NCBI GenBank assembly: GCA_902809985.1
Contig: CADDXC010000001.1
Span: 1,736,001-1,800,000, forward strand
Source of the DNA: Clostridiaceae bacterium BL-3
Lineage (GTDB): Bacteria; Bacillota; Clostridia; Clostridiales; Clostridiaceae
Reading direction: 5' to 3'
Length of the DNA stretch: 64,000 nucleotides
Made by a program: the position numbers and the translations under genes. Of the stretch, positions 1-64,000 are shown one piece after another (the stretch's first letter is position 1; every line of letters begins with the position of its first letter). The notes under the pieces were generated by a model, which was not told the DNA's origin, did no database searches, and worked only from the letters and a program-made list of their open reading frames with translations.

Positions 1-29
1 TATAATCAATATTGAGGTTGAAGAAAATT

Positions 30-707
30 ATGAAAGACATATATGGTGCATTGAGTAACTGCATACTGATGAAAAATTTTTCAGAAAATGAAATCAAAAG
101 CTTTTTAGGAAAATTTAGCTATACTCTTGTTTCCTATTCAAAGGGAGAAATCATAGCTATTGAAGAATCAACTTGCTCAAAAATAGGGATAATTACAAGT
201 GGAACTCTGGAAGTACAAAAGATATTTTCTTCGGGAAAAGTCATTACTATAGGCAGTTTAAGAGAAAGTGACATATTTGGAGAAGTTATAATATTTTCCA
301 ATAGAAGCACCTACCCTGCAACTATAACAGCATCAAGAAGTGCATCTGTAATGTTTATATCAAAAGAGGACATATTGAAATTATGTAATCTGTTCCCTGT
401 ATTTCTAAATAATTTCATGTCCCTTTTATCTAATAAAATACTAATGCTGAATAAAAAGCTCAAAAATATATCCTATGAAACCATTCGCCAAAAAATAGCA
501 TCTTATATTTTAGACGAATATTACCACCAAAAGAGTCCAAAAATAACTTTAAGTTGTACTAGAAAAGAAATGGCTGAGCAACTTGGAATCCCAAGGCCGT
601 CACTTTCAAGAGAACTTGTAAATATGAAAAAAGACAATCTAATAGATTTCAACAGAAACTCTATACTTATAAAAAATGTAGATACTCTGGAAAATCTATT
701 GTTTTAA
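30..707 (+). CDS. Crp/Fnr-family transcriptional regulator
   Basis: This 225-aa protein has the two-domain layout of the Crp/Fnr family. An N-terminal cyclic-nucleotide-binding-like beta-roll spans about residues 10 to 115. A C-terminal winged helix carries a clear helix-turn-helix around TRKEMAEQLGIPRPSLSREL, about residues 177 to 199. The scattered cysteines do not form an FNR-type iron-sulfur cluster motif, so the effector is unknown. The ATG at 30 is preferred over an upstream in-frame TTG because the TTGAGG stretch looks like its ribosome binding site. The gene stands alone and is followed by an intrinsic terminator. Family assignment is firm; target genes are unknown. Confidence 0.88.
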   Translation: MKDIYGALSNCILMKNFSENEIKSFLGKFSYTLVSYSKGEIIAIEESTCSKIGIITSGTLEVQKIFSSGKVITIGSLRESDIFGEVIIFSNRSTYPATITASRSASVMFISKEDILKLCNLFPVFLNNFMSLLSNKILMLNKKLKNISYETIRQKIASYILDEYYHQKSPKITLSCTRKEMAEQLGIPRPSLSRELVNMKKDNLIDFNRNSILIKNVDTLENLLF

Positions 708-714
708 CAATTAA

Positions 715-749
715 TAAAAAAGGGAAACGAAAAATTGTTTCCCTTTTAT
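715..749. terminator. Bidirectional terminator after the Crp/Fnr gene
   Basis: A 10-bp stem AAAGGGAAAC/GTTTCCCTTT with an 8-nt loop has A and T runs on both sides. It can serve the regulator gene and the convergent micropeptide gene. Confidence 0.85.
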
Positions 750-757
750 TTACTATT

Positions 758-859
758 CTAGCATATTCCTCTTCCACATCCACCACATAATAACAATAAT
801 ATTATTATTATTATTATTGAACTGCTTCCGCGTCCACGATCACAACATCTGTGTGACAT
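758..859 (-). CDS. Cys/Gly-rich hydrophobic micropeptide (33 aa)
   Basis: This small ORF has a strong ribosome binding site (AAGGAGGGG) 6 nt before its ATG. The peptide starts MSHRCCDRGRGSSS, continues with ten Ile/Leu residues that could span a membrane, and ends LCGGCGRGIC. The poly-Ile run is encoded by an ATA/ATT microsatellite. A paralogue with the same start motif and layout lies just upstream (1045 to 1158), which is good evidence that both are real genes. The layout recalls tiny sporulation or membrane peptides of Firmicutes such as the YjcZ type, but I cannot assign it to a family. No function is claimed. Confidence 0.6.
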   Translation of the reverse strand: MSHRCCDRGRGSSSIIIIIILLLLCGGCGRGIC

Positions 860-1044
860 AAAGACCCCTCCTTATTATCCTTAAATTATAATATATAATT
901 TTAAGTTATCTTAATTTCTTATCTTTTGTCCTTTCTTTTTATTAATTAACCAAAATTCTTAAAACCAAAAGAATTATATTCAGCAAAGTATTAAACATTA
1001 TTTACTAAATATATTTTACTTTTGTGCAACTTGACAGCTTCTAC

Positions 1045-1158
1045 CTAGCACTTTCTTCCAAAATCACCACAGTCAATGCCACAACACAATATTAAAATTA
1101 TTATTATAACCAATATTTCCTTTCCGCTTCCTCGGCTACCACAACTTCTACGTGACAT
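1045..1158 (-). CDS. Cys/Gly-rich hydrophobic micropeptide, paralogue (37 aa)
   Basis: This is the second member of a tandem pair. It starts MSRRSCGSRGSG, has a hydrophobic stretch ILVIIIILIL, and ends in a Cys/Gly-rich tail (CCGIDCGDFGRKC). The ribosome binding site AAGGAGGGATC lies just before the ATG, and the upstream nucleotides resemble those of the gene at 758 to 859. Six cysteines in 37 residues would be unusual for a chance ORF. The gap between the pair (860 to 1044) shows only AT-rich sequence. Its role is unknown; spore-associated or small membrane peptide are possibilities. Confidence 0.55.
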   Translation of the reverse strand: MSRRSCGSRGSGKEILVIIIILILCCGIDCGDFGRKC

Positions 1159-1349
1159 AAAGATCCCTCCTTATCATCTTTAATAATTATATTATTAGGT
1201 ACTCTTTTTTTTCATCATGTGTTCTATACTTTTATAATATTAATTAACTTAGCAAATGTGACTTTTATTTTCTAAAATAATTAAAAAATCCTTCCATTTG
1301 TGCTATTGTATAGTTATAGACAATATTATTAAAATTGGGGGAACCTATT

Positions 1350-2177
1350 ATGGAAAAAATCGAAATTGAGAATAAACTTCAGCAGGCTTTTGAAACTTTA
1401 ATGCCCTACATGCAGTATTTTTTTGATGATGAAATAGCTTTTACCATGTCAAATACTACTCACTTTATAAAAGTAGTAAATAGTAAAAACATAAACATGA
1501 ACGCAAAAGCTGGAGATCCTCTTAGGCCAAAGGGGGCAGCCTATGAATGCATCAAAGCCAGAAAAGTCTATTCCTCTATAATTCCAAAAGAAACTTTCGG
1601 AATTGAAATAAAAGCCATAGGAATACCCGTAAGGGAAAATGAAAAGATAATAGGCAGCATAGTTCTTGTAAAAAGTTTAAAAAGACACTATGAATTCAAG
1701 GAAGTGTCTAAAATCCTATCAGAATCTATAGAAAATATCTCACATGCTTCAAGCATATTATCCTCTGGAATAGAAAACACCGTAAAATCCAATAAAGATA
1801 TACTAGATGAAGTAAAAGATGCTTTAAATAAATCAGAAAATACAGATGAAGTGTTAAATTTTATAAAAAATATAGCTTCTCAGACCAATCTTCTTGGTTT
1901 AAATGCAGCTATAGAAGCTTCAAGGGCTGGAGAACAGGGAAAAGGATTTTCAGTAGTGGCAAATGAAATAAGAAAATTATCCAATTCAAGCAGTACCTCC
2001 ATAAATGAGATAAACTCAACCCTGACTGAAATACAGAAATCTGTAAGCAATATATCAAAGGGAATTTCATCTACAACTGATACCTTTAAAAATCAACTGT
2101 CTCAAATACAGGAGCTGGATGCCTCAATAAATAGCCTGAGCACGTTAACAGACAAGCTAAAAGAATTATCAGAATAG
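1350..2177 (+). CDS. Soluble methyl-accepting chemotaxis protein
   Basis: A 275-aa cytoplasmic chemoreceptor with no membrane segment. Residues 1 to about 115 form an N-terminal sensor-like domain of unrecognised type. The rest is a short coiled-coil signalling domain with the conserved hairpin tip [20 protein letters not shown] followed by [16 protein letters not shown], which contacts CheA and CheW. The signalling arms are much shorter than in membrane receptors. The ATG at 1350 follows a GGGGGA ribosome binding site; an upstream in-frame TTG overlaps that site. It stands alone, away from other chemotaxis genes. Confidence 0.88.
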
Positions 2178-2201
2178 TTTTTTGCTGCATAATTTTATAT
2201 G

Positions 2202-2312
2202 AAAATAAGCTCTAGGATTTAGAACAATATTATATTTCCTGAACCTTAGAACTTATTTTCAGTAAAATCAGCACTTTACTTTATCTTTTAACATTCTAGG
2301 CAAAGTAAGTGC
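2202..2312. terminator. Two hairpins between convergent genes
   Basis: GAAAATAAG (2202) pairs with CTTATTTTC (ending 2261), with further partial pairing inside. GCACTTTACTTT (2272) pairs with AAAGTAAGTGC (ending 2312). They lie between the converging chemoreceptor and asparaginase genes and probably end both transcripts. Confidence 0.55.
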
Positions 2313-2349
2313 CATTATAAATACATATAATCTTCATGCCATATATACT

Positions 2350-3360
2350 TTAGATGTTTTTCTTCAAACTGAAATCTGGAAATATATCCCCTATTTTTTT
2401 CCCTACGTTATTTAAATTTTGCTGACTTTTATATTTGCTCAGCAGATTTTTTTCATTTCGATCCAAGACATTCAAATCTTCCAGGCATTTAATAACCGTA
2501 GGCCATAATGCTCTGGTATTGCCATCTTCTATCTTAATCGCTACTCCTAGATTCATATCTTTAATTCCAATACAATACACACCTTCTGCTCCAAACTTTC
2601 CAATAATTTTATCATTAGTATTTTTTATGAGATCAGTGCAAAACCCATCAGTGCCTGCTACCATCTCGGGAGCATTATTCATTGCCCTAAATACTCTATT
2701 TGCCGCCTTTTTATAACTTTGAGGGAGTCCATTACCACTGGCAATTCTGGAATAACCCAGTGCCATATTATACAGTGGCATTCCAAAAACAGGTACAGTA
2801 CATCCATCTGTTCCTATAATGATGCTTTCCTCTTCTATGGAGCAAACTCTAGATATTATTCTTTTAATCTCCTTTTGAACAGGGTGCTCAGGTAAATTAT
2901 AATCCTCCAGGCTATATCCCTCTAAAACACATACGGAGAGTATCCCAGCATGTTTTCCTGAACAATCCGTATAAGTGGGGTTTAATTTTATATGATCCCA
3001 TAAAAGTTTTTTAGAATACTCTTTATTCAACGATAACGTAGAACCGCATAATAAATTATCTATTTTAAGTCCTAATTTTTTTAATATTTTTTCTACAGTC
3101 TTTATATGAAATTCTTCTCCATAATGTGAACCACACATTATGGATATTTCTTCATCTGTAAAAGAAAATTTCTCTGCTGCTCCCGACAATATAACTTCTA
3201 AAGTCTGTATTGGCTTTGCTGCAGAACGCATATAAGTTACTTTATGTGAATTTCCCAAACTACAGACAAGATTCCCTTTACTGTCCACTACTGCTATATC
3301 TGCTCTGTGAACACTTTCAACCAAAGATCCTCTTGTAACTTTAACAACTATTTCTGACAT
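2350..3360 (-). CDS. L-asparaginase II family protein
   Basis: This 336-aa protein matches the L-asparaginase II family (PF06089 type), which hydrolyses asparagine to aspartate and ammonia and is unrelated to the AnsA/AnsB fold. Family blocks seen include MRSAAKPIQ, MCGSHYGEEFH, DCSGKHAGILS and GTDGCTVPVFGMPL. Length is usual for the family. The ATG is preceded by AGGAATTTTT. No signal peptide is seen, so it should be cytoplasmic. It is a single gene convergent with the chemoreceptor gene. Confidence 0.85.
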   Translation of the reverse strand: MSEIVVKVTRGSLVESVHRADIAVVDSKGNLVCSLGNSHKVTYMRSAAKPIQTLEVILSGAAEKFSFTDEEISIMCGSHYGEEFHIKTVEKILKKLGLKIDNLLCGSTLSLNKEYSKKLLWDHIKLNPTYTDCSGKHAGILSVCVLEGYSLEDYNLPEHPVQKEIKRIISRVCSIEEESIIIGTDGCTVPVFGMPLYNMALGYSRIASGNGLPQSYKKAANRVFRAMNNAPEMVAGTDGFCTDLIKNTNDKIIGKFGAEGVYCIGIKDMNLGVAIKIEDGNTRALWPTVIKCLEDLNVLDRNEKNLLSKYKSQQNLNNVGKKIGDIFPDFSLKKNI

Positions 3361-3628
3361 AAAAATTCCTCCACTAACTTAAATTATAATTAAGTATTCT
3401 ACTCTAATTCTATTTTTCTTCTAATCCAAAAAAACTTTCACATATTATCAAAGTTCTCATTAATTCTATATTATAGTAAGCAAAAATATATTATAATATA
3501 TAAAAGATCAATACCAATCAATTTATTTTTGATGGAATTTTACATAATTTATGGATTAGGATATAATAGTTATGTATAAAAAGCCATTATCTTTTAATTC
3601 TAACTTTTTACAAGAGGTGACATACATT

Positions 3629-4201
3629 TTGATTAAAGATCTGCTGAAGGGCTCTAAAGTAACACTTACTTCTTTCAAAGATTTTCACTTAGCTTCTTTA
3701 GAAACATGGTATAATGATATATATTTTCTAAGAAATTTTGACATGATACCTGCTTTCCCAAGAAGTGCTCAAGAATTAAATTCTACACTAAATAACTTAA
3801 GAGAATCCCAGGATAAATTTATGTTTGCAATAAATTCCATAGAAGATAAAAAAATAATTGGAATCACAGGTTTTGAAAATATATTATGGAATAATGGTGC
3901 TGCTACAATATATATAGGAATTGGCGAAAAAAATTATAGAGGCTGTGGAATAGGAATGGAAGCTTTATATCTAACTATGGAATTTGGCTTTGAAGAATTA
4001 AATCTTCACAGAATACAGCTCACTGTTATATCCTATAATAAACCCGCCATAAAGCTTTATGAAAAATTGGGTTTTAAAAAAGAGGGAACTTACAGACAAT
4101 TTATCTATAGAGATGGAACTAGATATGACATGTATCTTTATGGAATATTAAGATCTGAATGGGAATCAACCATAAAAAATAAGAGGAGGTATCATCAGTA
4201 A
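3629..4201 (+). CDS. GNAT-family N-acetyltransferase (RimJ/RimL-like)
   Basis: A GCN5-related acetyltransferase of the RimJ/RimL-like group, 190 aa, using acetyl-CoA to acetylate an amine. The acetyl-CoA loop region reads IGIGEKNYRGCGIGMEALYL, and the C-terminal part has the usual NKPAIKLYEKLGFKKEGTYR. I place the start at the TTG at 3629 because AGAGGTG lies 8 nt upstream and LKGSKVTL is the usual family start; an in-frame ATG at 3572 would add 19 atypical residues. The acceptor substrate cannot be predicted. A DUF2156 gene follows and may be co-transcribed. Confidence 0.82.
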   Translation: MIKDLLKGSKVTLTSFKDFHLASLETWYNDIYFLRNFDMIPAFPRSAQELNSTLNNLRESQDKFMFAINSIEDKKIIGITGFENILWNNGAATIYIGIGEKNYRGCGIGMEALYLTMEFGFEELNLHRIQLTVISYNKPAIKLYEKLGFKKEGTYRQFIYRDGTRYDMYLYGILRSEWESTIKNKRRYHQ

Positions 4202-4253
4202 AATAATAGTATTACACTATAATGTGTACCATCTATTAAACTGTAGAAATTTT

Positions 4254-5168
4254 ATGCTTACATTTAAACCTATTACTATAGATGACAAAATAATCTTTGA
4301 CAAATACTTAAATAAATACAATTTCAATACTTGCGAATATTCCTTTACCAGCCTGATCATATGGAAAGAAGGCTGTGATGTTCAATACACCATTTATGAC
4401 AATGCACTTATCATAAAGAAAAAAGATTTCAATGAAAATTACTATTTTATGCAGCCTCTCGGATACACTGCATCAAACTTAAAAAATATAGTAAGAGAAC
4501 TGCTGAAATACAAGGAAGAACATTCTATGCCTTACTTGTTCAAAGATCTCGAGCAACCATTTCTAGATGAATTGAAGAAAATTTACGGTGACAACATTCA
4601 GATAAGGGCCGACATAGATAATTTTGATTATATTTATGACTCCAGCAAACTCATAAGTTTATCAGGTAAAAAACTTCATTCTAAAAAAAATCACTACAAC
4701 TATTTTGTGAAAACCTATGATTACAAAGTTAAAGACTTCTCTGAACCAGGTGTAAAAGACGACATTAAAAAAGCCGCTGAAAATTGGTATGAGAAAAACA
4801 ATAAAGGCGACAGACATTTATTTTATGAGCTAAAAGGTATCAAAGAAATTGTGGAAAATATGGATATTCTAAATTTAAATGCTATAGCAGTATATGTTGC
4901 TGACAATATAGCTGCCTTTACAATAGGTGAACGTCTGAATGACAATATGGGAATTATACACATAGAAAAGGGCTCCTCTTCCGTAAGGGGAGTATACACT
5001 TTTGTCAACAAAACTTTTGTGGAAAATTATCTATCCAATGTTAAATACATTAACAGAGAACAGGATTTAGGCATTCCCGGTCTCAGAAAAGCCAAAAAAT
5101 CATATCATCCCGTAAAAATGTCAGAAAAATACTGTGTGAATTTTTCTGGCGCTATTATTTACAGCTGA
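4254..5168 (+). CDS. DUF2156 (phosphatidylglycerol lysyltransferase-like) protein
   Basis: About 304 aa, matching the clostridial DUF2156 family, which shares the GNAT-like fold of the C-terminal half of MprF aminoacyl-phospholipid synthases but lacks the membrane domain. Recognisable blocks are the KKNHYNYF region and INREQDLGIPGLRKAKKSYHP near the end. Many clostridia carry this cytoplasmic protein and its substrate is unknown. A GTG at 4224 would add 10 residues; I prefer the ATG at 4254 because LTFKPITIDDK is the usual start, but neither has a strong ribosome binding site. Confidence 0.78.
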   Translation: MLTFKPITIDDKIIFDKYLNKYNFNTCEYSFTSLIIWKEGCDVQYTIYDNALIIKKKDFNENYYFMQPLGYTASNLKNIVRELLKYKEEHSMPYLFKDLEQPFLDELKKIYGDNIQIRADIDNFDYIYDSSKLISLSGKKLHSKKNHYNYFVKTYDYKVKDFSEPGVKDDIKKAAENWYEKNNKGDRHLFYELKGIKEIVENMDILNLNAIAVYVADNIAAFTIGERLNDNMGIIHIEKGSSSVRGVYTFVNKTFVENYLSNVKYINREQDLGIPGLRKAKKSYHPVKMSEKYCVNFSGAIIYS

Positions 5169-5216
5169 GTGCATAACTATGCTTATGAACTTAAAATTTA
5201 ATCTGATCTTTATATA

Positions 5217-5317
5217 AAAGGACAAAGTTTAGGGTTCAAATATAGCAGATTTCCAAATCAAGTTATTCTTAAGTTCAGATAAAGTTTGATAATTTTGAAC
5301 CCTATTCCTTGTCCCTT
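5217..5317. repeat. Long imperfect inverted repeat between convergent genes
   Basis: The arms TAGGGTTCAAA (5230 to 5240) and TTTGAACCCTA (5294 to 5304) pair perfectly over 11 bp. An outer GGACAA/TTGTCC pair extends the stem across a 4-nt internal loop. The loop is about 53 nt. It may end both flanking transcripts, but the loop is long and there is no T run directly after the stem. Confidence 0.5.
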
Positions 5318-5327
5318 AATCTCGGTG

Positions 5328-6713
5328 TTATTTCAAATCTTTATTTACTATCAAATTTTTTTGACATCCTTCCATCCAATCTACAAATTGTCTTGCAGTT
5401 CTTGCAGATCGTCCATTATACCAGCGTTCCCATTTAAGTGCTTCTCTATGAAGTTTTTCTCTATCAAAGCCTAATTTTCTTTTTTGGGCAATACCGTCTA
5501 CAATCTGCAAATAACCAGTTTTATCTGGAGACGTAAATAGCACATTTATTCCAAATCTATCTGCCAATGAGAGTTTCTCCTGTACACTATCCTCTCCATG
5601 AACTTCATCATCAATATCAAAAGATGCTGCTCCCTTTCTGTCACTAAAATATTCTTTTACAAGATGTCTCCTATTGGAGGTAGCATATATCAATATATTT
5701 GAAGATCTATTTTCAAATCCACCCTCCAGCATTGATTTAAGTGCAGTATAGTTCTCTTCATTGTCTGAAAAAGCTAAATCATCTATAAATATAATAAATT
5801 TCTGGGGTTTGTTTTTTAATCTTCTTATTATCTCCGGAAAGTCCTCCAGATATGCTTTAGGAAGTTCAACCATACGCAGCCCTTTATTATAATATTTATT
5901 AAGGATGGCCTTAACCGTTGAGGATTTGCCAGTACCTCTATCCCCATGAATCAGCACGTTATTGGCAGGGAATCCATTTAAAAACTGTACTGTATTTTCC
6001 TCTACAATCTGATGCTCTTTTTCATAGCCAATAAGATCTGAAAGTTCAATAGAATCTGGATCTTCAATTCCTCTGAAATGTCCCATTCCATTAATATGTT
6101 CCCATACAAAAACCCTATATTTTGCAAACATGCCGCATCCATAAACATTGTGAAACTTTTCAAGATCATCAATACACTTGCTCCACTTGCTACTATAGTG
6201 AAAACTTTTTTCTATTGACTTTATGTGTTCAGGATAATTTTCTTCTTTAAATTCATCTTCCGCCTCCCATTGAGGAAATTTTAAAATCATTTCTTTATAC
6301 ACATCTTTATCAAAATGCTTCAGCAATTGTCTCTTTATATCAGAAGAAGTTAACTCAGCAGTGTTTTGAAGTTTTTCAAGATCCTCAGCTGCTGCATTCT
6401 TGATTATGTTTCTATTCCCTTTAAAATTTCCCTTCTCAGCTTCAAGTGAAAAAAAATTTTCACTAAAAATTATCTTGTCAATAATATAATCCTTTAAAGA
6501 AAAATATCCACTTTCTACTAGATTAAAGAAAAATTCATTGTATAAATTGGCCGTAGATTCCATATTGATTTTCCCCTTATCAATATATTCTACAAGTTTT
6601 TTTAAGCTGTCTATTACATTATCTTTAAGCAAATTTCTATAAATAGAAATGGAATCCAAAGTTAATTTTTCATATTTTATGTCGAAATCTGCTTCGTAAT
6701 TTATGCTTTTCAT
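5328..6713 (-). CDS. DUF815-family AAA ATPase
   Basis: A 461-aa ATP-binding protein of the DUF815 family. A helical N-terminal half is followed by an AAA core with Walker A GDRGTGKSSTVKAIL, Walker B KFIIFIDDLAF, and a YATSNRRHL sensor-like segment. The C-terminal end has the family's WYNGRSARTARQFVDWM block. The family is widespread in Firmicutes and its substrate is unknown. The ATG at 6713 follows AGGAGGGGG; an upstream ATG would place that site inside the coding region. Single gene, divergent from larE. Confidence 0.86.
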   Translation of the reverse strand: MKSINYEADFDIKYEKLTLDSISIYRNLLKDNVIDSLKKLVEYIDKGKINMESTANLYNEFFFNLVESGYFSLKDYIIDKIIFSENFFSLEAEKGNFKGNRNIIKNAAAEDLEKLQNTAELTSSDIKRQLLKHFDKDVYKEMILKFPQWEAEDEFKEENYPEHIKSIEKSFHYSSKWSKCIDDLEKFHNVYGCGMFAKYRVFVWEHINGMGHFRGIEDPDSIELSDLIGYEKEHQIVEENTVQFLNGFPANNVLIHGDRGTGKSSTVKAILNKYYNKGLRMVELPKAYLEDFPEIIRRLKNKPQKFIIFIDDLAFSDNEENYTALKSMLEGGFENRSSNILIYATSNRRHLVKEYFSDRKGAASFDIDDEVHGEDSVQEKLSLADRFGINVLFTSPDKTGYLQIVDGIAQKRKLGFDREKLHREALKWERWYNGRSARTARQFVDWMEGCQKNLIVNKDLK

Positions 6714-6875
6714 AAATAGCCCCCTCCTATAAAACATTATTTATCTTTCATTTTAACACATTGGCCATCAAAACCACACGTATATAAATTAAAATTTGCG
6801 ATTTATAAGCTCAAAAAATGAAAAATTATGTTATAATAAATATAAATAAAAATCATAATAAAGTAGAGGTTGATT

Positions 6876-7694
6876 ATGAGTACAAAATTAACAATATTAG
6901 AAGAAAAACTTAAATCACTTGAAAGTGTATTAATAGCATTCTCCGGTGGAGTTGACAGCACATTTTTATTGAAAGTTGCACAGGACGTCCTCAAGGATAA
7001 AGTTATTGCCGTAACTGCAACTTCCTCTACCTATCCTAAAAGAGAATTAAATGAAGCCAAAAAATATGCAAAATCCATAGGAGTAAGACACATAATTATA
7101 GAATCAGAAGAACTTGATATTAAGGGATATTCACAAAATCCAGTGAATAGATGTTATTATTGTAAAAAGGAACTGTATTCAAAACTTAAAAAGGTTGCAG
7201 ATGAAAATGGTATAAAATATATTTTAGATGGTTCTAATTTTGATGACATAGGTGATTACAGGCCAGGAATGAAAGCAGCCAGGGAGCTTGGAGTTATAAG
7301 TCCATTAAAAGAAGCCAAATTGACCAAACAGGATATTAGAATATATTCTAAAGAAATGGGTTTACCAACATGGAATAAACCTTCTTTTGCATGTTTATCT
7401 TCTAGGTTTCCCTATGGAAACGAAATCAACAGCAAGAAGTTAAAAATGGTGGAAGATGCAGAACAATTTCTACTGGATTTAGGTTTTAGGCAAGTTAGAG
7501 TAAGACATCACGGTGAAATTGCAAGAATTGAAGTTGCTCCAGAAGAGAGAACTAAATTTTTCAATTTGGATACAATGGACAAAGTTGGAAATAGATTAAA
7601 AGAACTAGGATTCACTTATGTTACTCTGGACATTTTAGGCTATAAAACGGGAAGTATGAATGCAGTACTAAAAAGAGCTGCACAACTTAAATAA
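6876..7694 (+). CDS. larE: ATP-dependent sacrificial sulfur transferase LarE
   Basis: This 272-aa PP-loop enzyme matches LarE, which donates its own cysteine sulfur to make the nickel-pincer cofactor of lactate racemase. The PP-loop reads AFSGGVDSTFLL near the N-terminus. The conserved RCYYCKKELY and PSFACLSSRFPYG segments are present, the latter holding the sacrificial cysteine. No larA, larB or larC is nearby, so a role in another sulfur transfer cannot be excluded. The ATG at 6876 sits after AGAGGT. A strong bidirectional terminator follows. Confidence 0.87.
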   Translation: MSTKLTILEEKLKSLESVLIAFSGGVDSTFLLKVAQDVLKDKVIAVTATSSTYPKRELNEAKKYAKSIGVRHIIIESEELDIKGYSQNPVNRCYYCKKELYSKLKKVADENGIKYILDGSNFDDIGDYRPGMKAARELGVISPLKEAKLTKQDIRIYSKEMGLPTWNKPSFACLSSRFPYGNEINSKKLKMVEDAEQFLLDLGFRQVRVRHHGEIARIEVAPEERTKFFNLDTMDKVGNRLKELGFTYVTLDILGYKTGSMNAVLKRAAQLK

Positions 7695-7725
7695 CTGTTG
7701 AAATCTATTGTAAAAGTAAAAGTGA

Positions 7726-7759
7726 CTGCCTCAGAATTTTTTGAAGCAGTCACTTTTTA
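7726..7759. terminator. Bidirectional terminator
   Basis: A 12-bp perfect stem AAAAGTGACTGC/GCAGTCACTTTT has T and A runs on its outer sides, between the convergent larE and nitroreductase genes. Confidence 0.9.
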
Positions 7760-7761
7760 GT

Positions 7762-8361
7762 TTACTTAAACACCTTTATTCTATCCTTTAATGGCTTAAT
7801 TTCTTTTTCTCCGGCTCCTGAAACTGGTTTTCCAAAAGGAAGCTGTGCAATTAATTTCCAATTATTAGGTATCCCATATGTTTTCTTCACCTCTTCGTCA
7901 ATAAGTGGATTATAGTGTTGAAGTGAAACACCCAGACCTTCTATCTCCAAAGAAGTCCATATTATAAACTGAAGAATTCCAGAACCCTGCTGGGACCAAA
8001 TAGGGAAATTATCCTTATAAAGTGGGAAATTCTTTTGAAGTTCTGATATGACGTCTTGATCTTCAAAGAATAAAACAGACCCATAACCTTTTCTAAAAGA
8101 ATTGATCTTTTCTCCTGTCTTTGAGAAATTCTCATCAGGAACTATCTTTCTAAGCTCAGCTTCCGTAATATCCCACAATTTATCATGGTTTTCTCCAAAT
8201 AGCACCACTACTCTTGCACTCTGTGAATTAAAAGCAGAGGGTGAATTTTTTACCGCTTCTTGAACTACTTCTATTATTCTATCCTCAGACACAATTTTTT
8301 TCTTATCTATACCATATATGGTTCTTCTATCTTTAACTGCCTCATAAAAATTCTTACTCAT
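7762..8361 (-). CDS. Nitroreductase family protein (Frm2/Hbn1-like)
   Basis: A 199-aa FMN-dependent nitroreductase-fold protein. It begins with the RRTIYGID motif, has NSPSAFNSQSARVVVLFG near the N-terminus, and LEIEGLGVSLQHYNPLID in the C-terminal half, as in the Frm2/Hbn1 subgroup. It probably reduces nitro compounds or quinones with NAD(P)H, but no substrate can be named. The ATG at 8361 follows GGAGGT; a longer upstream reading frame lacks a ribosome binding site. Single gene divergent from the response regulator. Confidence 0.85.
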   Translation of the reverse strand: MSKNFYEAVKDRRTIYGIDKKKIVSEDRIIEVVQEAVKNSPSAFNSQSARVVVLFGENHDKLWDITEAELRKIVPDENFSKTGEKINSFRKGYGSVLFFEDQDVISELQKNFPLYKDNFPIWSQQGSGILQFIIWTSLEIEGLGVSLQHYNPLIDEEVKKTYGIPNNWKLIAQLPFGKPVSGAGEKEIKPLKDRIKVFK

Positions 8362-8535
8362 ATTATATACCTCCAATTTAATAATTATTATCTGTTGATA
8401 TAAATTATACACTATCTGTCTAAAAATTCAATACATATAAGTAAAATTTTTCTTTATTTGCATAATTGATTTAAAAAATATATTTATTCTACTATAATGT
8501 AATTTGTAAATATAATTTTCAGAAAGGTGATTACC

Positions 8536-9225
8536 ATGGGAAACCCTATAAAAATATTAGTGGTAGAGGATGATGCTGATATTAATAAACTTCTCTGTCA
8601 TATGCTGCAAAATTCAGGATACAATACAGTGTCCGCATATTCCGGAACAGAAGCCCTGCTGAATTTAAAAGATGAAAATTGGGATATGGTAATTCTAGAT
8701 TTAATGCTTCCTGGATTAGCTGGTGAAAAAATTCTGGAGAAAATAAGAACAGCTAGAGAAATGCCTGTAATCATAATTTCGGCCAAAGGGGACACAGAAA
8801 CCAAAATTCAGGCACTTAGAACAGGCGCAGATGATTATATAACAAAACCCTTTGACATAGATGAAGTCTCTGCTAGAATTGACGCCAATCTCAGGAGATA
8901 TAAAAAATTTTCTAAAGAAGACAATTCTATATTAACTTACGGAGAAATTTCTTTAAATAAAGATACAAGAGAAGTGTTTATAAATCAAGTTCCCATAAAC
9001 CTGACTACACGAGAATTTGACATTTTGGAGCTTTTAATATCATACCCCAGAAAAGTATTTACAAAAACAAATATATTTGAAACGGTCTGGGGAGAAAATT
9101 ATCTGTGTGATGACAATACAATAAAGGTCCATATAAGCAATTTAAGGAATAAAATTCACAGTGCAAAACCTCTCCATGAATACATACAAACTGTATGGAG
9201 CATTGGATACAAGCTTCAGGTATAA
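8536..9225 (+). CDS. OmpR-family response regulator
   Basis: A 229-aa two-domain regulator. The receiver domain has the acidic pair EDD at the start, the phospho-acceptor Asp in ILDLMLPG, and Lys in YITKPF. The C-terminal winged helix spans about residues 135 to 228, with LTTREFDILELL and DNTIKVHISNLRNKI. It heads a gene set with an ABC ATPase, a permease and a histidine kinase. That layout is typical of bacitracin or lantibiotic sensing and export, and the regulator probably activates the downstream ABC genes. The ATG at 8536 follows AGAAAGGTG. Confidence 0.92.
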   Translation: MGNPIKILVVEDDADINKLLCHMLQNSGYNTVSAYSGTEALLNLKDENWDMVILDLMLPGLAGEKILEKIRTAREMPVIIISAKGDTETKIQALRTGADDYITKPFDIDEVSARIDANLRRYKKFSKEDNSILTYGEISLNKDTREVFINQVPINLTTREFDILELLISYPRKVFTKTNIFETVWGENYLCDDNTIKVHISNLRNKIHSAKPLHEYIQTVWSIGYKLQV

Positions 9226-9312
9226 TCTTTACACTTAATTTACCTTTCCTTTACCCTTGATTATCCATAAAATTTTACAATTGATATATTCTATAGAGAA
9301 GGGAGCATAGTT

Positions 9313-10230
9313 ATGACCGATTATGTCGTAAAAACCACTGATCTCAGTAAAAAATACAAAAATAATTTAGTGGTTAACAATTTAAACTTAAATATTAAAA
9401 GAGGTAAAATCTATGGATTCATAGGAGAAAATGGAGCTGGTAAAAGTACAACCTTGCGGATGCTTACAGGGCTTTCAAAACCCACTTCAGGGAAAATAAA
9501 TCTATTTGGATTTGATTCTGAAAATAAAATCAGCAATATAAGAAAGAGAATTGGAGCTCTGGTTGAGTCCCCTGCATTTTATCCCAATATGTCCGCCTAT
9601 GAAAACCTGGAGGCCTGCAGAATACAAAAGGGCATACCTGGTAAAAAATGTACCGAAAAAGTTTTGGAATTTGTAGATCTCTCAAACTGTGGTAAAAAGA
9701 AACTTAAAAACTTTTCAATGGGCATGAAACAAAAACTCGGCCTTGCCATAGCCTTGATTGGAAATCCTGAACTCCTGATACTTGACGAACCCGTAAATGG
9801 TCTTGATCCTATTGGTATTGTACAGATGAGGGAAAAGCTGAAAAAATTAAATAAAGACAAAAATATGACCATTATTATTTCCAGTCATATTCTGGGAGAA
9901 TTATATCAGCTTGCCAGCTGTTTTGGAATAATTCACAGAGGAAAGCTTGTGGAGGAGCTGACCCTTAAAGCTTTGAACAAAAAATGCAGAAGAAGCTTGA
10001 ATATAAAAGTAGATAATATCCAAAAAACTGCAGTAATCCTAGAAAGAAAACTCAATACAACCAATTTCACTGTACTTCCTGATAAAACCATAGCTCTATA
10101 CGATTATATAGACAATCCCGGAAAGGTGTCCTCTATTCTTTCAAAAGAAAATATCACCATTGAACAGATATTAGCTACAGGTGAAAATCTGGAGAACTAT
10201 TTTATAAATTTAGTAGGAGGGCTCAAATAA
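9313..10230 (+). CDS. ABC transporter ATP-binding protein (BcrA-like)
   Basis: A 305-aa ATPase with Walker A GENGAGKST, signature region NFSMGMKQKLGLA, and Walker B LLILDEPVNGLDP. The C-terminal extension of about 80 aa is usual for the BcrA/lantibiotic-immunity type. It works with the permease encoded directly downstream; its stop overlaps the permease start (TAATG), so the two are translationally coupled. Peptide-antibiotic export or self-protection is the likely role. The substrate is unknown. Confidence 0.9.
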   Translation: MTDYVVKTTDLSKKYKNNLVVNNLNLNIKRGKIYGFIGENGAGKSTTLRMLTGLSKPTSGKINLFGFDSENKISNIRKRIGALVESPAFYPNMSAYENLEACRIQKGIPGKKCTEKVLEFVDLSNCGKKKLKNFSMGMKQKLGLAIALIGNPELLILDEPVNGLDPIGIVQMREKLKKLNKDKNMTIIISSHILGELYQLASCFGIIHRGKLVEELTLKALNKKCRRSLNIKVDNIQKTAVILERKLNTTNFTVLPDKTIALYDYIDNPGKVSSILSKENITIEQILATGENLENYFINLVGGLK

Positions 10231-11024
10231 TGTACAATCTATTAAAATTTGAACTATATAAATTAAAATACAATACAGTTTTTAAAATATCGACGATAAT
10301 TACGCTGTTTTTGACCTTCCTCGTCTTAAAACTATTTTACTCCCACTTGGACATAATTGTGATATTTTCCTTTATACACAGCCATGAAACCTTTGGATTT
10401 TTCATAAATAAATTTCACAATATATTCACTCCCACTGCTCTGGAATTTTTTAAATCCTCTTTTGGATTCAGCGTAATACTTATAATATTATCATTATTTC
10501 TCGTAGGCTCCTATATTATAAACGAATACAGCTATGGCACGGTAAAAAACACCTTGTCCTATGGACACAGCAGATCTAAAATATATCTATCCAAAATCAT
10601 AATAATCTATCTGTCAATTTTTATACTTCTCATTTTATTGTTGTTTCTGCCACTGGCAGCGGCGCTTATTTTAGGCTGGGTAAAATCCATTTCCGCTTAC
10701 ACTGCAGTAAAAATTTTTAAATATACCCTGCTTACATACTTGATTCTTATAACTTTGGCCAGCGCCTATACCTGTCTTGCAACTATAATAAAAAGTAAAT
10801 CCATAATTATTGCCCTGGGAATGATACTTTTATTTGTAAATGCAGGTGGATTTTTAATCAACTTAAAATTTGACATATACACTCCCATCATCATGCTTAT
10901 GAAACTTGGAAGTTTGAATTCCTCTCCATCGGATATTTGCAATGTAATATCAATTTGCACTATTATTATTTTAGTATCCCTGGGGCTTGGAATTATAACA
11001 TTTAAAAATCAGGATATCAAATAG
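10230..11024 (+). CDS. ABC-2 type permease
   Basis: A 264-aa integral membrane protein with about six hydrophobic segments, the usual size for a BcrB-like or ABC-2 permease. The cytoplasmic loop ...EYSYGTVKNTLSYGHSR resembles the conserved EY..GT.....G.SR motif of these permeases. It overlaps the ATPase gene by one base and is followed by a histidine kinase 10 nt later. It probably forms the membrane channel of a drug or lantibiotic exporter. Confidence 0.87.
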   Translation: MYNLLKFELYKLKYNTVFKISTIITLFLTFLVLKLFYSHLDIIVIFSFIHSHETFGFFINKFHNIFTPTALEFFKSSFGFSVILIILSLFLVGSYIINEYSYGTVKNTLSYGHSRSKIYLSKIIIIYLSIFILLILLLFLPLAAALILGWVKSISAYTAVKIFKYTLLTYLILITLASAYTCLATIIKSKSIIIALGMILLFVNAGGFLINLKFDIYTPIIMLMKLGSLNSSPSDICNVISICTIIILVSLGLGIITFKNQDIK

Positions 11025-11033
11025 AGAAAGAAG

Positions 11034-11948
11034 GTGCTGTATACAATCTGGATAATATATGTATTAATATTTTGCATCTTATTTTTATTAGTATACCTGT
11101 TCTTTATAAAATTGCAGATAAGAAATATTACAGTGCAGCTCAGAAATTACAATGACAACAGAGTTCATAAAAAACTGGATATACCTCTTCTGGATAAAGA
11201 TTTTGAAGATCTTGCCTTCACCATAAATGAACATATAGATATAAGTGAAAAAGCAAAATCTTTCCAGAGAAACTCCCAGGAGGAACTCAAAAAATCCATA
11301 GCAGATATATCGCATGATCTCCGTACACCACTTACTTCCATAAAAGGCTATGTTCAAATGCTGCTTTCTTCAAAAACACTTGAGCAAAGGCAAAGAGAGT
11401 ATCTTGAAATAGTACTTAGGAAATCAAACTCACTGGAAGTTCTGGTAAGTGACTTTTTCCAGATTTCCATTGTAGAATCTCCCGAATACAAATTAGAACT
11501 GCAGCCGGTGAACATAAACAGCATTTTATATGAATCACTGGCTGACTTCTATTACAATTTTACCTCAAATGCCATTACGCCACATATAAAAATATGCCAG
11601 AAAAACATATCTGTCATGGGAGACAGTTCTGCTATAAGAAGAGTCCTCGACAATCTATTAAATAATGTAGTAAAGCACTCCCAAAATTGTGTTTATATAA
11701 ATTTATCCAAAGATGAAAATTTAGCTGCACTTAATATAACCAACAGAGTTGATAAAATCAATAAAGATAATGTGGAACTTATATTCAACAGATTTTATAA
11801 AGCTGACAATTCAAGAAGCTCAAGAAGTACTGGCCTGGGACTGTACATAGCCAAAAGCCTCATGAATAAAATGGGAGGGAATATCCATGCAAGATTAAAT
11901 AAAGACATGCTCTGCATATCCTGTGTTTGGAAGCTTTCAAAAAGCTGA
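11034..11948 (+). CDS. Sensor histidine kinase
   Basis: About 304 aa, with one N-terminal membrane segment and little extracellular sequence. This is the intramembrane-sensing kinase layout often paired with peptide-antibiotic ABC transporters. The H-box is SIADISHDLRTPLTSIKGYV, the N-box RRVLDNLLNNVVKHS, and the G-box STGLGLYIAK. Its partner is the response regulator three genes upstream. The GTG at 11034 is the first in-frame start, although AAGAAGG directly abuts it, so the true start may be a few codons later. It ends in a bidirectional terminator shared with asnB. Confidence 0.88.
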   Translation: MLYTIWIIYVLIFCILFLLVYLFFIKLQIRNITVQLRNYNDNRVHKKLDIPLLDKDFEDLAFTINEHIDISEKAKSFQRNSQEELKKSIADISHDLRTPLTSIKGYVQMLLSSKTLEQRQREYLEIVLRKSNSLEVLVSDFFQISIVESPEYKLELQPVNINSILYESLADFYYNFTSNAITPHIKICQKNISVMGDSSAIRRVLDNLLNNVVKHSQNCVYINLSKDENLAALNITNRVDKINKDNVELIFNRFYKADNSRSSRSTGLGLYIAKSLMNKMGGNIHARLNKDMLCISCVWKLSKS

Positions 11949-11950
11949 TG

Positions 11951-11990
11951 TAAAAAGAGATTACTGGCATTCAACCAGTAATCTTTTTAA
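11951..11990. terminator. Bidirectional terminator
   Basis: GATTACTGG pairs with CCAGTAATC around a 7-nt loop, with flanking A and T runs. It lies between the converging kinase and asnB genes and overlaps the last codons of asnB. Confidence 0.85.
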
Positions 11991-13828
11991 AATTCTATCC
12001 TTATATTATAGGATTTGAGCCACACATTTACCTGAATCAGATATGCCAGCAGCTGAGGACCTCTCATCAGCTGTCCGAACCAGGGCTCCTTAAAAGAATC
12101 TCCTCCAGTTTCTATCAATGTCCTGACTTCTTTTTCATCTATCAGCGGAAGTATAGGTGAACTCTTGTCATTTATTATTAATTTCATCCACTTCTGAACT
12201 CTCTTTGTATATTCCGGGTTATGAGTTTTTGGATAAGGACTCTTTTTCCTGGTAATAATATCTTCCGGCAAAATTCCCTTCAATGCCTCCCTGAGAAGTC
12301 CCTTCTCCCTTCCTTTATAAAATTTTATATCAGAAGGTATATTAAAAGCATATTCCACTAGCCTGTAATCTGCAAAGGGAACTCTCACCTCAAGACTATT
12401 GGACATACTCATTCTGTCTTTTCTGTTCAACAAAGTGATCATAAACCACTTGATATTGAGATAAAAAAGTTCTCTCATACGTCGGTCAATTTTCGATTCT
12501 CCATCCAAATGAGGCACTTGTTTTATACTGTCTTCATACTGTGCGTTCAGATATTCATCCAGCTTAAGTGATTTCAAATCCTGTGACAAAATCTTTTTCC
12601 TCGCACTCGCAGATTTCGACCAGGGAAAAGTATTGGCATTTATATCTTCTTCTCTTCTGTACCAGGGATATCCGCCAAAAATTTCATCGGCACATTCGCC
12701 GGACAACGCCACTGTATTGTTCTCTCTTATTTTTCTGCAAAAAAGATATAAAGAGGAATCTATATCCGCCATTCCGGGAAGATCACCCGCCATCACGGAA
12801 TTATACAGCGTCTCTGCCAAATCCCTGCTGGTATTTATAACTCCATGATGATTACTCTCTATATATTCGGACATTTTCAACGCCCATACTTTATCTGAAG
12901 TTGGCTCAAAAGCATTTGCTTTAAAATATTTGTCATTGTCTTCATAATCAATAGAATAGGTATTTAGCACCTTTCCCTGTTTTTTAAATTCCGATGCTGC
13001 CACAGCAGATATGGCGCTGGAATCAAGTCCTCCTGAAAGAAAAGTGCAGACAGGAACATCTGCTACCAGCTGCCTCTTTATGGCATCCACTAAAAGTGTC
13101 CTCACGTGTTCCGCTGTAGCCTCCACGTCTTCTTCATGGGCTTTACACTGCAGCTTCCAATATTCCTTCAATTTTAGTCCGTCTCTGTCATATATAAGAT
13201 AATTAGCTGGAGGTATCTCATGTATATTCTTAAATATTCCTCCACCCAGGGATCTTGCAGGACCCAGAGCAAATATTTCAGTTAACCCCTCCCTGTCAAC
13301 TACGGATTCAATAAAAGGATGAGCTAAAATAGCTTTTATTTCTGAACCAAATATAAATGAATCATCTTTTATGGTATAAAACAGTGGTTTTACTCCAAGT
13401 GGATCTCTTGCCATAAACAAACTTTTTTCCTTTTCATCCCATATGGCAAAAGCATATATACCATTTATATATTTTAAACAATCTATCCCCCAGTGGATAT
13501 AGCTTGTTATAAGTACCTCTGTGTCAGAATAGGAATCAAAAGAATACCCTTGTTCTACAAGCAGTTTTCTCAAATCCTCCGTATTATAAAGCTCTCCATT
13601 ATACACAATTATATATTTTTTGTCATTTACTTTTTTTAACATGGGCTGAACACCGCCAGTAGGATCTACAACTATCAATCTTCTGTGTCCTAACAGGGCG
13701 TTTTTTGAATAATAATATCCTTCACTGTCAGGTCCCCTGTTTTTTAACATATTGGCCATATTTAAAATCACATCTCTATTTTTGGAGATATCTCTCTTTA
13801 AGTTAATCCATCCTGCAATTCCACACAT
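11987..13828 (-). CDS. asnB: Asparagine synthase (glutamine-hydrolysing)
   Basis: This 613-aa enzyme makes asparagine from aspartate, ATP and glutamine. It starts MCGIAGWINL, and the Cys at position 2 is the glutaminase nucleophile. The N-terminal amidotransferase domain covers about residues 2 to 210. The synthetase domain has the PP-loop FLSGGLDSSAISAV and ends near residue 600. The ATG follows GAGGGGAC. Its neighbour glnS is transcribed the same way but separated by a terminator. No T-box leader was recognised upstream. Confidence 0.93.
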   Translation of the reverse strand: MCGIAGWINLKRDISKNRDVILNMANMLKNRGPDSEGYYYSKNALLGHRRLIVVDPTGGVQPMLKKVNDKKYIIVYNGELYNTEDLRKLLVEQGYSFDSYSDTEVLITSYIHWGIDCLKYINGIYAFAIWDEKEKSLFMARDPLGVKPLFYTIKDDSFIFGSEIKAILAHPFIESVVDREGLTEIFALGPARSLGGGIFKNIHEIPPANYLIYDRDGLKLKEYWKLQCKAHEEDVEATAEHVRTLLVDAIKRQLVADVPVCTFLSGGLDSSAISAVAASEFKKQGKVLNTYSIDYEDNDKYFKANAFEPTSDKVWALKMSEYIESNHHGVINTSRDLAETLYNSVMAGDLPGMADIDSSLYLFCRKIRENNTVALSGECADEIFGGYPWYRREEDINANTFPWSKSASARKKILSQDLKSLKLDEYLNAQYEDSIKQVPHLDGESKIDRRMRELFYLNIKWFMITLLNRKDRMSMSNSLEVRVPFADYRLVEYAFNIPSDIKFYKGREKGLLREALKGILPEDIITRKKSPYPKTHNPEYTKRVQKWMKLIINDKSSPILPLIDEKEVRTLIETGGDSFKEPWFGQLMRGPQLLAYLIQVNVWLKSYNIRIEF

Positions 13829-13884
13829 AGAAGTCCCCTCCGAATAAATTATTAGTTTAAAGCTACTTATAATTTATGATTTAA

Positions 13885-13930
13885 AAATAGATATGTGCAT
13901 AAATCTATAAATTTATACATATATCTATTT
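13885..13930 (-). terminator. Intrinsic terminator of glnS
   Basis: A long AT-rich stem (AAATAGATAT... against ...ATATCTATTT) is followed by a T run on the minus strand, 36 nt past the glnS stop. Confidence 0.75.
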
Positions 13931-13966
13931 TAAACATTATAGCCAACTTTCCTCTAATAACAAAAA

Positions 13967-15622
13967 CTACTTGATTCTAAAAGAGCTTTTAAGAGATACT
14001 ATCCTGTTAAATACCAATTTACCATCTCTAGTACATTTAGGATCTACATTAAAGTACCCATGCCTAAAAAATTGAAATTTTTCCCCGGGCTTTGCATTTT
14101 TCATATCAGGTTCCAAAAATCCTTTTACAATTTCAAGTGAATTAGGATTTACATTGTCTAAAAATGAGTCATTTTCCTCTTCTGAATTATTCAAAATCAG
14201 GGGTTCATACAGCCTTATCTCCGCTGAAATCGCAGTATCTGCATTTACCCAATGAATTGTTCCTCTTACTTTTCTACCATCAGGGCTGTTTCCTCCCTTT
14301 GACCTGGGATCATAGGTACAGTGGAGTTCAGTTATGCTGCCATCTTTATCCTTTATCACTTCACTGCACTTTACAAAATAGGCACCTTTCAATCTGACTT
14401 CATTTCCAGGAAATAATCTGTAGTATTTTTTAGGTGGATCTTCCATAAAATCTTCCTGTTCAATATACAGTTCCCTGGAGAAAGGAACTTTTCTAACCCC
14501 TGCAGAAGGATCATCTGGATTATTTTCAATTTCAAAATTTTCACTTTTGCCTTCAGGATAATTAGTTATTATAACCTTCAAAGGATTTAAAACAGCCATA
14601 GTTCTGAGTGCTTTTTTTTCAAGTTCATCCCTTAAAAAATAGTCTAACATTTGTGAATCAACTACACTGCTGGCCTTTGCCACTCCAATTTCCCTGCAAA
14701 ATCTGCGAATGGATCCTGAAGTAAAGCCCCTTCTTCTGAGACCCGCAATAGTTGGCATACGTGGATCATCCCACCCATCCACAAAATTTTCATCTACAAG
14801 TTTTTTAAGTTTTCTTTTACTCATGACAGTATTTGTCATATTCAACCTGGCAAATTCTATCTGTTTAGGTTTACTTTTCGTTTCGCATTCCCTTATTATC
14901 CATTCATAAAGAGGACGATGATCTTCAAATTCAAGGGTACATATGGAATGGGTAATTCCTTCAATGGCATCTTCTAGAGGGTGTGCAAAATCATACATAG
15001 GGTATATGCACCATTTGTCCCCGGTATTGTGATGTGATGCATGAACTATACGATATAATACAGGATCTCTCATATTTATATTGGGAGACAACATATCAAT
15101 TTTAGCTCTCAGGACCCTCTCGCCATCTTTAAATTCCCCATTTTTCATTTTCTCAAATAATTCAAGATTCTCCTCCACTGTTCTGTTTCTATAAGGACTT
15201 TCCTTTCCTGGTTTTGTCAGTGTTCCCCTGTATTGCCTTATTTCATCTGAAGTCAAATCACATACATAGGCCTTCCCCTTTTTTATCAGAAAAATGGCAT
15301 ATTCATACATTTGATCAAAATAACTGGATGCAAAATGCAGTTCCTCCCAATTGTATCCCAGCCATTTTACATCTTCTTTTATTGATTTCACATATTCCGT
15401 ATCCTCTTTTGAAGGATTAGTATCATCAAATCTCAAATTGGTTCTTCCATTAAATTCATCTGCTAAACCAAAATTTAGAACTATGGACTTGGCATGACCT
15501 ATATGCAAATATCCATTTGGCTCAGGAGGAAATCTAGTTATTACTTCCTTATATTTACCTGACTTTAAATCTTCTTCAATTATATTCCTAATAAAATTTG
15601 ATGAGCTGTTGTTATCTTCCAT
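13967..15622 (-). CDS. glnS: Glutamine--tRNA ligase
   Basis: A 551-aa class I aminoacyl-tRNA synthetase that charges tRNA-Gln with glutamine. The HIGH motif is in [17 protein letters not shown], and the KMSKS equivalent is [13 protein letters not shown]. Length and domain order match bacterial GlnRS (catalytic core about 1 to 340, then the beta-barrel anticodon-binding domains). Many clostridia lack GlnRS and use the GatCAB route, so its presence next to asnB and not far from an asparaginase is worth noting. The ATG follows AAGGAAGGG. Confidence 0.94.
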
Positions 15623-15843
15623 ACGTACCCTTCCTTTTCTAAAACTTATTGATATTTTACAAAAATTTCTATTCTTATCGAATTTTCCATTTTATATACA
15701 TTTAAAATTTTATAATACTTTACTTGATATTACCATACATCTCATGTATATTCAATAATAAGCCTTTATTTATCCCGCATTGCAACTTGTTGTGTTATAT
15801 TTTATGCAATTATTATACAAGATATCATATAATCTGAGAAATT

Positions 15844-15867
15844 TAGTCCACCATACATGGTGCACTA
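15844..15867. promoter_or_regulatory. 24-nt inverted repeat, possible operator
   Basis: TAGTCCACCAT and ATGGTGCACTA form an imperfect palindrome in the 337-nt gap between the racemase and glnS genes, directly before the terminator. The rest of that gap (15623 to 15843) is AT-rich with nothing else recognised. Confidence 0.35.
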
Positions 15868-15906
15868 AAAGAGGAGCCGCTCATAATTAGCAGCAGCTCC
15901 TCTTTA
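15868..15906 (-). terminator. Intrinsic terminator of the racemase-OPT operon
   Basis: A GC-rich hairpin (GAGGAGCTGCT against AGCGGCTCCTC) is followed by TTTT on the minus strand. It ends the catabolic operon. Confidence 0.9.
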
Positions 15907-15959
15907 TACACAACGACTTTATACTAAAGAACACCTTTGAAATCCTTTTTTTACTCGAC

Positions 15960-16622
15960 TTAAAGATCATATACTTTTTTTATCTTTGATGCAATTGCCT
16001 CAAGTGGATCAGCAACTTTAATATCCACGCTGCTCCTTATTTCTTCTGCAATCTTTATATTAGACATTCCCGTACAGCATATCATTATACAATCACTGCC
16101 GCATCTATAAGCTTTTTTTGCAGAATCTACCACAGATTTTCTTCCTCTTTTAGAATTTAAATCTAAAGTGCTGTTTATATTCTCAGGATTATAATAATCA
16201 AAAAGATTATTTCCAAGTAATTCTTTAAGATGTTCAGTAGCTTCCGCAGTTATTCCAATTGCAATTATCTTTTTCCCAAGTTTAAGTGCTTTTTCTGAAC
16301 ACTCCCGGCCTGCACTTATTACAGGTATTTTAACTTCTTTCTCAACTTCTTTTAATCCCGGATCGGCACAGCAGCTGATAACTATTCCGTCCGAATTTTC
16401 CTTCTCCATCTGCTTTGCAAGTTCTACTATTTTAGGAACAGCTGTATTTAAAGTTTCATCATCATGTATTCCAAACGGTTGATCTTCTATACATCTGCTC
16501 ACAAATTCAATGTTTTCTCTAAATTTGCCATCTTCATCTATAATTCTAGCATGATTTTCAAGATCATATTTATTCTCCAAGGTAAGTACTCTTATTATAC
16601 CTATTTTAATTTTACCATCCAC
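15960..16622 (-). CDS. Aspartate/glutamate racemase family protein
   Basis: A 220-aa protein of the Asp/Glu/hydantoin racemase superfamily. The two expected catalytic cysteines are visible in VISCCADPG and ICCTGMS. Both sites have a double Cys, as in several hydantoin-racemase-like members. It is the last gene of a minus-strand operon with an aminopeptidase, AroM, DUF1177, DUF917 and an OPT transporter. The likely role is epimerising an amino acid or hydantoin released by the pathway, but the substrate is not known. The GTG start follows GGGAGGAC. Confidence 0.8.
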   Translation of the reverse strand: MDGKIKIGIIRVLTLENKYDLENHARIIDEDGKFRENIEFVSRCIEDQPFGIHDDETLNTAVPKIVELAKQMEKENSDGIVISCCADPGLKEVEKEVKIPVISAGRECSEKALKLGKKIIAIGITAEATEHLKELLGNNLFDYYNPENINSTLDLNSKRGRKSVVDSAKKAYRCGSDCIMICCTGMSNIKIAEEIRSSVDIKVADPLEAIASKIKKVYDL

Positions 16623-16648
16623 AGTCTAAGTCCTCCCTTATATTAAAA

Positions 16649-17590
16649 TCAGATTACAAATTTTCCTTTACTTATTATCAAATTGTCATCCAAATAGAGA
16701 TCGGGATTCAAAATTACACCATCTATATGACAATCTGCTTTTACAGTACCTCCAAAAGAACTATTGGTTCCAAAGGCAATGTGAACTGTGCCGTATACTT
16801 TTTCATCTTCAAGTATTATTCCAGTTACCTTAGCCATTGGGTTTGTACCTATTCCAAGCTCACCTACATTTAAATTTTTTTCATTGTCAAACAAGAATTC
16901 GAACTTACCCGAGTCCTTTCCTTTCATTTTTTCAAGCTTTCCATTACTTATTTTCAAGTAAAGCGGCTCCGATAGTTTTCCAGCTCCAACCATACTCCCA
17001 TCAATGACAATTTCACCTTCTGCAGTTCCTTCTACTGGAGCTATATAGGCCTCTCCAGAAGGAAGATTTCCAGACATTCCACTCTTTCTATAAACCCCCG
17101 TACTAGGTATTCCATCTCTATTTTCGAGGCTCATGGTAAGAGTACAGCCGTCTTTACATATCCTGGCAGTTTTTGCTTTTGTCAATAATTTTGTTATTTT
17201 TAACGTAAGTTTTTCCACTTCAGTATAATCTGCCATTATAGGACCTTGTGAAAACATTCTTTCACTTATTCCAGGCATGGTGGCAACCCTTGCACCATTT
17301 TTAACTGCATTTATCTTTGCATTTGTATGAGTCAGAGATTTATCCGTAACACATATTACCACATCGGAATTTCTCATGGCTTCTGCAATATTTCTAGGCG
17401 GCTCCTCTCCACTTACATCTCTTTCCTTCATAATTGCCAGCACTGCTTCTGCTCCTATATTTTTTGCTTCTTCATAGAGAGCCTTACCTATATTTAGTTC
17501 AATTTCATCTGTTACAATGAGAACATCTTCATCTCTTTTAATTCCAAGGCAATTATCAAGAACTATTTTACTACCTTTTTTTAAATTCAA
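16649..17590 (-). CDS. Aminopeptidase (AmpS/M29-like)
   Basis: About 313 aa. The start LKKGSKIVLDNCLGIKRDEDVLIVTD, and the C-terminal metal-site-like blocks NVGELGIGTNP and GTVHIAFGTNSSFGG, resemble thermophilic-aminopeptidase-like proteins (COG2309). It would hydrolyse small peptides in the cytoplasm, consistent with an oligopeptide-type transporter in the same operon. The TTG at 17590 is preferred because GGGAGG lies 10 nt upstream; an upstream TTG at 17608 would put that site inside the gene. It is shorter than typical 400-aa M29 enzymes. Confidence 0.7.
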   Translation of the reverse strand: MNLKKGSKIVLDNCLGIKRDEDVLIVTDEIELNIGKALYEEAKNIGAEAVLAIMKERDVSGEEPPRNIAEAMRNSDVVICVTDKSLTHTNAKINAVKNGARVATMPGISERMFSQGPIMADYTEVEKLTLKITKLLTKAKTARICKDGCTLTMSLENRDGIPSTGVYRKSGMSGNLPSGEAYIAPVEGTAEGEIVIDGSMVGAGKLSEPLYLKISNGKLEKMKGKDSGKFEFLFDNEKNLNVGELGIGTNPMAKVTGIILEDEKVYGTVHIAFGTNSSFGGTVKADCHIDGVILNPDLYLDDNLIISKGKFVI

Positions 17591-17608
17591 AATACCATCC
17601 TCCCACAA

Positions 17609-18280
17609 TCAATCAAACATTTCCGCTACAATTCTGCCAACCAAAGTTCTGGGCAATATAACAGGTTTTCCTGTTATCTCCCTCACCATAACTTTCATTT
17701 TCATGTTATATCCTATACAATCCATGACAATTATATCCACATCCTTTTCCTTCATGGAAAATGCAGCTTCTCTAATTTTATCAATGTCACTATAGGGTGA
17801 TGCGGACACCACCTCGATATGTTTTCCGATTTCCGACCACTTTTCATAACACTGCTTTATTTGATCCTTAACTGGAGTAAAAACACCTATCTTATTATTT
17901 GAAATCTTAGGTACCACAGAATGCAGTATTTTCTGGGGGTATATAAGAAGCTTGCTGGATTTGAATACATCAGGGAAGCATCCCGTACATATAAACACAA
18001 TAATTTCTGCTCCGTTGTCTTCTAGTTCATATATGCATTTCTGTAATCTCTTCAATATATTTCTCTCCGCAAATTTTACGGAACTGCCATCTCTAAGTCT
18101 GGACACAAGTATATAATCGTCTTTTTCTATAATAAATCTGTCTATTTCATCCTTGGTAAGTCCGTCAAGGGCTCCAGCTTCCAGTATCTCTATGTTATTC
18201 CCGACTACAGCCTTTATCTCCGGAATAACATCGTTCCTGGGGGATTGTCCTATAGTTATAGCACCTATTTTCTTTTTCAA
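17609..18280 (-). CDS. AroM family protein
   Basis: A 223-aa AroM-family protein, recognised by the N-terminal IGAITIGQSPRNDV and the closing MDCIGYNMKMK block. Despite its name, AroM has no proven role in aromatic synthesis. The fold resembles the Asp/Glu racemase group, and the protein has FICTGCFP with a cysteine where such enzymes carry a catalytic Cys. It starts at TTG after AAGGAG and lies 17 nt after the DUF1177 gene. Confidence 0.8.
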   Translation of the reverse strand: MKKKIGAITIGQSPRNDVIPEIKAVVGNNIEILEAGALDGLTKDEIDRFIIEKDDYILVSRLRDGSSVKFAERNILKRLQKCIYELEDNGAEIIVFICTGCFPDVFKSSKLLIYPQKILHSVVPKISNNKIGVFTPVKDQIKQCYEKWSEIGKHIEVVSASPYSDIDKIREAAFSMKEKDVDIIVMDCIGYNMKMKVMVREITGKPVILPRTLVGRIVAEMFD

Positions 18281-18297
18281 AACAATGCACTCCTTCC

Positions 18298-19230
18298 CTA
18301 TTTTCCCAAAGTTTGAAAATGTTTCATAAATCCATATTTACTTTCCATAATGTTTAATTCACTTTCATCAAAAAAGCTGCACTGTCCCTTGCCATAAGCT
18401 TTGGCAACTTCAATTACAAACCTGGCTGTTTCTTCTACATCACCAAAATGAATTGCTCCAGTTGCACACCCAGGTACAGATGACTCCGTGGTTATTGCAA
18501 CACCAACTACAGGTGCACTTGTTGCAGTGGCAGGCTGAAGTATGCTGTTCATATGGTAAAGTCCATTTCCATAGGGTGTAATATCCTGCAGTGACAATGC
18601 AAAAACATAGGGAAGCCTTCCTGTAGTGATCTGCATTATATTTAAAATATCACTGCTCACCTTCAATATATAGCCATCCTTCACAGTAGGCGAAACGGCA
18701 AAACCCCTTGTATTTATTATACTGTTTCCCTTGGTCGTATCTACAGATAATATTGCATCCATTTCGTCATCAACTTCCATTTTATTAATTACAGACATCT
18801 CCACAGGGGAATCCATGAATGGCACCGGTTCATGCGGCTGTGTAGGGGCATCAGGACAAATATGAGTACATAAAATCACATCACCATCAAGATAATCACC
18901 TTTATTTTGCATATCCAAAATTCTGGCAGCTGCCGCCATAGCAGTCACAGCACCATCTGCATCTGAAACCATTCCAGTAATTTCAGGCCTTGCCCCTATT
19001 CCTCCCAGTCTTCCAAGTATGCCTATTGTAGGGGCATCCTTTCCTTTTGATTTTCCCTTTAATCCAGGGATTTTTACCTTGACAAAATCAGTTGAGCCTT
19101 TGTTTCCCTTTACTTTTTTAACCTGTATATCTTTTCCTCCATATGATTCCAGGTATTCTTTCACCATATTTCCACTGGCATCAGCTCTGTCTATAATGTC
19201 ATTTATTTCTATAATTTGTTTTAATACCAT
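18298..19230 (-). CDS. DUF1177 family protein
   Basis: About 310 aa, matching DUF1177, a family repeatedly found with OPT transporters, AroM and DUF917. Conserved stretches include GILGRLGGIGARPEITGMVSD, CTHICPDAPTQPHEPVPFM and CATGAIHFGDVEETARFV. No activity is established. The ATG at 19230 is chosen over one three codons earlier because GAAGGATG sits 9 nt upstream and VLKQIIEINDIID is the usual start. It is part of the catabolic operon. Confidence 0.82.
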   Translation of the reverse strand: MVLKQIIEINDIIDRADASGNMVKEYLESYGGKDIQVKKVKGNKGSTDFVKVKIPGLKGKSKGKDAPTIGILGRLGGIGARPEITGMVSDADGAVTAMAAAARILDMQNKGDYLDGDVILCTHICPDAPTQPHEPVPFMDSPVEMSVINKMEVDDEMDAILSVDTTKGNSIINTRGFAVSPTVKDGYILKVSSDILNIMQITTGRLPYVFALSLQDITPYGNGLYHMNSILQPATATSAPVVGVAITTESSVPGCATGAIHFGDVEETARFVIEVAKAYGKGQCSFFDESELNIMESKYGFMKHFQTLGK

Positions 19231-19265
19231 TGATTTCATCCTTCTTTACATATATATTTAAATAA

Positions 19266-20327
19266 TTATAAAATTTTTTTATTTACAATTTCCCCAGCCT
19301 GGGTAATTAAATTTACATCTCTCATTCCGCTTCCAAGCCTCAGATTTTCCCTGGAAGTTTTCAATATCTTGACATTTTGATCTTTTTTTATTTCCGCACT
19401 CGTCACTGGCAAACCCGTATTACTGTCAAAAGTCATTATCAGATCGGGAAAAGACGCCAGCCTCTCTCCATTTTTCTCAAGAGTCATGTATTCATTCCAA
19501 AATGTTATTTCAAAACTTCCTACTCGCACCTTGCCTGTATCAAATCCACCGCTTGTTTTCAAATCTATTCTGTCAACTCTGCCATCTGCAATTATCTCAC
19601 CATTTAAATACTCTGCCGTTTTTTCAGGTGCAGTACATGGATTTTTTCCTAAAGCTTTCAAAAACACTTTTCCAAGTTCAATCGCATGTTTCACACCATG
19701 CAAAGCAGCATTTTTCTTTACATACTTCACAGTAACGGGATTCCTTACAACTGCAACAAGTCCACCTGCACATACAGAGGCTTTCCTTACCATATTGGAA
19801 GTGTTTTCTATAGAACCCTTAACAAATATCTCAATATGTTTGTTTATTTCAGGATTACCGCCAACTGCTGTCTGGCAGGAAACATAATCCTTAATATTGT
19901 TGAGTCCCATACTTCCCATGACACCTGTAGGATGGGCTCTCCCATTACAAGGAGCATCTACAAGCGGCAGATCCAATGCTGCAGACTGTATCCATCCGTT
20001 TATGGAGGAACCTGCGCCATTTTCATTTGTTATTATTCCTCCTATTTTCTTATCCACATTCCGTTTAAATATTTTTATAGCGTCTATGGCATCTTCCGGT
20101 GACATACGCTGTAAATTAGCTGCAGGAGCCCCTACTGCAGAACATGTAATTATAAGCCTGTCTTCCGGAATATCATCTATATCAAGCATTTGAATGTTTC
20201 CATATCCAAGAGCTGCTTTTCCAAGCTCCATTCCAACCTTCCGGGAGCCGCCGCCGCCACCTCCAAGTATATTCCCGCCGAAAACGGCATAATTTAAAAC
20301 TTCATTATCAATTTTTATTTTCCCCAT
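19266..20327 (-). CDS. DUF917 family protein
   Basis: A 353-aa DUF917 protein, distantly related to the C-terminal region of hydantoinase/oxoprolinase subunits. The glycine-rich start FGGNILGGGGGGSRKVG and the segments CSAVGAPAANLQRM and PCNGRAHPTGVMGSMGL are typical. With a racemase-superfamily member and a peptidase in the same operon it may act on a cyclic amide or modified amino acid, which is inference. The ATG at 20327 follows AAAAGGAGAA; the upstream in-frame ATG has no ribosome binding site. Confidence 0.82.
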   Translation of the reverse strand: MGKIKIDNEVLNYAVFGGNILGGGGGGSRKVGMELGKAALGYGNIQMLDIDDIPEDRLIITCSAVGAPAANLQRMSPEDAIDAIKIFKRNVDKKIGGIITNENGAGSSINGWIQSAALDLPLVDAPCNGRAHPTGVMGSMGLNNIKDYVSCQTAVGGNPEINKHIEIFVKGSIENTSNMVRKASVCAGGLVAVVRNPVTVKYVKKNAALHGVKHAIELGKVFLKALGKNPCTAPEKTAEYLNGEIIADGRVDRIDLKTSGGFDTGKVRVGSFEITFWNEYMTLEKNGERLASFPDLIMTFDSNTGLPVTSAEIKKDQNVKILKTSRENLRLGSGMRDVNLITQAGEIVNKKIL

Positions 20328-20359
20328 AAAAATTCTCCTTTTAAAAAAATTAAAAATTT

Positions 20360-21943
20360 TCATTTCCTCAGTTTAACAATAGGACTAAAGAAACTAAACA
20401 AAGCATCTCCTGCTATTACGCCCCCTGCAAAGATACTGAGAGGTGTCTCCGATTCTTTTCCCTTTAGTTTTATAAATATCACCCTTATCAATATACCAAC
20501 AAGCACGGCCCAACAGGCGTTCTTAGATGTTATAAGAAGCCCTGTAGCAAACAAAACACCAAGCTGTCTGCTGGATCCACCTATAAATTGAAGTATTATC
20601 CCAGGAATCATCCAGATAAGAAGTTGTTTTGCGACCTCAGCTGACGCACCAGCCTTAATTGTGGATATATACACCTTATCTATTGGAGGCACAAGATCCT
20701 TGGAAAAAAAACTGTTATGAGCCAGGAATACAATTATCATAGCTATTACAAATGCTACAATAGCAGCCATATACTGATGCTTTCTTCCCAGCAGCTCAAA
20801 TTTTGAATTATTTCCATTTCCACGGAGTACATAGCCGGACTTTAAATCATATCCCATATCTGCAAAAGCAGGCCCCGTTGCAGCACTAAATCCAGCAAGC
20901 AGTGCCAGACCTATGGGCGGAAATCCTATAAGCATGCCGATTATAAGTGTAATAAATGCTATGGCAAATGCAGGAAACCACCCTGAATGCATTGCTGCAA
21001 TTCCTACTAAAAGTTCGTGAACAAAAGCAGCTGCAGCAGCATAAATCACAAATCCTATTATCATTTTTGTAGTCATTTTAGAAGCAAGTCCACAAGTTAT
21101 AGCAATTCCAGAAGCAATCAATGCATAGGCTATATACCCAAACAGTAAAGACTTTTTAACTCTTGAAGCCGAACGAGTATAGCTTACATTTTCTGATTTA
21201 TTCTTCACTTCTTTCTGTTTAACAAATATAATCTTGAAAATTTGGCATATGGCTATAAATCCTGCACCTATCATAATTCCATGTGGTATGTAAAGCGCAT
21301 TTACATCTATATTAAATAAGGGCTTGGAATACTGATTTATTAGAAGACCTATTCCAAACATAGATAATGCCCATATATTTCCTATAAATGATATACCAAA
21401 AGCCGACATCGGTATGTGCAGGAAAGATCCAATTACCCCAACTATAGTTCCAATACCAAGTATGCCTGCTCTTTTACCACCTTTGTCACCTGCAAGTATA
21501 GATTCTGCAGTGGCAACTCCCGGCGGCCATGCACCTGACGCTGGAAACACTTCAGAATCAAATACATTATACAAAATGGCAGAATCCACAATCATGGCAA
21601 AACTAACACCTATCAGAAGTGGAATTACAAGATCACTTCTTCCAATCAGAAACGGAATGCCTATAGGTATCATCAAGCTATTAGCAGCCCCAAATGTAGC
21701 TGATGATATCGATGTCTGTACAATATTTTGTCTGTGTATTGATCTAAATTTTCTAAGTACATTTAAAGGAATTCTTGCTATAAGCATGGCAATAAGTGCA
21801 CCTATTATAGAAGTATTTGGTGTTACTCCAAGTGTAGTTACCAGCTGCATTCCTATCACTGCACCAAGTACGGCACAAAGTATATTTACTACAAATGCAA
21901 CAGGTTCAAATACAGATGGATGATTCTCTAAATTATTTGTCAT
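20360..21943 (-). CDS. OPT-family oligopeptide transporter
   Basis: A 527-aa polytopic membrane protein of the oligopeptide transporter (OPT) superfamily, with about 14 hydrophobic segments. It starts near VFEPVAFVVNILCAVLGAVI and contains the GLALLAGFSAATGPAFADMGYDLKSGYVLRG stretch common to bacterial OPT proteins. It is the first gene of the operon, preceded by GAAAGGGG and an AT-rich promoter region. OPT proteins import peptides or peptide-like chelates, so it probably supplies the substrate of the downstream enzymes. Confidence 0.87.
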   Translation of the reverse strand: MTNNLENHPSVFEPVAFVVNILCAVLGAVIGMQLVTTLGVTPNTSIIGALIAMLIARIPLNVLRKFRSIHRQNIVQTSISSATFGAANSLMIPIGIPFLIGRSDLVIPLLIGVSFAMIVDSAILYNVFDSEVFPASGAWPPGVATAESILAGDKGGKRAGILGIGTIVGVIGSFLHIPMSAFGISFIGNIWALSMFGIGLLINQYSKPLFNIDVNALYIPHGIMIGAGFIAICQIFKIIFVKQKEVKNKSENVSYTRSASRVKKSLLFGYIAYALIASGIAITCGLASKMTTKMIIGFVIYAAAAAFVHELLVGIAAMHSGWFPAFAIAFITLIIGMLIGFPPIGLALLAGFSAATGPAFADMGYDLKSGYVLRGNGNNSKFELLGRKHQYMAAIVAFVIAMIIVFLAHNSFFSKDLVPPIDKVYISTIKAGASAEVAKQLLIWMIPGIILQFIGGSSRQLGVLFATGLLITSKNACWAVLVGILIRVIFIKLKGKESETPLSIFAGGVIAGDALFSFFSPIVKLRK

Positions 21944-22031
21944 GTAGTCTTTCCCCTTTCCTCTTTATCTATGAACAATATATTAGAATTATAATCATTT
22001 TTCAGAAAATATAACATACTGTAATTTCATA

Positions 22032-22081
22032 AAATAAAATCCACATATTTACGCATTGTCATAAATATATGGATTTTATTA
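22032..22081 (-). terminator. Terminator of the PucR gene
   Basis: A long AT-rich stem (AATAAAATCCA... against ...TGGATTTTATT) with a T-rich tail separates the regulator from the OPT operon. Confidence 0.75.
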
Positions 22082-22126
22082 ATATGTTTTGATTTTTTAT
22101 TTTATATATTTATTAATTTAAAAATT

Positions 22127-23761
22127 TTAGTCTTTTATCATGCGATAGAGCTTAATTCCAATTTGAAGTGCAAATATTCCCTCTGAACTGTGAAGTGAAT
22201 ATCCGGTTAAATCTTCTATCTTATTCAATCTATATCTTAAAGTTTCAGGATGTATATGTAATTTATTAGCCACCAGCTTTTTTTTCATGTTGTATTTAAA
22301 AAAGCATTCCAATGTTCTAAGTAGTTCACTTTTATTTTTACTGTCATATTCCTTAATTCCACCTAGTGTTTTACTACAGTATTCAAAAGTTTGCATATTC
22401 TCTTTTAATGGATAAAGTAATTTTATTGTATCCAAAGAGTCATAATATAGTACTATATTCTTTTTGGTATTAAACAACGATGCTATATAGCATTCATTGT
22501 ACATCTTCGGTATATCTACTATATCGTCATACGATCTTGATACTGAGAAAAACACTCTCATACTATTATTATAATTATTTATGTAGTTGTTTATTTTTTT
22601 TACTACATAATCCAGAGATACAACATCCTCCAGACAAAAAAACAAAATTATCCTGCTATTTTCTTCCGTAATAAAAAAACCATGACCATTAAAAATCCTT
22701 GCAATCAAATTACATATTTCTTCATTTAATTGATTGCCTAAGATTTTTGAATCGTTTTTTAAACCACGATTTACATTTATACAAATTCCAATAAATCTAC
22801 TCTTATCATTCCATCCATAGTCATTTTTTATATTAGAATAAAATTTATCTGGTAAATTTCTGCTGTTTAAAATCATATTTGTTATCATCATATTTACATT
22901 AACTATATTCAAGGGCTTGTTCTTTTCCTTTGCCAGTTTCAATTCAAGCATTCTTTTCCCATTTTCAATTACATCCATATAAATACTATTTTTAGATAAT
23001 CTATTAATAACATACATATACCCTAAAAGTTTATTATTATAAGACAATCTATATATATAGACATCATAACCATAGCATTTTATTTTAGCATGGTCATGCA
23101 TTTTATTTGCAGCAAATTCTTTTACTTTACTTTTGACCATGTCATTGACCGTATCGAAAAGTTTTTCAACTATATTTTTGTATACTAAATTAAAAACAGA
23201 ATCCAAAATTATTATACTTAAACCAGTAAGTTCCGATAATGCTTTAATCGTATCTTCAGCATTTTTATCTTCTAACATAAGTCTAAGCAATCTATCATGC
23301 ATTTTTTTTGATTCATATATATGCTTGTTTTTTTTATATAAAAGTGAATTATAGAAACTGCTTAAAGCTTTAGTATATATAAAATTACAAGGTAATACTA
23401 TAAGTGGAATATTGTATTCATTTGATTGATCTATCATCTTTTGCGGTATAACATCTATATATCTTTTCTCCTTAATTGCAAGTGCAGCAGCCCCTTTTTT
23501 ATATGCCCTGTATACAGCATTGTCCAATTCATCTTTTTTATCTTTAAATGCATATCCAGCACTCAGTAAAAATTCATCACCTTCCAGCCATTCTATTCCA
23601 TCTGGAGTCTCAATTATCGTTATATTCCTGCACTCATTGTCAAGTCCATTTTTTCCAGCTATAACTCTGCCGGATTCAAAGGCAGGTATACTTAAAACTT
23701 CTCTTACAAGTAAACTGTTTTTTAAATCTAATTTATTAGAGTTCTTTGAATTTATGTCCAT
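22127..23761 (-). CDS. PucR-family transcriptional regulator
   Basis: A 544-aa regulator. The N-terminal PucR-type sensor domain (about residues 10 to 130) has the usual LSIPAFESGRVIAG...NECRNITIIETPD start. The C-terminal helix-turn-helix sits in KKLVANKLHIHPETLRYRLNKIEDLTG near residues 485 to 515. PucR-type proteins typically activate purine or amino-acid catabolic genes in response to a metabolite. It lies directly upstream of the OPT operon on the same strand and is the obvious candidate controller. The ATG follows GAGGTGAG. Confidence 0.85.
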   Translation of the reverse strand: MDINSKNSNKLDLKNSLLVREVLSIPAFESGRVIAGKNGLDNECRNITIIETPDGIEWLEGDEFLLSAGYAFKDKKDELDNAVYRAYKKGAAALAIKEKRYIDVIPQKMIDQSNEYNIPLIVLPCNFIYTKALSSFYNSLLYKKNKHIYESKKMHDRLLRLMLEDKNAEDTIKALSELTGLSIIILDSVFNLVYKNIVEKLFDTVNDMVKSKVKEFAANKMHDHAKIKCYGYDVYIYRLSYNNKLLGYMYVINRLSKNSIYMDVIENGKRMLELKLAKEKNKPLNIVNVNMMITNMILNSRNLPDKFYSNIKNDYGWNDKSRFIGICINVNRGLKNDSKILGNQLNEEICNLIARIFNGHGFFITEENSRIILFFCLEDVVSLDYVVKKINNYINNYNNSMRVFFSVSRSYDDIVDIPKMYNECYIASLFNTKKNIVLYYDSLDTIKLLYPLKENMQTFEYCSKTLGGIKEYDSKNKSELLRTLECFFKYNMKKKLVANKLHIHPETLRYRLNKIEDLTGYSLHSSEGIFALQIGIKLYRMIKD

Positions 23762-23938
23762 TTTTTCTCACCTCTTCACAACAGATCTCCCACTTTTCAT
23801 CTAATGTTTAACTTTTTTTATACTTGGATTTATCTAAGTATTATACAACACAAAGCACAAAAACACATCATTTTATAAATAATATTTCATTTCTTCAGTA
23901 TAAACGCATGAAAAGTAATATTTTTTTCCAACATCAAG

Positions 23939-23965
23939 TGAAATACTAACCATATTATTCGTATT
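23939..23965 (+). promoter_or_regulatory. Possible ECF-type autoregulated promoter
   Basis: TGAAAT and CGTATT are separated by 15 nt, 34 nt before the start codon of an ECF sigma gene. The spacing and CGT-type -10 element suit an ECF sigma promoter, but only one site is available for comparison. Confidence 0.35.
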
Positions 23966-23999
23966 AATTAGTGAGATAATAAGACGGAAGGAGTTAAAG

Positions 24000-24563
24000 A
24001 TGAAAATCAATGATAAAAACTTTTTATTAGAACTTAAGAAAAAAAATCCTGCAGCCCTGGAATACATAATTAATACTTACTGCAATTTAGTTTTTAAAAT
24101 TGTACTAGATGTACTTGGAAATGATAATTATGAAAATGCAAAAGAATGTATTAATGATATATATCTTTTAATATGGAATAAAAGCCACTTATATAATTCT
24201 AAAAAATCTTCATTTAAAAATTGGCTTTTAGCTGTAAGTAAATATAAGGCTATAGATTATAAAAGAACCTTATATAAGCAGAATAACCTTCAAATAGAAG
24301 AACAAACCTTAATCTCCAAGACTGATATTGAAAGCGAGTATATATCAAAGGAAAAAAAAGAAGAATTAATAAAGCTTTTACAATATGAGCATAAATTGGA
24401 CAGAGAACTATTTATACGAAAATATATTTTAGATCAAGATATGGAAAGTCTATGTAAAAATTTTAATTTATCAAAAGGTGCTGTTTACAATAGATTATGG
24501 CGCACTAAAAACTCACTCATAAAAAAATTAAATATTTCAGGTGAAATGGAGGTATCAAAATGA
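24000..24563 (+). CDS. ECF-type RNA polymerase sigma factor
   Basis: A 187-aa sigma-70 family protein of the extracytoplasmic-function group. Region 2 spans about residues 15 to 85 with NDIYLLIWNKSHLYNSKKSSFKNWLLAVSKYKAIDYKR. Region 4 has LCKNFNLSKGAVYNRLWRTKNSL. It overlaps the next gene by 4 nt (ATGA), and that gene encodes a membrane anti-sigma factor, the classic paired control. The ATG follows GAAGGAG. The stimulus is unknown. Confidence 0.9.
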   Translation: MKINDKNFLLELKKKNPAALEYIINTYCNLVFKIVLDVLGNDNYENAKECINDIYLLIWNKSHLYNSKKSSFKNWLLAVSKYKAIDYKRTLYKQNNLQIEEQTLISKTDIESEYISKEKKEELIKLLQYEHKLDRELFIRKYILDQDMESLCKNFNLSKGAVYNRLWRTKNSLIKKLNISGEMEVSK

Positions 24564-25960
24564 AATTAAATTTAAATAAAGATGATGTATTAATGCTTTT
24601 AAATGATGTTAATATAAGGGAAAATGAATTTAGCAATATAGAACTTAATAAAATTGAAAAGAAAAGAATCTGCAAAAATATTATTGACAAAGTAAATCCT
24701 AAAGAATCCAAAGTTAAAAGAAATTTTGTTGCGGCAGCTATTATCCTCTTGATAGCTAGTCCTATAATTATATCCCAGAAAGATGTCTTAGCTAACATGA
24801 TAGAAAAATTCACTGTTATATCCGGCATTGGAGAAGTAAAGATCTCTTCAGATACCCCGAAAATTCTTAAAAACAGTCTTAAACAGGGTAATATAACTTT
24901 AGCTAATATGTATGTAGACAAAAACAAAATCGTAGTTACTTTAACCATTGAACCAGAAGAACTTAAACCCTCTTATTACATTATTAGAGACAAACAGGGC
25001 AATTCCTATGAACTTCACAGGAGTGATAATCTTGCCATGATGCCAGATAATCATATAGGCTCATATAGGCTAGAGTACAATGGCAAAGTAAAAAACTCCA
25101 ATAATTATACTTTAAGTATTCTAGATAATGATAGGAAATTTACTAAAGCAGCTTTCAAGCTAAAAAATTCTGATTTTAAAGAAGCTCCTGAATCAAAAAT
25201 CTTATATACTGCAACTAATGGAATAACTACATTAAATGTGACTTCATTAAAAAAGGAGGGAAATATTTTAAAAGTAGATTACTATTTTACAGATACCTTA
25301 CCAGATTTTAAATCTAAAAGAATAGATAAAGTTAATTGTGGAACCTTTGAAGAAGGCAAGCAATGGGGATTCAAGGAACCAACTAGTACAAAATTAATAA
25401 ATAATAATTCCATACAGGATTCCCTCATTATAATTTCTGATGAATATAATAACGCAGTATACGGACATAACAATACCAACTATTTAGACCAGGGAAATGA
25501 ATCTTTATTTGATTTGAGCAAGCTTACCGGTAAAAAGCTAAAATTAACTGTTCCAAAGGTAGTATATCATGTTCAAAATGATTACATGGGTAAAAATAAT
25601 GATTTTAAGATAGACTTGGATGTTCCCAAATCAGGAAAAAGCATTTTAAATAAAACTGGTGAATATAAGGGAATCAAGTATAAAATCGTCAGTATTGAAC
25701 GCCTATCAGATAACACTGTAGAACTAATTTACAGTTATATAAATGACAGCAGTTCAAAATTGCAAACTTGGGATATGTACTTGGGAAGTGTTACCATAGG
25801 ACAAAATGGAAACAATCACTGTAGATCACATAATAGTACAATTAAACATATTCTTCAAAAGGAAAAAGATATAGGCGATAATTTACAATTAAATGAAATC
25901 AACGGATCTTTTTCTTCAATTGGTCCTTTTGAAATAAATCTGCCGTCAACAATTAAATAA
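24560..25960 (+). CDS. DUF4179 anti-sigma factor
   Basis: A 466-aa single-pass membrane protein. About 50 cytoplasmic residues are followed by one membrane segment (AAAIILLIASPIIIS) and a large extracytoplasmic region with DUF4179- and DUF5643-like character. It is translationally coupled to the ECF sigma gene, and proteins of this kind hold the sigma factor at the membrane until a signal arrives. No zinc-binding ZAS motif (HxxxCxxC) is visible at the N-terminus, so it belongs to the non-ZAS class. Confidence 0.82.
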   Translation: MKLNLNKDDVLMLLNDVNIRENEFSNIELNKIEKKRICKNIIDKVNPKESKVKRNFVAAAIILLIASPIIISQKDVLANMIEKFTVISGIGEVKISSDTPKILKNSLKQGNITLANMYVDKNKIVVTLTIEPEELKPSYYIIRDKQGNSYELHRSDNLAMMPDNHIGSYRLEYNGKVKNSNNYTLSILDNDRKFTKAAFKLKNSDFKEAPESKILYTATNGITTLNVTSLKKEGNILKVDYYFTDTLPDFKSKRIDKVNCGTFEEGKQWGFKEPTSTKLINNNSIQDSLIIISDEYNNAVYGHNNTNYLDQGNESLFDLSKLTGKKLKLTVPKVVYHVQNDYMGKNNDFKIDLDVPKSGKSILNKTGEYKGIKYKIVSIERLSDNTVELIYSYINDSSSKLQTWDMYLGSVTIGQNGNNHCRSHNSTIKHILQKEKDIGDNLQLNEINGSFSSIGPFEINLPSTIK

Positions 25961-26035
25961 TTTTCTATTTTATTTCTATATGACATTCATCCAGAAAATG
26001 CCTATATAAAAAAGTAACGTTAATTAAAAATAGCA

Positions 26036-26113
26036 GCCGTATCCAGATTTGATTTGCAAAAATCTCGATACGGCCTAACTTTGTCTATGGCACATAGACT
26101 ACGTTATCCATAG
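26036..26113 (+). other. Cluster of overlapping hairpins
   Basis: GCCGTATC (26036) pairs with GATACGGC (ending 26074), and an inner AGATTT/AAATCT extends the stem. GTCTATG (26083) pairs with CATAGAC (ending 26099) over a GCA triloop. CTATGG (26085) can instead pair with CCATAG (26108 to 26113), so the last two hairpins exclude each other. The 338-nt gap 25961 to 26298 holds this cluster and the MerR-type promoter. No long T run follows, so a simple terminator is uncertain. Confidence 0.45.
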
Positions 26114-26244
26114 CAAATATTTTGTCACAGTAGCATGCAGCTATATATTTAAATCATGTATATGTGAAAATACCGTCATATCTTGGACTTTTAATATATC
26201 CATAACTTGAAATTGATATCCAAATACAATCATAAAATAGGGTA

Positions 26245-26275
26245 TTGCACCTTACCTTACGTAATGTGGTACAAT
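26245..26275 (+). promoter_or_regulatory. MerR-type promoter with 19-bp spacer
   Basis: TTGCAC (-35) and TACAAT (-10) are 19 bp apart, the overlong spacing that MerR-family activators correct by distorting the DNA. The spacer carries the palindromic core TTACGTAA. It lies 24 nt upstream of a MerR-like gene, so self-control is likely. Confidence 0.7.
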
Positions 26276-26298
26276 AGTTTAAGTAGAGGTGATTTACT

Positions 26299-27504
26299 GT
26301 GTCTGTTCCAAAATCTGACTTAGTTAGTATAGGTCAATTTGCCAAAAAATCTGGTGTCACTTTGAGAACTTTAAGATATTATGATAAAATTGGCCTTTTA
26401 AAACCATGTTCTTATAATGAATATGGACATAGATTGTACAGTTTTGAGGATTTTAGCAAACTGCAAAAGATAATGACTCTTAAGTTTATAGGGCTTTCTC
26501 TCGAAGATATTTCCAGGATAATGAATTACGATATAAATCACAACGATTTAAAAAAATCTTTGGAAATACAAAAAGAGATAATGAAAGAAAAAATATATCA
26601 CATTAAGACTGTAATAAAATCCATAGACGAGGCTGTCTGTATGCTGGACCAAAATAAAGAATTGAATTGGAATAAATTCATAAACATAATAAATGTAATA
26701 AATATAGATCAAAAATGGATAGAACAATATGAAAATGCCTCCAATTTAAATGCCAGAATTAGAATACATGAACTTTTCAGCACTAACAAACAGGGTTGGA
26801 TGAACTGGTTTTTCGAACAATTAAATCTACCGGATAAAGCCACTGTATTGGAACTTGGCTGTGGCAACGGCGAATTATGGGCAAAAAATTTGTGTAAAAT
26901 TCCAAAAGCATGGGATATAACTCTCACTGATTTTTCTGCGGGTATGCTGGAAGATGCAAAAAAAAATTTGAATTCAAAGAGATTTAAATTTAAATTAGTA
27001 GATGCACAGGACATCCCCTATAGTAAAAACAGTTTTGACGTAGTAATCGCCAACCATATGCTTTACCACGTAACCGATATAGGCAAGGCTTTTTCAGAGA
27101 TTTACAGGGTTTTAAAACCCAATGGATATTTTTATGCCTCTACAGTTGGTAAAAATCATATGAAAGAAATGAGGGATATTGTCAAAAGATTTAATTCACA
27201 GGAAATAACTACAGACAGTTGGAATCTTACAGAAAAATTTCAACTTGAAAATGGTCTTGCAGAAGTTTCAAAATGGTTTAAAAATGTAACTTTAAAAAGA
27301 TACAAGGACAACCTGAAGGTAACTTCCTCCGGCCCTCTTGCAGATTATATATTTTCAATGCCAGGTAATACAAAAAATATACTTGATGAAACCGAACTCC
27401 ACAATCTCAAAAACTTTTTACAGTCTGAGATAGACAAAAATGGATATATTTATATAACAAAGGACACTGGTTTTTTTCAAGGTATTAAATCAAGTGAGCC
27501 TTAA
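26299..27504 (+). CDS. MerR-family regulator fused to SAM-dependent methyltransferase
   Basis: A 401-aa fusion. Residues 8 to 75 form a MerR helix-turn-helix (IGQFAKKSGVTLRTLRYYDK followed by IGLLKP). A coiled-coil linker follows, then a class I methyltransferase domain from about residue 165, with the SAM-binding motif VLELGCGNGELW and the HMLYHVTDIGKAFSEIYRVLKP block of the methyltransferase-11 type. MerR-methyltransferase fusions occur in Firmicutes, but ligand and methyl acceptor are unknown. The GTG start follows AGAGGTG. Its promoter has the MerR-type 19-bp spacer. Confidence 0.87.
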   Translation: MSVPKSDLVSIGQFAKKSGVTLRTLRYYDKIGLLKPCSYNEYGHRLYSFEDFSKLQKIMTLKFIGLSLEDISRIMNYDINHNDLKKSLEIQKEIMKEKIYHIKTVIKSIDEAVCMLDQNKELNWNKFINIINVINIDQKWIEQYENASNLNARIRIHELFSTNKQGWMNWFFEQLNLPDKATVLELGCGNGELWAKNLCKIPKAWDITLTDFSAGMLEDAKKNLNSKRFKFKLVDAQDIPYSKNSFDVVIANHMLYHVTDIGKAFSEIYRVLKPNGYFYASTVGKNHMKEMRDIVKRFNSQEITTDSWNLTEKFQLENGLAEVSKWFKNVTLKRYKDNLKVTSSGPLADYIFSMPGNTKNILDETELHNLKNFLQSEIDKNGYIYITKDTGFFQGIKSSEP

Positions 27505-27585
27505 ATTCATGTGGAGTTCACCCACTACGTGTTAGCAATGTTAACTATCAGACTAAAAATTAAAAGTAGAAAGGACTTGATATTT

Positions 27586-28761
27586 ATGAATAAAAAAATT
27601 CCCTTTTCTCCTCCAGATATTACACAAGCTGAAATAGACGCAGTAGTAGATGTTTTAAAATCCGGATGGATAACTACGGGACCTAAAACTGCTGAATTTG
27701 AAAAAAAGATATCTGAATACTGTGGTTCAAATCATGCTCTCGCACTGGCAAATGCCACTGCAGGCCTTGAAATTCTACTCAAGGTATTTGATATAAAAAA
27801 AGGTGATGACGTAATAACCACTCCCTATACTTATACTTCAACCGCCAGTGCAGCTATTCACTGCGGGATACTTCCCACCTTTGTAGATGTAAAAAAAGAC
27901 GATTTTTTAATTGACCCTGAAAAATTGTATGACGCTATAAAACCAAATACAAAGGCCATATATTCTGTAGACTTTGCAGGAGTACCAGTGGATTATGATG
28001 CCATAAAACAGGTTTTAAAGGATAAGGGACGTGAAGATATACTCCTGGTATCCGATTCTGCTCATGCTTTTGGTGCATCCTACAAAGGGAAAAAAGTTGG
28101 AGACCAGGTAGATGCCCATGTTTTTTCCTTTCATGCAGTAAAAAACCTTACCACTGCCGAAGGTGGAGCAGTAACTTTTAATGACAATCATCTGTTTGGC
28201 AAAAAAGATCTTCTCAGGGAACTTAAACTGATGTCTTTAAACGGTCAATCCAAGGACGCTCTTTCAAAGACCAAAGCAGGAGCATGGCAATATGATGTGT
28301 TGTTTGTCGGATCAAAATGCAATATGGCTGATATAAACGCTTCAATAGGTCTCGTTCAGCTTTCCAGATACGAAAATATTTTAAAAAAGCGTAAAAACAT
28401 ATTCGATATTTATACCAATGCATTGAAAGATAAAGATTGGGCAATCATTCCTTTTGAAAAAAATGATGATAAGGTTACATCCTATCATCTATATCCACTT
28501 AGACTGAGAGATTTTACTGAAGAAAATAGAAATAGTGTAATACAGATTCTTGCAGAAAAAGGCATTGCTACAAATGTACATTTTACACCTCTGCCAATGT
28601 TCACAGCTTATAGAAATCTTGGATATTCTATAGACAATTATCCAAATACCTATTCACAATATGCAAATGAAATAACTCTTCCCCTCTATTCAACACTTTT
28701 ACCAGAAGATGCTGAATATGTAGCACAGGAACTCATTAAAGTAGTAGAGAAAGTGAGGTAA
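27586..28761 (+). CDS. DegT/DnrJ/EryC1-family aminotransferase 1
   Basis: A 391-aa PLP-dependent aminotransferase of the DegT family, which makes amino sugars from keto sugars. The PLP lysine lies in SFHAVKNLTTAEGG, and the N-terminal PFSPPDITQAEIDAVVDVLKSGWITTGP is characteristic. The ATG at 27586 is chosen because AGAAAGGAC lies upstream and the family start is MNKKIPFS; the longer upstream reading frame has no support. It is 6 nt from a second DegT gene and 81 nt after the MerR-methyltransferase gene, so the three may be one transcript. Confidence 0.9.
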   Translation: MNKKIPFSPPDITQAEIDAVVDVLKSGWITTGPKTAEFEKKISEYCGSNHALALANATAGLEILLKVFDIKKGDDVITTPYTYTSTASAAIHCGILPTFVDVKKDDFLIDPEKLYDAIKPNTKAIYSVDFAGVPVDYDAIKQVLKDKGREDILLVSDSAHAFGASYKGKKVGDQVDAHVFSFHAVKNLTTAEGGAVTFNDNHLFGKKDLLRELKLMSLNGQSKDALSKTKAGAWQYDVLFVGSKCNMADINASIGLVQLSRYENILKKRKNIFDIYTNALKDKDWAIIPFEKNDDKVTSYHLYPLRLRDFTEENRNSVIQILAEKGIATNVHFTPLPMFTAYRNLGYSIDNYPNTYSQYANEITLPLYSTLLPEDAEYVAQELIKVVEKVR

Positions 28762-28767
28762 ATATAT

Positions 28768-29892
28768 ATGGAAGTTAAATTTTTTACACCTACAAGAGAA
28801 TATACTGAAAAAAAGGATGAATTCAACAGAGCAATACATTCTGTATTAAACAGCGGAAATTTCATAATGGGCAGAGAAGTTACTGATTTTGAAGATGCCA
28901 TAAAAAAATACACCGGTGCTAAATATGCAGTTTCCGTAGCTTCAGGAACGGATGCATTGGTTATATCTTCAGACATACTGGGATTCAAAAATGGAAAGGA
29001 AGTAATAACTTCTCCCTTTACTTTTCTTGCTTCTACTTCCTGTATAGCTAAAGGCGGTGCAAAACCTGTCTTTGTAGATATAGATGAAGACACATTTAAT
29101 ATAGATGCCAATAAAATTGAAGAAAAAATAAGCCCCAACACTGTGGGTATACTTCCCATACATCTATTTTCTCAGATGTCGGATATGGATAAGGTAACCG
29201 ATCTGGCTTCTAAGAACAATTTAGTCGTACTTGAAGATGCTGCAGAAGCCTTTGGTATGAAATGGAAGGGCAAGAACAATGATGTATATAGACATTCGGG
29301 TACCATAGGTGACATGGGTATATTTTCTTTTTTCCCAACTAAAACTTTAGGTGGATACGGTGATGGAGGAATGATAGTTACAAATGACGCCAAACTGGCT
29401 GAAATGGCAAAGATGTTCCGGGTTCATGGAGCTTCCAAGAAATATCACTATGACTATTTGGGTTATAATTCAAGACTTGATACAATACAGGCCGCTGTAC
29501 TGTCAGTTAAATTAAAATATGTAGATGAAGCTATTGAAAAAAGGGAAAAAGTCTCAACTTGGTATAAAGAGAGACTTGATAACTGTGACTATATAAAAAT
29601 ACCTAGTGTAAAAGGAGAACAAAGACCCGTATATTATGTATTTAACATATTGGCACAAAGTCGTGATAAACTGGCTGCATATTTAAAACAAAATAATATA
29701 GGCACGAGCATATATTATCCAATCCCACTTCACCTTCAAAAATGCTTTAATTATTTAAAATATAAAGAAGGTGATTTTCCGGTAGCTGAAAAAGTATCAA
29801 AGGAAATACTGGCACTTCCAATATATCCTGAGATAACAGAAAATGAAGTGGACTTTGTATGCTCTACCATAAAGAGATTTTATAAAAAATAG
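28768..29892 (+). CDS. DegT/DnrJ/EryC1-family aminotransferase 2
   Basis: A 374-aa DegT-family protein distinct from its upstream neighbour. The PLP lysine is in SFFPTKTLGGYGDGG, and the start VKFFTPTREYTEKKDEFNRA resembles the subgroup acting on UDP-3-keto sugars. Two DegT enzymes side by side suggest two transaminations in one amino-sugar route, but no dehydrogenase, epimerase or glycosyltransferase is adjacent. A strong 14-bp hairpin follows. Confidence 0.89.
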   Translation: MEVKFFTPTREYTEKKDEFNRAIHSVLNSGNFIMGREVTDFEDAIKKYTGAKYAVSVASGTDALVISSDILGFKNGKEVITSPFTFLASTSCIAKGGAKPVFVDIDEDTFNIDANKIEEKISPNTVGILPIHLFSQMSDMDKVTDLASKNNLVVLEDAAEAFGMKWKGKNNDVYRHSGTIGDMGIFSFFPTKTLGGYGDGGMIVTNDAKLAEMAKMFRVHGASKKYHYDYLGYNSRLDTIQAAVLSVKLKYVDEAIEKREKVSTWYKERLDNCDYIKIPSVKGEQRPVYYVFNILAQSRDKLAAYLKQNNIGTSIYYPIPLHLQKCFNYLKYKEGDFPVAEKVSKEILALPIYPEITENEVDFVCSTIKRFYKK

Positions 29893-29906
29893 GCCATTAT
29901 TTACTG

Positions 29907-29944
29907 GGACTTCCCATTTCTGATTTCTCTGAAATGGGAAGTCC
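29907..29944. terminator. Strong hairpin between convergent genes
   Basis: A perfect 14-bp stem GGACTTCCCATTTC/GAAATGGGAAGTCC with a 10-nt loop lies between the converging aminotransferase and hydrolase genes. The flanking T runs are weak. Confidence 0.7.
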
Positions 29945-29960
29945 AAAATATATAAATAAT

Positions 29961-30731
29961 TTATATTATATATTTTTTTGTAAAATCCACTATGTTGTCT
30001 GCCAGCTGCTTAAAATAGGCCACACTTGAATAGCAGTGATCAGCTCCGGAAACAAACTTTAAAAAAGCTTTATCTTCCAGCATTTCTTTAATCCGCTTGG
30101 AATAAAGAGGCGGCACTGATTGATCCTCCGTTCCCTGAACTATTAGTACCTTTCCCATTATTCCTTTCAAATAATCAAAAAAATTATAGTTAAATGCATC
30201 TTCTACAGCACTCTTATAAAGCCGGTTATTTTCAAATTCTATATATCCAGTGTGCAGAAATTTTTCCAGTTTGCTCCCTCTCACTTCATTTATAAATACA
30301 TCATACATATTGAATGCAGGACTTATAAGAACAGTATTTTTAATTAAATTTGAATAATTACAGGCAATTACTGCTGCAACTGCACCGCCCATACTGAATC
30401 CCAAGATATTTATTTTATTTTTGTCTACATAATAAATTGAATTTACATAATCAATAACTGAACTGCAGTCTTCAATCTCTCCAGATATCGTCAAATCCAA
30501 AAAATCACCATCACTCTCACCACTACCGGCAAAATCAAATCTTACAGAAACTACTCCCATACTTTCTAAAATCCTGGCTATTTTCACAAACATAAAATCA
30601 TGGCCCAGCTTGTTCCCCATAAATCCATGGCAGAAAATTATGCACGGCATTTTATACTCTATTTCAGGTCTATTTATAATCCCCCTCAGGACTTTCCCGG
30701 CCTTGTTCTTTACTTCAAAATTTTCAACCAC
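29961..30731 (-). CDS. Alpha/beta hydrolase
   Basis: A 256-aa serine hydrolase with the nucleophile elbow GFSMGGAV, oxyanion-side HGFMGNK near residue 35, an Asp in QGTEDQSVPP, and a His in GADHCYSS, which completes the triad. The family covers esterases and acyl-peptide hydrolase-like enzymes; the substrate is not predictable. The GTG start follows AGGGGG. It lies 27 nt after the UPF0489 gene on the same strand and is probably co-transcribed with it. Confidence 0.87.
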   Translation of the reverse strand: MVENFEVKNKAGKVLRGIINRPEIEYKMPCIIFCHGFMGNKLGHDFMFVKIARILESMGVVSVRFDFAGSGESDGDFLDLTISGEIEDCSSVIDYVNSIYYVDKNKINILGFSMGGAVAAVIACNYSNLIKNTVLISPAFNMYDVFINEVRGSKLEKFLHTGYIEFENNRLYKSAVEDAFNYNFFDYLKGIMGKVLIVQGTEDQSVPPLYSKRIKEMLEDKAFLKFVSGADHCYSSVAYFKQLADNIVDFTKKYII

Positions 30732-30758
30732 ATTATCAATCCCCCTAAAAATAGAATA

Positions 30759-31457
30759 TTAGAGTGTTATATATATTTTATCGGAAAGAGTAAGTCCTTT
30801 TGGATCCCATTCTCTTTTTGGGCATTTAAATATCTTATAGGGTCTATTCAAACTCTTTATGAATCCATAAAATTCTGCATCCAACCAAGGAGGTGTCCAG
30901 CTTCCCGATCTGCATATGTGAATATAGTCCACAGCTATTTTGTCCTTAAAGTCCTCCGTTTCATGATAACTTACATGAAATTTTTCGTTTATTTCCTTAA
31001 ATTCCTTCTTGCTCTCGTAGGTATATGGACTGTAAATTATGCTTACCTTCTGAACTATTTTATTTTTTAATAATTTTCCGAGCCAATTACCGCAATTCAG
31101 TTCAAAATTAAGGGACTTCAGTCCTCCATATCCTAGATCTGAATGAGCATCAAAATTTATCACTTTATCACATTTGTTGTCTTTTGCTATATAATAGGAA
31201 ATTTTATGGGAATCAGATACATACATCTTCATCTCCTTTTTTATAATAAAGTATCTCTTGATTCTATTCCAAAATCCTATGAGTTCTCTACCCGTTCTAA
31301 CTGATTTTTCTACATTTTCTCCATTTTTCATATCTTCAAAATATCTCTTATACCATATATTAATATTATTTCTTCTGTTTTCAATATAGGAACCACACCA
31401 TTTCCTCTTTATAGGAATGAAATAATCCCAATCAATACTCAGAAGATTCTTCCCCAT
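30759..31457 (-). CDS. UPF0489 family protein
   Basis: A 232-aa protein resembling UPF0489 (C5orf22-like). It starts with LLSIDWDYFIPI and has VINFDAHSDLGYGG in the middle. These Asp/His-rich segments recall the metal-binding sites of arginase-fold enzymes, although no activity is established. The ATG follows AAAGGGGGAA. It is probably in one operon with the downstream hydrolase. Confidence 0.75.
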   Translation of the reverse strand: MGKNLLSIDWDYFIPIKRKWCGSYIENRRNNINIWYKRYFEDMKNGENVEKSVRTGRELIGFWNRIKRYFIIKKEMKMYVSDSHKISYYIAKDNKCDKVINFDAHSDLGYGGLKSLNFELNCGNWLGKLLKNKIVQKVSIIYSPYTYESKKEFKEINEKFHVSYHETEDFKDKIAVDYIHICRSGSWTPPWLDAEFYGFIKSLNRPYKIFKCPKREWDPKGLTLSDKIYITL

Positions 31458-31480
31458 AATACAGGTTCCCCCTTTTATTC

Positions 31481-31513
31481 AGTTCACAATTCACAGTTCA
31501 CAATGCACAATTA
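31481..31513. repeat. Short tandem repeat (TTCACAAT/TTCACAGT units)
   Basis: Three to four degenerate units of the form (G/A)TTCACA(A/G)T lie between QueT and UPF0489. Repeats of this kind are common between clostridial genes; no function is known. Confidence 0.5.
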
Positions 31514-31578
31514 ATGAGGATTTTCGGATAAGTTCGAAAACCAACAAGATTTGATATTGAACTCTGACATTTGAATAA

Positions 31579-32100
31579 CTAGCCCTTTTTTATGTTTTGT
31601 AATTTTATGCTCTCCAATTTTTTATTATCAAGCTTTATCTTTATTCTATCCAAGAATGCGGAATTTTTAAATATCTTTTTGAATAAAAAATATCCCAAAA
31701 TCATAACTGCCAGTTCTCCCACCGCCTGGGTAAAAAATGTATAGAAAAAAGGCACCTTGTACAATACATGAAGTTCCTCCGCTATAGCCGCACTTCCTAA
31801 AACAGGCCATATAATCGAAACCGCCATATTCCTGGTTTTCCACATAGCATAGGTGGCAACAAAAGTTGCAAAGCTGCCCACGAAAACGTCCACTATACTG
31901 AAGCTGTAAAAATTCGATATTGCACATCCTAAAGTAAGAGACATTATATAAAAAGGATCTATAAAGGCAAGAAAGTTAAGCACTTCACTGATTCTAAACC
32001 CTATGGGACCCCAATAGGAAAGCTGCCCCAATGCAATAGTTGCCACTATATATATTGCAGCCACTACAGCCAATTTTACCAGTTTACCAGTTCTACTCAT
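31579..32100 (-). CDS. queT: QueT-family queuosine-precursor transporter
   Basis: A 173-aa integral membrane protein of the QueT family, the substrate-binding S component of an ECF transporter importing queuosine precursors (queuine or preQ bases). Typical segments are YWGPIGFRISEVLNFLAF and DVFVGSFATFVATYAMW. It overlaps the upstream radical SAM gene by 8 nt, with its ribosome binding site GGAGGTAAG inside that gene, which indicates translational coupling. The shared ECF energising subunits must be encoded elsewhere. Confidence 0.85.
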   Translation of the reverse strand: MSRTGKLVKLAVVAAIYIVATIALGQLSYWGPIGFRISEVLNFLAFIDPFYIMSLTLGCAISNFYSFSIVDVFVGSFATFVATYAMWKTRNMAVSIIWPVLGSAAIAEELHVLYKVPFFYTFFTQAVGELAVMILGYFLFKKIFKNSAFLDRIKIKLDNKKLESIKLQNIKKG

Positions 32101-32842
32101 TTATCTTACCTCCAACTCCGTCCAGATCTGCATTACATCTGGCATCTATATCATCCAGCACCTCTACTCTACTATAATAGGTTGTCTGTAAGGTTCTGAA
32201 CAGTTCACTGTTATAAAATTCATCTACAAGCTTATTGTCTCTCTTTACCTCAGTGCTGTTTTCACAAAATACATTCACCGTTACCCTTTCAAAGTATTCA
32301 AGTGCAAGCTTTACATCTTTTTTAAGAGCTTCAAGTGTCTGTCCCCTCATTCCAAAGAGAAGATTCACCCAGTCAAAATTTTTGAAATCACATGCTTTTC
32401 TCGGTCCAATTCCCTTGTGGAGTACATTTTCCCTGTAATCCACATCAAAGGTCTCCGCACCTACTATGAACTTCAGCTCAACAGGAGAAAACCGTTCTTT
32501 AAAAAGCTCTATATTCTCCTCATATTTCACATGTCCCTCAAAAATAACCTGTTTTATGTTCTTCTCCCTGCACAACCTGATGAGCTCAAACACAGTACAG
32601 ACATCCAGTTCACTCGTACTTCCGGAATTAATTACCTGAAGTACTCCATATTTTCCCGTAACTCTCCTGAGCACTTCAGAATTCAGCTTATAATTTCTAA
32701 AGGCACTGCTGTCCTGATCCAGATGGTAATCGCAGAAAATACACTTTCCCCAAAAACACCCGCTTCCCCTTAAAAGCACAATTTCCCTGGGAAGCCTCTC
32801 AGTAATTTGTCCATATCTTTTCAATTTCGGTAAAGCACTCAT
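32093..32842 (-). CDS. Radical SAM protein, possible queuine lyase (QueL-like)
   Basis: A 249-aa protein with an N-terminal cluster motif GSGCFWGKCIFC (C-x4-C-x2-C), so a radical SAM enzyme holding a [4Fe-4S] cluster. It overlaps queT. Clostridioides difficile uses a radical SAM queuine lyase (QueL) that frees the base from imported queuosine derivatives, alongside ECF importers. The coupling to queT makes this role plausible, but I cannot confirm subfamily from sequence alone. The ATG follows TAGGAGAG. A preQ1 riboswitch was looked for upstream and not recognised. Confidence 0.75.
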   Translation of the reverse strand: MSALPKLKRYGQITERLPREIVLLRGSGCFWGKCIFCDYHLDQDSSAFRNYKLNSEVLRRVTGKYGVLQVINSGSTSELDVCTVFELIRLCREKNIKQVIFEGHVKYEENIELFKERFSPVELKFIVGAETFDVDYRENVLHKGIGPRKACDFKNFDWVNLLFGMRGQTLEALKKDVKLALEYFERVTVNVFCENSTEVKRDNKLVDEFYNSELFRTLQTTYYSRVEVLDDIDARCNADLDGVGGKINE

Positions 32843-32939
32843 ATTATCTCTCCTAGCCTGTTTAAAAATTTAAAAGTATAAGAAACGTTAAATGCCACCC
32901 TCACACAATCTATATCTAAAATAACAGAGACAATATAAA

Positions 32940-32963
32940 AAGGTGAAGAAATTTCCCCACCTT
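32940..32963 (-). promoter_or_regulatory. Small hairpin upstream of the radical SAM gene
   Basis: AAGGTG pairs with CACCTT, with an inner GAAA/TTTC. It lies in the 456-nt gap 32843 to 33298 that separates the chromosomal-type genes from the element. It could be part of the radical SAM leader or an upstream terminator. Confidence 0.35.
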
Positions 32964-33027
32964 ATATATCACAAATAGACTATTGTAATTGAACTGTCAA
33001 TAGCATCAATCCATAGTTTTGTTTATA

Positions 33028-33049
33028 GACAGGATGGTTTCGAACTGTC
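33028..33049. repeat. Short inverted repeat near the element boundary
   Basis: GACAG and CTGTC flank a 12-nt centre; a further CTGTC lies about 35 nt to the left. It is listed because it sits at the transition to the element, where recombination sites would be expected. Confidence 0.25.
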
Positions 33050-33169
33050 TTCTATGTACTTTTATGTATTATTATATATTATAAAGTCCACAAAATCAAG
33101 GTTTCTTGAGGATTATCGTTTTTTCATTTATTATTAAATACTATGAAATGTTATTAAAAATTGTATTTT

Positions 33170-33193
33170 ATGTTTGCAAATATGTTTGCAAAT
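33170..33193. repeat. Tandem 12-bp repeat at the element boundary
   Basis: ATGTTTGCAAAT occurs twice in direct succession, between the last chromosomal-type gene and the first element gene. It is a candidate attachment-site or protein-binding feature; no integrase lies in the window. Confidence 0.4.
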
Positions 33194-33244
33194 TATACTT
33201 TAAATTGAAACATATATGCAAGTTTATACAATAATATGTTATAA

Positions 33245-33282
33245 AAATAAAAACTCCAACTTAAATTTAGGTTGGAGCTTTT
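33245..33282 (-). terminator. Terminator of the dnaX-holA operon
   Basis: CTCCAAC pairs with GTTGGAG around a 10-nt loop, followed on the minus strand by a T-rich tail, just past the holA stop. Confidence 0.88.
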
Positions 33283-33298
33283 ATCATATAATATTAAT

Positions 33299-34243
33299 CT
33301 ATCTTATCTTTATAATCATCATTTCCATCTCTGTATTAACGTCAAGTCCTCCTGTATTTATAATTTTTTTATCCAGATCATTGCAAATCTCCAAATTATA
33401 AGCAAGATCTTGAATTTGATATTTCTTTGCAATACTACAGAGTCTCTTACAAAAATATTGGTTCAACTTGTACTCTTTTGCTATATCACTATAATTTTTA
33501 TTAGCCATCATCCCTGATTTACAGTATATTAGCCTGTTATATTGTTTCTCAATACTTCTTATAATCTGAACAGGCTGCAACCCGCTATCGAGTAAAACAT
33601 TTATAATGCGCAGTTCATCAATTTTTCTGTTTTCCGATACGGCATTTAAAAGATCCAGAATATCATCATCATCCAGTGAACAAAAAACATCTTTCACTTT
33701 TTCTATAGATATAGTATCCATAAACTTAAGCTTATCCAGATCATTGATAAACATATCCAGATTTGAACTGCTATTTATCATGAAGTCAATTATCTTATTA
33801 TTTATATTCAATTTATTGTCCTTACAAAACGATTTTAATATTTTCTTCTTTTCCAGAGTATCATCTGAATCCATGATAAGTTCCATACCCTGTTTCTGCA
33901 GTTCCTTCATCCTTCTGCTGATTTTTTCTCTTTTGTCCCTCTTGTAGACATACAAAACTAAGATTGTAAAATTAGGAAGGCTCTTGACATATTTCTTTAA
34001 ACATTTAAATATACCCAGCTTGTCTTTGTAATCATCATAGAGGAAATCCGCTTTTATAACGATTACCCTTTTTTTGCCCATCAAAGGCAGTGTCTCGCAC
34101 TTTGATATTATTTCTTCAGGTTTTACCAAGGATTTAATATCTATTTCTGAAATATTTAGTGGTTCCACTCCCTTTTTGACAGAATTCAACTTCTTTAAAA
34201 TACTGTATTCGGATTTTGAATACAGTATAATTTTGTTGTCCAT
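33299..34243 (-). CDS. holA: DNA polymerase III delta subunit (clamp loader)
   Basis: About 314 aa, resembling HolA, the delta subunit that opens the sliding clamp. Length and the all-alpha C-terminal third fit, and blocks such as DNKIILYSKSEYSILKKL and the IIRSIEKQYNRLIYCK collar region are recognisable, but divergence from chromosomal HolA appears high. Its ATG overlaps the dnaX stop (TAATG), so the two are translationally coupled; an ATG two codons earlier is too close to the GGAGGG site. It is the final gene on the left side of the element. Confidence 0.82.
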   Translation of the reverse strand: MDNKIILYSKSEYSILKKLNSVKKGVEPLNISEIDIKSLVKPEEIISKCETLPLMGKKRVIVIKADFLYDDYKDKLGIFKCLKKYVKSLPNFTILVLYVYKRDKREKISRRMKELQKQGMELIMDSDDTLEKKKILKSFCKDNKLNINNKIIDFMINSSSNLDMFINDLDKLKFMDTISIEKVKDVFCSLDDDDILDLLNAVSENRKIDELRIINVLLDSGLQPVQIIRSIEKQYNRLIYCKSGMMANKNYSDIAKEYKLNQYFCKRLCSIAKKYQIQDLAYNLEICNDLDKKIINTGGLDVNTEMEMMIIKIR

Positions 34244-35622
34244 TAACATTTCCCTCCATTGTCACATATAATAATCTTTAAATCGCTTATTCCTGAAAAC
34301 TGTTTATATCCTTTTTCGAGCCATGTATATCCTTCTTCAAGTATGTTTTTTTCTTTCAAAGTGGCAGGTACAATTTTTATTTCCATAACTTTATTTATAA
34401 ACATCTTGGACTTTTCAAACGTATCTCCCAATGCCTTATACTGTGGTAACTTCTTGAAATTTTCTACCATCTGTTTTTTCGCAAAAGTAATTTTTTTAAC
34501 CTTTTCTTCAAAATCCACTTCATTGTAATTAGTATTCTCCACACCTTTATTAGATTTTCCTTCAGCAGGTTTTCCAACAAAACTACCTGCCTTTATAACC
34601 GCTAGTTCAAGTGAAGTTCTATCCTTCGAATCTATTTTTTGAAAAAGCTCTATAGTATTAATAACTTCCCCTTTAGTAACTTTCAAATTAGACAGCCTTG
34701 TAATATCAGTGTCAGTCATGGGAATAACAGAATTGGCTTCACTGCCCATAACCTTACTCATTAGAATATGCCTGAGAAACCTCATAAAATCTTTGATAAA
34801 TACATTGAAATCAATACCTTGATTATCTAAATAATTTATCAGCTCAAGACTTGCAGGGATATTTCTTTGAAAAATATACGAAGAAAGCTTGAACATATTT
34901 TCATTACCTGAAACACCCAATAACTCGGATACCTCTTTATAAGACACATTATTTAAATCCTTGACCTGATCTAAAATACTTACTGCATCTCTCATTCCTC
35001 CGTCAGATACTTTAGAAATCAATACTAAACTTTTATCATCTACCTTTATAGATGACTTTTCCGAAATATATTTAAGCCTTTTATAAATATCTTCTATACT
35101 TACCCTTCTAAAATTAAACCTCTGGCATCTCGATAAAATAGTAGCAGGGAGCTTTTGCGGATCTGTAGTTGCCAGTATGAATATTGTATTTTGGGGAGGT
35201 TCCTCAAGAGTCTTTAAAAAGGCATTGACAGCCTCCTGTGTTAGCATGTGTACCTCGTCCAGGATAATAACTCTAAATTTTGCTTCCGTAGTTGGATAAT
35301 TAAGTGAAGATATGATATTTCTCATGTCCTCTATTCTTCTTTTAGAAGCCGCATCCATCTCAATTACATCAATACAGTTTCCATCCTCTATTTTTTTGCA
35401 CATTTCACATGTACCACAAGGTTCACCATCTTTAGGATTCAAACAATTTACAGCTTTGGCCAGAACTTTGGCTGTAGTAGTTTTTCCCGTACCCCTGGTG
35501 CCAGAAAAAAGATATGCATGTGAAACATTCTTTTTTACAACCTGGTTCCTTATTATTTCAGTTATATGCCCCTGTCCTACTATATCACTAAATCTTTTGG
35601 GCCTAAATTCATTGTATAACAT
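34243..35622 (-). CDS. dnaX: DNA polymerase III gamma/tau subunit (clamp loader)
   Basis: This 459-aa AAA+ clamp-loader ATPase has Walker A GTRGTGKTT, a four-Cys zinc site (CLNPKDGEPCGTCEMC), Walker B ILDEVHML, and the SRC motif in ATILSRCQRF. The C-terminal part is shorter than in usual tau, which suggests a gamma-like or element-specialised form. The ATG follows the module AAAGGTGGAATGTATT. Upstream are an 87-aa gene and an intrinsic terminator at 35652 to 35684, so expression seems to need read-through or a second start. The same layout precedes dnaN. Confidence 0.92.
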   Translation of the reverse strand: MLYNEFRPKRFSDIVGQGHITEIIRNQVVKKNVSHAYLFSGTRGTGKTTTAKVLAKAVNCLNPKDGEPCGTCEMCKKIEDGNCIDVIEMDAASKRRIEDMRNIISSLNYPTTEAKFRVIILDEVHMLTQEAVNAFLKTLEEPPQNTIFILATTDPQKLPATILSRCQRFNFRRVSIEDIYKRLKYISEKSSIKVDDKSLVLISKVSDGGMRDAVSILDQVKDLNNVSYKEVSELLGVSGNENMFKLSSYIFQRNIPASLELINYLDNQGIDFNVFIKDFMRFLRHILMSKVMGSEANSVIPMTDTDITRLSNLKVTKGEVINTIELFQKIDSKDRTSLELAVIKAGSFVGKPAEGKSNKGVENTNYNEVDFEEKVKKITFAKKQMVENFKKLPQYKALGDTFEKSKMFINKVMEIKIVPATLKEKNILEEGYTWLEKGYKQFSGISDLKIIICDNGGKC

Positions 35623-35848
35623 AATACATTCCACCTTTCCTTTTTTATAAACAAAAAACAGCCAAAATTTTATCAGCTGCTTTTGTTGAATACTTTTATA
35701 TTTTCTTATTTAGATTTTCGCAAAGTTTATTATATTCCTTTGAAGTAGTTTCTCTCAGTTCTCTAGTTATTGTATAAAGCATATGAGCTCTTAGCCTATC
35801 CAATCTATCTGCTGATCTGAATAATTCCAATATATATTTGTCCAGTTC
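35618..35848. repeat. Direct repeat copy 1 (about 231 bp)
   Basis: This stretch covers the dnaX start module, the terminator and most of the 87-aa gene. It is nearly identical to 38141 to 38372, with only a few single-base differences and one T-run length change. This indicates a recent duplication or gene conversion. Confidence 0.9.
35652..35684 (-). terminator. Intrinsic terminator or attenuator upstream of dnaX
   Basis: AAAGCAGC pairs with GGCTGTTT across a loop containing TGATAAAATTTT and is followed by TTTTTT on the minus strand. It lies between the 87-aa gene and dnaX with no promoter seen in between. An identical copy precedes dnaN. Confidence 0.75.
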
Positions 35849-35959
35849 TTGGACACCATCAAGATATCCGTTAATATAGCTACACAATGCTATTTTTGAT
35901 ATGTTTTCTTCATTAGCAGGATATGGTTCCTTTATAATAAGTAAAGAGTTAATATTCAT
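35696..35959 (-). CDS. Conserved 87-aa protein upstream of dnaX
   Basis: A small, probably helical protein of unknown family. Its C-terminal 45 residues, including ADRLDRLRAHMLYTITRELR, are identical to those of the paralogue at 38220 to 38483. The N-terminal halves differ (NINSLLIIKEPYP here, DINSLLLIKEPSL there), which suggests a conserved functional C-terminus or gene conversion. Each paralogue is preceded by the structured leader and followed by a terminator and then a replisome gene (dnaX or dnaN). A regulatory role in read-through is an attractive guess but unproven. The ATG follows AAAGGTGGAATGAAAT. Confidence 0.75.
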   Translation of the reverse strand: MNINSLLIIKEPYPANEENISKIALCSYINGYLDGVQELDKYILELFRSADRLDRLRAHMLYTITRELRETTSKEYNKLCENLNKKI

Positions 35960-35981
35960 ATTTCATTCCACCTTTCTTTAT

Positions 35982-36066
35982 TTTTAGCCTTATATGGCCC
36001 AAACAAATTGTTACCTCAAAGGTATTGACCAAATTATTTCTCACTTTTAATATGTGGTAAAAACTA
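35982..36066 (-). promoter_or_regulatory. Structured leader, copy A (87-aa gene/dnaX/holA)
   Basis: Read on the minus strand it starts with TACCACATATTAAA (36046 to 36059). A hairpin with stem TACCT/AGGTA (36012 to 36024) follows, then the linker ACAATTTGTTTGG, and a second hairpin with stem GCC/GGC (35987 to 35998). The ribosome-binding module AAAGGTGGAATG begins soon after. Four other copies share this order with compensating stem changes. Confidence 0.75.
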
Positions 36067-36082
36067 AAGCATAAATTGTTTT

Positions 36083-36133
36083 TTATAAAAAATAAAGAAT
36101 TCCGGCAATACAATTAGTACCGCCAGAATTTTT
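36083..36133 (-). terminator. Terminator of the toxin-antitoxin operon
   Basis: AATTCTGGCGGTAC pairs imperfectly with TATTGCCGGAATT, then TTTATTTTTT follows on the minus strand. Confidence 0.85.
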
Positions 36134-36172
36134 CATTTCAAGTTCAATTTTAGAAAAAGTTTATTAGTCTGT

Positions 36173-36496
36173 TTATACTGTAGTATACTTATTTGCTGAA
36201 TCATCTGCATTTTTCTTCTCAATTTTAATTGTAAGATCTGCAGCATCCAAATATTTAAGAAAGTTTCTTAAAGTTGGGGAATTACCATCTTTCTCAATTC
36301 TAGATATTACCTGTTGCTTTAACCCTGATCGTTCGGCAATTTTGTTTTGAGATATTCCCATCTCTTTTCTTTTTTGTACTACTTCTTTTATAAGTTTAAA
36401 CTCCCGATCTGCTTGGATATAGGCATTTTTAAAATCTTTATCCTCTTCCATTCTCTTTTTTATTTCTTCTCTTACATTTACTTTTTTAAATGGCAT
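36173..36496 (-). CDS. Xre-family antitoxin (HigA-like)
   Basis: A 107-aa protein with a classic Xre helix-turn-helix: KEMGISQNKIAERSGLKQQV followed by ISRIEKDGNSPTLRNFLKYL. It is the second gene of a toxin-first pair, 15 nt after the RelE-like gene, which is the HigBA order. It should neutralise the toxin and repress the operon through the palindrome upstream. The ATG at 36496 follows AGGAGGTG. Confidence 0.88.
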   Translation of the reverse strand: MPFKKVNVREEIKKRMEEDKDFKNAYIQADREFKLIKEVVQKRKEMGISQNKIAERSGLKQQVISRIEKDGNSPTLRNFLKYLDAADLTIKIEKKNADDSANKYTTV

Positions 36497-36511
36497 ATTT
36501 AACACCTCCTA

Positions 36512-36859
36512 TTACACAAATTTTTTATTGAGATATCTGCCCAGTTCTTTAGCTCTTTTTATTGCTCTATTAAGTTCAACTTTTTCAGCTTTCCCTTTTT
36601 GTTTTTTACAGGCATGAAGTATATAAAAATTATCTTTATCAGCTATAACATACATAAATCTATCTTTATAATTAAATTTTATTTCCCAAAGTTTGTTTTT
36701 AAGCTGCCGTGTGATTAATAAATTGAGAGCACTTAGTCCTTCATCTTCAAGTAGCTGTTTTATTCTGTATCCTTCTGCACTTTCATCGCAAGGTAAATTA
36801 TCCAAGTATTCATTTATTAGATCTTTTCCTCCATTTGTTTCATAGTCCCATACATTCAT
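36512..36859 (-). CDS. RelE/HigB-like toxin (phage Gp49-like family)
   Basis: About 115 aa, matching the phage-derived Gp49-like/HigB toxin family (PF05973 type), ribosome-dependent mRNA interferases. Typical blocks are LITRQLKNKLWEIKFNY and YILHACKKQKGKAEKVELNRAIKR, with the basic C-terminal residues used in catalysis. The start is uncertain: the ATG at 36859 has AAGAAGGG 13 nt upstream, while an ATG at 36889 lacks a ribosome binding site. It is followed directly by its antitoxin. The module probably stabilises the element. Confidence 0.85.
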   Translation of the reverse strand: MNVWDYETNGGKDLINEYLDNLPCDESAEGYRIKQLLEDEGLSALNLLITRQLKNKLWEIKFNYKDRFMYVIADKDNFYILHACKKQKGKAEKVELNRAIKRAKELGRYLNKKFV

Positions 36860-36891
36860 GTTTAGTATTATTCCCTTCTTGTAAGGCATAT

Positions 36892-36945
36892 ATACAACAA
36901 AAATATTGTATTTTATAATATGATTATACACCATTTTTGTTGTAT
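36892..36945 (-). promoter_or_regulatory. Toxin-antitoxin promoter and operator
   Basis: Two perfect 13-nt arms, ATACAACAAAAAT (36892) and ATTTTTGTTGTAT (ending 36945), face each other and flank a minus-strand TATAAT at 36923 to 36928. This is the usual layout of an autorepressed toxin-antitoxin promoter. Confidence 0.7.
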
Positions 36946-37026
36946 TTTAAATAATCTTTTACCTTTTATATAGATCTTATAACTGATTTTTAAAATTTCC
37001 CATTATTTAAGCTAAGTTATAATGGC

Positions 37027-38145
37027 TTACATTTTATTTACATTTATCAATCTTACTGGTAATACAATCCCTGTATAATTATCACTGTCTTTCTTCTTTA
37101 TAACTACTGGAGATACATTGTTTGAAAAGTCAAATTCCAGTTCATCATCTTCCTGGGATAATAACACATCAGAAATATATTTTGAATTGAATGCAATTTT
37201 TAGCTCTGAGCCCTGAAAGTCTTTCACTTTAATCTCTTCCTCTACTCTTCCAATGGAAGATTTGGCCAACAAATCAAGATTACCATCTTTTGTAAATGAC
37301 AATTTTACAAGCTTGTTTTCTCCCGTAAGTATAGCTGCAGCCCTGCTCAAAACAGATGCCAGATCCATTCTGTCTATTGTGCACACAGTATCGCTATTTT
37401 CAGGAATTATTTTTTCCCACTTTATATAGCTGCCTTCCAATGGAACACTGCTTATAAAAACTTCATTAAATGCAAATTCAATTATGCCTTTTGAAATTTT
37501 TACATTAACATTCTGCTCGTCATTTTCCAGTATCCTCTGAAGTTCTAATGCTGACTTCTGTGGAACTATAAAAGATACATTTTCATCACAATCTACAGGG
37601 AGACTACTTACGCACATCCTATATCCATCCAGAGCAACAAGAGTCAATTTCCCATTTTTAACTTCAAAAAATACTCCGGTAAGTACAGGTCTTGTTTCAT
37701 CATGTGCAACTGCAAAAATGACCTCTTTTAAGGCTTTTTTGAATTCCTCTGATATTACGTTTACCTCTACTTTACTTTTAATTGGCTTTATAACAGGAAA
37801 AGCATTTATATCCATAGATACAATATTGGATTGAGACTTTCCTGAAACTATGGACACCGAGTTATCTTTTTCTTCTGATTTTATAAGCAATTCCTGGTTT
37901 GGGAGGGCTTTTACATACGATAATAAGAATTTTGAATTTACCAAAATGGCTCCATTTTCAAAATCCATGCATGTAAAAGCTGCTTTAATTGTAGTTATAA
38001 GATCTGTACACATAAGCGTTACTTTGCCATCTTTTACTTCTAATAGAACTCCATCCAGATTTTCATTCAAATTTGTCTTTGTACAAGCTCTAACAACCTT
38101 TTCCAACGCATCTTGAAAAATTCCTTTTGTCGTCCTAAATAACAT
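37027..38145 (-). CDS. dnaN: DNA polymerase III beta subunit (sliding clamp)
   Basis: A 372-aa sliding clamp with the three-domain length and sequence character of DnaN. It starts LFRTTKGIFQDALEKVVRAC and has HDETRPVLTGVFFEVKNGKL in the domain 2 start and the closing YTGIVLPVRL. It tethers polymerases and other clamp-binding proteins to DNA. As an accessory copy inside the element, next to its own clamp-loader genes, it probably serves element replication. The ATG follows AAAGGTGGAATGTATT. An 87-aa gene and a terminator precede it, as for dnaX. Confidence 0.92.
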   Translation of the reverse strand: MLFRTTKGIFQDALEKVVRACTKTNLNENLDGVLLEVKDGKVTLMCTDLITTIKAAFTCMDFENGAILVNSKFLLSYVKALPNQELLIKSEEKDNSVSIVSGKSQSNIVSMDINAFPVIKPIKSKVEVNVISEEFKKALKEVIFAVAHDETRPVLTGVFFEVKNGKLTLVALDGYRMCVSSLPVDCDENVSFIVPQKSALELQRILENDEQNVNVKISKGIIEFAFNEVFISSVPLEGSYIKWEKIIPENSDTVCTIDRMDLASVLSRAAAILTGENKLVKLSFTKDGNLDLLAKSSIGRVEEEIKVKDFQGSELKIAFNSKYISDVLLSQEDDELEFDFSNNVSPVVIKKKDSDNYTGIVLPVRLINVNKM

Positions 38146-38372
38146 AATACATTCCACCTTTCATTTTTTTATAAACAAAAAACAGCCAAAATTTTATCAG
38201 CTGCTTTTGTTGAATACTTTTATATTTTCTTATTTAGATTTTCGCAAAGTTTATTATATTCCTTTGAAGTAGTTTCTCTCAGTTCTCTAGTTATTGTATA
38301 CAGCATATGAGCTCTTAGCCTATCCAATCTATCTGCTGATCTGAATAATTTCAATATATATTTGTCCAGTTC
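38141..38372. repeat. Direct repeat copy 2 (about 232 bp)
   Basis: This is the near-identical partner of 35618 to 35848, in the same orientation 2.5 kb away. dnaN and the toxin-antitoxin pair lie between the copies. Confidence 0.9.
38176..38210 (-). terminator. Intrinsic terminator or attenuator upstream of dnaN
   Basis: The same hairpin and T run as upstream of dnaX (AAAGCAGC against GGCTGTTT), placed between the second 87-aa gene and dnaN. Confidence 0.75.
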
Positions 38373-38483
38373 ATTGACACCATCAAGGTATCCATCAATA
38401 TAACTGCACAATACTATTTGAGATATTCTTCCTTCCTTCGTAAGAGATGGCTCTTTTATAAGCAGTAATGAGTTTATATCCAC
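38220..38483 (-). CDS. Conserved 87-aa protein upstream of dnaN
   Basis: Paralogue of the protein at 35696 to 35959, exactly the same length. The last 45 residues are identical, while the first 40 diverge at about a third of positions. The GTG at 38483 aligns with the ATG of the other copy and follows the module AAAGGTGGAGTGTATT. It is preceded by leader copy B and followed by a terminator and dnaN. Its role is unknown. Confidence 0.75.
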   Translation of the reverse strand: MDINSLLLIKEPSLTKEGRISQIVLCSYIDGYLDGVNELDKYILKLFRSADRLDRLRAHMLYTITRELRETTSKEYNKLCENLNKKI

Positions 38484-38504
38484 AATACACTCCACCTTTC
38501 ATTA

Positions 38505-38590
38505 TTTTTTAACCTTGTATAGTCAAAACCAAACGTTACCCATATAAGAGCATTTGCAAATTTCCTTTATATATTTAATATGTGGTAAAA
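38505..38590 (-). promoter_or_regulatory. Structured leader, copy B (87-aa gene/dnaN)
   Basis: Minus-strand order: TACCACATATTAAA (38574 to 38587), hairpin 1 with GCTC/GGGT and loop TTATAT, linker TAACGTTTGGTTTT, hairpin 2 with GACT/AGGTT. The stems differ from copy A but keep pairing through G-U and compensating changes. Confidence 0.7.
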
Positions 38591-38611
38591 ACTAGAGTTT
38601 CAACTTATTTG

Positions 38612-38655
38612 TATAAAAAATTCCGGAGACACACCTAATCATCTCCAGAACTTTT
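38612..38655 (-). terminator. Terminator of the primase gene
   Basis: TTCTGGAGAT pairs with GTCTCCGGAA, followed by TTTTTTATA on the minus strand. Confidence 0.85.
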
Positions 38656-38676
38656 ATAATTCAATACACATACTTT

Positions 38677-39774
38677 CTAACCTACAATATGCTTAAGATA
38701 ATCATCTATGCCTTTATACGAAGGATTCCACGTACATACTCTTATATCACTGAATCCTTCTGATTTCAGATATTGTATCAGCTTTACCTGATTTTCCATG
38801 ACTTGTGAATTATCAAACCTATCCATATCATAAGCTACAAAAATCCGTTCTGCTTTCATTTTCTTTAAAATTTCCGCACAACCATTATAAGAGTTTACTC
38901 CTGGAACTGCCAGAAATGTTGTATCTGATAGAATTCCAGCTACTGTTGCCTTTAATGCTCCCTCGGTAATAGCCACTTTTTTGCCGGAATGTTTTGAATT
39001 CCAATAAACGTGGAAAAAACCTTGAGCAGAACATCCCCTGTCCATGTAGCCTGATGAAAACCATGGATATTTCTTCTTGATTTTTTCGCCGTTTTTTCTT
39101 ATCTGACATCCCTGTATTCTGCCATACATATCTCTTACAGGTACAAGAAATCCCCCTTCTTTTGGAGTCCAGAATGTCCAATTTTTATATTTGCTCGGAT
39201 AAAACCCTGGAATTCCTTTAAGGGAAAAACCGCATTTCTGAATTTCTATACATATTTTTCTTTTCAGATATTTACTTTCTGGTAGAGTTGCATACCCATT
39301 TTTACGGATATCTTTTTCAGTGAGACCTCTCAAAACAAGGTTTTCCAAATGTTTATCACTTACGTAAAGCAATGATATAAGTTTTCTATAAACCTTATCT
39401 CTTGTATCTATATCAGCCATTGGAATTACAGGCTTGTTTAACTTCTTTTCCATTTTCTTAATTTTTTTCACAACACTGATTTTTACGTCAAACCCCATGA
39501 TTTCCTTAAATGCCTCTTTAGTTGAACAACTATGAAGTTCAGCATACAATTTTATATTTGAACCCGCAGCTCCGCATTTTACACATCTATACACATTTTT
39601 ATAGTTTGGATTTCTTCTATCCGTTGGTGTCAGGTAGAAATGTCCGGGTTTTGCACCACAGAAAGGACACGTTGCTGTGAATCTGTATCCTTCTTCTTTT
39701 ATGTCTGTCAATCCACACATGTAAGCAACATTTAATATGCTTAATCTAGGATCAGTATCATAATCTATTTCCAT
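38677..39774 (-). CDS. Zinc-finger/TOPRIM primase-like protein
   Basis: A 365-aa protein with an N-terminal CHC2-like zinc ribbon (CPFC... and YRCVKCGAAG, about residues 35 to 75). A C-terminal TOPRIM-like domain has KVAITEGALKATVAGIL and VAYDMDRFDN. This is the layout of plasmid and phage primases or DUF3854 proteins without a helicase domain. It probably primes element replication. The ATG at 39774 follows AAGGAGGTG. The reading frame extends upstream to 39834, but that extension would overlap the preceding terminator hairpin. Confidence 0.8.
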   Translation of the reverse strand: MEIDYDTDPRLSILNVAYMCGLTDIKEEGYRFTATCPFCGAKPGHFYLTPTDRRNPNYKNVYRCVKCGAAGSNIKLYAELHSCSTKEAFKEIMGFDVKISVVKKIKKMEKKLNKPVIPMADIDTRDKVYRKLISLLYVSDKHLENLVLRGLTEKDIRKNGYATLPESKYLKRKICIEIQKCGFSLKGIPGFYPSKYKNWTFWTPKEGGFLVPVRDMYGRIQGCQIRKNGEKIKKKYPWFSSGYMDRGCSAQGFFHVYWNSKHSGKKVAITEGALKATVAGILSDTTFLAVPGVNSYNGCAEILKKMKAERIFVAYDMDRFDNSQVMENQVKLIQYLKSEGFSDIRVCTWNPSYKGIDDYLKHIVG

Positions 39775-39804
39775 CAAAAGCACCTCCTTATATTCCCTTA
39801 TATT

Positions 39805-39818
39805 TTTAATATGTGGTA
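39805..39818 (-). promoter_or_regulatory. 14-nt box upstream of the primase gene
   Basis: TACCACATATTAAA on the minus strand, an exact match to the box in leaders A, B, D and E. The two-hairpin part is absent here, so the box is a separate module, probably part of a promoter or operator. Confidence 0.65.
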
Positions 39819-39825
39819 ATTTAAA

Positions 39826-39853
39826 AGCTGCCATATTAAATGACAGCTTTTTA
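39826..39853 (-). terminator. Terminator of the SSB/small-protein operon
   Basis: AAAAGCTGTCAT pairs with ATGGCAGCTTTT around a short loop, directly after the 54-aa gene. Confidence 0.8.
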
Positions 39854-39855
39854 TG

Positions 39856-40020
39856 TTACAATTTAGAAAGTTTTTCGCCCAAAATATAAATCTCCCTGGT
39901 AATCATTTTTAATTCTTCTTTTCTTATCTTTAATCCCGATTTGCTCAGTGACCTTAATTCATTCAAATCATCCAGTTTATTTTCCATTTTTCTTTTCAAT
40001 ATCTTCTTTTTTGTTTTCAT
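39856..40020 (-). CDS. Small basic helical protein (54 aa)
   Basis: This short gene lies between the first SSB and the primase. The peptide starts MKTKKKILKRKMENKLDDL and ends KLSKL. It is strongly charged with a predicted helix throughout, and resembles small phage or plasmid accessory proteins only in general character. The ATG has a purine-rich AAGGGGGC site upstream. A terminator follows immediately. No function can be assigned. Confidence 0.55.
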   Translation of the reverse strand: MKTKKKILKRKMENKLDDLNELRSLSKSGLKIRKEELKMITREIYILGEKLSKL

Positions 40021-40060
40021 ATACCAGAGCCCCCTTACCTCTATATCATTAATTTAATTT

Positions 40061-40456
40061 TTAGAAAGGTACATCACCAACCAAACTCATGTCCGACTCA
40101 GGAATATAGTTAGAATTTCCTGTAGAATGGCTTGTATAAGACTTTGGAGAAAGATACTTGGTTTCCTCCGCAATAACTTCAGTAACAAACCTCATACTGC
40201 CATCTTTGGCTTTATAACTTCTGGTCTGAATTCTGCCGCTCACTGCTATAAGTTTCCCTTTACATGTATTTTGTGCAGCAGCTTCGGCAATTTTCCCCCA
40301 TAAAACAACAGGAATGAAATCTGCCTGCTGATGTCCTTCTTTTTTTACTTTCCTGTCAACAGCCAGATTAAATGTGACAACCGGTATATTGCTTCCCGGA
40401 GTAAATTTCAAATCAACGTCTTTAGTCAACCTTCCAATTAATACAACTTTATTCAC
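40061..40456 (-). CDS. ssb: Single-stranded DNA-binding protein 1
   Basis: A 131-aa SSB with a complete OB fold ([52 protein letters not shown]). The C-terminal tip is LVGDVPF, less acidic than the canonical DDDIPF, so its contacts with partner proteins may be weaker. The GTG start follows the module AAAGGTGGAATGTATT. It clusters with the primase and small proteins and differs from the second SSB of the element. Confidence 0.93.
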   Translation of the reverse strand: MNKVVLIGRLTKDVDLKFTPGSNIPVVTFNLAVDRKVKKEGHQQADFIPVVLWGKIAEAAAQNTCKGKLIAVSGRIQTRSYKAKDGSMRFVTEVIAEETKYLSPKSYTSHSTGNSNYIPESDMSLVGDVPF

Positions 40457-40473
40457 AATACATTCCACCTTTT

Positions 40474-40635
40474 TTATTTATTTATGACATACAAAAATAT
40501 TATTATTAAGAATGCCAACGATGCTTCACAACCCTTGTCTCCTGACTTGGCAAACTTGAAAATATTTCTGCAGAACATAATTGACAAAGCAACTATAGAA
40601 ATAACTTTCAAAATCATTGCTCCCATATATGTCAT
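40474..40635 (-). CDS. Small two-segment membrane protein (53 aa)
   Basis: This short gene fits exactly between its neighbours. It starts 2 nt after the upstream gene's stop and ends 17 nt before the SSB start. The peptide has two hydrophobic segments (GAMILKVISIVALSIMF and SLAFLIIIFLYVI) joined by a charged loop with GDKGCE. The ATG follows AAAGGCGG. It is probably translated with its upstream neighbour. Function unknown. Confidence 0.6.
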   Translation of the reverse strand: MTYMGAMILKVISIVALSIMFCRNIFKFAKSGDKGCEASLAFLIIIFLYVINK

Positions 40636-40637
40636 GG

Positions 40638-41003
40638 CTAAGCCGCCTTTCTGCTTTCAAAAAGTTCATCTACAACACTTTTACAGAAGCATGCAATTTG
40701 CTCCGTATTTCTGATATCTTCTGTATAAATCACAGGTTCATCGTACAAAAGACATATTTTGTTGAGAATTTTTATACTGTATACGGCACAAGCCATTGCC
40801 CTTTTCCTTAAAAGCATCTGGCCGGCAACATACTCTCTGAATTCTTCTCCCTGGTATTTAAAACGTGCAATAGTCAATATGTTCTCTGTATCAGCAACCG
40901 TCCTTACATATTCGCTGAAATCTTTTTCAACAAATCTCAAATTTTCAAGAGTTTCATTATCCTTTATTTTTGCTGCTAATTTTCCGATTCTTTCCTTGTA
41001 CAT
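40638..41003 (-). CDS. Uncharacterised 121-aa protein (possibly DUF3232)
   Basis: A small, probably all-helical protein with blocks YVRTVADTENILTIAR and RKRAMACAVYSIKILNKICL. The layout recalls the clostridial DUF3232 family, but this is from memory and not certain. The ATG at 41003 follows AAAGGTGGAGTGTGTT, the element's common start module. It is followed by the 53-aa membrane protein, the 54-aa protein and SSB in one probable operon. Confidence 0.65.
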   Translation of the reverse strand: MYKERIGKLAAKIKDNETLENLRFVEKDFSEYVRTVADTENILTIARFKYQGEEFREYVAGQMLLRKRAMACAVYSIKILNKICLLYDEPVIYTEDIRNTEQIACFCKSVVDELFESRKAA

Positions 41004-41051
41004 AACACACTCCACCTTTTCATTTTTTATAATTTTTTATAATTTTTGATA

Positions 41052-41099
41052 ATAAAAGAAGAACTCTCAATGTCTGAAAGTTCTTCTAAAAATTTTTAT
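41052..41099 (-). terminator. Terminator after the 134-aa gene
   Basis: GAAGAACT pairs with AGTTCTTC, with flanking A and T runs. Confidence 0.85.
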
Positions 41100-41135
41100 A
41101 ATTATTGTCATAATAGAAATTGTTTCCCGTACTTC

Positions 41136-41540
41136 TTAATAACTTTTTATATCATATCCAAGCAATGTTCTGACTGCTGAAAATTTAAGTGCATCCAAGT
41201 GCGTGTCCATATCTCTCGAACATACATCTTCACCGAATGTATTAAACCCCAATGTTACATCATATTTCCCATTTTCTGAAGAATTGATTGAAAACAAATC
41301 ACTTTCCTTAAATCCATGCAAGTTTAGTGTATGTTTAATTTTATCTTCATTATTGCAGGTCAGAATATACATTATAGCATCATAATATTCCTGCTTCTCC
41401 TCTAATTTTGTTTTAAGTTCATTCTTAGAATTCTCCAGCATAATCTTTTCATGTTCCAAATCTTCTATTTTTCTTTGTGAAGCAAATTCCTTTTTTGCTG
41501 CTATACTTTTGTTCGTGAATTTTGATAATAAATTCAACAT
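41136..41540 (-). CDS. Uncharacterised coiled-coil protein (134 aa)
   Basis: The first half is a basic helix leading into a likely coiled coil (EKIMLENSKNELKTKLEEKQEY). The second half is a compact alpha/beta segment with GKYDVTLGFNTFGEDVCS. I do not recognise a family. The ATG at 41540 follows AAAGGTGGAATATATT, and leader copy C lies directly upstream, so it is controlled like the replisome genes. A terminator follows, making it a single-gene unit. Confidence 0.7.
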   Translation of the reverse strand: MLNLLSKFTNKSIAAKKEFASQRKIEDLEHEKIMLENSKNELKTKLEEKQEYYDAIMYILTCNNEDKIKHTLNLHGFKESDLFSINSSENGKYDVTLGFNTFGEDVCSRDMDTHLDALKFSAVRTLLGYDIKSY

Positions 41541-41559
41541 AATATATTCCACCTTTCAA

Positions 41560-41642
41560 TTTTTAGCTTTATGGCCAAAACCAAATGTCACCCTACAGGG
41601 TATTAACTAAATTAATCTCTAATACTAATATGCGATATTTTA
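41560..41642 (-). promoter_or_regulatory. Structured leader, copy C
   Basis: Minus-strand order: diverged box TATCGCATATTAGT (41624 to 41637), hairpin 1 ACCC/GGGT with loop TGTA, linker GACATTTGGTTTT, hairpin 2 GGC/GCT. This is the most diverged box, but the hairpins are intact. Confidence 0.65.
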
Positions 41643-41680
41643 AATACAAAAGGTTAAAATTAAAAATTATTTTTCATATT

Positions 41681-43261
41681 CTAAAACAGGCTGAGCTGCT
41701 TTCCACTGATAATTTCCTTTGAGGTATCCATAATTGTAGAGTGGACTGCCCGATTGTTATACACTTCAGGAATCTCAAAGTCAGGGATGTCCAGGTAATT
41801 TTTCAACTCTATAAAAAGAGCCTTGAATTTTTTATTGAATTCTTTCCTTTCCTCTCTTTCAGGGTAAGGTTTATTGCTGAAATAATATTTGTTGTTAACA
41901 CCATGAACCAGGTATTGACTTATAAAACCTTTTTCCCTTAGGGAGTCTTGTGCATATGCCTCAAAAGCTCTTGCAAACATCTCCTGGATAGTACTGAAAT
42001 AATCTTTTTTCCTTCCTTCATCCAATTTCCTGGATTCAATCAAAAAGTCAGACTGCTTTATATTTCCGGATTCATTCTTGTACTTCAAAGAATATATCAG
42101 GTCCTTGAATACTTTTAATAATTCAGGAGACAGTTTGTTACTGTTATTAATATTAAAACTAGCATATGGATAACTTACCTCATTCTCACATATACTGCCT
42201 ATAAAATCGTCAAGTGCATGAAGCCACTCATGTGACAGTGAACCTGCTCCCCTGATCTTTGTTATATTTATGACTCTTCTGCAGCTTTCATAATGTGCCG
42301 AGGCATTTCCACTGCCCCTTGCACCAAAAGCTATTCCAAGGCTGCCTTCTCCCTTTCTTTTAAGTGATATAAAATTTGGTGCCACATTTAGGATGTATGC
42401 TAGATCTACAAAAGCGTCGAAGCAATAATTTATATGCATCTGCCTTTCGCTGTCAGTGGCATAATTCCCGAACTCTCCTCCTCTGAAGCCGAATATTTCA
42501 AGGAATTCATCCGTTGATACCTCAAATTTCCTTTTTGCAGGCCCCCTTCTTTCTATACCTTTTAATACTGGCCTCTGAAATTTGAAAATTGAACTTCCTT
42601 TTTTATTCATGTTTTCAATATACAGTTCTGCTTCTTCTCTTGTTTCAAATGAGCTTTTACAAACAATTTTGTAATAATATTTACTGCTCTTGCATATGAA
42701 AAACTTTCCCTTTTGTTCCTTAACTATTAGGGGGTTTTTCTGTGACAAGGAATCCGGAAACCCTATACGCGAAAGTTCTTTTCTAAAATCCTCCGGATAT
42801 TGAGATACTTTATAGACAACAGTTGTAAATTTATTTTTTATGTTTGGATTCTTATAAACTTTGCCTGTCCAGCTTTGTCTATAATATCCATTACGTACAA
42901 AAATCTCGTAAAATACATTCTTTAAGTCCTCTTCCGATTTTAAATTCATTGCTACATCCCTTACTATGGACACAAATTCAACAAACAATTTTCTGTTGTT
43001 CTTATTTTTCCCTTCATCAGGTGTAGGCTTCACCTTTGCAGGCAACGCATCTCTTAGTTTTTTTATACAGAAAACCACTAGCTTTGGATTGTCATTGCAC
43101 ATTTCTCTGTAGTCCGGTTTCTTCCATATCTGGTCTTTGACACAGAATTCAAAAGCTTCCCTGTCAGATAAAGAATCCAGATCTGAAATCAGAAAGTTCC
43201 TTTCTTTCCAGATATCCTTTTTTGCTCCACCTATTTTTTCTCCAAAATCATTAATTTTCAT
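41681..43261 (-). CDS. LPD1-domain polyvalent protein with HExxH zincin and clamp-binding tail
   Basis: A 526-aa protein typical of phages and conjugative elements. The N-terminal INDFGEKIGGAKKDIW block belongs to the polyvalent-protein-associated type. The central LPD1 domain has GIAFGARGSGNASAHYE followed by NITKIRGAGSLSHEWLHALD. HEWLH is a zincin HExxH site, and the later QEMFARAFEAY may supply the third ligand. The last residues are QLSLF, the canonical sliding-clamp-binding pentapeptide, in an element that encodes its own clamp. The ATG at 43261 follows AAAAGGTGGAGTGCATT. Such proteins may enter recipient cells or modify host proteins; the target is unknown. Confidence 0.85.
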   Translation of the reverse strand: MKINDFGEKIGGAKKDIWKERNFLISDLDSLSDREAFEFCVKDQIWKKPDYREMCNDNPKLVVFCIKKLRDALPAKVKPTPDEGKNKNNRKLFVEFVSIVRDVAMNLKSEEDLKNVFYEIFVRNGYYRQSWTGKVYKNPNIKNKFTTVVYKVSQYPEDFRKELSRIGFPDSLSQKNPLIVKEQKGKFFICKSSKYYYKIVCKSSFETREEAELYIENMNKKGSSIFKFQRPVLKGIERRGPAKRKFEVSTDEFLEIFGFRGGEFGNYATDSERQMHINYCFDAFVDLAYILNVAPNFISLKRKGEGSLGIAFGARGSGNASAHYESCRRVINITKIRGAGSLSHEWLHALDDFIGSICENEVSYPYASFNINNSNKLSPELLKVFKDLIYSLKYKNESGNIKQSDFLIESRKLDEGRKKDYFSTIQEMFARAFEAYAQDSLREKGFISQYLVHGVNNKYYFSNKPYPEREERKEFNKKFKALFIELKNYLDIPDFEIPEVYNNRAVHSTIMDTSKEIISGKQLSLF

Positions 43262-43282
43262 AATGCACTCCACCTTTTCTAA

Positions 43283-43330
43283 AATAAATAAAAAGAGAAT
43301 CCTCAAAATTGAAAATTCTCCTAAATTTTT
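43283..43330 (-). terminator. Terminator between the 82-aa gene and the LPD1 gene
   Basis: GAGAAT pairs with ATTCTC in an AT-rich hairpin followed by a T-rich tail on the minus strand. It lies between the 82-aa gene and the start of the LPD1 gene. Confidence 0.65.
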
Positions 43331-43372
43331 ATTATTATATTTTTTTCAATAAAATTTTTACATAATATGATA

Positions 43373-43621
43373 TTAGTCATATCTAATAAATTTCTTGATT
43401 AATGGCCTTTCATTTTTAAGTAAAATTCGATTTATAAATTTTTTTATTTTTTCGTTGTCTTGAAAATTAAAATTCAAAGTGTTTATTATTCCTTCAACAA
43501 TAATATCATTTTTAATTTTTTCTGGTAATTCATTAAATAGAGTTTTACACATTTCTATAGTATCCTTACTAAATTCTTTATTTGCTGCTAACACATACTC
43601 TTCTAATTTCTCTCCTACCAT
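43373..43621 (-). CDS. Uncharacterised 82-aa protein
   Basis: A small helical protein with AANKEFSKDTIEMCKTLFNELPE in the N-terminal half and a basic C-terminus. The ATG follows GGAGGG at good spacing. It lies 23 nt after the 91-aa gene and is probably co-transcribed with it under leader copy D. No family is recognised. Confidence 0.6.
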   Translation of the reverse strand: MVGEKLEEYVLAANKEFSKDTIEMCKTLFNELPEKIKNDIIVEGIINTLNFNFQDNEKIKKFINRILLKNERPLIKKFIRYD

Positions 43622-43644
43622 TTAATAAAACCCTCCTTGCTTCA

Positions 43645-43920
43645 CTAATTTGACTTTCTTAATGTTTGATTGTAAATCAATATAACTATACTATTTTTTT
43701 TAACAATTTTCCATTTAGCTCTGAAATCTTTAATATCTAGAAAATCTCTTTGAACAAATGAGCTTTTATTAATTTCTATACCCTTTTCAGTTTTAAGCAA
43801 CTTTACATATATTTTTCCATTTACTATACTTACAATACCTTTTGAGCCTCTTTTGACATAATAATTTTTACTACTATTTTTGATTACATAATCTGCTTTG
43901 CAAATTACACCCATACACAT
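43645..43920 (-). CDS. Uncharacterised 91-aa protein (SH3-like character)
   Basis: A small beta-rich protein. The stretch KNYYVKRGSKGIVSIVNGKIYVKLLKTEKGIEI looks like a small barrel or SH3-like fold, a guess from residue pattern only. The ATG at 43920 follows TGGAGTGTGAA, a reduced form of the element's start module. Leader copy D lies upstream. Confidence 0.6.
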   Translation of the reverse strand: MCMGVICKADYVIKNSSKNYYVKRGSKGIVSIVNGKIYVKLLKTEKGIEINKSSFVQRDFLDIKDFRAKWKIVKKNSIVILIYNQTLRKSN

Positions 43921-43935
43921 TTCACACTCCATTTA

Positions 43936-44020
43936 TTTGTTAGCTTTATAGCTGAAGCCAATTGTTACCTTATATAAGGCATTTACCAATTTCCTTTATA
44001 TATTTAATATGTGGTATTTT
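43936..44020 (-). promoter_or_regulatory. Structured leader, copy D
   Basis: Minus-strand order: TACCACATATTAAA (44003 to 44016), hairpin 1 GCCTT/AAGGT with loop ATAT, linker AACAATTGGCTTC, hairpin 2 AGC/GCT. The second stem is a clear compensating change relative to copies A and E. Confidence 0.75.
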
Positions 44021-44041
44021 AAAGTATAAAAAATATAAAAT

Positions 44042-44078
44042 AAAAAATAAGGTCTGCCACACTAGACAGACCTTATTA
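44042..44078 (-). terminator. Terminator downstream of the VOC gene
   Basis: A perfect 11-bp stem AATAAGGTCTG/CAGACCTTATT. It lies between the VOC gene and leader D. Confidence 0.8.
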
Positions 44079-44200
44079 ATGATCCATTTTTAATATTTTA
44101 GTTTTTGAGTTTTTCTATGAAGTTATTTTTGACTTCATCTCTATAAATTTGAAATTTGTCAACTTCCCATTCTGCTCATACTATTCAGTCTCGTAACTTT

Positions 44201-44626
44201 CTATAGCAACGTAAAATGGGGACTTTCAAAAATATGTTTTATTTGACATAAGCAAAAAGGGTGTCCGGCGGGGTCAAACATAACGGTCCAACTGTCAGAA
44301 AATTGTTTATCTGCGATTGTTGCCCCACAATGGATTGCGTATTGAACCGCTTTTTCCAAATCATTAACTGCGAAGTCGATATGCGCCATTTGCTGCTGAG
44401 CTTCAGGATCTTCCGGCCACACAGGCGGTTTATACTCAGGGTTCCGCTGAAACGTTATACCAGGGTACTCTCCCTGATTTGTCCCTGGAGCGCCTATGCA
44501 TGTATATTCTTCATCATGAAATGCTATCTCCCATTTGAGCAGCGCTGCATAGAATTTTGCTAATTTATGCGGATCTTTACAGTCCAACGTTAATGCGTAC
44601 ATTTTGATTTTTAGTTCATCACTCAT
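44201..44626 (-). CDS. VOC-family (glyoxalase-like) protein
   Basis: A 141-aa single-subunit VOC protein with two beta-alpha-beta-beta-beta modules. Typical segments are ALTLDCKDPHKLAKFYAALL near the start and VMFDPAGHPFCLCQI at the end. Family members include lyases, dioxygenases and antibiotic-binding proteins; nothing points to one. The ATG at 44626 follows TGGAGGTG. Its base composition is clearly less AT-rich than its neighbours, and it has neither the element's start module nor leader. It looks like later-acquired cargo. Confidence 0.85.
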   Translation of the reverse strand: MSDELKIKMYALTLDCKDPHKLAKFYAALLKWEIAFHDEEYTCIGAPGTNQGEYPGITFQRNPEYKPPVWPEDPEAQQQMAHIDFAVNDLEKAVQYAIHCGATIADKQFSDSWTVMFDPAGHPFCLCQIKHIFESPHFTLL

Positions 44627-44755
44627 AATACTAGCACCTCCAATAATATAAATAATCCGCAGTTCAAAACAGCCCCACAAATTACTATTTGCCTTCAAAT
44701 TAAATCTTAACAATTATTATAACATATCACATGGAAAATCAATTACCCTTAATCT

Positions 44756-45457
44756 TTATACTGATCTTATATACACCTTTTTATCTGTGAATACCGCTTC
44801 AAAATCATGCACCTGTATATCCTCAAAGTATATACGTTCAAAAAATTTCAACATCTCTGTAAAAGAGTATTGTACCAGCATTCGTTCAACTAAAAACGTA
44901 ATTTTATCACTAAAACTCAGCTTGGTAGATTTAAATGCTTTTAGCCTGGTATCTTCAATGACCTTTCTCACAGATATTGAATCCATGCCGCAATCAATAA
45001 TTTCATCATGTGATCTTATCATCTTTTTTTGAAATAGCATATATACGGCACCATGGGTTCTGAACTTATAAACTATCCCCTCTTTAATTTTAAATTTTCT
45101 TGTATCAAGAGCTGCTATTTCAAATCCTTCTATAAATCCATCTACAATTTTGTTCAGCACATACATAGTACTATGGTTTTTCATATTTTTTATATTTACA
45201 GCAGTATTCATATTTATAGAATGGGTGAAATTGTTGATACACAGGACATTGTTGACAGGGTTTTCTGATTTAATTACTATTTTCATGACTGCAGTTACAA
45301 GAAATATATAAAAGGATATAGGGATTTTATATAAAACAAGGCTTGTAACTATAATGGGAAAACAATATTTATCTATAACAACAAGCATGAAATTCAAAGA
45401 TTTGACCAGTATAAACAGGATGATTAAAAGCAACCTGCTTTTCAAAATTTTATTCAT
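44756..45457 (-). CDS. Uncharacterised membrane-anchored protein (233 aa)
   Basis: Two N-terminal hydrophobic segments (LLLIILFILVKSLNFMLVVI and SFYIFLVTAVMKIVI) precede about 170 mostly soluble residues. The soluble part includes SFSDKITFLVERMLVQYSF and ends VHDFEAVFTDKKVYIRSV. I recognise no family. It stands between the VOC gene and the terminator of the SSB/pilus operon. Its high Ile/Lys content matches the element rather than the VOC gene. Confidence 0.65.
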   Translation of the reverse strand: MNKILKSRLLLIILFILVKSLNFMLVVIDKYCFPIIVTSLVLYKIPISFYIFLVTAVMKIVIKSENPVNNVLCINNFTHSINMNTAVNIKNMKNHSTMYVLNKIVDGFIEGFEIAALDTRKFKIKEGIVYKFRTHGAVYMLFQKKMIRSHDEIIDCGMDSISVRKVIEDTRLKAFKSTKLSFSDKITFLVERMLVQYSFTEMLKFFERIYFEDIQVHDFEAVFTDKKVYIRSV

Positions 45458-45510
45458 TTTTATTTCAGAACCTTTCTTTGATATGGAATTTGAAACTCAC
45501 AAAAAATAAA

Positions 45511-45546
45511 ATTCCAGGATGCCAAAGGTGGTAGGTATCCTGGAAA
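45511..45546 (-). terminator. Terminator of the pilus/SSB operon
   Basis: TTCCAGGATACC pairs with GGCATCCTGGAA, then TTTTATTTTTT on the minus strand. This ends the long Tad-like operon after the second SSB. Confidence 0.9.
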
Positions 45547-45564
45547 ACCAAAAAGTTGAAATGT

Positions 45565-45582
45565 ATTATGTACTTACATAAT
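45565..45582. promoter_or_regulatory. 18-nt perfect palindrome
   Basis: ATTATGTA and TACATAAT surround a CT centre between the second SSB and its terminator. Possible protein-binding site or mRNA end structure; nothing further is known. Confidence 0.3.
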
Positions 45583-45621
45583 ATCATCACCTCTGCAGAT
45601 AATCAATTGATTTTCTGAAAA

Positions 45622-46041
45622 TCAAAATGGGATATCTCCATCGTCGACTGGTGTTATACCCGAGTAGTCATAATCATCTGCCAAATCATTACTTGTACCT
45701 GTATTTGATTTTGCCTTATTTTTGTCTCCCCATTCTAGAAACTGAATTTCCTCTGAAACAACTTCAGTTACAAATCTCCTACTGCCGTCCTTGGCTTCAT
45801 AACTCCTTGTCTGGATTCTGCCACTGACACCTATAAGCTTTCCCTTGTTCATATAGTTTGCTACAGATTCACCCTGTTTTCCCCATACAACAATTGGAAT
45901 AAAATCTGCTTCCTGCTGACCTTCTTTTTTAAATCTTCTATTTACGGCCAGATTGAACGTTGCAACAGCAGTACCAGTATTTTGTATAAATTTTAGCTCA
46001 GGATCCTTGGTCAATCTCCCGATCAAAACAACTTTATTCAT
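45622..46041 (-). CDS. ssb: Single-stranded DNA-binding protein 2
   Basis: A 139-aa SSB with a complete OB fold ([51 protein letters not shown]). It has a canonical acidic tail ending DDGDIPF that recruits partner proteins. It differs from the element's first SSB mainly in the linker and tail. It is the last gene of the pilus-like operon, 18 nt after the wall hydrolase, and could protect single-stranded DNA during transfer. Confidence 0.94.
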
Positions 46042-46059
46042 CTATATCACCCCTATTTT

Positions 46060-47061
46060 TTATCTAACCCTCATTGCAGATGTGTAGTTTCCCAAATTTG
46101 CTATTTTTACTACATCTCCGGTATGCGGCGCTTCTATGAATTTACCGTTTCCTATATACATTCCAACATGATATGCAGGTGTACCAAAAAATACTAAATC
46201 TCCAGGTTGGAGTTCACCTCTTTGTACGGGTATGCCGAAATTCTGCTGTTCCTGTGAAACCCTCGGAATATTAACACCAAAATGTGCATATACATATTGT
46301 ACGAATCCCGAGCAGTCAAATCCTTCAGGGCTTGTACCTCCCCATACATAAGGAACGCCCAGAAAAGACAGTGCATAATTTACCACATCATTTGTAGAAG
46401 TAAAGCTTCCTCTTGACAGTGAATTCTCAAAATCAGCACATTCTGATGGATCGCTGCTGTTTAAAACTGACAAAAGCTTTTTCTGGTTTTGTTTTTGTTT
46501 ATTCAGTATATCTATTTTCCTTAAAATATCACTTTTCAATTTTTCAGTTTTATCCTTATTCTGTTTCAATTTTTTCACAATGCTTTCCCTTGATTTTTTG
46601 TCGTTTTCAAGCTTTTTTATATTATGGTCATCAAAATCCATTAGTGTTTTTATAATTATTGATTTTGAAATCAGATCATTGAAATTTTTAGAAGACAAAA
46701 GGATATTAATGTAGTTTTGTCTTAAACCTGTGACGTACATTTCCCTGATTCTTTTTTGAGCAATATCACTGGTGTCTTTTATGCTTTTGTTTATAGAGGA
46801 CAGCTCCTTTGCATTCTTTGAAATGCCATCGTTTAGATTTTTAAGAGTTTGATTGTATTTTTCCAAAGCAGCAATATTCCCTTCTATTTGGTTATCCATA
46901 ATTTCTATCTGTTTTTCCACATTGTCGTTCCAATTTTTATACTCTTGGGTGTTTGTATCTGAAGATATGCCGGAGGAAAGACTTGAAGGGCTTGCACAAA
47001 CTTGAAAAGGCATACTTAAACTTAACATTACGGCCGTAGCCAATATACTTTTCCTAAACAA
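46060..47061 (-). CDS. Secreted NlpC/P60 peptidoglycan hydrolase with coiled coil
   Basis: About 333 aa. A signal peptide (LFRKSILATAVMLSLSMPF, cleavage near QVCASP) is followed by a coiled coil from about residue 35 to 190, as in CwlO and PcsB. A C-terminal NlpC/P60 endopeptidase follows. The catalytic Cys is in FDCSGFVQYVYA, the first His in AYHVGMYIG, and the second in APHTGDVV. The TTG at 47061 follows AGAGGTG. In a pilus or transfer operon this enzyme would open the cell wall locally for the apparatus. Confidence 0.88.
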   Translation of the reverse strand: MFRKSILATAVMLSLSMPFQVCASPSSLSSGISSDTNTQEYKNWNDNVEKQIEIMDNQIEGNIAALEKYNQTLKNLNDGISKNAKELSSINKSIKDTSDIAQKRIREMYVTGLRQNYINILLSSKNFNDLISKSIIIKTLMDFDDHNIKKLENDKKSRESIVKKLKQNKDKTEKLKSDILRKIDILNKQKQNQKKLLSVLNSSDPSECADFENSLSRGSFTSTNDVVNYALSFLGVPYVWGGTSPEGFDCSGFVQYVYAHFGVNIPRVSQEQQNFGIPVQRGELQPGDLVFFGTPAYHVGMYIGNGKFIEAPHTGDVVKIANLGNYTSAMRVR

Positions 47062-47158
47062 AAAATCACACCTCTTTCTCATATATTTTCGTAACAATTA
47101 TACAGCAGAAATCAGACTTGAAAATTTGTTTATAATTCGGTTAAAATTGGGTTACTTT

Positions 47159-48598
47159 TTATATTTTTATTTTTTTATATAAATTATATAATTTAACGCG
47201 ATCACTCTCTGTAAACTCATAATCCATAGCCCTGTCAAGAAAAGCTTCGGATATTCGATTTGCCGGAAAAAGTTCATCCTTTTTCCTATCATACTTAAAT
47301 AATGTGCTTAATTCATATGGCCTGTGATAATCTTCAGGCTTGAATATCATTTCCGATACTTCCTTTATATATCTCTTACCTGTCTGCCTGTTTATCGAAA
47401 TGAATATAAGAATATTAACCGCCCTTGCTATGTCATATAGTGCGGATTCCTCAGTCTTATATATTCCTCCGCGTAAAAGCATATTTTTGTAGTCATATAT
47501 GAAATCCTGGTTAGAGGAAGTGTGGAAACTTCCCATACTTCCCCTATTCTGCCTTGTCATTGCCTCCAGGGTTATATAGGCCTCTTCAGGGGTCAGTACT
47601 TCACCGTCTATGATTATATCACGGTTCATCCTAAGGCCTGTCTTAAAACAATCTTCTGGAGATTTCAACTTGAAGAATTTTAAGTTTTTGACATCCTTAT
47701 CCGGGAAATATTTAAGTATATTAAGTTCCAATGTGGATTCTATTGTAAGAATTGATACATTCTCTGCAATAGAAGATATGAGCCTTAGAAGATATGTTGT
47801 TTTGCCCGTACCCTGTCCGCCAAGTACAAAAATATTAGGCCTGCCTTTCATTATGAGATCTATGAAGTCCTCCATATATAAATTTGAAGTCCTGGAAGCT
47901 ATGAAAAACTCTTTTGAAAAGAAAGTGGCCCCCGTATACCTCAAGTTGAGTGAATAATACCTGCTGTACGGCGGCATTACTGCAGTTACCCTGGCACCAC
48001 AAATTCTTTCACATTTCACTTCCGGATTATTAAAGTCAAGAGGATGAAAATTGTCCAGTTTGGAAAATGACACACTTCTTCTTATTGTATCTTCATAGGA
48101 AACTTCATCCTTAAAATACAGTTTTTTTACCCTTTCTTTTCTTCCTTTTATCTGAAAGCTCACGAAATCCTTGGTATTTAAGTTTATTTCATTCAGACCA
48201 TCTACATCATTGTAACTGTATATATCTATCACTGAAAGTCCATACAGCTCCTGAAATATTATCTGTGCCAGAAGCCCAATCTTTACGTTGAGGTTGTCAT
48301 CCCTGTGAATACACAAACTGTTTATTATCATGCCAAAATCTTTATTGTCCCCTGTATATACTTTTTCGAAATAATTTACATGGTATTGTTCTATAAGTAA
48401 GTTTATATTTTGAGTATCCACCGACTTGTTTATATAATTTATAATTACACCTTTTAAAATATCTTTACTGTTGGGATCGCCAAAACCCGCCATCTCCTTT
48501 AATGAACTCAAATTTTTAACATTTTGACGGTTATCATCTACCATATCACTGATAAATCTTAACAATCTATCAAGAGTATCTATTTTATAAAGTGCCAT
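47159..48598 (-). CDS. Second CpaF/VirB11-like secretion ATPase
   Basis: A 479-aa AAA+ ATPase of the type II/IV secretion family. Walker A is GGQGTGKTTYLLRL, an acidic region is MNRDIIIDGEVLTPEE, and the His-containing block is GSMGSFHTSSNQDF. It is more diverged than the first CpaF of the operon (54309 to 55637) and lacks its own TadB/TadC pair. It may drive a second step such as retraction or substrate engagement. The ATG follows GGGAGTGATG. It is preceded by the S1-domain gene. Confidence 0.84.
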   Translation of the reverse strand: MALYKIDTLDRLLRFISDMVDDNRQNVKNLSSLKEMAGFGDPNSKDILKGVIINYINKSVDTQNINLLIEQYHVNYFEKVYTGDNKDFGMIINSLCIHRDDNLNVKIGLLAQIIFQELYGLSVIDIYSYNDVDGLNEINLNTKDFVSFQIKGRKERVKKLYFKDEVSYEDTIRRSVSFSKLDNFHPLDFNNPEVKCERICGARVTAVMPPYSRYYSLNLRYTGATFFSKEFFIASRTSNLYMEDFIDLIMKGRPNIFVLGGQGTGKTTYLLRLISSIAENVSILTIESTLELNILKYFPDKDVKNLKFFKLKSPEDCFKTGLRMNRDIIIDGEVLTPEEAYITLEAMTRQNRGSMGSFHTSSNQDFIYDYKNMLLRGGIYKTEESALYDIARAVNILIFISINRQTGKRYIKEVSEMIFKPEDYHRPYELSTLFKYDRKKDELFPANRISEAFLDRAMDYEFTESDRVKLYNLYKKIKI

Positions 48599-48659
48599 CT
48601 ATCATCACTCCCATATATATTTGTAGGGCAGTTAGTTTTTAACCACCCTACAAAATTTC

Positions 48660-49505
48660 CTACCTTACCCTTCTTATAAGTCTCACAAGATTGGCATCTA
48701 TTTTCCGCATTTTAAGCTCTTCAGATTGGAAAATCCTTTTTATTTTTATGACGCATGTGTCACCCGGCTCTGGATTGAAACCTTCCCAGTGAGGGTATGG
48801 ACAAAGTGCACTCACGTGTTTTAAATGTTTCAGCTCAAAAAATATTCCAAAAGACTCTACTCCTGTTACCACAGCTTCATAGCAGCTGTTCTTGGTAACT
48901 TTCTTGATATTTTCAAAATACGGATCATCTGTAGCTCTCTTTATGGAAAGTTTTAAAATGCCTTTTTCCATGTCAATTTCCTGGATAACAGCCGTCTTTA
49001 CATCTCCTATCTGGATAACATTTCTAAGATCTGATATATAGCCCCAGTCTATTTCCTCTTTTGGTATTCTGACTTCCACCCCGTAAGCTTCGACATATGC
49101 CGTAGTACGGCCTATACCCACAATTCTGACTGGAATTTTATCTCCCTCAGCATGTTTGGGAAATTCCAGCTTTGACCTCAAATCCATTGCTTTCTTTCTC
49201 GATGCAACGGCAATTTTTCTTTCGGCATCAAGCTCGACCACTATGAAATCAATTGGAGCTCCTATCATAGTTTTCATTATATTATAAATTTCCATCTGAT
49301 CTTCACGCTTGATATTCATTTCTCTGGAAGGTATGAGAACTTTGAAATTTCCATAGAAAACAACTCCACATGGAATTTCTATTATCTTTTCACCATCTTC
49401 TGTAACTTTTTTCTTTTTTATAATTTCAATAGCAGATAATTCTCCCGTCAGAATCTTGCTGCTCTGACGGCTTGCATATACATCCTGTAAAAACTGATCC
49501 ACCAT
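48660..49505 (-). CDS. S1-domain RNA-binding protein
   Basis: About 281 aa with two S1-like OB domains. One spans roughly residues 115 to 190 (PVRIVGIGRTTAYVEAYGVE then VRIPKEEI). The second spans 200 to 275 (CYEAVVTGVESFGIFFELK). The N-terminal third is of unknown type. S1 domains bind RNA or, less often, DNA, so its place inside a pilus operon is unusual. The ATG at 49505 follows AGAAAGGGTG; the longer upstream frame overlaps the membrane-protein gene. Confidence 0.78.
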   Translation of the reverse strand: MVDQFLQDVYASRQSSKILTGELSAIEIIKKKKVTEDGEKIIEIPCGVVFYGNFKVLIPSREMNIKREDQMEIYNIMKTMIGAPIDFIVVELDAERKIAVASRKKAMDLRSKLEFPKHAEGDKIPVRIVGIGRTTAYVEAYGVEVRIPKEEIDWGYISDLRNVIQIGDVKTAVIQEIDMEKGILKLSIKRATDDPYFENIKKVTKNSCYEAVVTGVESFGIFFELKHLKHVSALCPYPHWEGFNPEPGDTCVIKIKRIFQSEELKMRKIDANLVRLIRRVR

Positions 49506-49548
49506 GTAAATCACCCTTTCTCTTATAATTTTTAATTCCCGTAATTTA

Positions 49549-50136
49549 TCACCACTGTAAAGACCATTTTGCTTTCTCCATAAGAGTAATAAGAACAACT
49601 ATACTTATAACAAGCATACTTTTATCCATGATTCCACCTGCCTTGCATAACTTAAATGAGTAGCTTCCTTTAAATGGAAAAACGAGTGCTTCCCCTTGAT
49701 AATTTAAAAGATCAATTAGAATATGACTTGCATATCCAACAACAAAACCTGCAAATATTGGTCTGTACAAAATATATATTCCATAAGAAAATGCACCAAA
49801 ACCAAGTAAACTATGTGAGAACATTCTATGTCCAGTGAGTCTTGAAATTAAAGAAGCAAGTGAAAGTATAAGGAGACCCGAGGATGTGAGGTGATTTTGC
49901 AAATTATGAAAGCCATATTTGAGATGTACATATAAAACTATGGATAAAATAACAGACATGGCTATAATTACTTTATTTAAATATTTTGAGATTGTACTAT
50001 TATCAAGATCTATATCCGGGGTCAATGAGCCAATAGCGGCTCCGATAAAAAACACATAACTACATTTTACATTTAAGATTAAACTTAAAGCGGCAGCAGA
50101 AGCAATTCCCACTGCCGCATGAGTTCTACCTGTCAC
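49549..50136 (-). CDS. YdjM-type membrane-bound metal-dependent hydrolase
   Basis: About 195 aa, of the YdjM/DUF457 family. It starts TGRTHAAVGIASAAAL and has SLTPDIDLDNS and RMFSHSLLGFGAF in hydrophobic context, the expected His/Asp metal ligands. The family has several membrane segments and unknown substrates. The start is GTG at 50136 or ATG at 50145, both near GGGGTG. It lies between CpaB and the S1 protein and may be a passenger gene of the operon. Confidence 0.78.
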   Translation of the reverse strand: MTGRTHAAVGIASAAALSLILNVKCSYVFFIGAAIGSLTPDIDLDNSTISKYLNKVIIAMSVILSIVLYVHLKYGFHNLQNHLTSSGLLILSLASLISRLTGHRMFSHSLLGFGAFSYGIYILYRPIFAGFVVGYASHILIDLLNYQGEALVFPFKGSYSFKLCKAGGIMDKSMLVISIVVLITLMEKAKWSLQW

Positions 50137-50176
50137 GCACGGCATCACCCCTTTGCAAACTTTATGACAAAACTCT

Positions 50177-50833
50177 TTAGTTACTGGGATTCAATCTTCC
50201 TATTTTAAAAATCCCTGAAGATTGAGCTTGTGCAACAGCTTTCATGTCTTCATTAGTCCCAGAAAAACTAAGCCCTGCAGCAAGAGCATCCTTATCACCC
50301 GGCTTTAAGAACTTTCCTTGACTATCTATTGCACCTAAAACCTTTATTTTGGGGATTAAAACTTTTGACTTGGGATTTGGATTTTTATTGGTTGCATTTG
50401 GCGTATAAATTATAGTTACCATATCTCCTTCCCTATAAGTTCCAGCGTAATTGTCAAGCAGCTGTGCATTGATTGAAAATTCAACTTCACCTTTTTTAAG
50501 TGTTATTGCTGTTGCTTGTGGATCTTCTTTATTTATGACTCTGTTTTTATTAACTATTTCACCTTTATATATATTTTCTTTTGCAATTTTTTTACCATCT
50601 AAAGCATTATCTTTAGGAGTTAGATTACTTCCTGCTGATATCATGGACACCTGTATGGCTTCGACCTTACAATTAGATTTGTCAAGCGGACTGCCTGCAT
50701 TTATCTTCTTTGTTGCTATATAAACATTAGTAGTAGGTTTATATTGTACGGCTTTCTTTTCAATATAAAAGATAGAGATCCCTATAACTGCAGCAGCTAT
50801 TATACTTATTGCCACTATTTTTTTGTCTTTCAA
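50177..50833 (-). CDS. CpaB/RcpC-like pilus assembly protein (SAF domain)
   Basis: About 218 aa. One N-terminal membrane segment (IVAISIIAAAVIGISIFYI) is followed by an SAF-type domain (YIATKKINAGSPL, GKKIAKENIYKGEIVNKNRV) and a CpaB/RcpC region with VTIIYTPN. CpaB-type proteins act in the periplasmic or wall zone of Tad pili. The TTG at 50833 follows AAAGGATG. It fits its neighbours, the TadE-like proteins. Confidence 0.8.
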   Translation of the reverse strand: MKDKKIVAISIIAAAVIGISIFYIEKKAVQYKPTTNVYIATKKINAGSPLDKSNCKVEAIQVSMISAGSNLTPKDNALDGKKIAKENIYKGEIVNKNRVINKEDPQATAITLKKGEVEFSINAQLLDNYAGTYREGDMVTIIYTPNATNKNPNPKSKVLIPKIKVLGAIDSQGKFLKPGDKDALAAGLSFSGTNEDMKAVAQAQSSGIFKIGRLNPSN

Positions 50834-50911
50834 CTGTAAAACACATCCTTTCTTTTTACAATTCAACAATGAAAAAATACATATGATTGTAAATATCATA
50901 CAACCATCTTC

Positions 50912-51499
50912 TTATTCTTTAGGTGTTACAAAATCATCATATGCTTCTATATCCAAGCTTTTTAAATTGCTGGTTCCTGAATTTTCGGCTCTAAGTACTG
51001 TATATGTGTTTAAGTTTATTTTTGAATAGATCGATGTTTGCTCCACTGGTTTGCCATTTGGAGTTTTACCTGTAGGATTTGATATATGGTTAAATACCCC
51101 GCCTGTATAATCCCATTCATTGAGCTCCCCATTTTCAACACTGTATATTCTTAAATCCTTTATGGAAACTTTTCCTATAACCGATGTATTTCCAGGAAGG
51201 CTATTGAGATTTGAACCAAGGCTATAATTTTTAATTAGATATTCTTTAAAAGTGTTAAAAGTCGGAACTAGATCTGTTTCTTTAAAAGTTATTTTACCAG
51301 TTTCTTTCAGCTGTCTTTGATTTATGTTCCTGACAACAGCAAGGTTTGAAGCTTCTAGCTGGTTTTTGAATCTGGAATATTTGTCATTTGCAATTACATT
51401 TTCATATAAGAATAAGGAAAATATTCCTACAAGCATAAGTAATATAAAGAATAAAGGGACTAATTGGACAGATCCTTTTTTTCTGGCTATTTTTATCAT
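50912..51499 (-). CDS. TadE-like pseudopilin
   Basis: A 195-aa protein with a short basic leader (IKIARKKG), one membrane segment (SVQLVPLFFILLMLVGIFSL) and an extracytoplasmic domain. Size and layout fit TadE-like minor pilins. The KKG before the hydrophobic segment is shared with the two neighbouring pilin-like proteins and resembles a prepilin cleavage site. It starts 18 nt after the previous gene, with AAGGAGGGAC upstream of the ATG. Confidence 0.7.
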   Translation of the reverse strand: MIKIARKKGSVQLVPLFFILLMLVGIFSLFLYENVIANDKYSRFKNQLEASNLAVVRNINQRQLKETGKITFKETDLVPTFNTFKEYLIKNYSLGSNLNSLPGNTSVIGKVSIKDLRIYSVENGELNEWDYTGGVFNHISNPTGKTPNGKPVEQTSIYSKINLNTYTVLRAENSGTSNLKSLDIEAYDDFVTPKE

Positions 51500-51517
51500 T
51501 ATTTTTAGTCCCTCCTT

Positions 51518-52006
51518 TTAATGGGTTATTGTTCTTATTCTTTTACTTGTCGTGTCCCAGTGAACAGTTATGGGTATAACATTGCCATTTTCTGTAGTTA
51601 CCTGTGTCCATCCTACCAGATGATGCTTTTTGGGAGTATAGTTATAAGTTAAAGTGAGACTTATAGGCTCGCCATAATTTGCAAAATTGGTATCATCGGT
51701 TGGATTAGGAGAATGGTTTTCAGCCGTATTTGAAGCCTTGATTTCCAACTTACTGGCATCAAACCCATTCATTTTGCTCAGGGAATCAACAATGTACTGT
51801 CTGGTATCATCGGTCAGCCCTCCATCTGTTTCCATACGTAAGGATACCTGCCTGTCCACCTGGTGAAGCTGCAGGTTTATATAAAAGGGCTTGATATCGA
51901 CTATTGCTGTAAATGTTACTACCAGCAGTACAAAGATAGCTATCAGGGAACCGAGCATAGTTTCTACAAATCCCTTTTTCCTTTTGGGGAATACTTTTCT
52001 TAACAT
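51518..52006 (-). CDS. DUF4320/TadE-like pseudopilin
   Basis: A 162-aa protein with leader LRKVFPKRKKG, membrane segment FVETMLGSLIAIFVLLVVTF and an extracytoplasmic domain rich in beta residues. It resembles the DUF4320 family often seen in clostridial transfer or pilus operons. The glycine before FVETML fits a prepilin-type cleavage. Start after GGAAGGGGGAAG. Assignment to TadE versus DUF4320 is uncertain. Confidence 0.68.
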   Translation of the reverse strand: MLRKVFPKRKKGFVETMLGSLIAIFVLLVVTFTAIVDIKPFYINLQLHQVDRQVSLRMETDGGLTDDTRQYIVDSLSKMNGFDASKLEIKASNTAENHSPNPTDDTNFANYGEPISLTLTYNYTPKKHHLVGWTQVTTENGNVIPITVHWDTTSKRIRTITH

Positions 52007-52028
52007 TTATCTTCCCCCTTCCATAAAT

Positions 52029-52238
52029 TTAGTTGAATGGATCAGTAACATGTTTCCATAATGGCCCGGTTACAAAATCATCTATAAGCGTTACCAAGTC
52101 AGCCCATGTAAGTCCCTTGACAGCCATAACTATTGCAATCATAATAACAGTAACAGCAACAATTCCAAGTACATGAGTTATATCACCCTTCTTCCTTTTT
52201 CTTAGTGGTGTTTTCACCAATTTCTTTAGCATAATCAT
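52029..52238 (-). CDS. Small pilin-like protein (candidate major pilin)
   Basis: A 69-aa protein with a basic leader ending RKRKKG, then DITHVLGIVAVTVIMIAIVM and a short tail. Small size, position next to tadC, and the KKG leader make it the best candidate for the Flp-like major subunit. It lacks the classical Glu at +5, having Asp at +1 instead. The ATG follows AAAGGAGGAAA. The gap to tadC upstream contains an insertion-sequence remnant. Confidence 0.62.
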   Translation of the reverse strand: MIMLKKLVKTPLRKRKKGDITHVLGIVAVTVIMIAIVMAVKGLTWADLVTLIDDFVTGPLWKHVTDPFN

Positions 52239-52269
52239 CCGATTATTTCCTCCTTTTTTATAAAAATAT

Positions 52270-52505
52270 TTTTATTAAAATATATCTGTGAACTACCCCA
52301 ACTTAGCTTCGCTTGAAGTCAGAGCTTAATGGGAAAAGAGCATACTTATTAGCATATTTCTTTACTAACAGCGGTTTCTCTTATTTTTCATGCTATCCCG
52401 CAGTTCCTGCGGTTCCCGTCGTAGAATGATTATAAGTATAAATCAAACCAAAAGACTATTATTCATCACACCACATGTAGAGAGGTGGGTGATTTCTTGC
52501 CAGTT
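52270..52505 (-). mobile_element. Probable IS200/IS605-type remnant (palindrome-rich, no ORF)
   Basis: This 236-nt noncoding stretch interrupts the pilus operon between tadC and the pilin gene. On the minus strand it opens with an imperfect palindrome (ATCACCCAC against GTGGTGTGAT), has CCGCAG-GAA-CTGCGG in the middle, and AGC-GAA-GCT within ACTT/AAGT near the end. A short reading frame in the middle reads RREPQELRDSMKNKR, like degenerate TnpB C-termini. The pattern suggests a nonautonomous IS605-family end pair, possibly with omega-RNA-like structure. No transposase is present. Confidence 0.5.
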
Positions 52506-52508
52506 ACA

Positions 52509-53357
52509 TTAAAATATATCTTTAAAGCTTGAGAAAATCTGTACCCCGAAGCTATAAAGTATAATGCTGGCAAGTCCTATAAAAATAAATCCTCCTACCA
52601 AACCGACCCACATGCTTATTTCTTTGGTTTTGGCAGATATTCTGGCAATTGAAGCATCTTTCAAAAGTTCACTCTGGCTGTCAAGCAGTTCTTTGGAACG
52701 TCCTGTCGTGATGGCTTGTTTTAGAGCCAGTATAAAGCTGTCTATTTCAGTTATATCAAAGTTTTTTGCAAACTTGTCTAGTGCGTCTGGTATATTTTTT
52801 GTAAGTGATATTTCAATGGAAAGTTCTATGAGCTTATTTTTAAGTCTTTTGCATTTCGCCACATCAAATACTTCAACAAGTGCACTTCCCAGATCCATTC
52901 CTGCCGCCCCCGATTGTATGTTCAGAACATCATTTATGTTTGGCAAATCTCCAAGTATCTGAAACTTCTCTTTTTTGTACACAGAATTGATCATAAAATC
53001 GGGAAGAAATGCCGCAAGCACTAGTGCAAATACCAGTGAACTATTCATATCCTTCATCAAGAGAAGTATTGTAAACAGGATAAGAATTACAAACTTGTAC
53101 AAATAATAAGTAAACCCGTTTACTTTTAAGGGATTACCCATTTTCTTAAGCTTTTCATCTTTCTTCTCAATAATGTTCTTCAACCTTTCATTTTTTTCAA
53201 TGCCTGCCTTCAGCCCCTGGAAGGCGTAATACTTTTTCTTGTATTCACCTTTTGCCTCCAATACACTTTTATTGTTTTTAAAATACAGATAATCGGCTTC
53301 AAAATATATTATGAAAAACAAAGCCACCAAAAAAATCAATTTCAATATAAAAAGCAA
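52509..53357 (-). CDS. tadC: TadC-like pilus assembly membrane protein
   Basis: A 282-aa type II secretion F-domain protein with membrane segments near both ends and a cytoplasmic central region (SGAAGMDLGSALVEVFDVAKC and ALKQAITTGRSKELLDSQSE). The TadB/TadC pair forms the inner-membrane platform on which the CpaF ATPase acts. The TTG start follows TAGGAGGTG. It lies 11 nt after tadB. Confidence 0.82.
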   Translation of the reverse strand: MLFILKLIFLVALFFIIYFEADYLYFKNNKSVLEAKGEYKKKYYAFQGLKAGIEKNERLKNIIEKKDEKLKKMGNPLKVNGFTYYLYKFVILILFTILLLMKDMNSSLVFALVLAAFLPDFMINSVYKKEKFQILGDLPNINDVLNIQSGAAGMDLGSALVEVFDVAKCKRLKNKLIELSIEISLTKNIPDALDKFAKNFDITEIDSFILALKQAITTGRSKELLDSQSELLKDASIARISAKTKEISMWVGLVGGFIFIGLASIILYSFGVQIFSSFKDIF

Positions 53358-53368
53358 ATTAGCACCTC

Positions 53369-54316
53369 CTAGAAATCAAACCTGGCAAGTTTTTCTACTA
53401 CAAGTATTCCTACCAGATATGCAAAAACATTGATTGAAACAATAATTTGTCCTATTGTAGAAGTCTGAAGCTGCTCGATTAAACCTGGGTTCATATAAAT
53501 AAGCATTAAAAATATAAGAGCTGACATCCCCACCAGAGCGGCTACGCCAATTACACCACGACTTATCTCTTTTTTTCTCAAAGTTTGCTCTTTTGCGAAA
53601 CTCATCATAAGTTTCTCTGATTTTTTAAGAACTTCAAGATATTGGTTCGAGTGCTTTGAACATATCTGCAGGTTCTTTATAAGAAGGCTGTATTGATTAC
53701 TATCAACTCTATATTTTATATTTTCAAGTGCTGTATAAGGTGGAATCCCATGCTTGACCTCATATTTAAAACTTTCACATATACTTTGCAGAGGCTCCTT
53801 CATATACTTTCCTGTTGAAGCAATAGCATATGAAATATTATTTTTCACCATGCAGAAATTTTTAAGAAGGTTTATAAAATCTATAATCCTCTTTGTTATT
53901 TTATTTGAGTTTATTCCCACCAGTATATTGAGTAAAACAGAAGGCACTTTATATCCTATCAGCGCCATGAAAATTGAAGGTACCAGTATATTTATAAATT
54001 TCTGAGACAATATGAAAAATATTATTGATATGGCACAAGATATGACTATCACGAAAACCGGAGTTATAAATTTGTACTTGATGTTTAATCCTGACTGCTG
54101 TATTAATAGTGACAAGTCCTGTAAGTATCGGGACCTTTTCTTCTTGGATACATATTGGATGTCTTTTCTAAGGTCACTGGAATTAAGTCTGTTTAATCCA
54201 TTTTCTACTTTTTTTCTGAATTTAACATCTCTGACATGTGAAATAGTGATATAAATGAGGTTGTACAGTAAAACCATCGTTACAATTTCAAGTATAACAA
54301 TAAGCCAGTTATACAA
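53369..54316 (-). CDS. tadB: TadB-like pilus assembly membrane protein
   Basis: About 315 aa, a type II secretion F-domain protein with an N-terminal membrane segment (WLIVILEIVTMVLLYNLIYI), two central and two C-terminal ones. It partners TadC. The TTG at 54316 overlaps the end of cpaF and follows GGGAG at proper spacing; an ATG at 54325 overlaps that site. Translational coupling with cpaF is likely. Confidence 0.82.
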   Translation of the reverse strand: MYNWLIVILEIVTMVLLYNLIYITISHVRDVKFRKKVENGLNRLNSSDLRKDIQYVSKKKRSRYLQDLSLLIQQSGLNIKYKFITPVFVIVISCAISIIFFILSQKFINILVPSIFMALIGYKVPSVLLNILVGINSNKITKRIIDFINLLKNFCMVKNNISYAIASTGKYMKEPLQSICESFKYEVKHGIPPYTALENIKYRVDSNQYSLLIKNLQICSKHSNQYLEVLKKSEKLMMSFAKEQTLRKKEISRGVIGVAALVGMSALIFLMLIYMNPGLIEQLQTSTIGQIIVSINVFAYLVGILVVEKLARFDF

Positions 54317-55637
54317 TGTCACCATCTCCCTTCAGTTTTCCTGAAACAACGGCCTTTTTTACTTTTTTCATTACTTTTTCACAACTGTCGCCAATCCTTA
54401 TGAATTCGCCCCTGTAGCTGCCATCAGATTTATCTTTTACGGTATATTTGAAAACCGGGTTGAATAGAGGCTTCTTTTTAGCTTCGTTCCACCCTGCAAC
54501 TTCAGTCAGTTCACAGCATTTGTAGTCTTCCATGTATATGATGAGGTCTATCTCCGTGAGCATTTCCATAAGATCTTCTCTGGGAAGGTCGGTCTTTGAA
54601 TACTTCATGAGGTGTACGATTTTATTCATACACTCTTCAGACGATGGGGAATGGACACTGGTCCAGCCTATGTGGCCGCTGTATACGGCATTAAAAAATT
54701 CCATGGCTTCCTCATCTTTGATCTCGCCTATTACCATCCTGTCAAGGCTCATGAGAAGTGCATTTATAGTGAGATCCTTTAGGGTATATTCCACATCACT
54801 TTCACCCTGTTTCTTTTTAACTTTTTGCATGAAGGTAGCCTTATGTGAGGTAAAAAGTTCCTCGGATTCCTGCATTATAAGCTGTACATCCTGTTTCGGA
54901 ACATAATCGAGACATGCATTTATAAGTGTGGTTTTACCGCTACCGCCACGGCCTGTCCAAACTATATTAAGTCCCGATTTAACAGCAGTTATTAAATATT
55001 TCTGTATCTCTGCATTTAGCATTCCCTCTTTTATAAGATCATTAAATGACTTTTTCTTTTTCGGAAGTCTCCTTATTTCAACCTGCGAGCCTGTATAAGT
55101 AATTGGATCTATAACTATGTCAATTCTAAGGATTGCATCTTTCTGTGATTTTGAATCGGATAAAATTTGTTTTGCATTTATATCTGAAAGGCTTCCCCCA
55201 TTTTTTATGGCGAGGTTATAGCAGAAATTCAGAAGTGACTTGTCAGTTGGAAACTTTATATCTGTAAATTGCAGTTTCCCATATTTTTTTATGGCCACAC
55301 AATTTTTGTTGAAAATATAAACATCTGAAATATCTCTATCGTTGATAAATGATTGAATTGGGCCATATCCCCAGATATAATTGTTTATGGATGTCAGCAG
55401 CATATTAAGATTGTTTTGGGATACTACTGAAATTTTATTGCTTTTTATATATTTTAGGATTTCATCATTTATTAAGGTTACAGGTTTCTTATTTTTTTCT
55501 ATGTCATTTATAAGAAGTGCACAGTTTTTAACAAGATAGTCTACTATATTATCTATAGTCTCATTTAAATTTTTCTTCGGCATATTTGAAACCTGGTGTA
55601 AATAGTTAAGATCATCCAAATCTACTATTAAAGGCAA
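54309..55637 (-). CDS. cpaF: CpaF/TadA-like secretion ATPase
   Basis: A 442-aa ATPase energising pilus assembly. Walker A is WTGRGGSGKTTLINACL. An Asp box and Walker B lie around LMSLDRMVIGEIKDEEAMEF, and the conserved His is in GHIGWTSVHSPS. The N-terminal part carries the ININQF-like PIQSFINDRDISDVYIF of CpaF proteins. The TTG start follows GGAGGTAA. It is followed by tadB and tadC, the standard Tad core. Confidence 0.9.
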   Translation of the reverse strand: MPLIVDLDDLNYLHQVSNMPKKNLNETIDNIVDYLVKNCALLINDIEKNKKPVTLINDEILKYIKSNKISVVSQNNLNMLLTSINNYIWGYGPIQSFINDRDISDVYIFNKNCVAIKKYGKLQFTDIKFPTDKSLLNFCYNLAIKNGGSLSDINAKQILSDSKSQKDAILRIDIVIDPITYTGSQVEIRRLPKKKKSFNDLIKEGMLNAEIQKYLITAVKSGLNIVWTGRGGSGKTTLINACLDYVPKQDVQLIMQESEELFTSHKATFMQKVKKKQGESDVEYTLKDLTINALLMSLDRMVIGEIKDEEAMEFFNAVYSGHIGWTSVHSPSSEECMNKIVHLMKYSKTDLPREDLMEMLTEIDLIIYMEDYKCCELTEVAGWNEAKKKPLFNPVFKYTVKDKSDGSYRGEFIRIGDSCEKVMKKVKKAVVSGKLKGDGDIV

Positions 55638-55643
55638 AGTATA

Positions 55644-57095
55644 TTACCTCCTTCCCCTTCTCGCTAATTTCTTCATATCCCCTAGGAGCCAGAAACCGAT
55701 GCCTTTTGTGGGAGATACATTCGTTTTTTTATCATTTTCATACTCTTTATTTTCAGTTTTGTTCTTTACCACAATTGAATTTGAAAGACCTATAAAAGTA
55801 ACTATTCTGCCATAGGAATTTTTATCAGTTCTTGAAGAATACAGTGAACCAATCAAAGGTTTTTTAGTATTTATGGACTTGTTGTAATTTTTGCTTAATG
55901 GTATCTGAGATATAACCTTATAACTCTCGAAAATCTTATCCATGACTCCAATATCCAGAGCTCCATTATCCTCCACAACTGCTATTCCAAATTTATCTTT
56001 ATAAATTCCAGTACCTTCAAGAGTTTTAAGAGCATTCACCGTATTTCTTGCCGAAAGATAATTTGCTTCCACCACGGTCACTATTTTGTCGCTGTTTAGC
56101 AGGGAATATATTGTTCCTGCCGCTGCCTTGAAAGGGTTGACCGATATTAGGATCACATCATATATTTCCCTGGCCGTATCAATAATGCTTTTGTAATGCT
56201 TGCCTTCCATCTGTTTTAAAACACTATTGTCATATATACCTGTCAGAACGTCTATTTTACTGTATTTGATCGGTATAACAAATTTTTTAAGTAATTCCGC
56301 ATTGAAAGTAAAGTTTTCTATGGATGTATAGCAGGCTGAAAGTCCTGTATCAATTGAATTAGAATTAAAATTGTCCTTTACCATAATTTCTTTGTTTACT
56401 CCAAACATATGATCAAGGCAGGGTACAGTATTATTATCTATAACAAGTATCCTGTTTTCGGATTTTCTGCTGAAAGCTACAGCCGAATTAGCCAGAACAA
56501 AGCTGGCAAGAATATTATTGTCAGCAGAATAAAATGATATGACATTTTGCTTGTATAATCTTGTTTCTACCACTTTTTTCTCGATTACCCTTATTTTTTC
56601 AACCTCTTTTATTTTTTCTTTTGTCCTTATAGGTTTTTCTACTTTGGTATTTTTTTTGGTATCAACAAGAGGTTTATCAATATCATTTTCGGGATGTTTG
56701 GCTATTTTTTCTTGAAAATTCAAATAGATGGAACTCACATCTGTAAATGTCCTGGGATTTTTTATACAATCCAATATATTATCTACTGTTACTGGATCAA
56801 ATAGAAAATCATATATGGCAAATTCAAAACATGCTTCTATACCTTTTATGTCTTCCTGATTTGTAAGATAAATAATTCTTTGAGTTTTGCTCCCTCTTTT
56901 AAGTTCAAACAGAAGCTGTCTTAATGGTATATCCCCAGGAAGTCTTTTAGATAGAATTATAATATCCGAACTTACATTATCGCCCGTAAGATATTCTCTA
57001 TACCCTACAATTTTTGTACCGTGGGTATTTTCTCTATCAATTGCTTCTTTTATCTGCTCATCAAAATCACTTATTCCCGTCGCTATCAATATCAA
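55644..57095 (-). CDS. TadZ/CpaE-like protein with degenerate P-loop
   Basis: A 483-aa protein with an N-terminal receiver-like domain (about residues 1 to 120, lacking clear phosphorylation residues). A charged linker rich in Lys/Glu follows, then a ParA/MinD-like domain from about residue 185. TadZ localises the pilus machine at the cell pole. Where a KGGVGKT Walker A is expected, this protein has SFYSADNNILASFVLANSAV with no catalytic lysine, so it probably does not hydrolyse ATP. It is the first gene of the operon, starting at TTG after AAAGGAG. Confidence 0.75.
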   Translation of the reverse strand: MILIATGISDFDEQIKEAIDRENTHGTKIVGYREYLTGDNVSSDIIILSKRLPGDIPLRQLLFELKRGSKTQRIIYLTNQEDIKGIEACFEFAIYDFLFDPVTVDNILDCIKNPRTFTDVSSIYLNFQEKIAKHPENDIDKPLVDTKKNTKVEKPIRTKEKIKEVEKIRVIEKKVVETRLYKQNVISFYSADNNILASFVLANSAVAFSRKSENRILVIDNNTVPCLDHMFGVNKEIMVKDNFNSNSIDTGLSACYTSIENFTFNAELLKKFVIPIKYSKIDVLTGIYDNSVLKQMEGKHYKSIIDTAREIYDVILISVNPFKAAAGTIYSLLNSDKIVTVVEANYLSARNTVNALKTLEGTGIYKDKFGIAVVEDNGALDIGVMDKIFESYKVISQIPLSKNYNKSINTKKPLIGSLYSSRTDKNSYGRIVTFIGLSNSIVVKNKTENKEYENDKKTNVSPTKGIGFWLLGDMKKLARRGRR

Positions 57096-57225
57096 AAGCC
57101 TATATCTCCTTTCTGTAGAAATTCAGTATACACTCAGTATAAATGAATACGATGATAAGAAATTATGGCGATTTCTTGCTTATAATTGGGCTAAAATTTA
57201 ATATTTTCTCCAGCAAAAATTGGGG

Positions 57226-57264
57226 ATAAAAAAAAGAAGGCCCCCACAATCAAGGAACCTTCTC
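57226..57264 (-). terminator. Terminator of the CWB2 surface-protein gene
   Basis: AGAAGGTTCC pairs with GGGGGCCTTCT, followed by TTTTTTTT on the minus strand. Confidence 0.9.
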
Positions 57265-57298
57265 TGTCCATTACAAATTATTTTTTTGCTTGTATCTT

Positions 57299-60200
57299 TT
57301 ATTTGTATGAATACTCTATGCTATTGCATACAGGATATTTACTCTTGTCCCATATATGATCCTGAGATAAAAAATCATCTGTTACATTGAAATAATCATG
57401 TGTTGGATCATTATAACCAGGAATTGGTTCATTAGGTCCGGAAAAATAAGTAGGATCATCCCAGGTAGGATCCAGTTGATAATACTGACCACCTATCTTA
57501 ACTATATTCCATGCGTGGTCTCCATAACTTACCCCGCCATCACTTGAAACAGTTCCTACTACCATCATACTATCAATTCCTACAGCCTTCAACAACCTGT
57601 ACATTGCGTCTGCATATCCCTCACAAACGGCATCCCCATTTATCAAGACACCGTAAGCAGTATAGATATCAGGATTATTTTCCTTTTTTACATCAATTCC
57701 TTCAGCAACGTCATAATTGTAATGACAATTATTGACCAAGTAATCATGGAGGGCAAGCTCTTTTTGATAATCTGTCATAGTTGCATTAGTTACAGAATTG
57801 ACTATTTCATTTACTTTTGATGCTACAGTCTCCCTTTTTGATATCATATTTTCGTTGGTGCCAGTATAATTGAAAGTTATATTAAGTTTATATTTTGTTA
57901 TTCCATTTAGTTGAGTTATTTTTGGCAACGATGACGTCGGATAGGAATACCTTAAAAGTTCTGCATTCAAATCTGGATTATCCCTTTTAATTTCATCTAT
58001 TGTCGTTAAGAAATAATATTTATCTGAAGACTCGTAAGCATCATCTTCATCTACATATATGTCCAGTGACTCATCAAAATTTTGTAGTGAGTTCTTTATT
58101 GTGTCGTAAAATTCTTGATGGGTTGTTAATATTGGCTGTATGACTTGAAGCCTATTTAATAATGAGGTCTTATCTCCATTGTCTGGCAATGCAGTAACTA
58201 GAGCTTTAGCACTATCAACATCAACTTTAAATTCTGTACTTTCAGCCTTTACGACGGCCTGAGTAGCCGTGTCTAATGCTTCCTGACCTGTGCCAGCCTG
58301 GTTTATCTCATCCTGAACAGCCTGCAACCTTGCTTGCAGAGCTTCCTTATCCGTGCTGTCCTTGAGAACAGCTACCAGTGACTTTGCATTATCTACATCC
58401 GCTTGCACCTTGGAATTTTCTGCCTCAATAACCGCTGCCGTGGCAGTGTCTAATTTTTGCTTATTAATACTAATTTGGCTTATCTCATACTGAACTTCAT
58501 CTAGCCTGCTTAATAAACCATTTTTGTCTGGACTATCAGGGAGTGCTGTCACTAACGTTATTGCAGTAGTGTAATCTTCCTGTGTCATAGTGCTCTCTAC
58601 ATGTGTAACGGCATCTGTTGCCTGCTGTAACTTTTGCTCATCATCCATAGTGTCAATTTGATTCTGAATATCTTCTGCTTGCTCCAATAAACCATCTCGA
58701 ATTACATTATCGTCAAGCTTATCAATCTCCTGTATTGCTTTATCCAAATCTTCCTGAATTAATGTAGATTGGGCAGTAGCTAAGTATTCCTTCGATTTTA
58801 TTATTATATCTACAGTATTCAATCTATTTTCAAGAGATGTTTTATCTGAACTACTAGGTAGTGCATCAACTAATACTTTAGCTTTATTATAGTCTTCCGT
58901 AGTAGATGAACCCTCTGCATTAAATACTGCATCAACTGCATCTATAAGTATCTTCAAGTTAGACAAACGTGTTTCTAGTGCTGTTTTATCCAAACTATCC
59001 GGCAATGCATCTACCAGTTCTTTTGCTGTATTGTAGGGGGCATAATTACCATTATTCTGTTCTGCTTCCTGTACTGCTAATGTTGCATCTATTACATTTT
59101 GTACTACATTTAACCTGTTTTGCAAACTTGTCTTATATGTGCTATCTGGCAATGCCATTATCAGAGCTTTAGCTGAGTCAACATCTACTTGTGACTTAGA
59201 GCTCTCTGCTTTGCTTATTGCATCATTAGCCTTTGTTAGAGCCTGCTGTTGATTATTAATTTGATTTATCTCATTTTGTACAATTTCTAGTCTATTTTCA
59301 AGACTAGTCTTAGTATCTTCATCAGACAAGGCATCTACCAACGTTTTGGCAAAATTTACATCATTTTGAAGCTTACTGCTTTCTGCCTTTGACACTGCTG
59401 AAATTGCATCCTTTAGTTCCTGTTTCTGTCCTTGAGAAATCAACTGATCTATTTCATTTTGAACAACTTTTAACCTGTTAATCAAAGAAGTTTTGTCTGA
59501 ACCGTCTTCCAAAGCATCAACTAATATCTTTGCACTACTTACGTCAGCCTGCAGTTTTGAGCTTTCGGCTTTAGTTACTGCGGCAGTGGCTTTATCCAAC
59601 GCTTCTTTCCCTGCATTAGCTTGATTTATTTCATCCTGAACAGTTTGTAATCTGTTAAGTAAAGAAGTCTTGTCCGAACTGCCTTCCAAAGCATCTACCA
59701 ACGCTTTTGCACTATCTACATCTGCCTGTAATTTTGAGTTTTCAGCCTTAACGACTGCATTTGTTGCATTTGTTAATTTATTTGATGACTTATCGCTGCT
59801 GTCCGACGAATCATTATCATCATTATCATTTGAGTTACTGTCTTTATTATTTTCAAATAAAGAATTTATTTTATCTTCAACAGATTGAGGAACAACTCCG
59901 GTACCACCAACTACCTGCAGGTCAGTATTTTTTTTAATTTTTATCTTGATATAATCTACCGCTTTATTGGTTGCAGTAGATTCTTCAGTATCTGTAAGTA
60001 TCAATGGAACTGAATACTTACCTGCTAATGCAGAAGCAACCAACGCATCTGCATAGCCCTGCCCTGTAGCATTTGCCACATAAATCTTGCCTGCATTAAA
60101 ATCTCCATCAAATGCTTTCAATACAGCAAGGTTTGTAGCAAACCTGTCTGCTCCACCATTTATTCTATTGTCTGCTTTTAATGCTTTGTATACTGCATCG

Positions 60201-60853
60201 CTTACTACGTTTGTAGTTCCGACTACAGTAACATTCGAATCCTTTGCAAAATTAATAGTTGATTTTATAGAATCTACATTATTATCTGTAAGAATCAATA
60301 TTTCATCTTTAGCTGCTGCAACTGGTGCTACAGACAATGCATCTGAGAATCCAGTTCCTGCTACTACTATTATGTTGTCCTTGCTTACTCCCAAATCTAC
60401 AAGCTTGTTTACTACTGCCAGATTCGTAGCATATCTGTCATTTCCACCAAGTCTTGTAACATTGTAGTCTAATTTTAATGCACTTTCAATTGAACTTGAT
60501 ATTGATGCAGTTCCACCAATAACATATACATTCTTTGGTTTCAATGTTTCAAGTGCACTCTTTGCATCTGCACTAAGTGAAGCTGATTGAGTCAAAAGTA
60601 TTGGTGCACCCAATTTCTTGGCTAATACAGAAGCACTAACTGAATCTGCATAACCTTCACCTGATACCAGAACTGCATTCTCACTTCCACTTGTCCAATT
60701 TGTTTTGGCAACCTGGGAGGCTGTTGCGTATCTGTTTTCTCCCCCTACTCTTGTTATGGAGCTTGCGGATACTTTTGCTGAATCCGTAATAAGTGCTGTA
60801 ATGATAACTAATGATATAAGCCCCGCACTTGCAAATAAATTCTTGATATTCAC
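57299..60853 (-). CDS. CWB2 surface protein with helical repeats and transglutaminase-like domain
   Basis: About 1184 aa. A signal peptide (LISLVIITALITDSAKVSAS) is followed by three CWB2 repeats (ITRVGGENRYATA, VTRLGGNDRYATN, RINGGADRFATN) that bind a secondary wall polymer. A Ser/Asp-rich linker leads to about ten repeats of roughly 50 aa with the pattern AE...DV..AK.LV.ALPDS.DKTSL..RL. A C-terminal transglutaminase-like domain has Cys in DAVCEGYADA, His in YGDHAWNIV and Asp in QLDPTWDDP. The start is GTG at 60853 or 60856 after TGGAGATG. It is a candidate adhesin or mating-contact protein. Confidence 0.85.
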   Translation of the reverse strand: MNIKNLFASAGLISLVIITALITDSAKVSASSITRVGGENRYATASQVAKTNWTSGSENAVLVSGEGYADSVSASVLAKKLGAPILLTQSASLSADAKSALETLKPKNVYVIGGTASISSSIESALKLDYNVTRLGGNDRYATNLAVVNKLVDLGVSKDNIIVVAGTGFSDALSVAPVAAAKDEILILTDNNVDSIKSTINFAKDSNVTVVGTTNVVSDAVYKALKADNRINGGADRFATNLAVLKAFDGDFNAGKIYVANATGQGYADALVASALAGKYSVPLILTDTEESTATNKAVDYIKIKIKKNTDLQVVGGTGVVPQSVEDKINSLFENNKDSNSNDNDDNDSSDSSDKSSNKLTNATNAVVKAENSKLQADVDSAKALVDALEGSSDKTSLLNRLQTVQDEINQANAGKEALDKATAAVTKAESSKLQADVSSAKILVDALEDGSDKTSLINRLKVVQNEIDQLISQGQKQELKDAISAVSKAESSKLQNDVNFAKTLVDALSDEDTKTSLENRLEIVQNEINQINNQQQALTKANDAISKAESSKSQVDVDSAKALIMALPDSTYKTSLQNRLNVVQNVIDATLAVQEAEQNNGNYAPYNTAKELVDALPDSLDKTALETRLSNLKILIDAVDAVFNAEGSSTTEDYNKAKVLVDALPSSSDKTSLENRLNTVDIIIKSKEYLATAQSTLIQEDLDKAIQEIDKLDDNVIRDGLLEQAEDIQNQIDTMDDEQKLQQATDAVTHVESTMTQEDYTTAITLVTALPDSPDKNGLLSRLDEVQYEISQISINKQKLDTATAAVIEAENSKVQADVDNAKSLVAVLKDSTDKEALQARLQAVQDEINQAGTGQEALDTATQAVVKAESTEFKVDVDSAKALVTALPDNGDKTSLLNRLQVIQPILTTHQEFYDTIKNSLQNFDESLDIYVDEDDAYESSDKYYFLTTIDEIKRDNPDLNAELLRYSYPTSSLPKITQLNGITKYKLNITFNYTGTNENMISKRETVASKVNEIVNSVTNATMTDYQKELALHDYLVNNCHYNYDVAEGIDVKKENNPDIYTAYGVLINGDAVCEGYADAMYRLLKAVGIDSMMVVGTVSSDGGVSYGDHAWNIVKIGGQYYQLDPTWDDPTYFSGPNEPIPGYNDPTHDYFNVTDDFLSQDHIWDKSKYPVCNSIEYSYK

Positions 60854-60983
60854 CACATTCATCTCCATTTTTATATATTTAAATTATTCACACAAAATTT
60901 ACAATATTTTGGATATATTATCCTCTCTTATATATTTTTTCTAATATCATTACTCGTGGTATTTTTCACAAACTTTATATGTG

Positions 60984-61031
60984 TCAGGTTATTATAGACT
61001 TCTTAATCTTTCTGTTCTTAATATTTTTCAT
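60984..61031 (-). CDS. 15-aa leader peptide or truncated signal-peptide ORF
   Basis: A tiny ORF (MKNIKNRKIKKSIIT) has an excellent ribosome binding site (AAAGGTGGGAGG) 5 nt before the ATG and sits right after leader copy E. It could be a regulatory leader peptide for the surface-protein gene 131 nt downstream, or the remnant of a longer secreted protein's start, since its basic character resembles a signal-peptide N-region. Confidence 0.45.
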   Translation of the reverse strand: MKNIKNRKIKKSIIT

Positions 61032-61052
61032 ATTCCTCCCACCTTTCATTAT

Positions 61053-61140
61053 TTGTTAGTCTCACGACCGAAACCAATTGTCGCCCCCATAAGGGACATT
61101 TACTAAAATATTTCTCATATTTAATATGTGGTATTCTAAA
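61053..61140 (-). promoter_or_regulatory. Structured leader, copy E
   Basis: Minus-strand order: TACCACATATTAAA (61120 to 61133), hairpin 1 GTCCC/GGGGGC with loop TTAT, linker GACAATTGGTTTC, hairpin 2 GTC/GAC with loop GTGA. It is the furthest copy, showing that the family extends beyond the replication genes to the surface-protein region. The 343-nt gap between the two surface-protein genes (60854 to 61196) holds this leader, the 15-aa ORF and a terminator. Confidence 0.75.
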
Positions 61141-61141
61141 A

Positions 61142-61188
61142 CACAAAAATAAGGAACTACTCTCTTCTAAGCAATTCCTTATTTTTAT
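61142..61188 (-). terminator. Terminator of the large repeat-protein gene
   Basis: AAATAAGGAA pairs with TTCCTTATTT with flanking A and T runs, just past the stop codon. Confidence 0.85.
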
Positions 61189-61196
61189 ATTCATTT

Positions 61197-64000
61197 TTAC
61201 TTTTTTACATATTTCTGAATCAAATCAAGCTGCTTGGATAACTGTGTCTTATTGTTTCCATCAGGGAGTGCATTTACAAGTACCCTGGCTGCATCTATAT
61301 CAGACTGGAGCCTTGTCCTTGAAGCTGTGGTTACTGCCTTGTTTGCATCTGTCGTGTCCTTTGCCACCTTCGCCTGTTTCTTCTGCTTTATCGTATTGAG
61401 TTCACTCTGATACTGAGACCTATCTACTCCATCGGGCAGGTTGTCTATGGCATCCTGGGCATCCTGTATGTCTTTGTTATCAAGTGTCTGCCCGGCTTTG
61501 TCAATTGCATCAACTACTTTGCTTACCGCATCCTGGACACCTTTTTGTTTCGTAAGTTTTGAATCTACTGTATCCAGCCTTTCATTAAACGCTAACTTGG
61601 TACCAGATACACTGTCAGGAAGGGCATTTACCCTGTCTCTGAGTGCCGTAACTTTGTTCTTATAGCTGTCTATATCTATATTTGAATTGTACTTTATGTG
61701 GCTGTCCACGTCTTTCTCAAGAGCGGTTATGTCCCTGTCTATGGCCTTTATCGTATTGTCAATGACTATCTCAGCTTCCACCACATCAAGCCTTGCATTC
61801 AGGCTGTCCTTCCTGTCTCCGTCAGGCAATTTTGAAACTACTGACCTTGCACTTGAAACTGCAGATTCCGTCTTGAGCTTTTCGGCCGCCTGTACCCTCT
61901 GCTCTGCATTCTTGTAGAGATTTATTATATTCTGGACAGCATCAAGCCTCCTGTTGAGGTCTGTCCTGTCCTGGCTGTAAGGGAGCTTGTTTACAAGTAC
62001 CCTTGCACTGTAAACATCTTCCTGCAGCTGGGTACTTTCTGCCTTCTCTACGGCCGCAGTTGCATCAGCCAGATCCTGCGCTTCCTGGCTGTTCTGGTCT
62101 ATTTCGTCCTGTATATCATCTATCCTGTCCTCGAGGTTGTCCTTGCCCGGCCCGTCAGGAAGGTTGTCCACCAGATCCTTTGCATGATCCAGATCATCCT
62201 GGTTCTCTGTATCTTCAGCATGGTCTACCGCGTCAGATGCATCCTTAAGATTCTGCTCATCCTGTTTTGCCTGGTCTATTTCATCCTGTACGGTATCCAG
62301 CCTGTCTTCAAGTGCCTGCTTTTCCGGACTCTCTGGAAGTGCATCCACGAGGTCTCTTGCGGTATCAACATCTCCCTGGCTTTTTGTGCTCTCCGCATTT
62401 TCTACAGCCTGTGTTGCATTTTCAAATGCAGTATCTTCCACCGTTACATTCTGGGTTACTTCGCTGCTTTCGTTCCCTGCATTGTCTATATCTTTAGCTT
62501 TCACAGTATGGATTCCTGGTTCTAATGTAAATGCCGAACCATACTTCTGGTATGCGCCGCCATCTATACTATAGTCCGTTTCTTTTACACCACTATCTGC
62601 GTCTGTACCTGCAGCTATCGTCACAGTACCATTATCATTGCTGATTGACGGGACTGTGGGAGCTATCTTGTCTATTTTGCTTACTGTCACGGTTTGGGTA
62701 GTTTCATTCCCGTCATTATCCACAGCTTTGAACATATAAGTACCATTCTCCGTTACCTTGAAAGTTCCTGTCGTGCTGGTTACTTCGGTATTATCCGGGA
62801 GTACTACTTTTGAGAATCCACTGCCGCCTTCTTCATCTGAAGCACTGTAGGATAGTGTTACATCTCCATTGGTCCAGTCAGTTGGGCTTCCAGTGATATT
62901 GATTGTAGGACCTGTAGTATCTTCCGCGATAATAGGATTTATACCGTTGCCTTTCTCATCTGTACCACCAGGAAGCTTGTTTGGATCACCTGATCCAGCT
63001 GCATCTCCCGGGTTGGTGTAGACCGGATTAGTATCATGTGCTGAGTTTACAGCGTCAGAACTAAAATGCACCAGGGTGTTCTTCGCCCATGAGCCGGGAT
63101 TGGTATACACGGTACCGTCCTTTGTAACAAGTGCCCTTACTACATTGTCGGAACCATTTGAAAGGAAAGCTGACACGTCATTTATATTTATACCATGATT
63201 TTCAAGACTGTCACCCTGTACTTTGTCTCCCACGCCATAGGTTGTGCCGTCATTTAAGATAAGATACATATTCGTTGAATCTAGCTGTGACATGTATTTT
63301 ACGTCATTTCCACTTACATCAAGGTCATTGGTTAGGTTACCTGAAGTATCTGCAAGCTGGAAGTTCCCATTCTTAAGTAAAAGCGCATTGTTCTGGGCAA
63401 GTTTTGCAAAAGAAGCAAGGGTATTGGTATTTTTGAATGTACCATTCTGGAAGGTGTAAAGAAAACCGTCCGACATCTCAAAAATCCTGTTTGACCATAT
63501 TTTACTCAATGTCACACCATCAGGAACCACTATAACTCCTTGGTCGTCCCTTAAAGTACCGTCTTTCATGACAAAGATATCTTTGTTTACACCTGTTGCC
63601 GGCATGATATAAGAAACATCATTCATGTTCAGGCCGAAATCCTGCTGGTGTCCATCTGCATCCAAATAAACTAAAGAACCATCTGATTTCTGAATCAGCA
63701 TATATTGGGATATGCCTTTTGCATACTTATATGCAAACATTTTTTTAACATCAGTGCTCTTTAAAGTAAATGTCTTGAGGCTGCCATCTGTGTCTATATA
63801 TTTTGACGAACTCCCGAAATAAAGTACAGGATGTTTTACGGCTGAAGTGCCTGTGCCAAATACCAGGGTATCAGCCCCGATAATACCACTGCCGTCGATA
63901 GGAAGTGTTGCAGGAGATGTTGTTGTCAGATCTTTGTAGTATTGAACCATACCGTAGTTATCAATCAATATCATAGAACCATCTGAAAGGAAGTATTTAT
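61197..64000 (-). CDS. Large surface repeat protein (start lies beyond the window)
   Basis: At least 933 aa. The reading frame stays open to the window edge (codons for KYFLSDGS precede the first in-window ATG at 63974), so the true start and any signal peptide are outside. The visible N-terminal part has propeller-like segments of the form LKNGNFQLAD and TKDGTVYTN. Two Ig-like domains follow (TGPTINITGSPTDWTNGDVT and KIDKIAPTVPSISNDNG), then about seven helical repeats like those of the CWB2 protein. It is likely an exported adhesin encoded by the element, with no wall-anchor seen at its C-terminus. Confidence 0.75.
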   Translation of the reverse strand, partial: KYFLSDGSMILIDNYGMVQYYKDLTTTSPATLPIDGSGIIGADTLVFGTGTSAVKHPVLYFGSSSKYIDTDGSLKTFTLKSTDVKKMFAYKYAKGISQYMLIQKSDGSLVYLDADGHQQDFGLNMNDVSYIMPATGVNKDIFVMKDGTLRDDQGVIVVPDGVTLSKIWSNRIFEMSDGFLYTFQNGTFKNTNTLASFAKLAQNNALLLKNGNFQLADTSGNLTNDLDVSGNDVKYMSQLDSTNMYLILNDGTTYGVGDKVQGDSLENHGININDVSAFLSNGSDNVVRALVTKDGTVYTNPGSWAKNTLVHFSSDAVNSAHDTNPVYTNPGDAAGSGDPNKLPGGTDEKGNGINPIIAEDTTGPTINITGSPTDWTNGDVTLSYSASDEEGGSGFSKVVLPDNTEVTSTTGTFKVTENGTYMFKAVDNDGNETTQTVTVSKIDKIAPTVPSISNDNGTVTIAAGTDADSGVKETDYSIDGGAYQKYGSAFTLEPGIHTVKAKDIDNAGNESSEVTQNVTVEDTAFENATQAVENAESTKSQGDVDTARDLVDALPESPEKQALEDRLDTVQDEIDQAKQDEQNLKDASDAVDHAEDTENQDDLDHAKDLVDNLPDGPGKDNLEDRIDDIQDEIDQNSQEAQDLADATAAVEKAESTQLQEDVYSARVLVNKLPYSQDRTDLNRRLDAVQNIINLYKNAEQRVQAAEKLKTESAVSSARSVVSKLPDGDRKDSLNARLDVVEAEIVIDNTIKAIDRDITALEKDVDSHIKYNSNIDIDSYKNKVTALRDRVNALPDSVSGTKLAFNERLDTVDSKLTKQKGVQDAVSKVVDAIDKAGQTLDNKDIQDAQDAIDNLPDGVDRSQYQSELNTIKQKKQAKVAKDTTDANKAVTTASRTRLQSDIDAARVLVNALPDGNNKTQLSKQLDLIQKYVKK

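What the first reader, a model, noticed from the sequence alone, without database searches (positions are those of the whole stretch)
35982..61140. Five-copy structured leader with compensating stems: candidate new cis-regulatory RNA
Copies at 35982-36066, 38505-38590, 41560-41642, 43936-44020 and 61053-61140 share one order on the minus strand: box TACCACATATTAAA, hairpin 1, a linker close to ACAATTGGTTT, hairpin 2, then the ribosome binding site. Hairpin 1 stems are TACCT/AGGTA, GCTC/GGGT, ACCC/GGGT, GCCTT/AAGGT and GTCCC/GGGGGC. Hairpin 2 stems include GCC/GGC, AGC/GCT and GTC/GAC. The stems change while pairing is kept, and the linker stays conserved. That is the signature of a functional RNA rather than a chance repeat. 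I do not recognise a known riboswitch class in it. It precedes an 87-aa gene/dnaX/holA, its paralogue/dnaN, two unknown-gene units and a surface-protein unit.
Basis: seen in the sequence. Interest (0 to 1): 0.82.

Follow-up and report, generated by a model that had tools for sequence, protein, structure and literature searches.

The report
Two-hairpin RNA leader of mobile element
A large conjugative element in a Clostridium chromosome starts several of its operons with the same short promoter-like box followed by a small two-hairpin RNA; the RNA looks real and unlike the catalogued RNA families, and probably controls read-through or translation of the element's genes.

Summary
Five leaders lie at the stated places. 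A covariance model from them finds three more in the same element, four in a Clostridium ljungdahlii element and one each in two genomes of another genus: 14 copies. No other of 206 family or 225 order genomes matched, nor did Rfam. On the 14 copies the hairpins keep pairing while changing sequence, beyond a tree-aware null. A diverged counterpart occurs on the related Clostridioides plasmid pESS17301a: 13 promoters, 11 with both hairpins.

One correction: the 'box' is probably promoter DNA, not part of the RNA. It occurs alone before the primase gene in two species. A terminator ends 5-57 nt upstream of 12 of 14 boxes (host starts 10 of 121). In pESS17301a its CATATT core stands at one spacing from an upstream TTCAAA in 13 of 13. 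Two elements encode a sigma factor.

Mechanism is unproven. I favour cis-acting antitermination (0.4): terminators stand between leader and next gene in several units, and directly behind the leader in two species. Against: 0 of 13 pESS promoters show this; start codons behind two such terminators open only short frames; hairpin 2 sits 10-19 nt before the Shine-Dalgarno in 9 of 12 leaders, which suits translational control (0.35).

The parts
35971..36063 (-). Leader copy c1: box 36046-36059, hairpins 1 and 2, linker; upstream of the 87-aa gene and the dnaX-like gene
38496..38591 (-). Leader copy c2: box 38574-38587, hairpins 1 and 2; upstream of the 91-aa paralogue and dnaN
41550..41641 (-). 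Leader copy c3: diverged box TATCGCATATTAGT at 41624-41637, hairpins 1 and 2; upstream of a 134/138-aa gene, a DUF3232 gene and SSB
43927..44020 (-). Leader copy c4: box 44003-44016, hairpins 1 and 2; upstream of two small genes and the LPD1 / CLCA_X-like gene
61043..61137 (-). Leader copy c5: box 61120-61133, hairpins 1 and 2; SD serves a 15-codon ORF (60984-61031), then the CWB2/transglutaminase surface-protein gene
39805..39818 (-). Exact box without hairpins, about 30 nt before the start codon taken for the primase (DUF3854); a box with one change stands in the same place in C. ljungdahlii
35654..35684 (-). Intrinsic terminator between the 87-aa gene and dnaX, whose start codon lies about 31 nt after the stem
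38178..38208 (-). Identical terminator between the 91-aa gene and dnaN
43293..43322 (-). Terminator between the small c4-led genes and the LPD1 gene
41057..41087 (-). Terminator between the c3-led gene and the DUF3232 gene
36091..36137 (-). Terminator ending 31 nt upstream of box c1
38619..38652 (-). Terminator ending 31 nt upstream of box c2
39826..39848 (-). Terminator-like hairpin ending 7 nt upstream of the primase box
44046..44077 (-). Terminator ending 29 nt upstream of box c4
61144..61187 (-). Terminator ending 10 nt upstream of box c5
48660..49598 (-). S1-domain protein with relatives in the C. ljungdahlii element and, more distantly, pESS17301a; untested candidate RNA-binding partner

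Best explanation
A repeated promoter-plus-leader cassette of a conjugative element. Supported by sequence: (1) a conserved box with the core CATATTA, usually just downstream of a terminator, best read as the -10 region of an element-wide promoter; (2) a two-hairpin RNA of about 60 nt at the start of the mRNA. Inferred: the box is read by the element's own SigB/F/G-like sigma factor; the two hairpins, with the conserved single-stranded stretches around them, act in cis on the elongating RNA polymerase (or recruit a factor to it) so that it reads through the terminators that stand between the leader and the genes behind it (dnaX, dnaN, LPD1 and others). Only transcripts begun at these promoters would then express the whole unit. 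My separate probabilities: structured leader RNA 0.9; box is a promoter element 0.85; read by the element's sigma 0.5; antitermination 0.4.
For: RNA: 14 copies, 91.5% of cells paired, 7 of 11 pairs with two-sided changes; tree-aware null reached in 1 (pairing), 9 (two-sided pairs) and 1 (two-sided cells) of 400; a second set of 11 leaders in pESS17301a, hairpin 2 paired in 44 of 44 cells with two-sided changes in 3 of 4 pairs, null 1, 2 and 0 of 400 for both hairpins together. Promoter: box without hairpins before the primase in two species; terminator 5-57 nt upstream of 12 of 14 boxes against 10 of 121 host operon-like starts and 38 of 600 random host windows; pESS17301a has 13 TTCAAA-N18-CATATT sites, 0.75 expected for the search pattern, one spacing in 13 of 13. 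Sigma: element gene L019:10647-11306, related to the pESS17301a sigma. Antitermination: a terminator with a shared core stands directly behind the leader, before an SD, at L021:12451 (n2) and L039:3424 (g6b), in two species, and the leader does not disrupt its predicted fold; 5 of 12 leaders have, within 1 kb, a terminator followed within 60 nt by an SD and the start of an ORF of at least 40 codons, against 9 of 123 host operon-like starts, Fisher p=0.003.
Against: Tight terminators are not clearly more frequent in the element overall (5 of 26, host 8 of 47). One of the five leaders (g6a) has a terminator that is followed by a box of its own; without it 4 of 12, p=0.017, and counting duplicated c1/c2 once 3 of 11, p=0.06. 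In pESS17301a 0 of 13 promoters have such a terminator within 1 kb. The start codons behind the n2 and g6b terminators open only short frames (38 codons; 16 by eye), so what they serve is unclear, and the minimum-energy folds of n2 and g6b show a different leader fold, not the two hairpins. Hairpin 2 lies 10-19 nt before the SD in 9 of 12 leaders, which suits translational control. The C. ljungdahlii copies keep the box though no close sigma orthologue was found in that genome; its contig with the leaders also shows no T4SS block. Hairpin 2 of the core family alone is only weakly above the null (29, 49 and 77 of 400). In the core family no clear -35 is seen.
Confidence: 0.4

Rival explanations
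1. Post-transcriptional regulon: the two hairpins are bound by an RNA-binding protein (element- or host-encoded, for example the conserved S1-domain protein) next to the SD, setting translation or mRNA stability of all leader-led units together. The internal terminators only lower the level of downstream genes.
For: Hairpin 2 ends 10-19 nt before the SD in 9 of 12 leaders and close to it in pESS17301a. An S1-domain protein with relatives in three elements. Tight terminators are not in clear excess in the element and absent after pESS promoters.
Against: Two leaders, in two species, are separated from the SD by a terminator, 61-66 nt; in G110 the next gene-sized ORF on that strand starts about 390 nt after the leader. 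No pairing between leader hairpins and SD was seen except a 4-bp box-SD pairing that needs transcription to start upstream of the box.
Confidence: 0.35
2. Passive 5' leader: hairpins stabilise the mRNA or keep the SD open, without a switch or partner.
For: Hairpins are small and near the 5' end; in pESS17301a the spacers are A-rich and little conserved.
Against: In the core family stretches before hairpin 1 and between the hairpins are conserved too. The start expected from the box leaves roughly 15-20 unpaired nt at the 5' end, a poor cap against a 5' exonuclease (inference).
Confidence: 0.12
3. A ligand-binding riboswitch class.
For: Leader in front of several units; no Rfam match, so a new class is not excluded.
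Against: Very short stems, no multi-stem junction, no mutually exclusive terminator fold in the two leader-terminator copies; found only on or near mobile elements, with genes that share no obvious metabolite.
Confidence: 0.07
4. A DNA-level element: single-stranded promoter or protein-binding repeat used during transfer.
For: Conjugative element, all eight leaders on one strand, SSB and primase genes nearby.
Against: The box lies outside the covarying stems, unlike single-stranded promoters, where the promoter is formed in the folded strand (recalled); G-U is the commonest pair at two positions, which fits RNA better than DNA.
Confidence: 0.06

Closest known systems
HK022 put RNA (putL, putR)
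   Same: About 70 nt, two stem-loops downstream of an early promoter of a mobile element (putL just behind it), more than one copy per element (PMC9378689, passages)
   Different: Sequences were not compared; stems here are 3-6 bp instead of long; antitermination not shown; different phylum
ANTAR (EutV-type) dual-hairpin leader
   Same: Two small hairpins with a short linker in a leader; antitermination (PMC3369931, passages)
   Different: No A1/G4 hexaloops in both hairpins, terminator does not overlap hairpin 2 where one follows it, no ANTAR protein found in the window's genome
conAn of pLS20-type conjugation operons
   Same: Gram-positive conjugative element, terminators inside operons, RNA component at the operon start (PMC8955417, passages)
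   Different: [quoted passage not shown] here a roughly 60-nt leader repeated at many operons, protein partner unknown
EGeRS1 sequences of pLS20 establishment operons
   Same: One conserved, foldable sequence immediately before the SD of several operons of one conjugative plasmid (PMC8708921, passages)
   Different: 400-600 bp and relatively GC-rich; here about 90 bp and AT-rich
LoaP leader hairpin
   Same: Small leader hairpin required for antitermination in Bacillota (PMC12691694, passages)
   Different: UNCG loop and NusG paralogue; neither found here

Membership tests
Any Rfam 15 family | Score over the family's gathering threshold | tested here: not met
   0 matches in the window and in five loci with other copies; permissive search of 35.8-44.2 kb listed 8 weak matches, none covering a leader (one on the other strand touches box c4). 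The C. ljungdahlii locus L037 was not searched.
ANTAR dual-hairpin leader | Hexanucleotide loops with A at 1 and G at 4 in both hairpins | tested here: not met
   Loops of the 14 copies listed
ANTAR dual-hairpin leader | ANTAR-domain protein in the genome | tested here: not met
   PF03861: 0 in G000; 1 in C. ljungdahlii, on another contig than its leaders
ANTAR dual-hairpin leader | Terminator overlapping the second hairpin | tested here: not met
   In the two copies with a terminator directly behind the leader it starts downstream of hairpin 2
put RNA | Two stem-loops, about 70 nt, downstream of the promoter | tested here: met
   (anatomy only; promoter inferred)
put RNA | Read-through of terminators without a protein factor, via the beta' zinc-binding domain | not testable with these tools
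   needs transcription assays
conAn | ConAn1 protein plus conAn2 RNA at the start of a long conjugation operon | not tested
   no ConAn1 model or sequence was used
LoaP system | NusG paralogue available to the element | tested here: not met
   One NusG-family match in G000, on another contig
LoaP system | UNCG hairpin in the leader | tested here: not met
EGeRS1 | 400-600 bp conserved, relatively GC-rich region | tested here: not met
   about 90 nt at 23-34% GC
Single-stranded promoter | Promoter boxes inside a folded stem | tested here: not met
   Box lies outside both covarying hairpins

The most novel reading that the evidence does not exclude
A family of put-like antitermination RNAs in Gram-positive conjugative elements, placed behind a dedicated element-encoded sigma promoter at up to a dozen operons, so that only RNA polymerase started by the element's own sigma can read the element's terminator-studded genes.
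Probability: 0.25. Interest if true: 0.82.

Novelty: new variant of a known kind. Interest (0 to 1): 0.6.

Why it matters
It would give large clostridial conjugative elements and plasmids a common regulon signal (promoter plus RNA) by which their establishment and transfer genes can be found and grouped. It also offers a compact system for testing how a short nascent RNA controls RNA polymerase or translation in Bacillota, where few such RNAs are known (recalled). The Clostridioides plasmid case, 13 promoter-like sites with one spacing and 11 two-hairpin leaders, makes a sigma-regulon hypothesis directly testable.

Tried and rejected
Known RNA families: none. A nucleotide search of plasmids with c4 and with c5, and of phages with c5, gave one short match to a Mycoplasmopsis record (E 0.06) and nothing else; one exact-pattern scan of viral contigs with linker and hairpin 2 gave 0. 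R1 gave no strong leader in 31 named loci around relatives of the primase (best 28.7 bits, the C. difficile counterpart). ANTAR, LoaP/NusG, single-stranded promoter: rejected as above. An alternative pairing between the stretch before hairpin 1 and hairpin 2, suggested by the fold of n2, was judged by eye on A8: it breaks in c2 and c4, so it was dropped. Column pair 37-60 ranks second in the covariation list but has no neighbouring pairs and was not interpreted. The general claim that the element is rich in tight terminators was tested and not supported. Papers: searches listed no report of this leader; they cover only the open library and those terms, and one search returned no paper at all. 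Structure prediction of the S1 protein was not run.
Full report
What was claimed and what is there. The window is G000:C1:1736001-1800000 of a 3.86 Mb genome in the same genus as Clostridium ljungdahlii (the G006 contig of 71,482 bp corresponds to NZ_LITT01000010.1, C. ljungdahlii ERI-2). The five leaders exist where stated, all on the minus strand. Model R1 from these five found three more in the surrounding element at 65.6-76.4 bits (L021:6975-7066, L021:12451-12541, L022:14645-14735), the next best match being 23.6 bits, and four in C. ljungdahlii. One each was found in G106 and G110, of another genus. Tallies, own genome included: 2 of 13 genus genomes, 4 of 206 family genomes, the same 4 of 225 order genomes, and with model R2 only the own genome of 391 class genomes. 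The larger scans score only 10-20 candidates per genome, so diverged copies can be missed. In 39 sources that included 280 kb of host chromosome, R2 found nothing above 25 bits other than the 14.

The element. The genes around the leaders are those of a conjugative element: VirD4/TraG coupling protein, VirB4-like ATPase, PrgI, a weakly pilin-like protein, NlpC/P60, T2SSE ATPases, actin-like (ParM-type) protein, SSB, DnaN, DnaX-like, DUF3854 primase, CWB2 surface proteins. Much of this set is annotated on the 136-kb Clostridioides plasmid pESS17301a, with recognisable homologues for many genes. The C. ljungdahlii contig shares a block of genes at about 57-87% identity but shows no match to the T4SS block or the sigma gene and has only parts of several genes (VirD4, LPD1, SSB), so it looks decayed; only that contig was compared, the sigma being sought in the whole genome. 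The ends of the window's element were not mapped; a tyrosine recombinase related to that of pESS17301a lies at 1906592-1907746.

The RNA. On a structure-blind alignment of the 14 copies (A8), hairpin 1 (5 pairs) and hairpin 2 (6 pairs counting two outer U-A) are formed in 91.5% of cells; 7 of 11 pairs have changes on both sides; sliding the partners drops pairing to 18-53%. The structure was taken from the five window copies and adjusted by eye on the 14. A null in which each column's parsimony changes are thrown at random on the tree reached the observed pairing in 1, the two-sided pairs in 9 and the two-sided cells in 1 of 400; for hairpin 1 alone 7, 28 and 1 of 400; for hairpin 2 alone 29, 49 and 77 of 400. 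Pair 71-82 of hairpin 2 is nevertheless first in a corrected covariation list restricted to column pairs at least 80% pairable. One copy, g6d of C. ljungdahlii, has lost hairpin 2. Minimum-energy folds of single sequences show hairpin 1 in c1, c3, c4 and c5, not in c2, and another fold altogether in n2 and g6b.

The Clostridioides counterpart. A weak R1 match (28.7 bits) and direct repeats in pESS17301a led to leaders with the same order. A promoter pattern drawn from five of them, TTCAAA-N16-18-C[CA]ATATT, occurs 13 times, 0.75 expected in 20 random sequences of the same dinucleotide make-up; in all 13 the two boxes have one spacing. Eleven have both hairpins, one has hairpin 2 only and one has none. 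In the eleven, hairpin 2 is paired in all 44 cells with changes on both sides in 3 of 4 pairs; hairpin 1 in 75% of cells, partly for alignment reasons. The columns were chosen on this same alignment. The tree-aware null is reached in 1 (pairing), 2 (two-sided pairs) and 0 (two-sided cells) of 400, and for hairpin 2 alone in 5, 13 and 2 of 400. Two C. difficile genomes have 10 of 27 and 13 of 26 matches of the pattern on one contig each, the contigs that carry the primase relative; over the whole genomes the pattern is less striking against its reversed control (27 against 18, 26 against 14). R2 did not list the pESS leaders, so homology of the two leader families rests on layout, the CATATT box and the related elements, not on a significant model match.

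The box is a promoter element. It is kept without the hairpins before the primase in two species. For 14 boxes (12 leaders of the window's genome and C. ljungdahlii, and the two primase boxes; G106 and G110 not included) a terminator ends 5-57 nt upstream in 12; c3 and g6a have none. Controls: 38 of 600 random host windows and 10 of 121 host operon-like starts at the matching distance. So transcription of the leader should begin at or near the box. In pESS17301a it is the downstream half of a pair with one spacing. In the core family only a T-rich stretch stands at the -35 position, in some copies the T-run of the upstream terminator. The sigma gene L019:10647-11306 matches Sigma70_r2 and scores best with SigB/F/G models, below their own cut-offs but above that of the sigma-70 superfamily model. 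From recall, sporulation sigma factors of that group read -10 elements beginning CATA, which fits, but no test links this sigma to this box. A rival is that a host sigma factor reads it.

Mechanism. For antitermination: a terminator with a shared core stands directly behind the leader and before an SD in two species, n2 and g6b (the tool scan lists the first, but not the second), and its fold is undisturbed by the leader; 5 of 12 leaders have a tight terminator within 1 kb against 9 of 123 host starts (p=0.003), falling to p=0.017 and 0.06 after dropping g6a and merging c1/c2. A published remark that intrinsic terminators inside an operon are a good indication of an antitermination system (PMC8955417, passages) and the put RNA parallel (PMC9378689, passages) make it plausible. 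Against: the starts behind the n2 and g6b terminators open short frames only (38 codons; 16 by eye); no clear excess of tight terminators in the element as a whole (5 of 26, host 8 of 47; my gene call missed LPD1, which would make it 6); none after 13 pESS promoters; and the regular 10-19 nt between hairpin 2 and the SD (9 of 12; 61-66 in two; no SD found in g6d). I therefore give antitermination 0.4 and a translational or stability role through a bound protein 0.35.

Novelty. No Rfam match, nothing beyond one short weak match in the plasmid and phage collections for single leaders, and no paper on it in the listings of searches. On this evidence it is a new leader-RNA family tied to a promoter regulon; the kind of thing (structured leader of a mobile element) is known.

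Noticed in passing
L065-L067 (pESS17301a, NZ_CP067354.1): Thirteen TTCAAA-N18-CATATT sites on one plasmid, with two annotated sigma factors; a likely plasmid-encoded sigma regulon.
   Followed up: partly
35641-35940 and 38165-38464: A 300-bp duplication (92% identical) carries the 87/91-aa gene and the same terminator before dnaX and dnaN.
   Followed up: partly
36173-36934: HTH_3 and Gp49-like pair, looks like a toxin-antitoxin module between leader c1 and dnaN.
   Followed up: no
L019:6801-9534: The VirB4-like ATPase is spread over two overlapping ORFs, while pESS17301a has one gene matching both; the frame may be broken.
   Followed up: no
L021:11586-12400: The gene behind leader n2 seems to have a disrupted frame: the SD-proximal ORF is 38 codons, the 268-aa ORF lies in another frame.
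   Followed up: no
L019:9849-9871 and L065:9705-9742: A strong terminator at the same gene boundary, between a small gene (weakly pilin-like in L019, unnamed in pESS17301a) and PrgI, in both elements, 19-27 nt before the next start.
   Followed up: partly
L046:10362-11796: The lone leader in G110 lies about 390 nt before a tyrosine recombinase gene, with an FtsK-like gene nearby, so perhaps on another integrative element.
   Followed up: partly
60984-61031: Leader c5 directly precedes a 15-codon ORF, a possible leader peptide before the surface-protein gene.
   Followed up: no
L020:11622-12830 and L023:3698-4906: Two 402-aa ORFs, 1179 of 1209 bases identical, contain a box-like sequence inside the frame; presumably a repeated mobile gene.
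   Followed up: no
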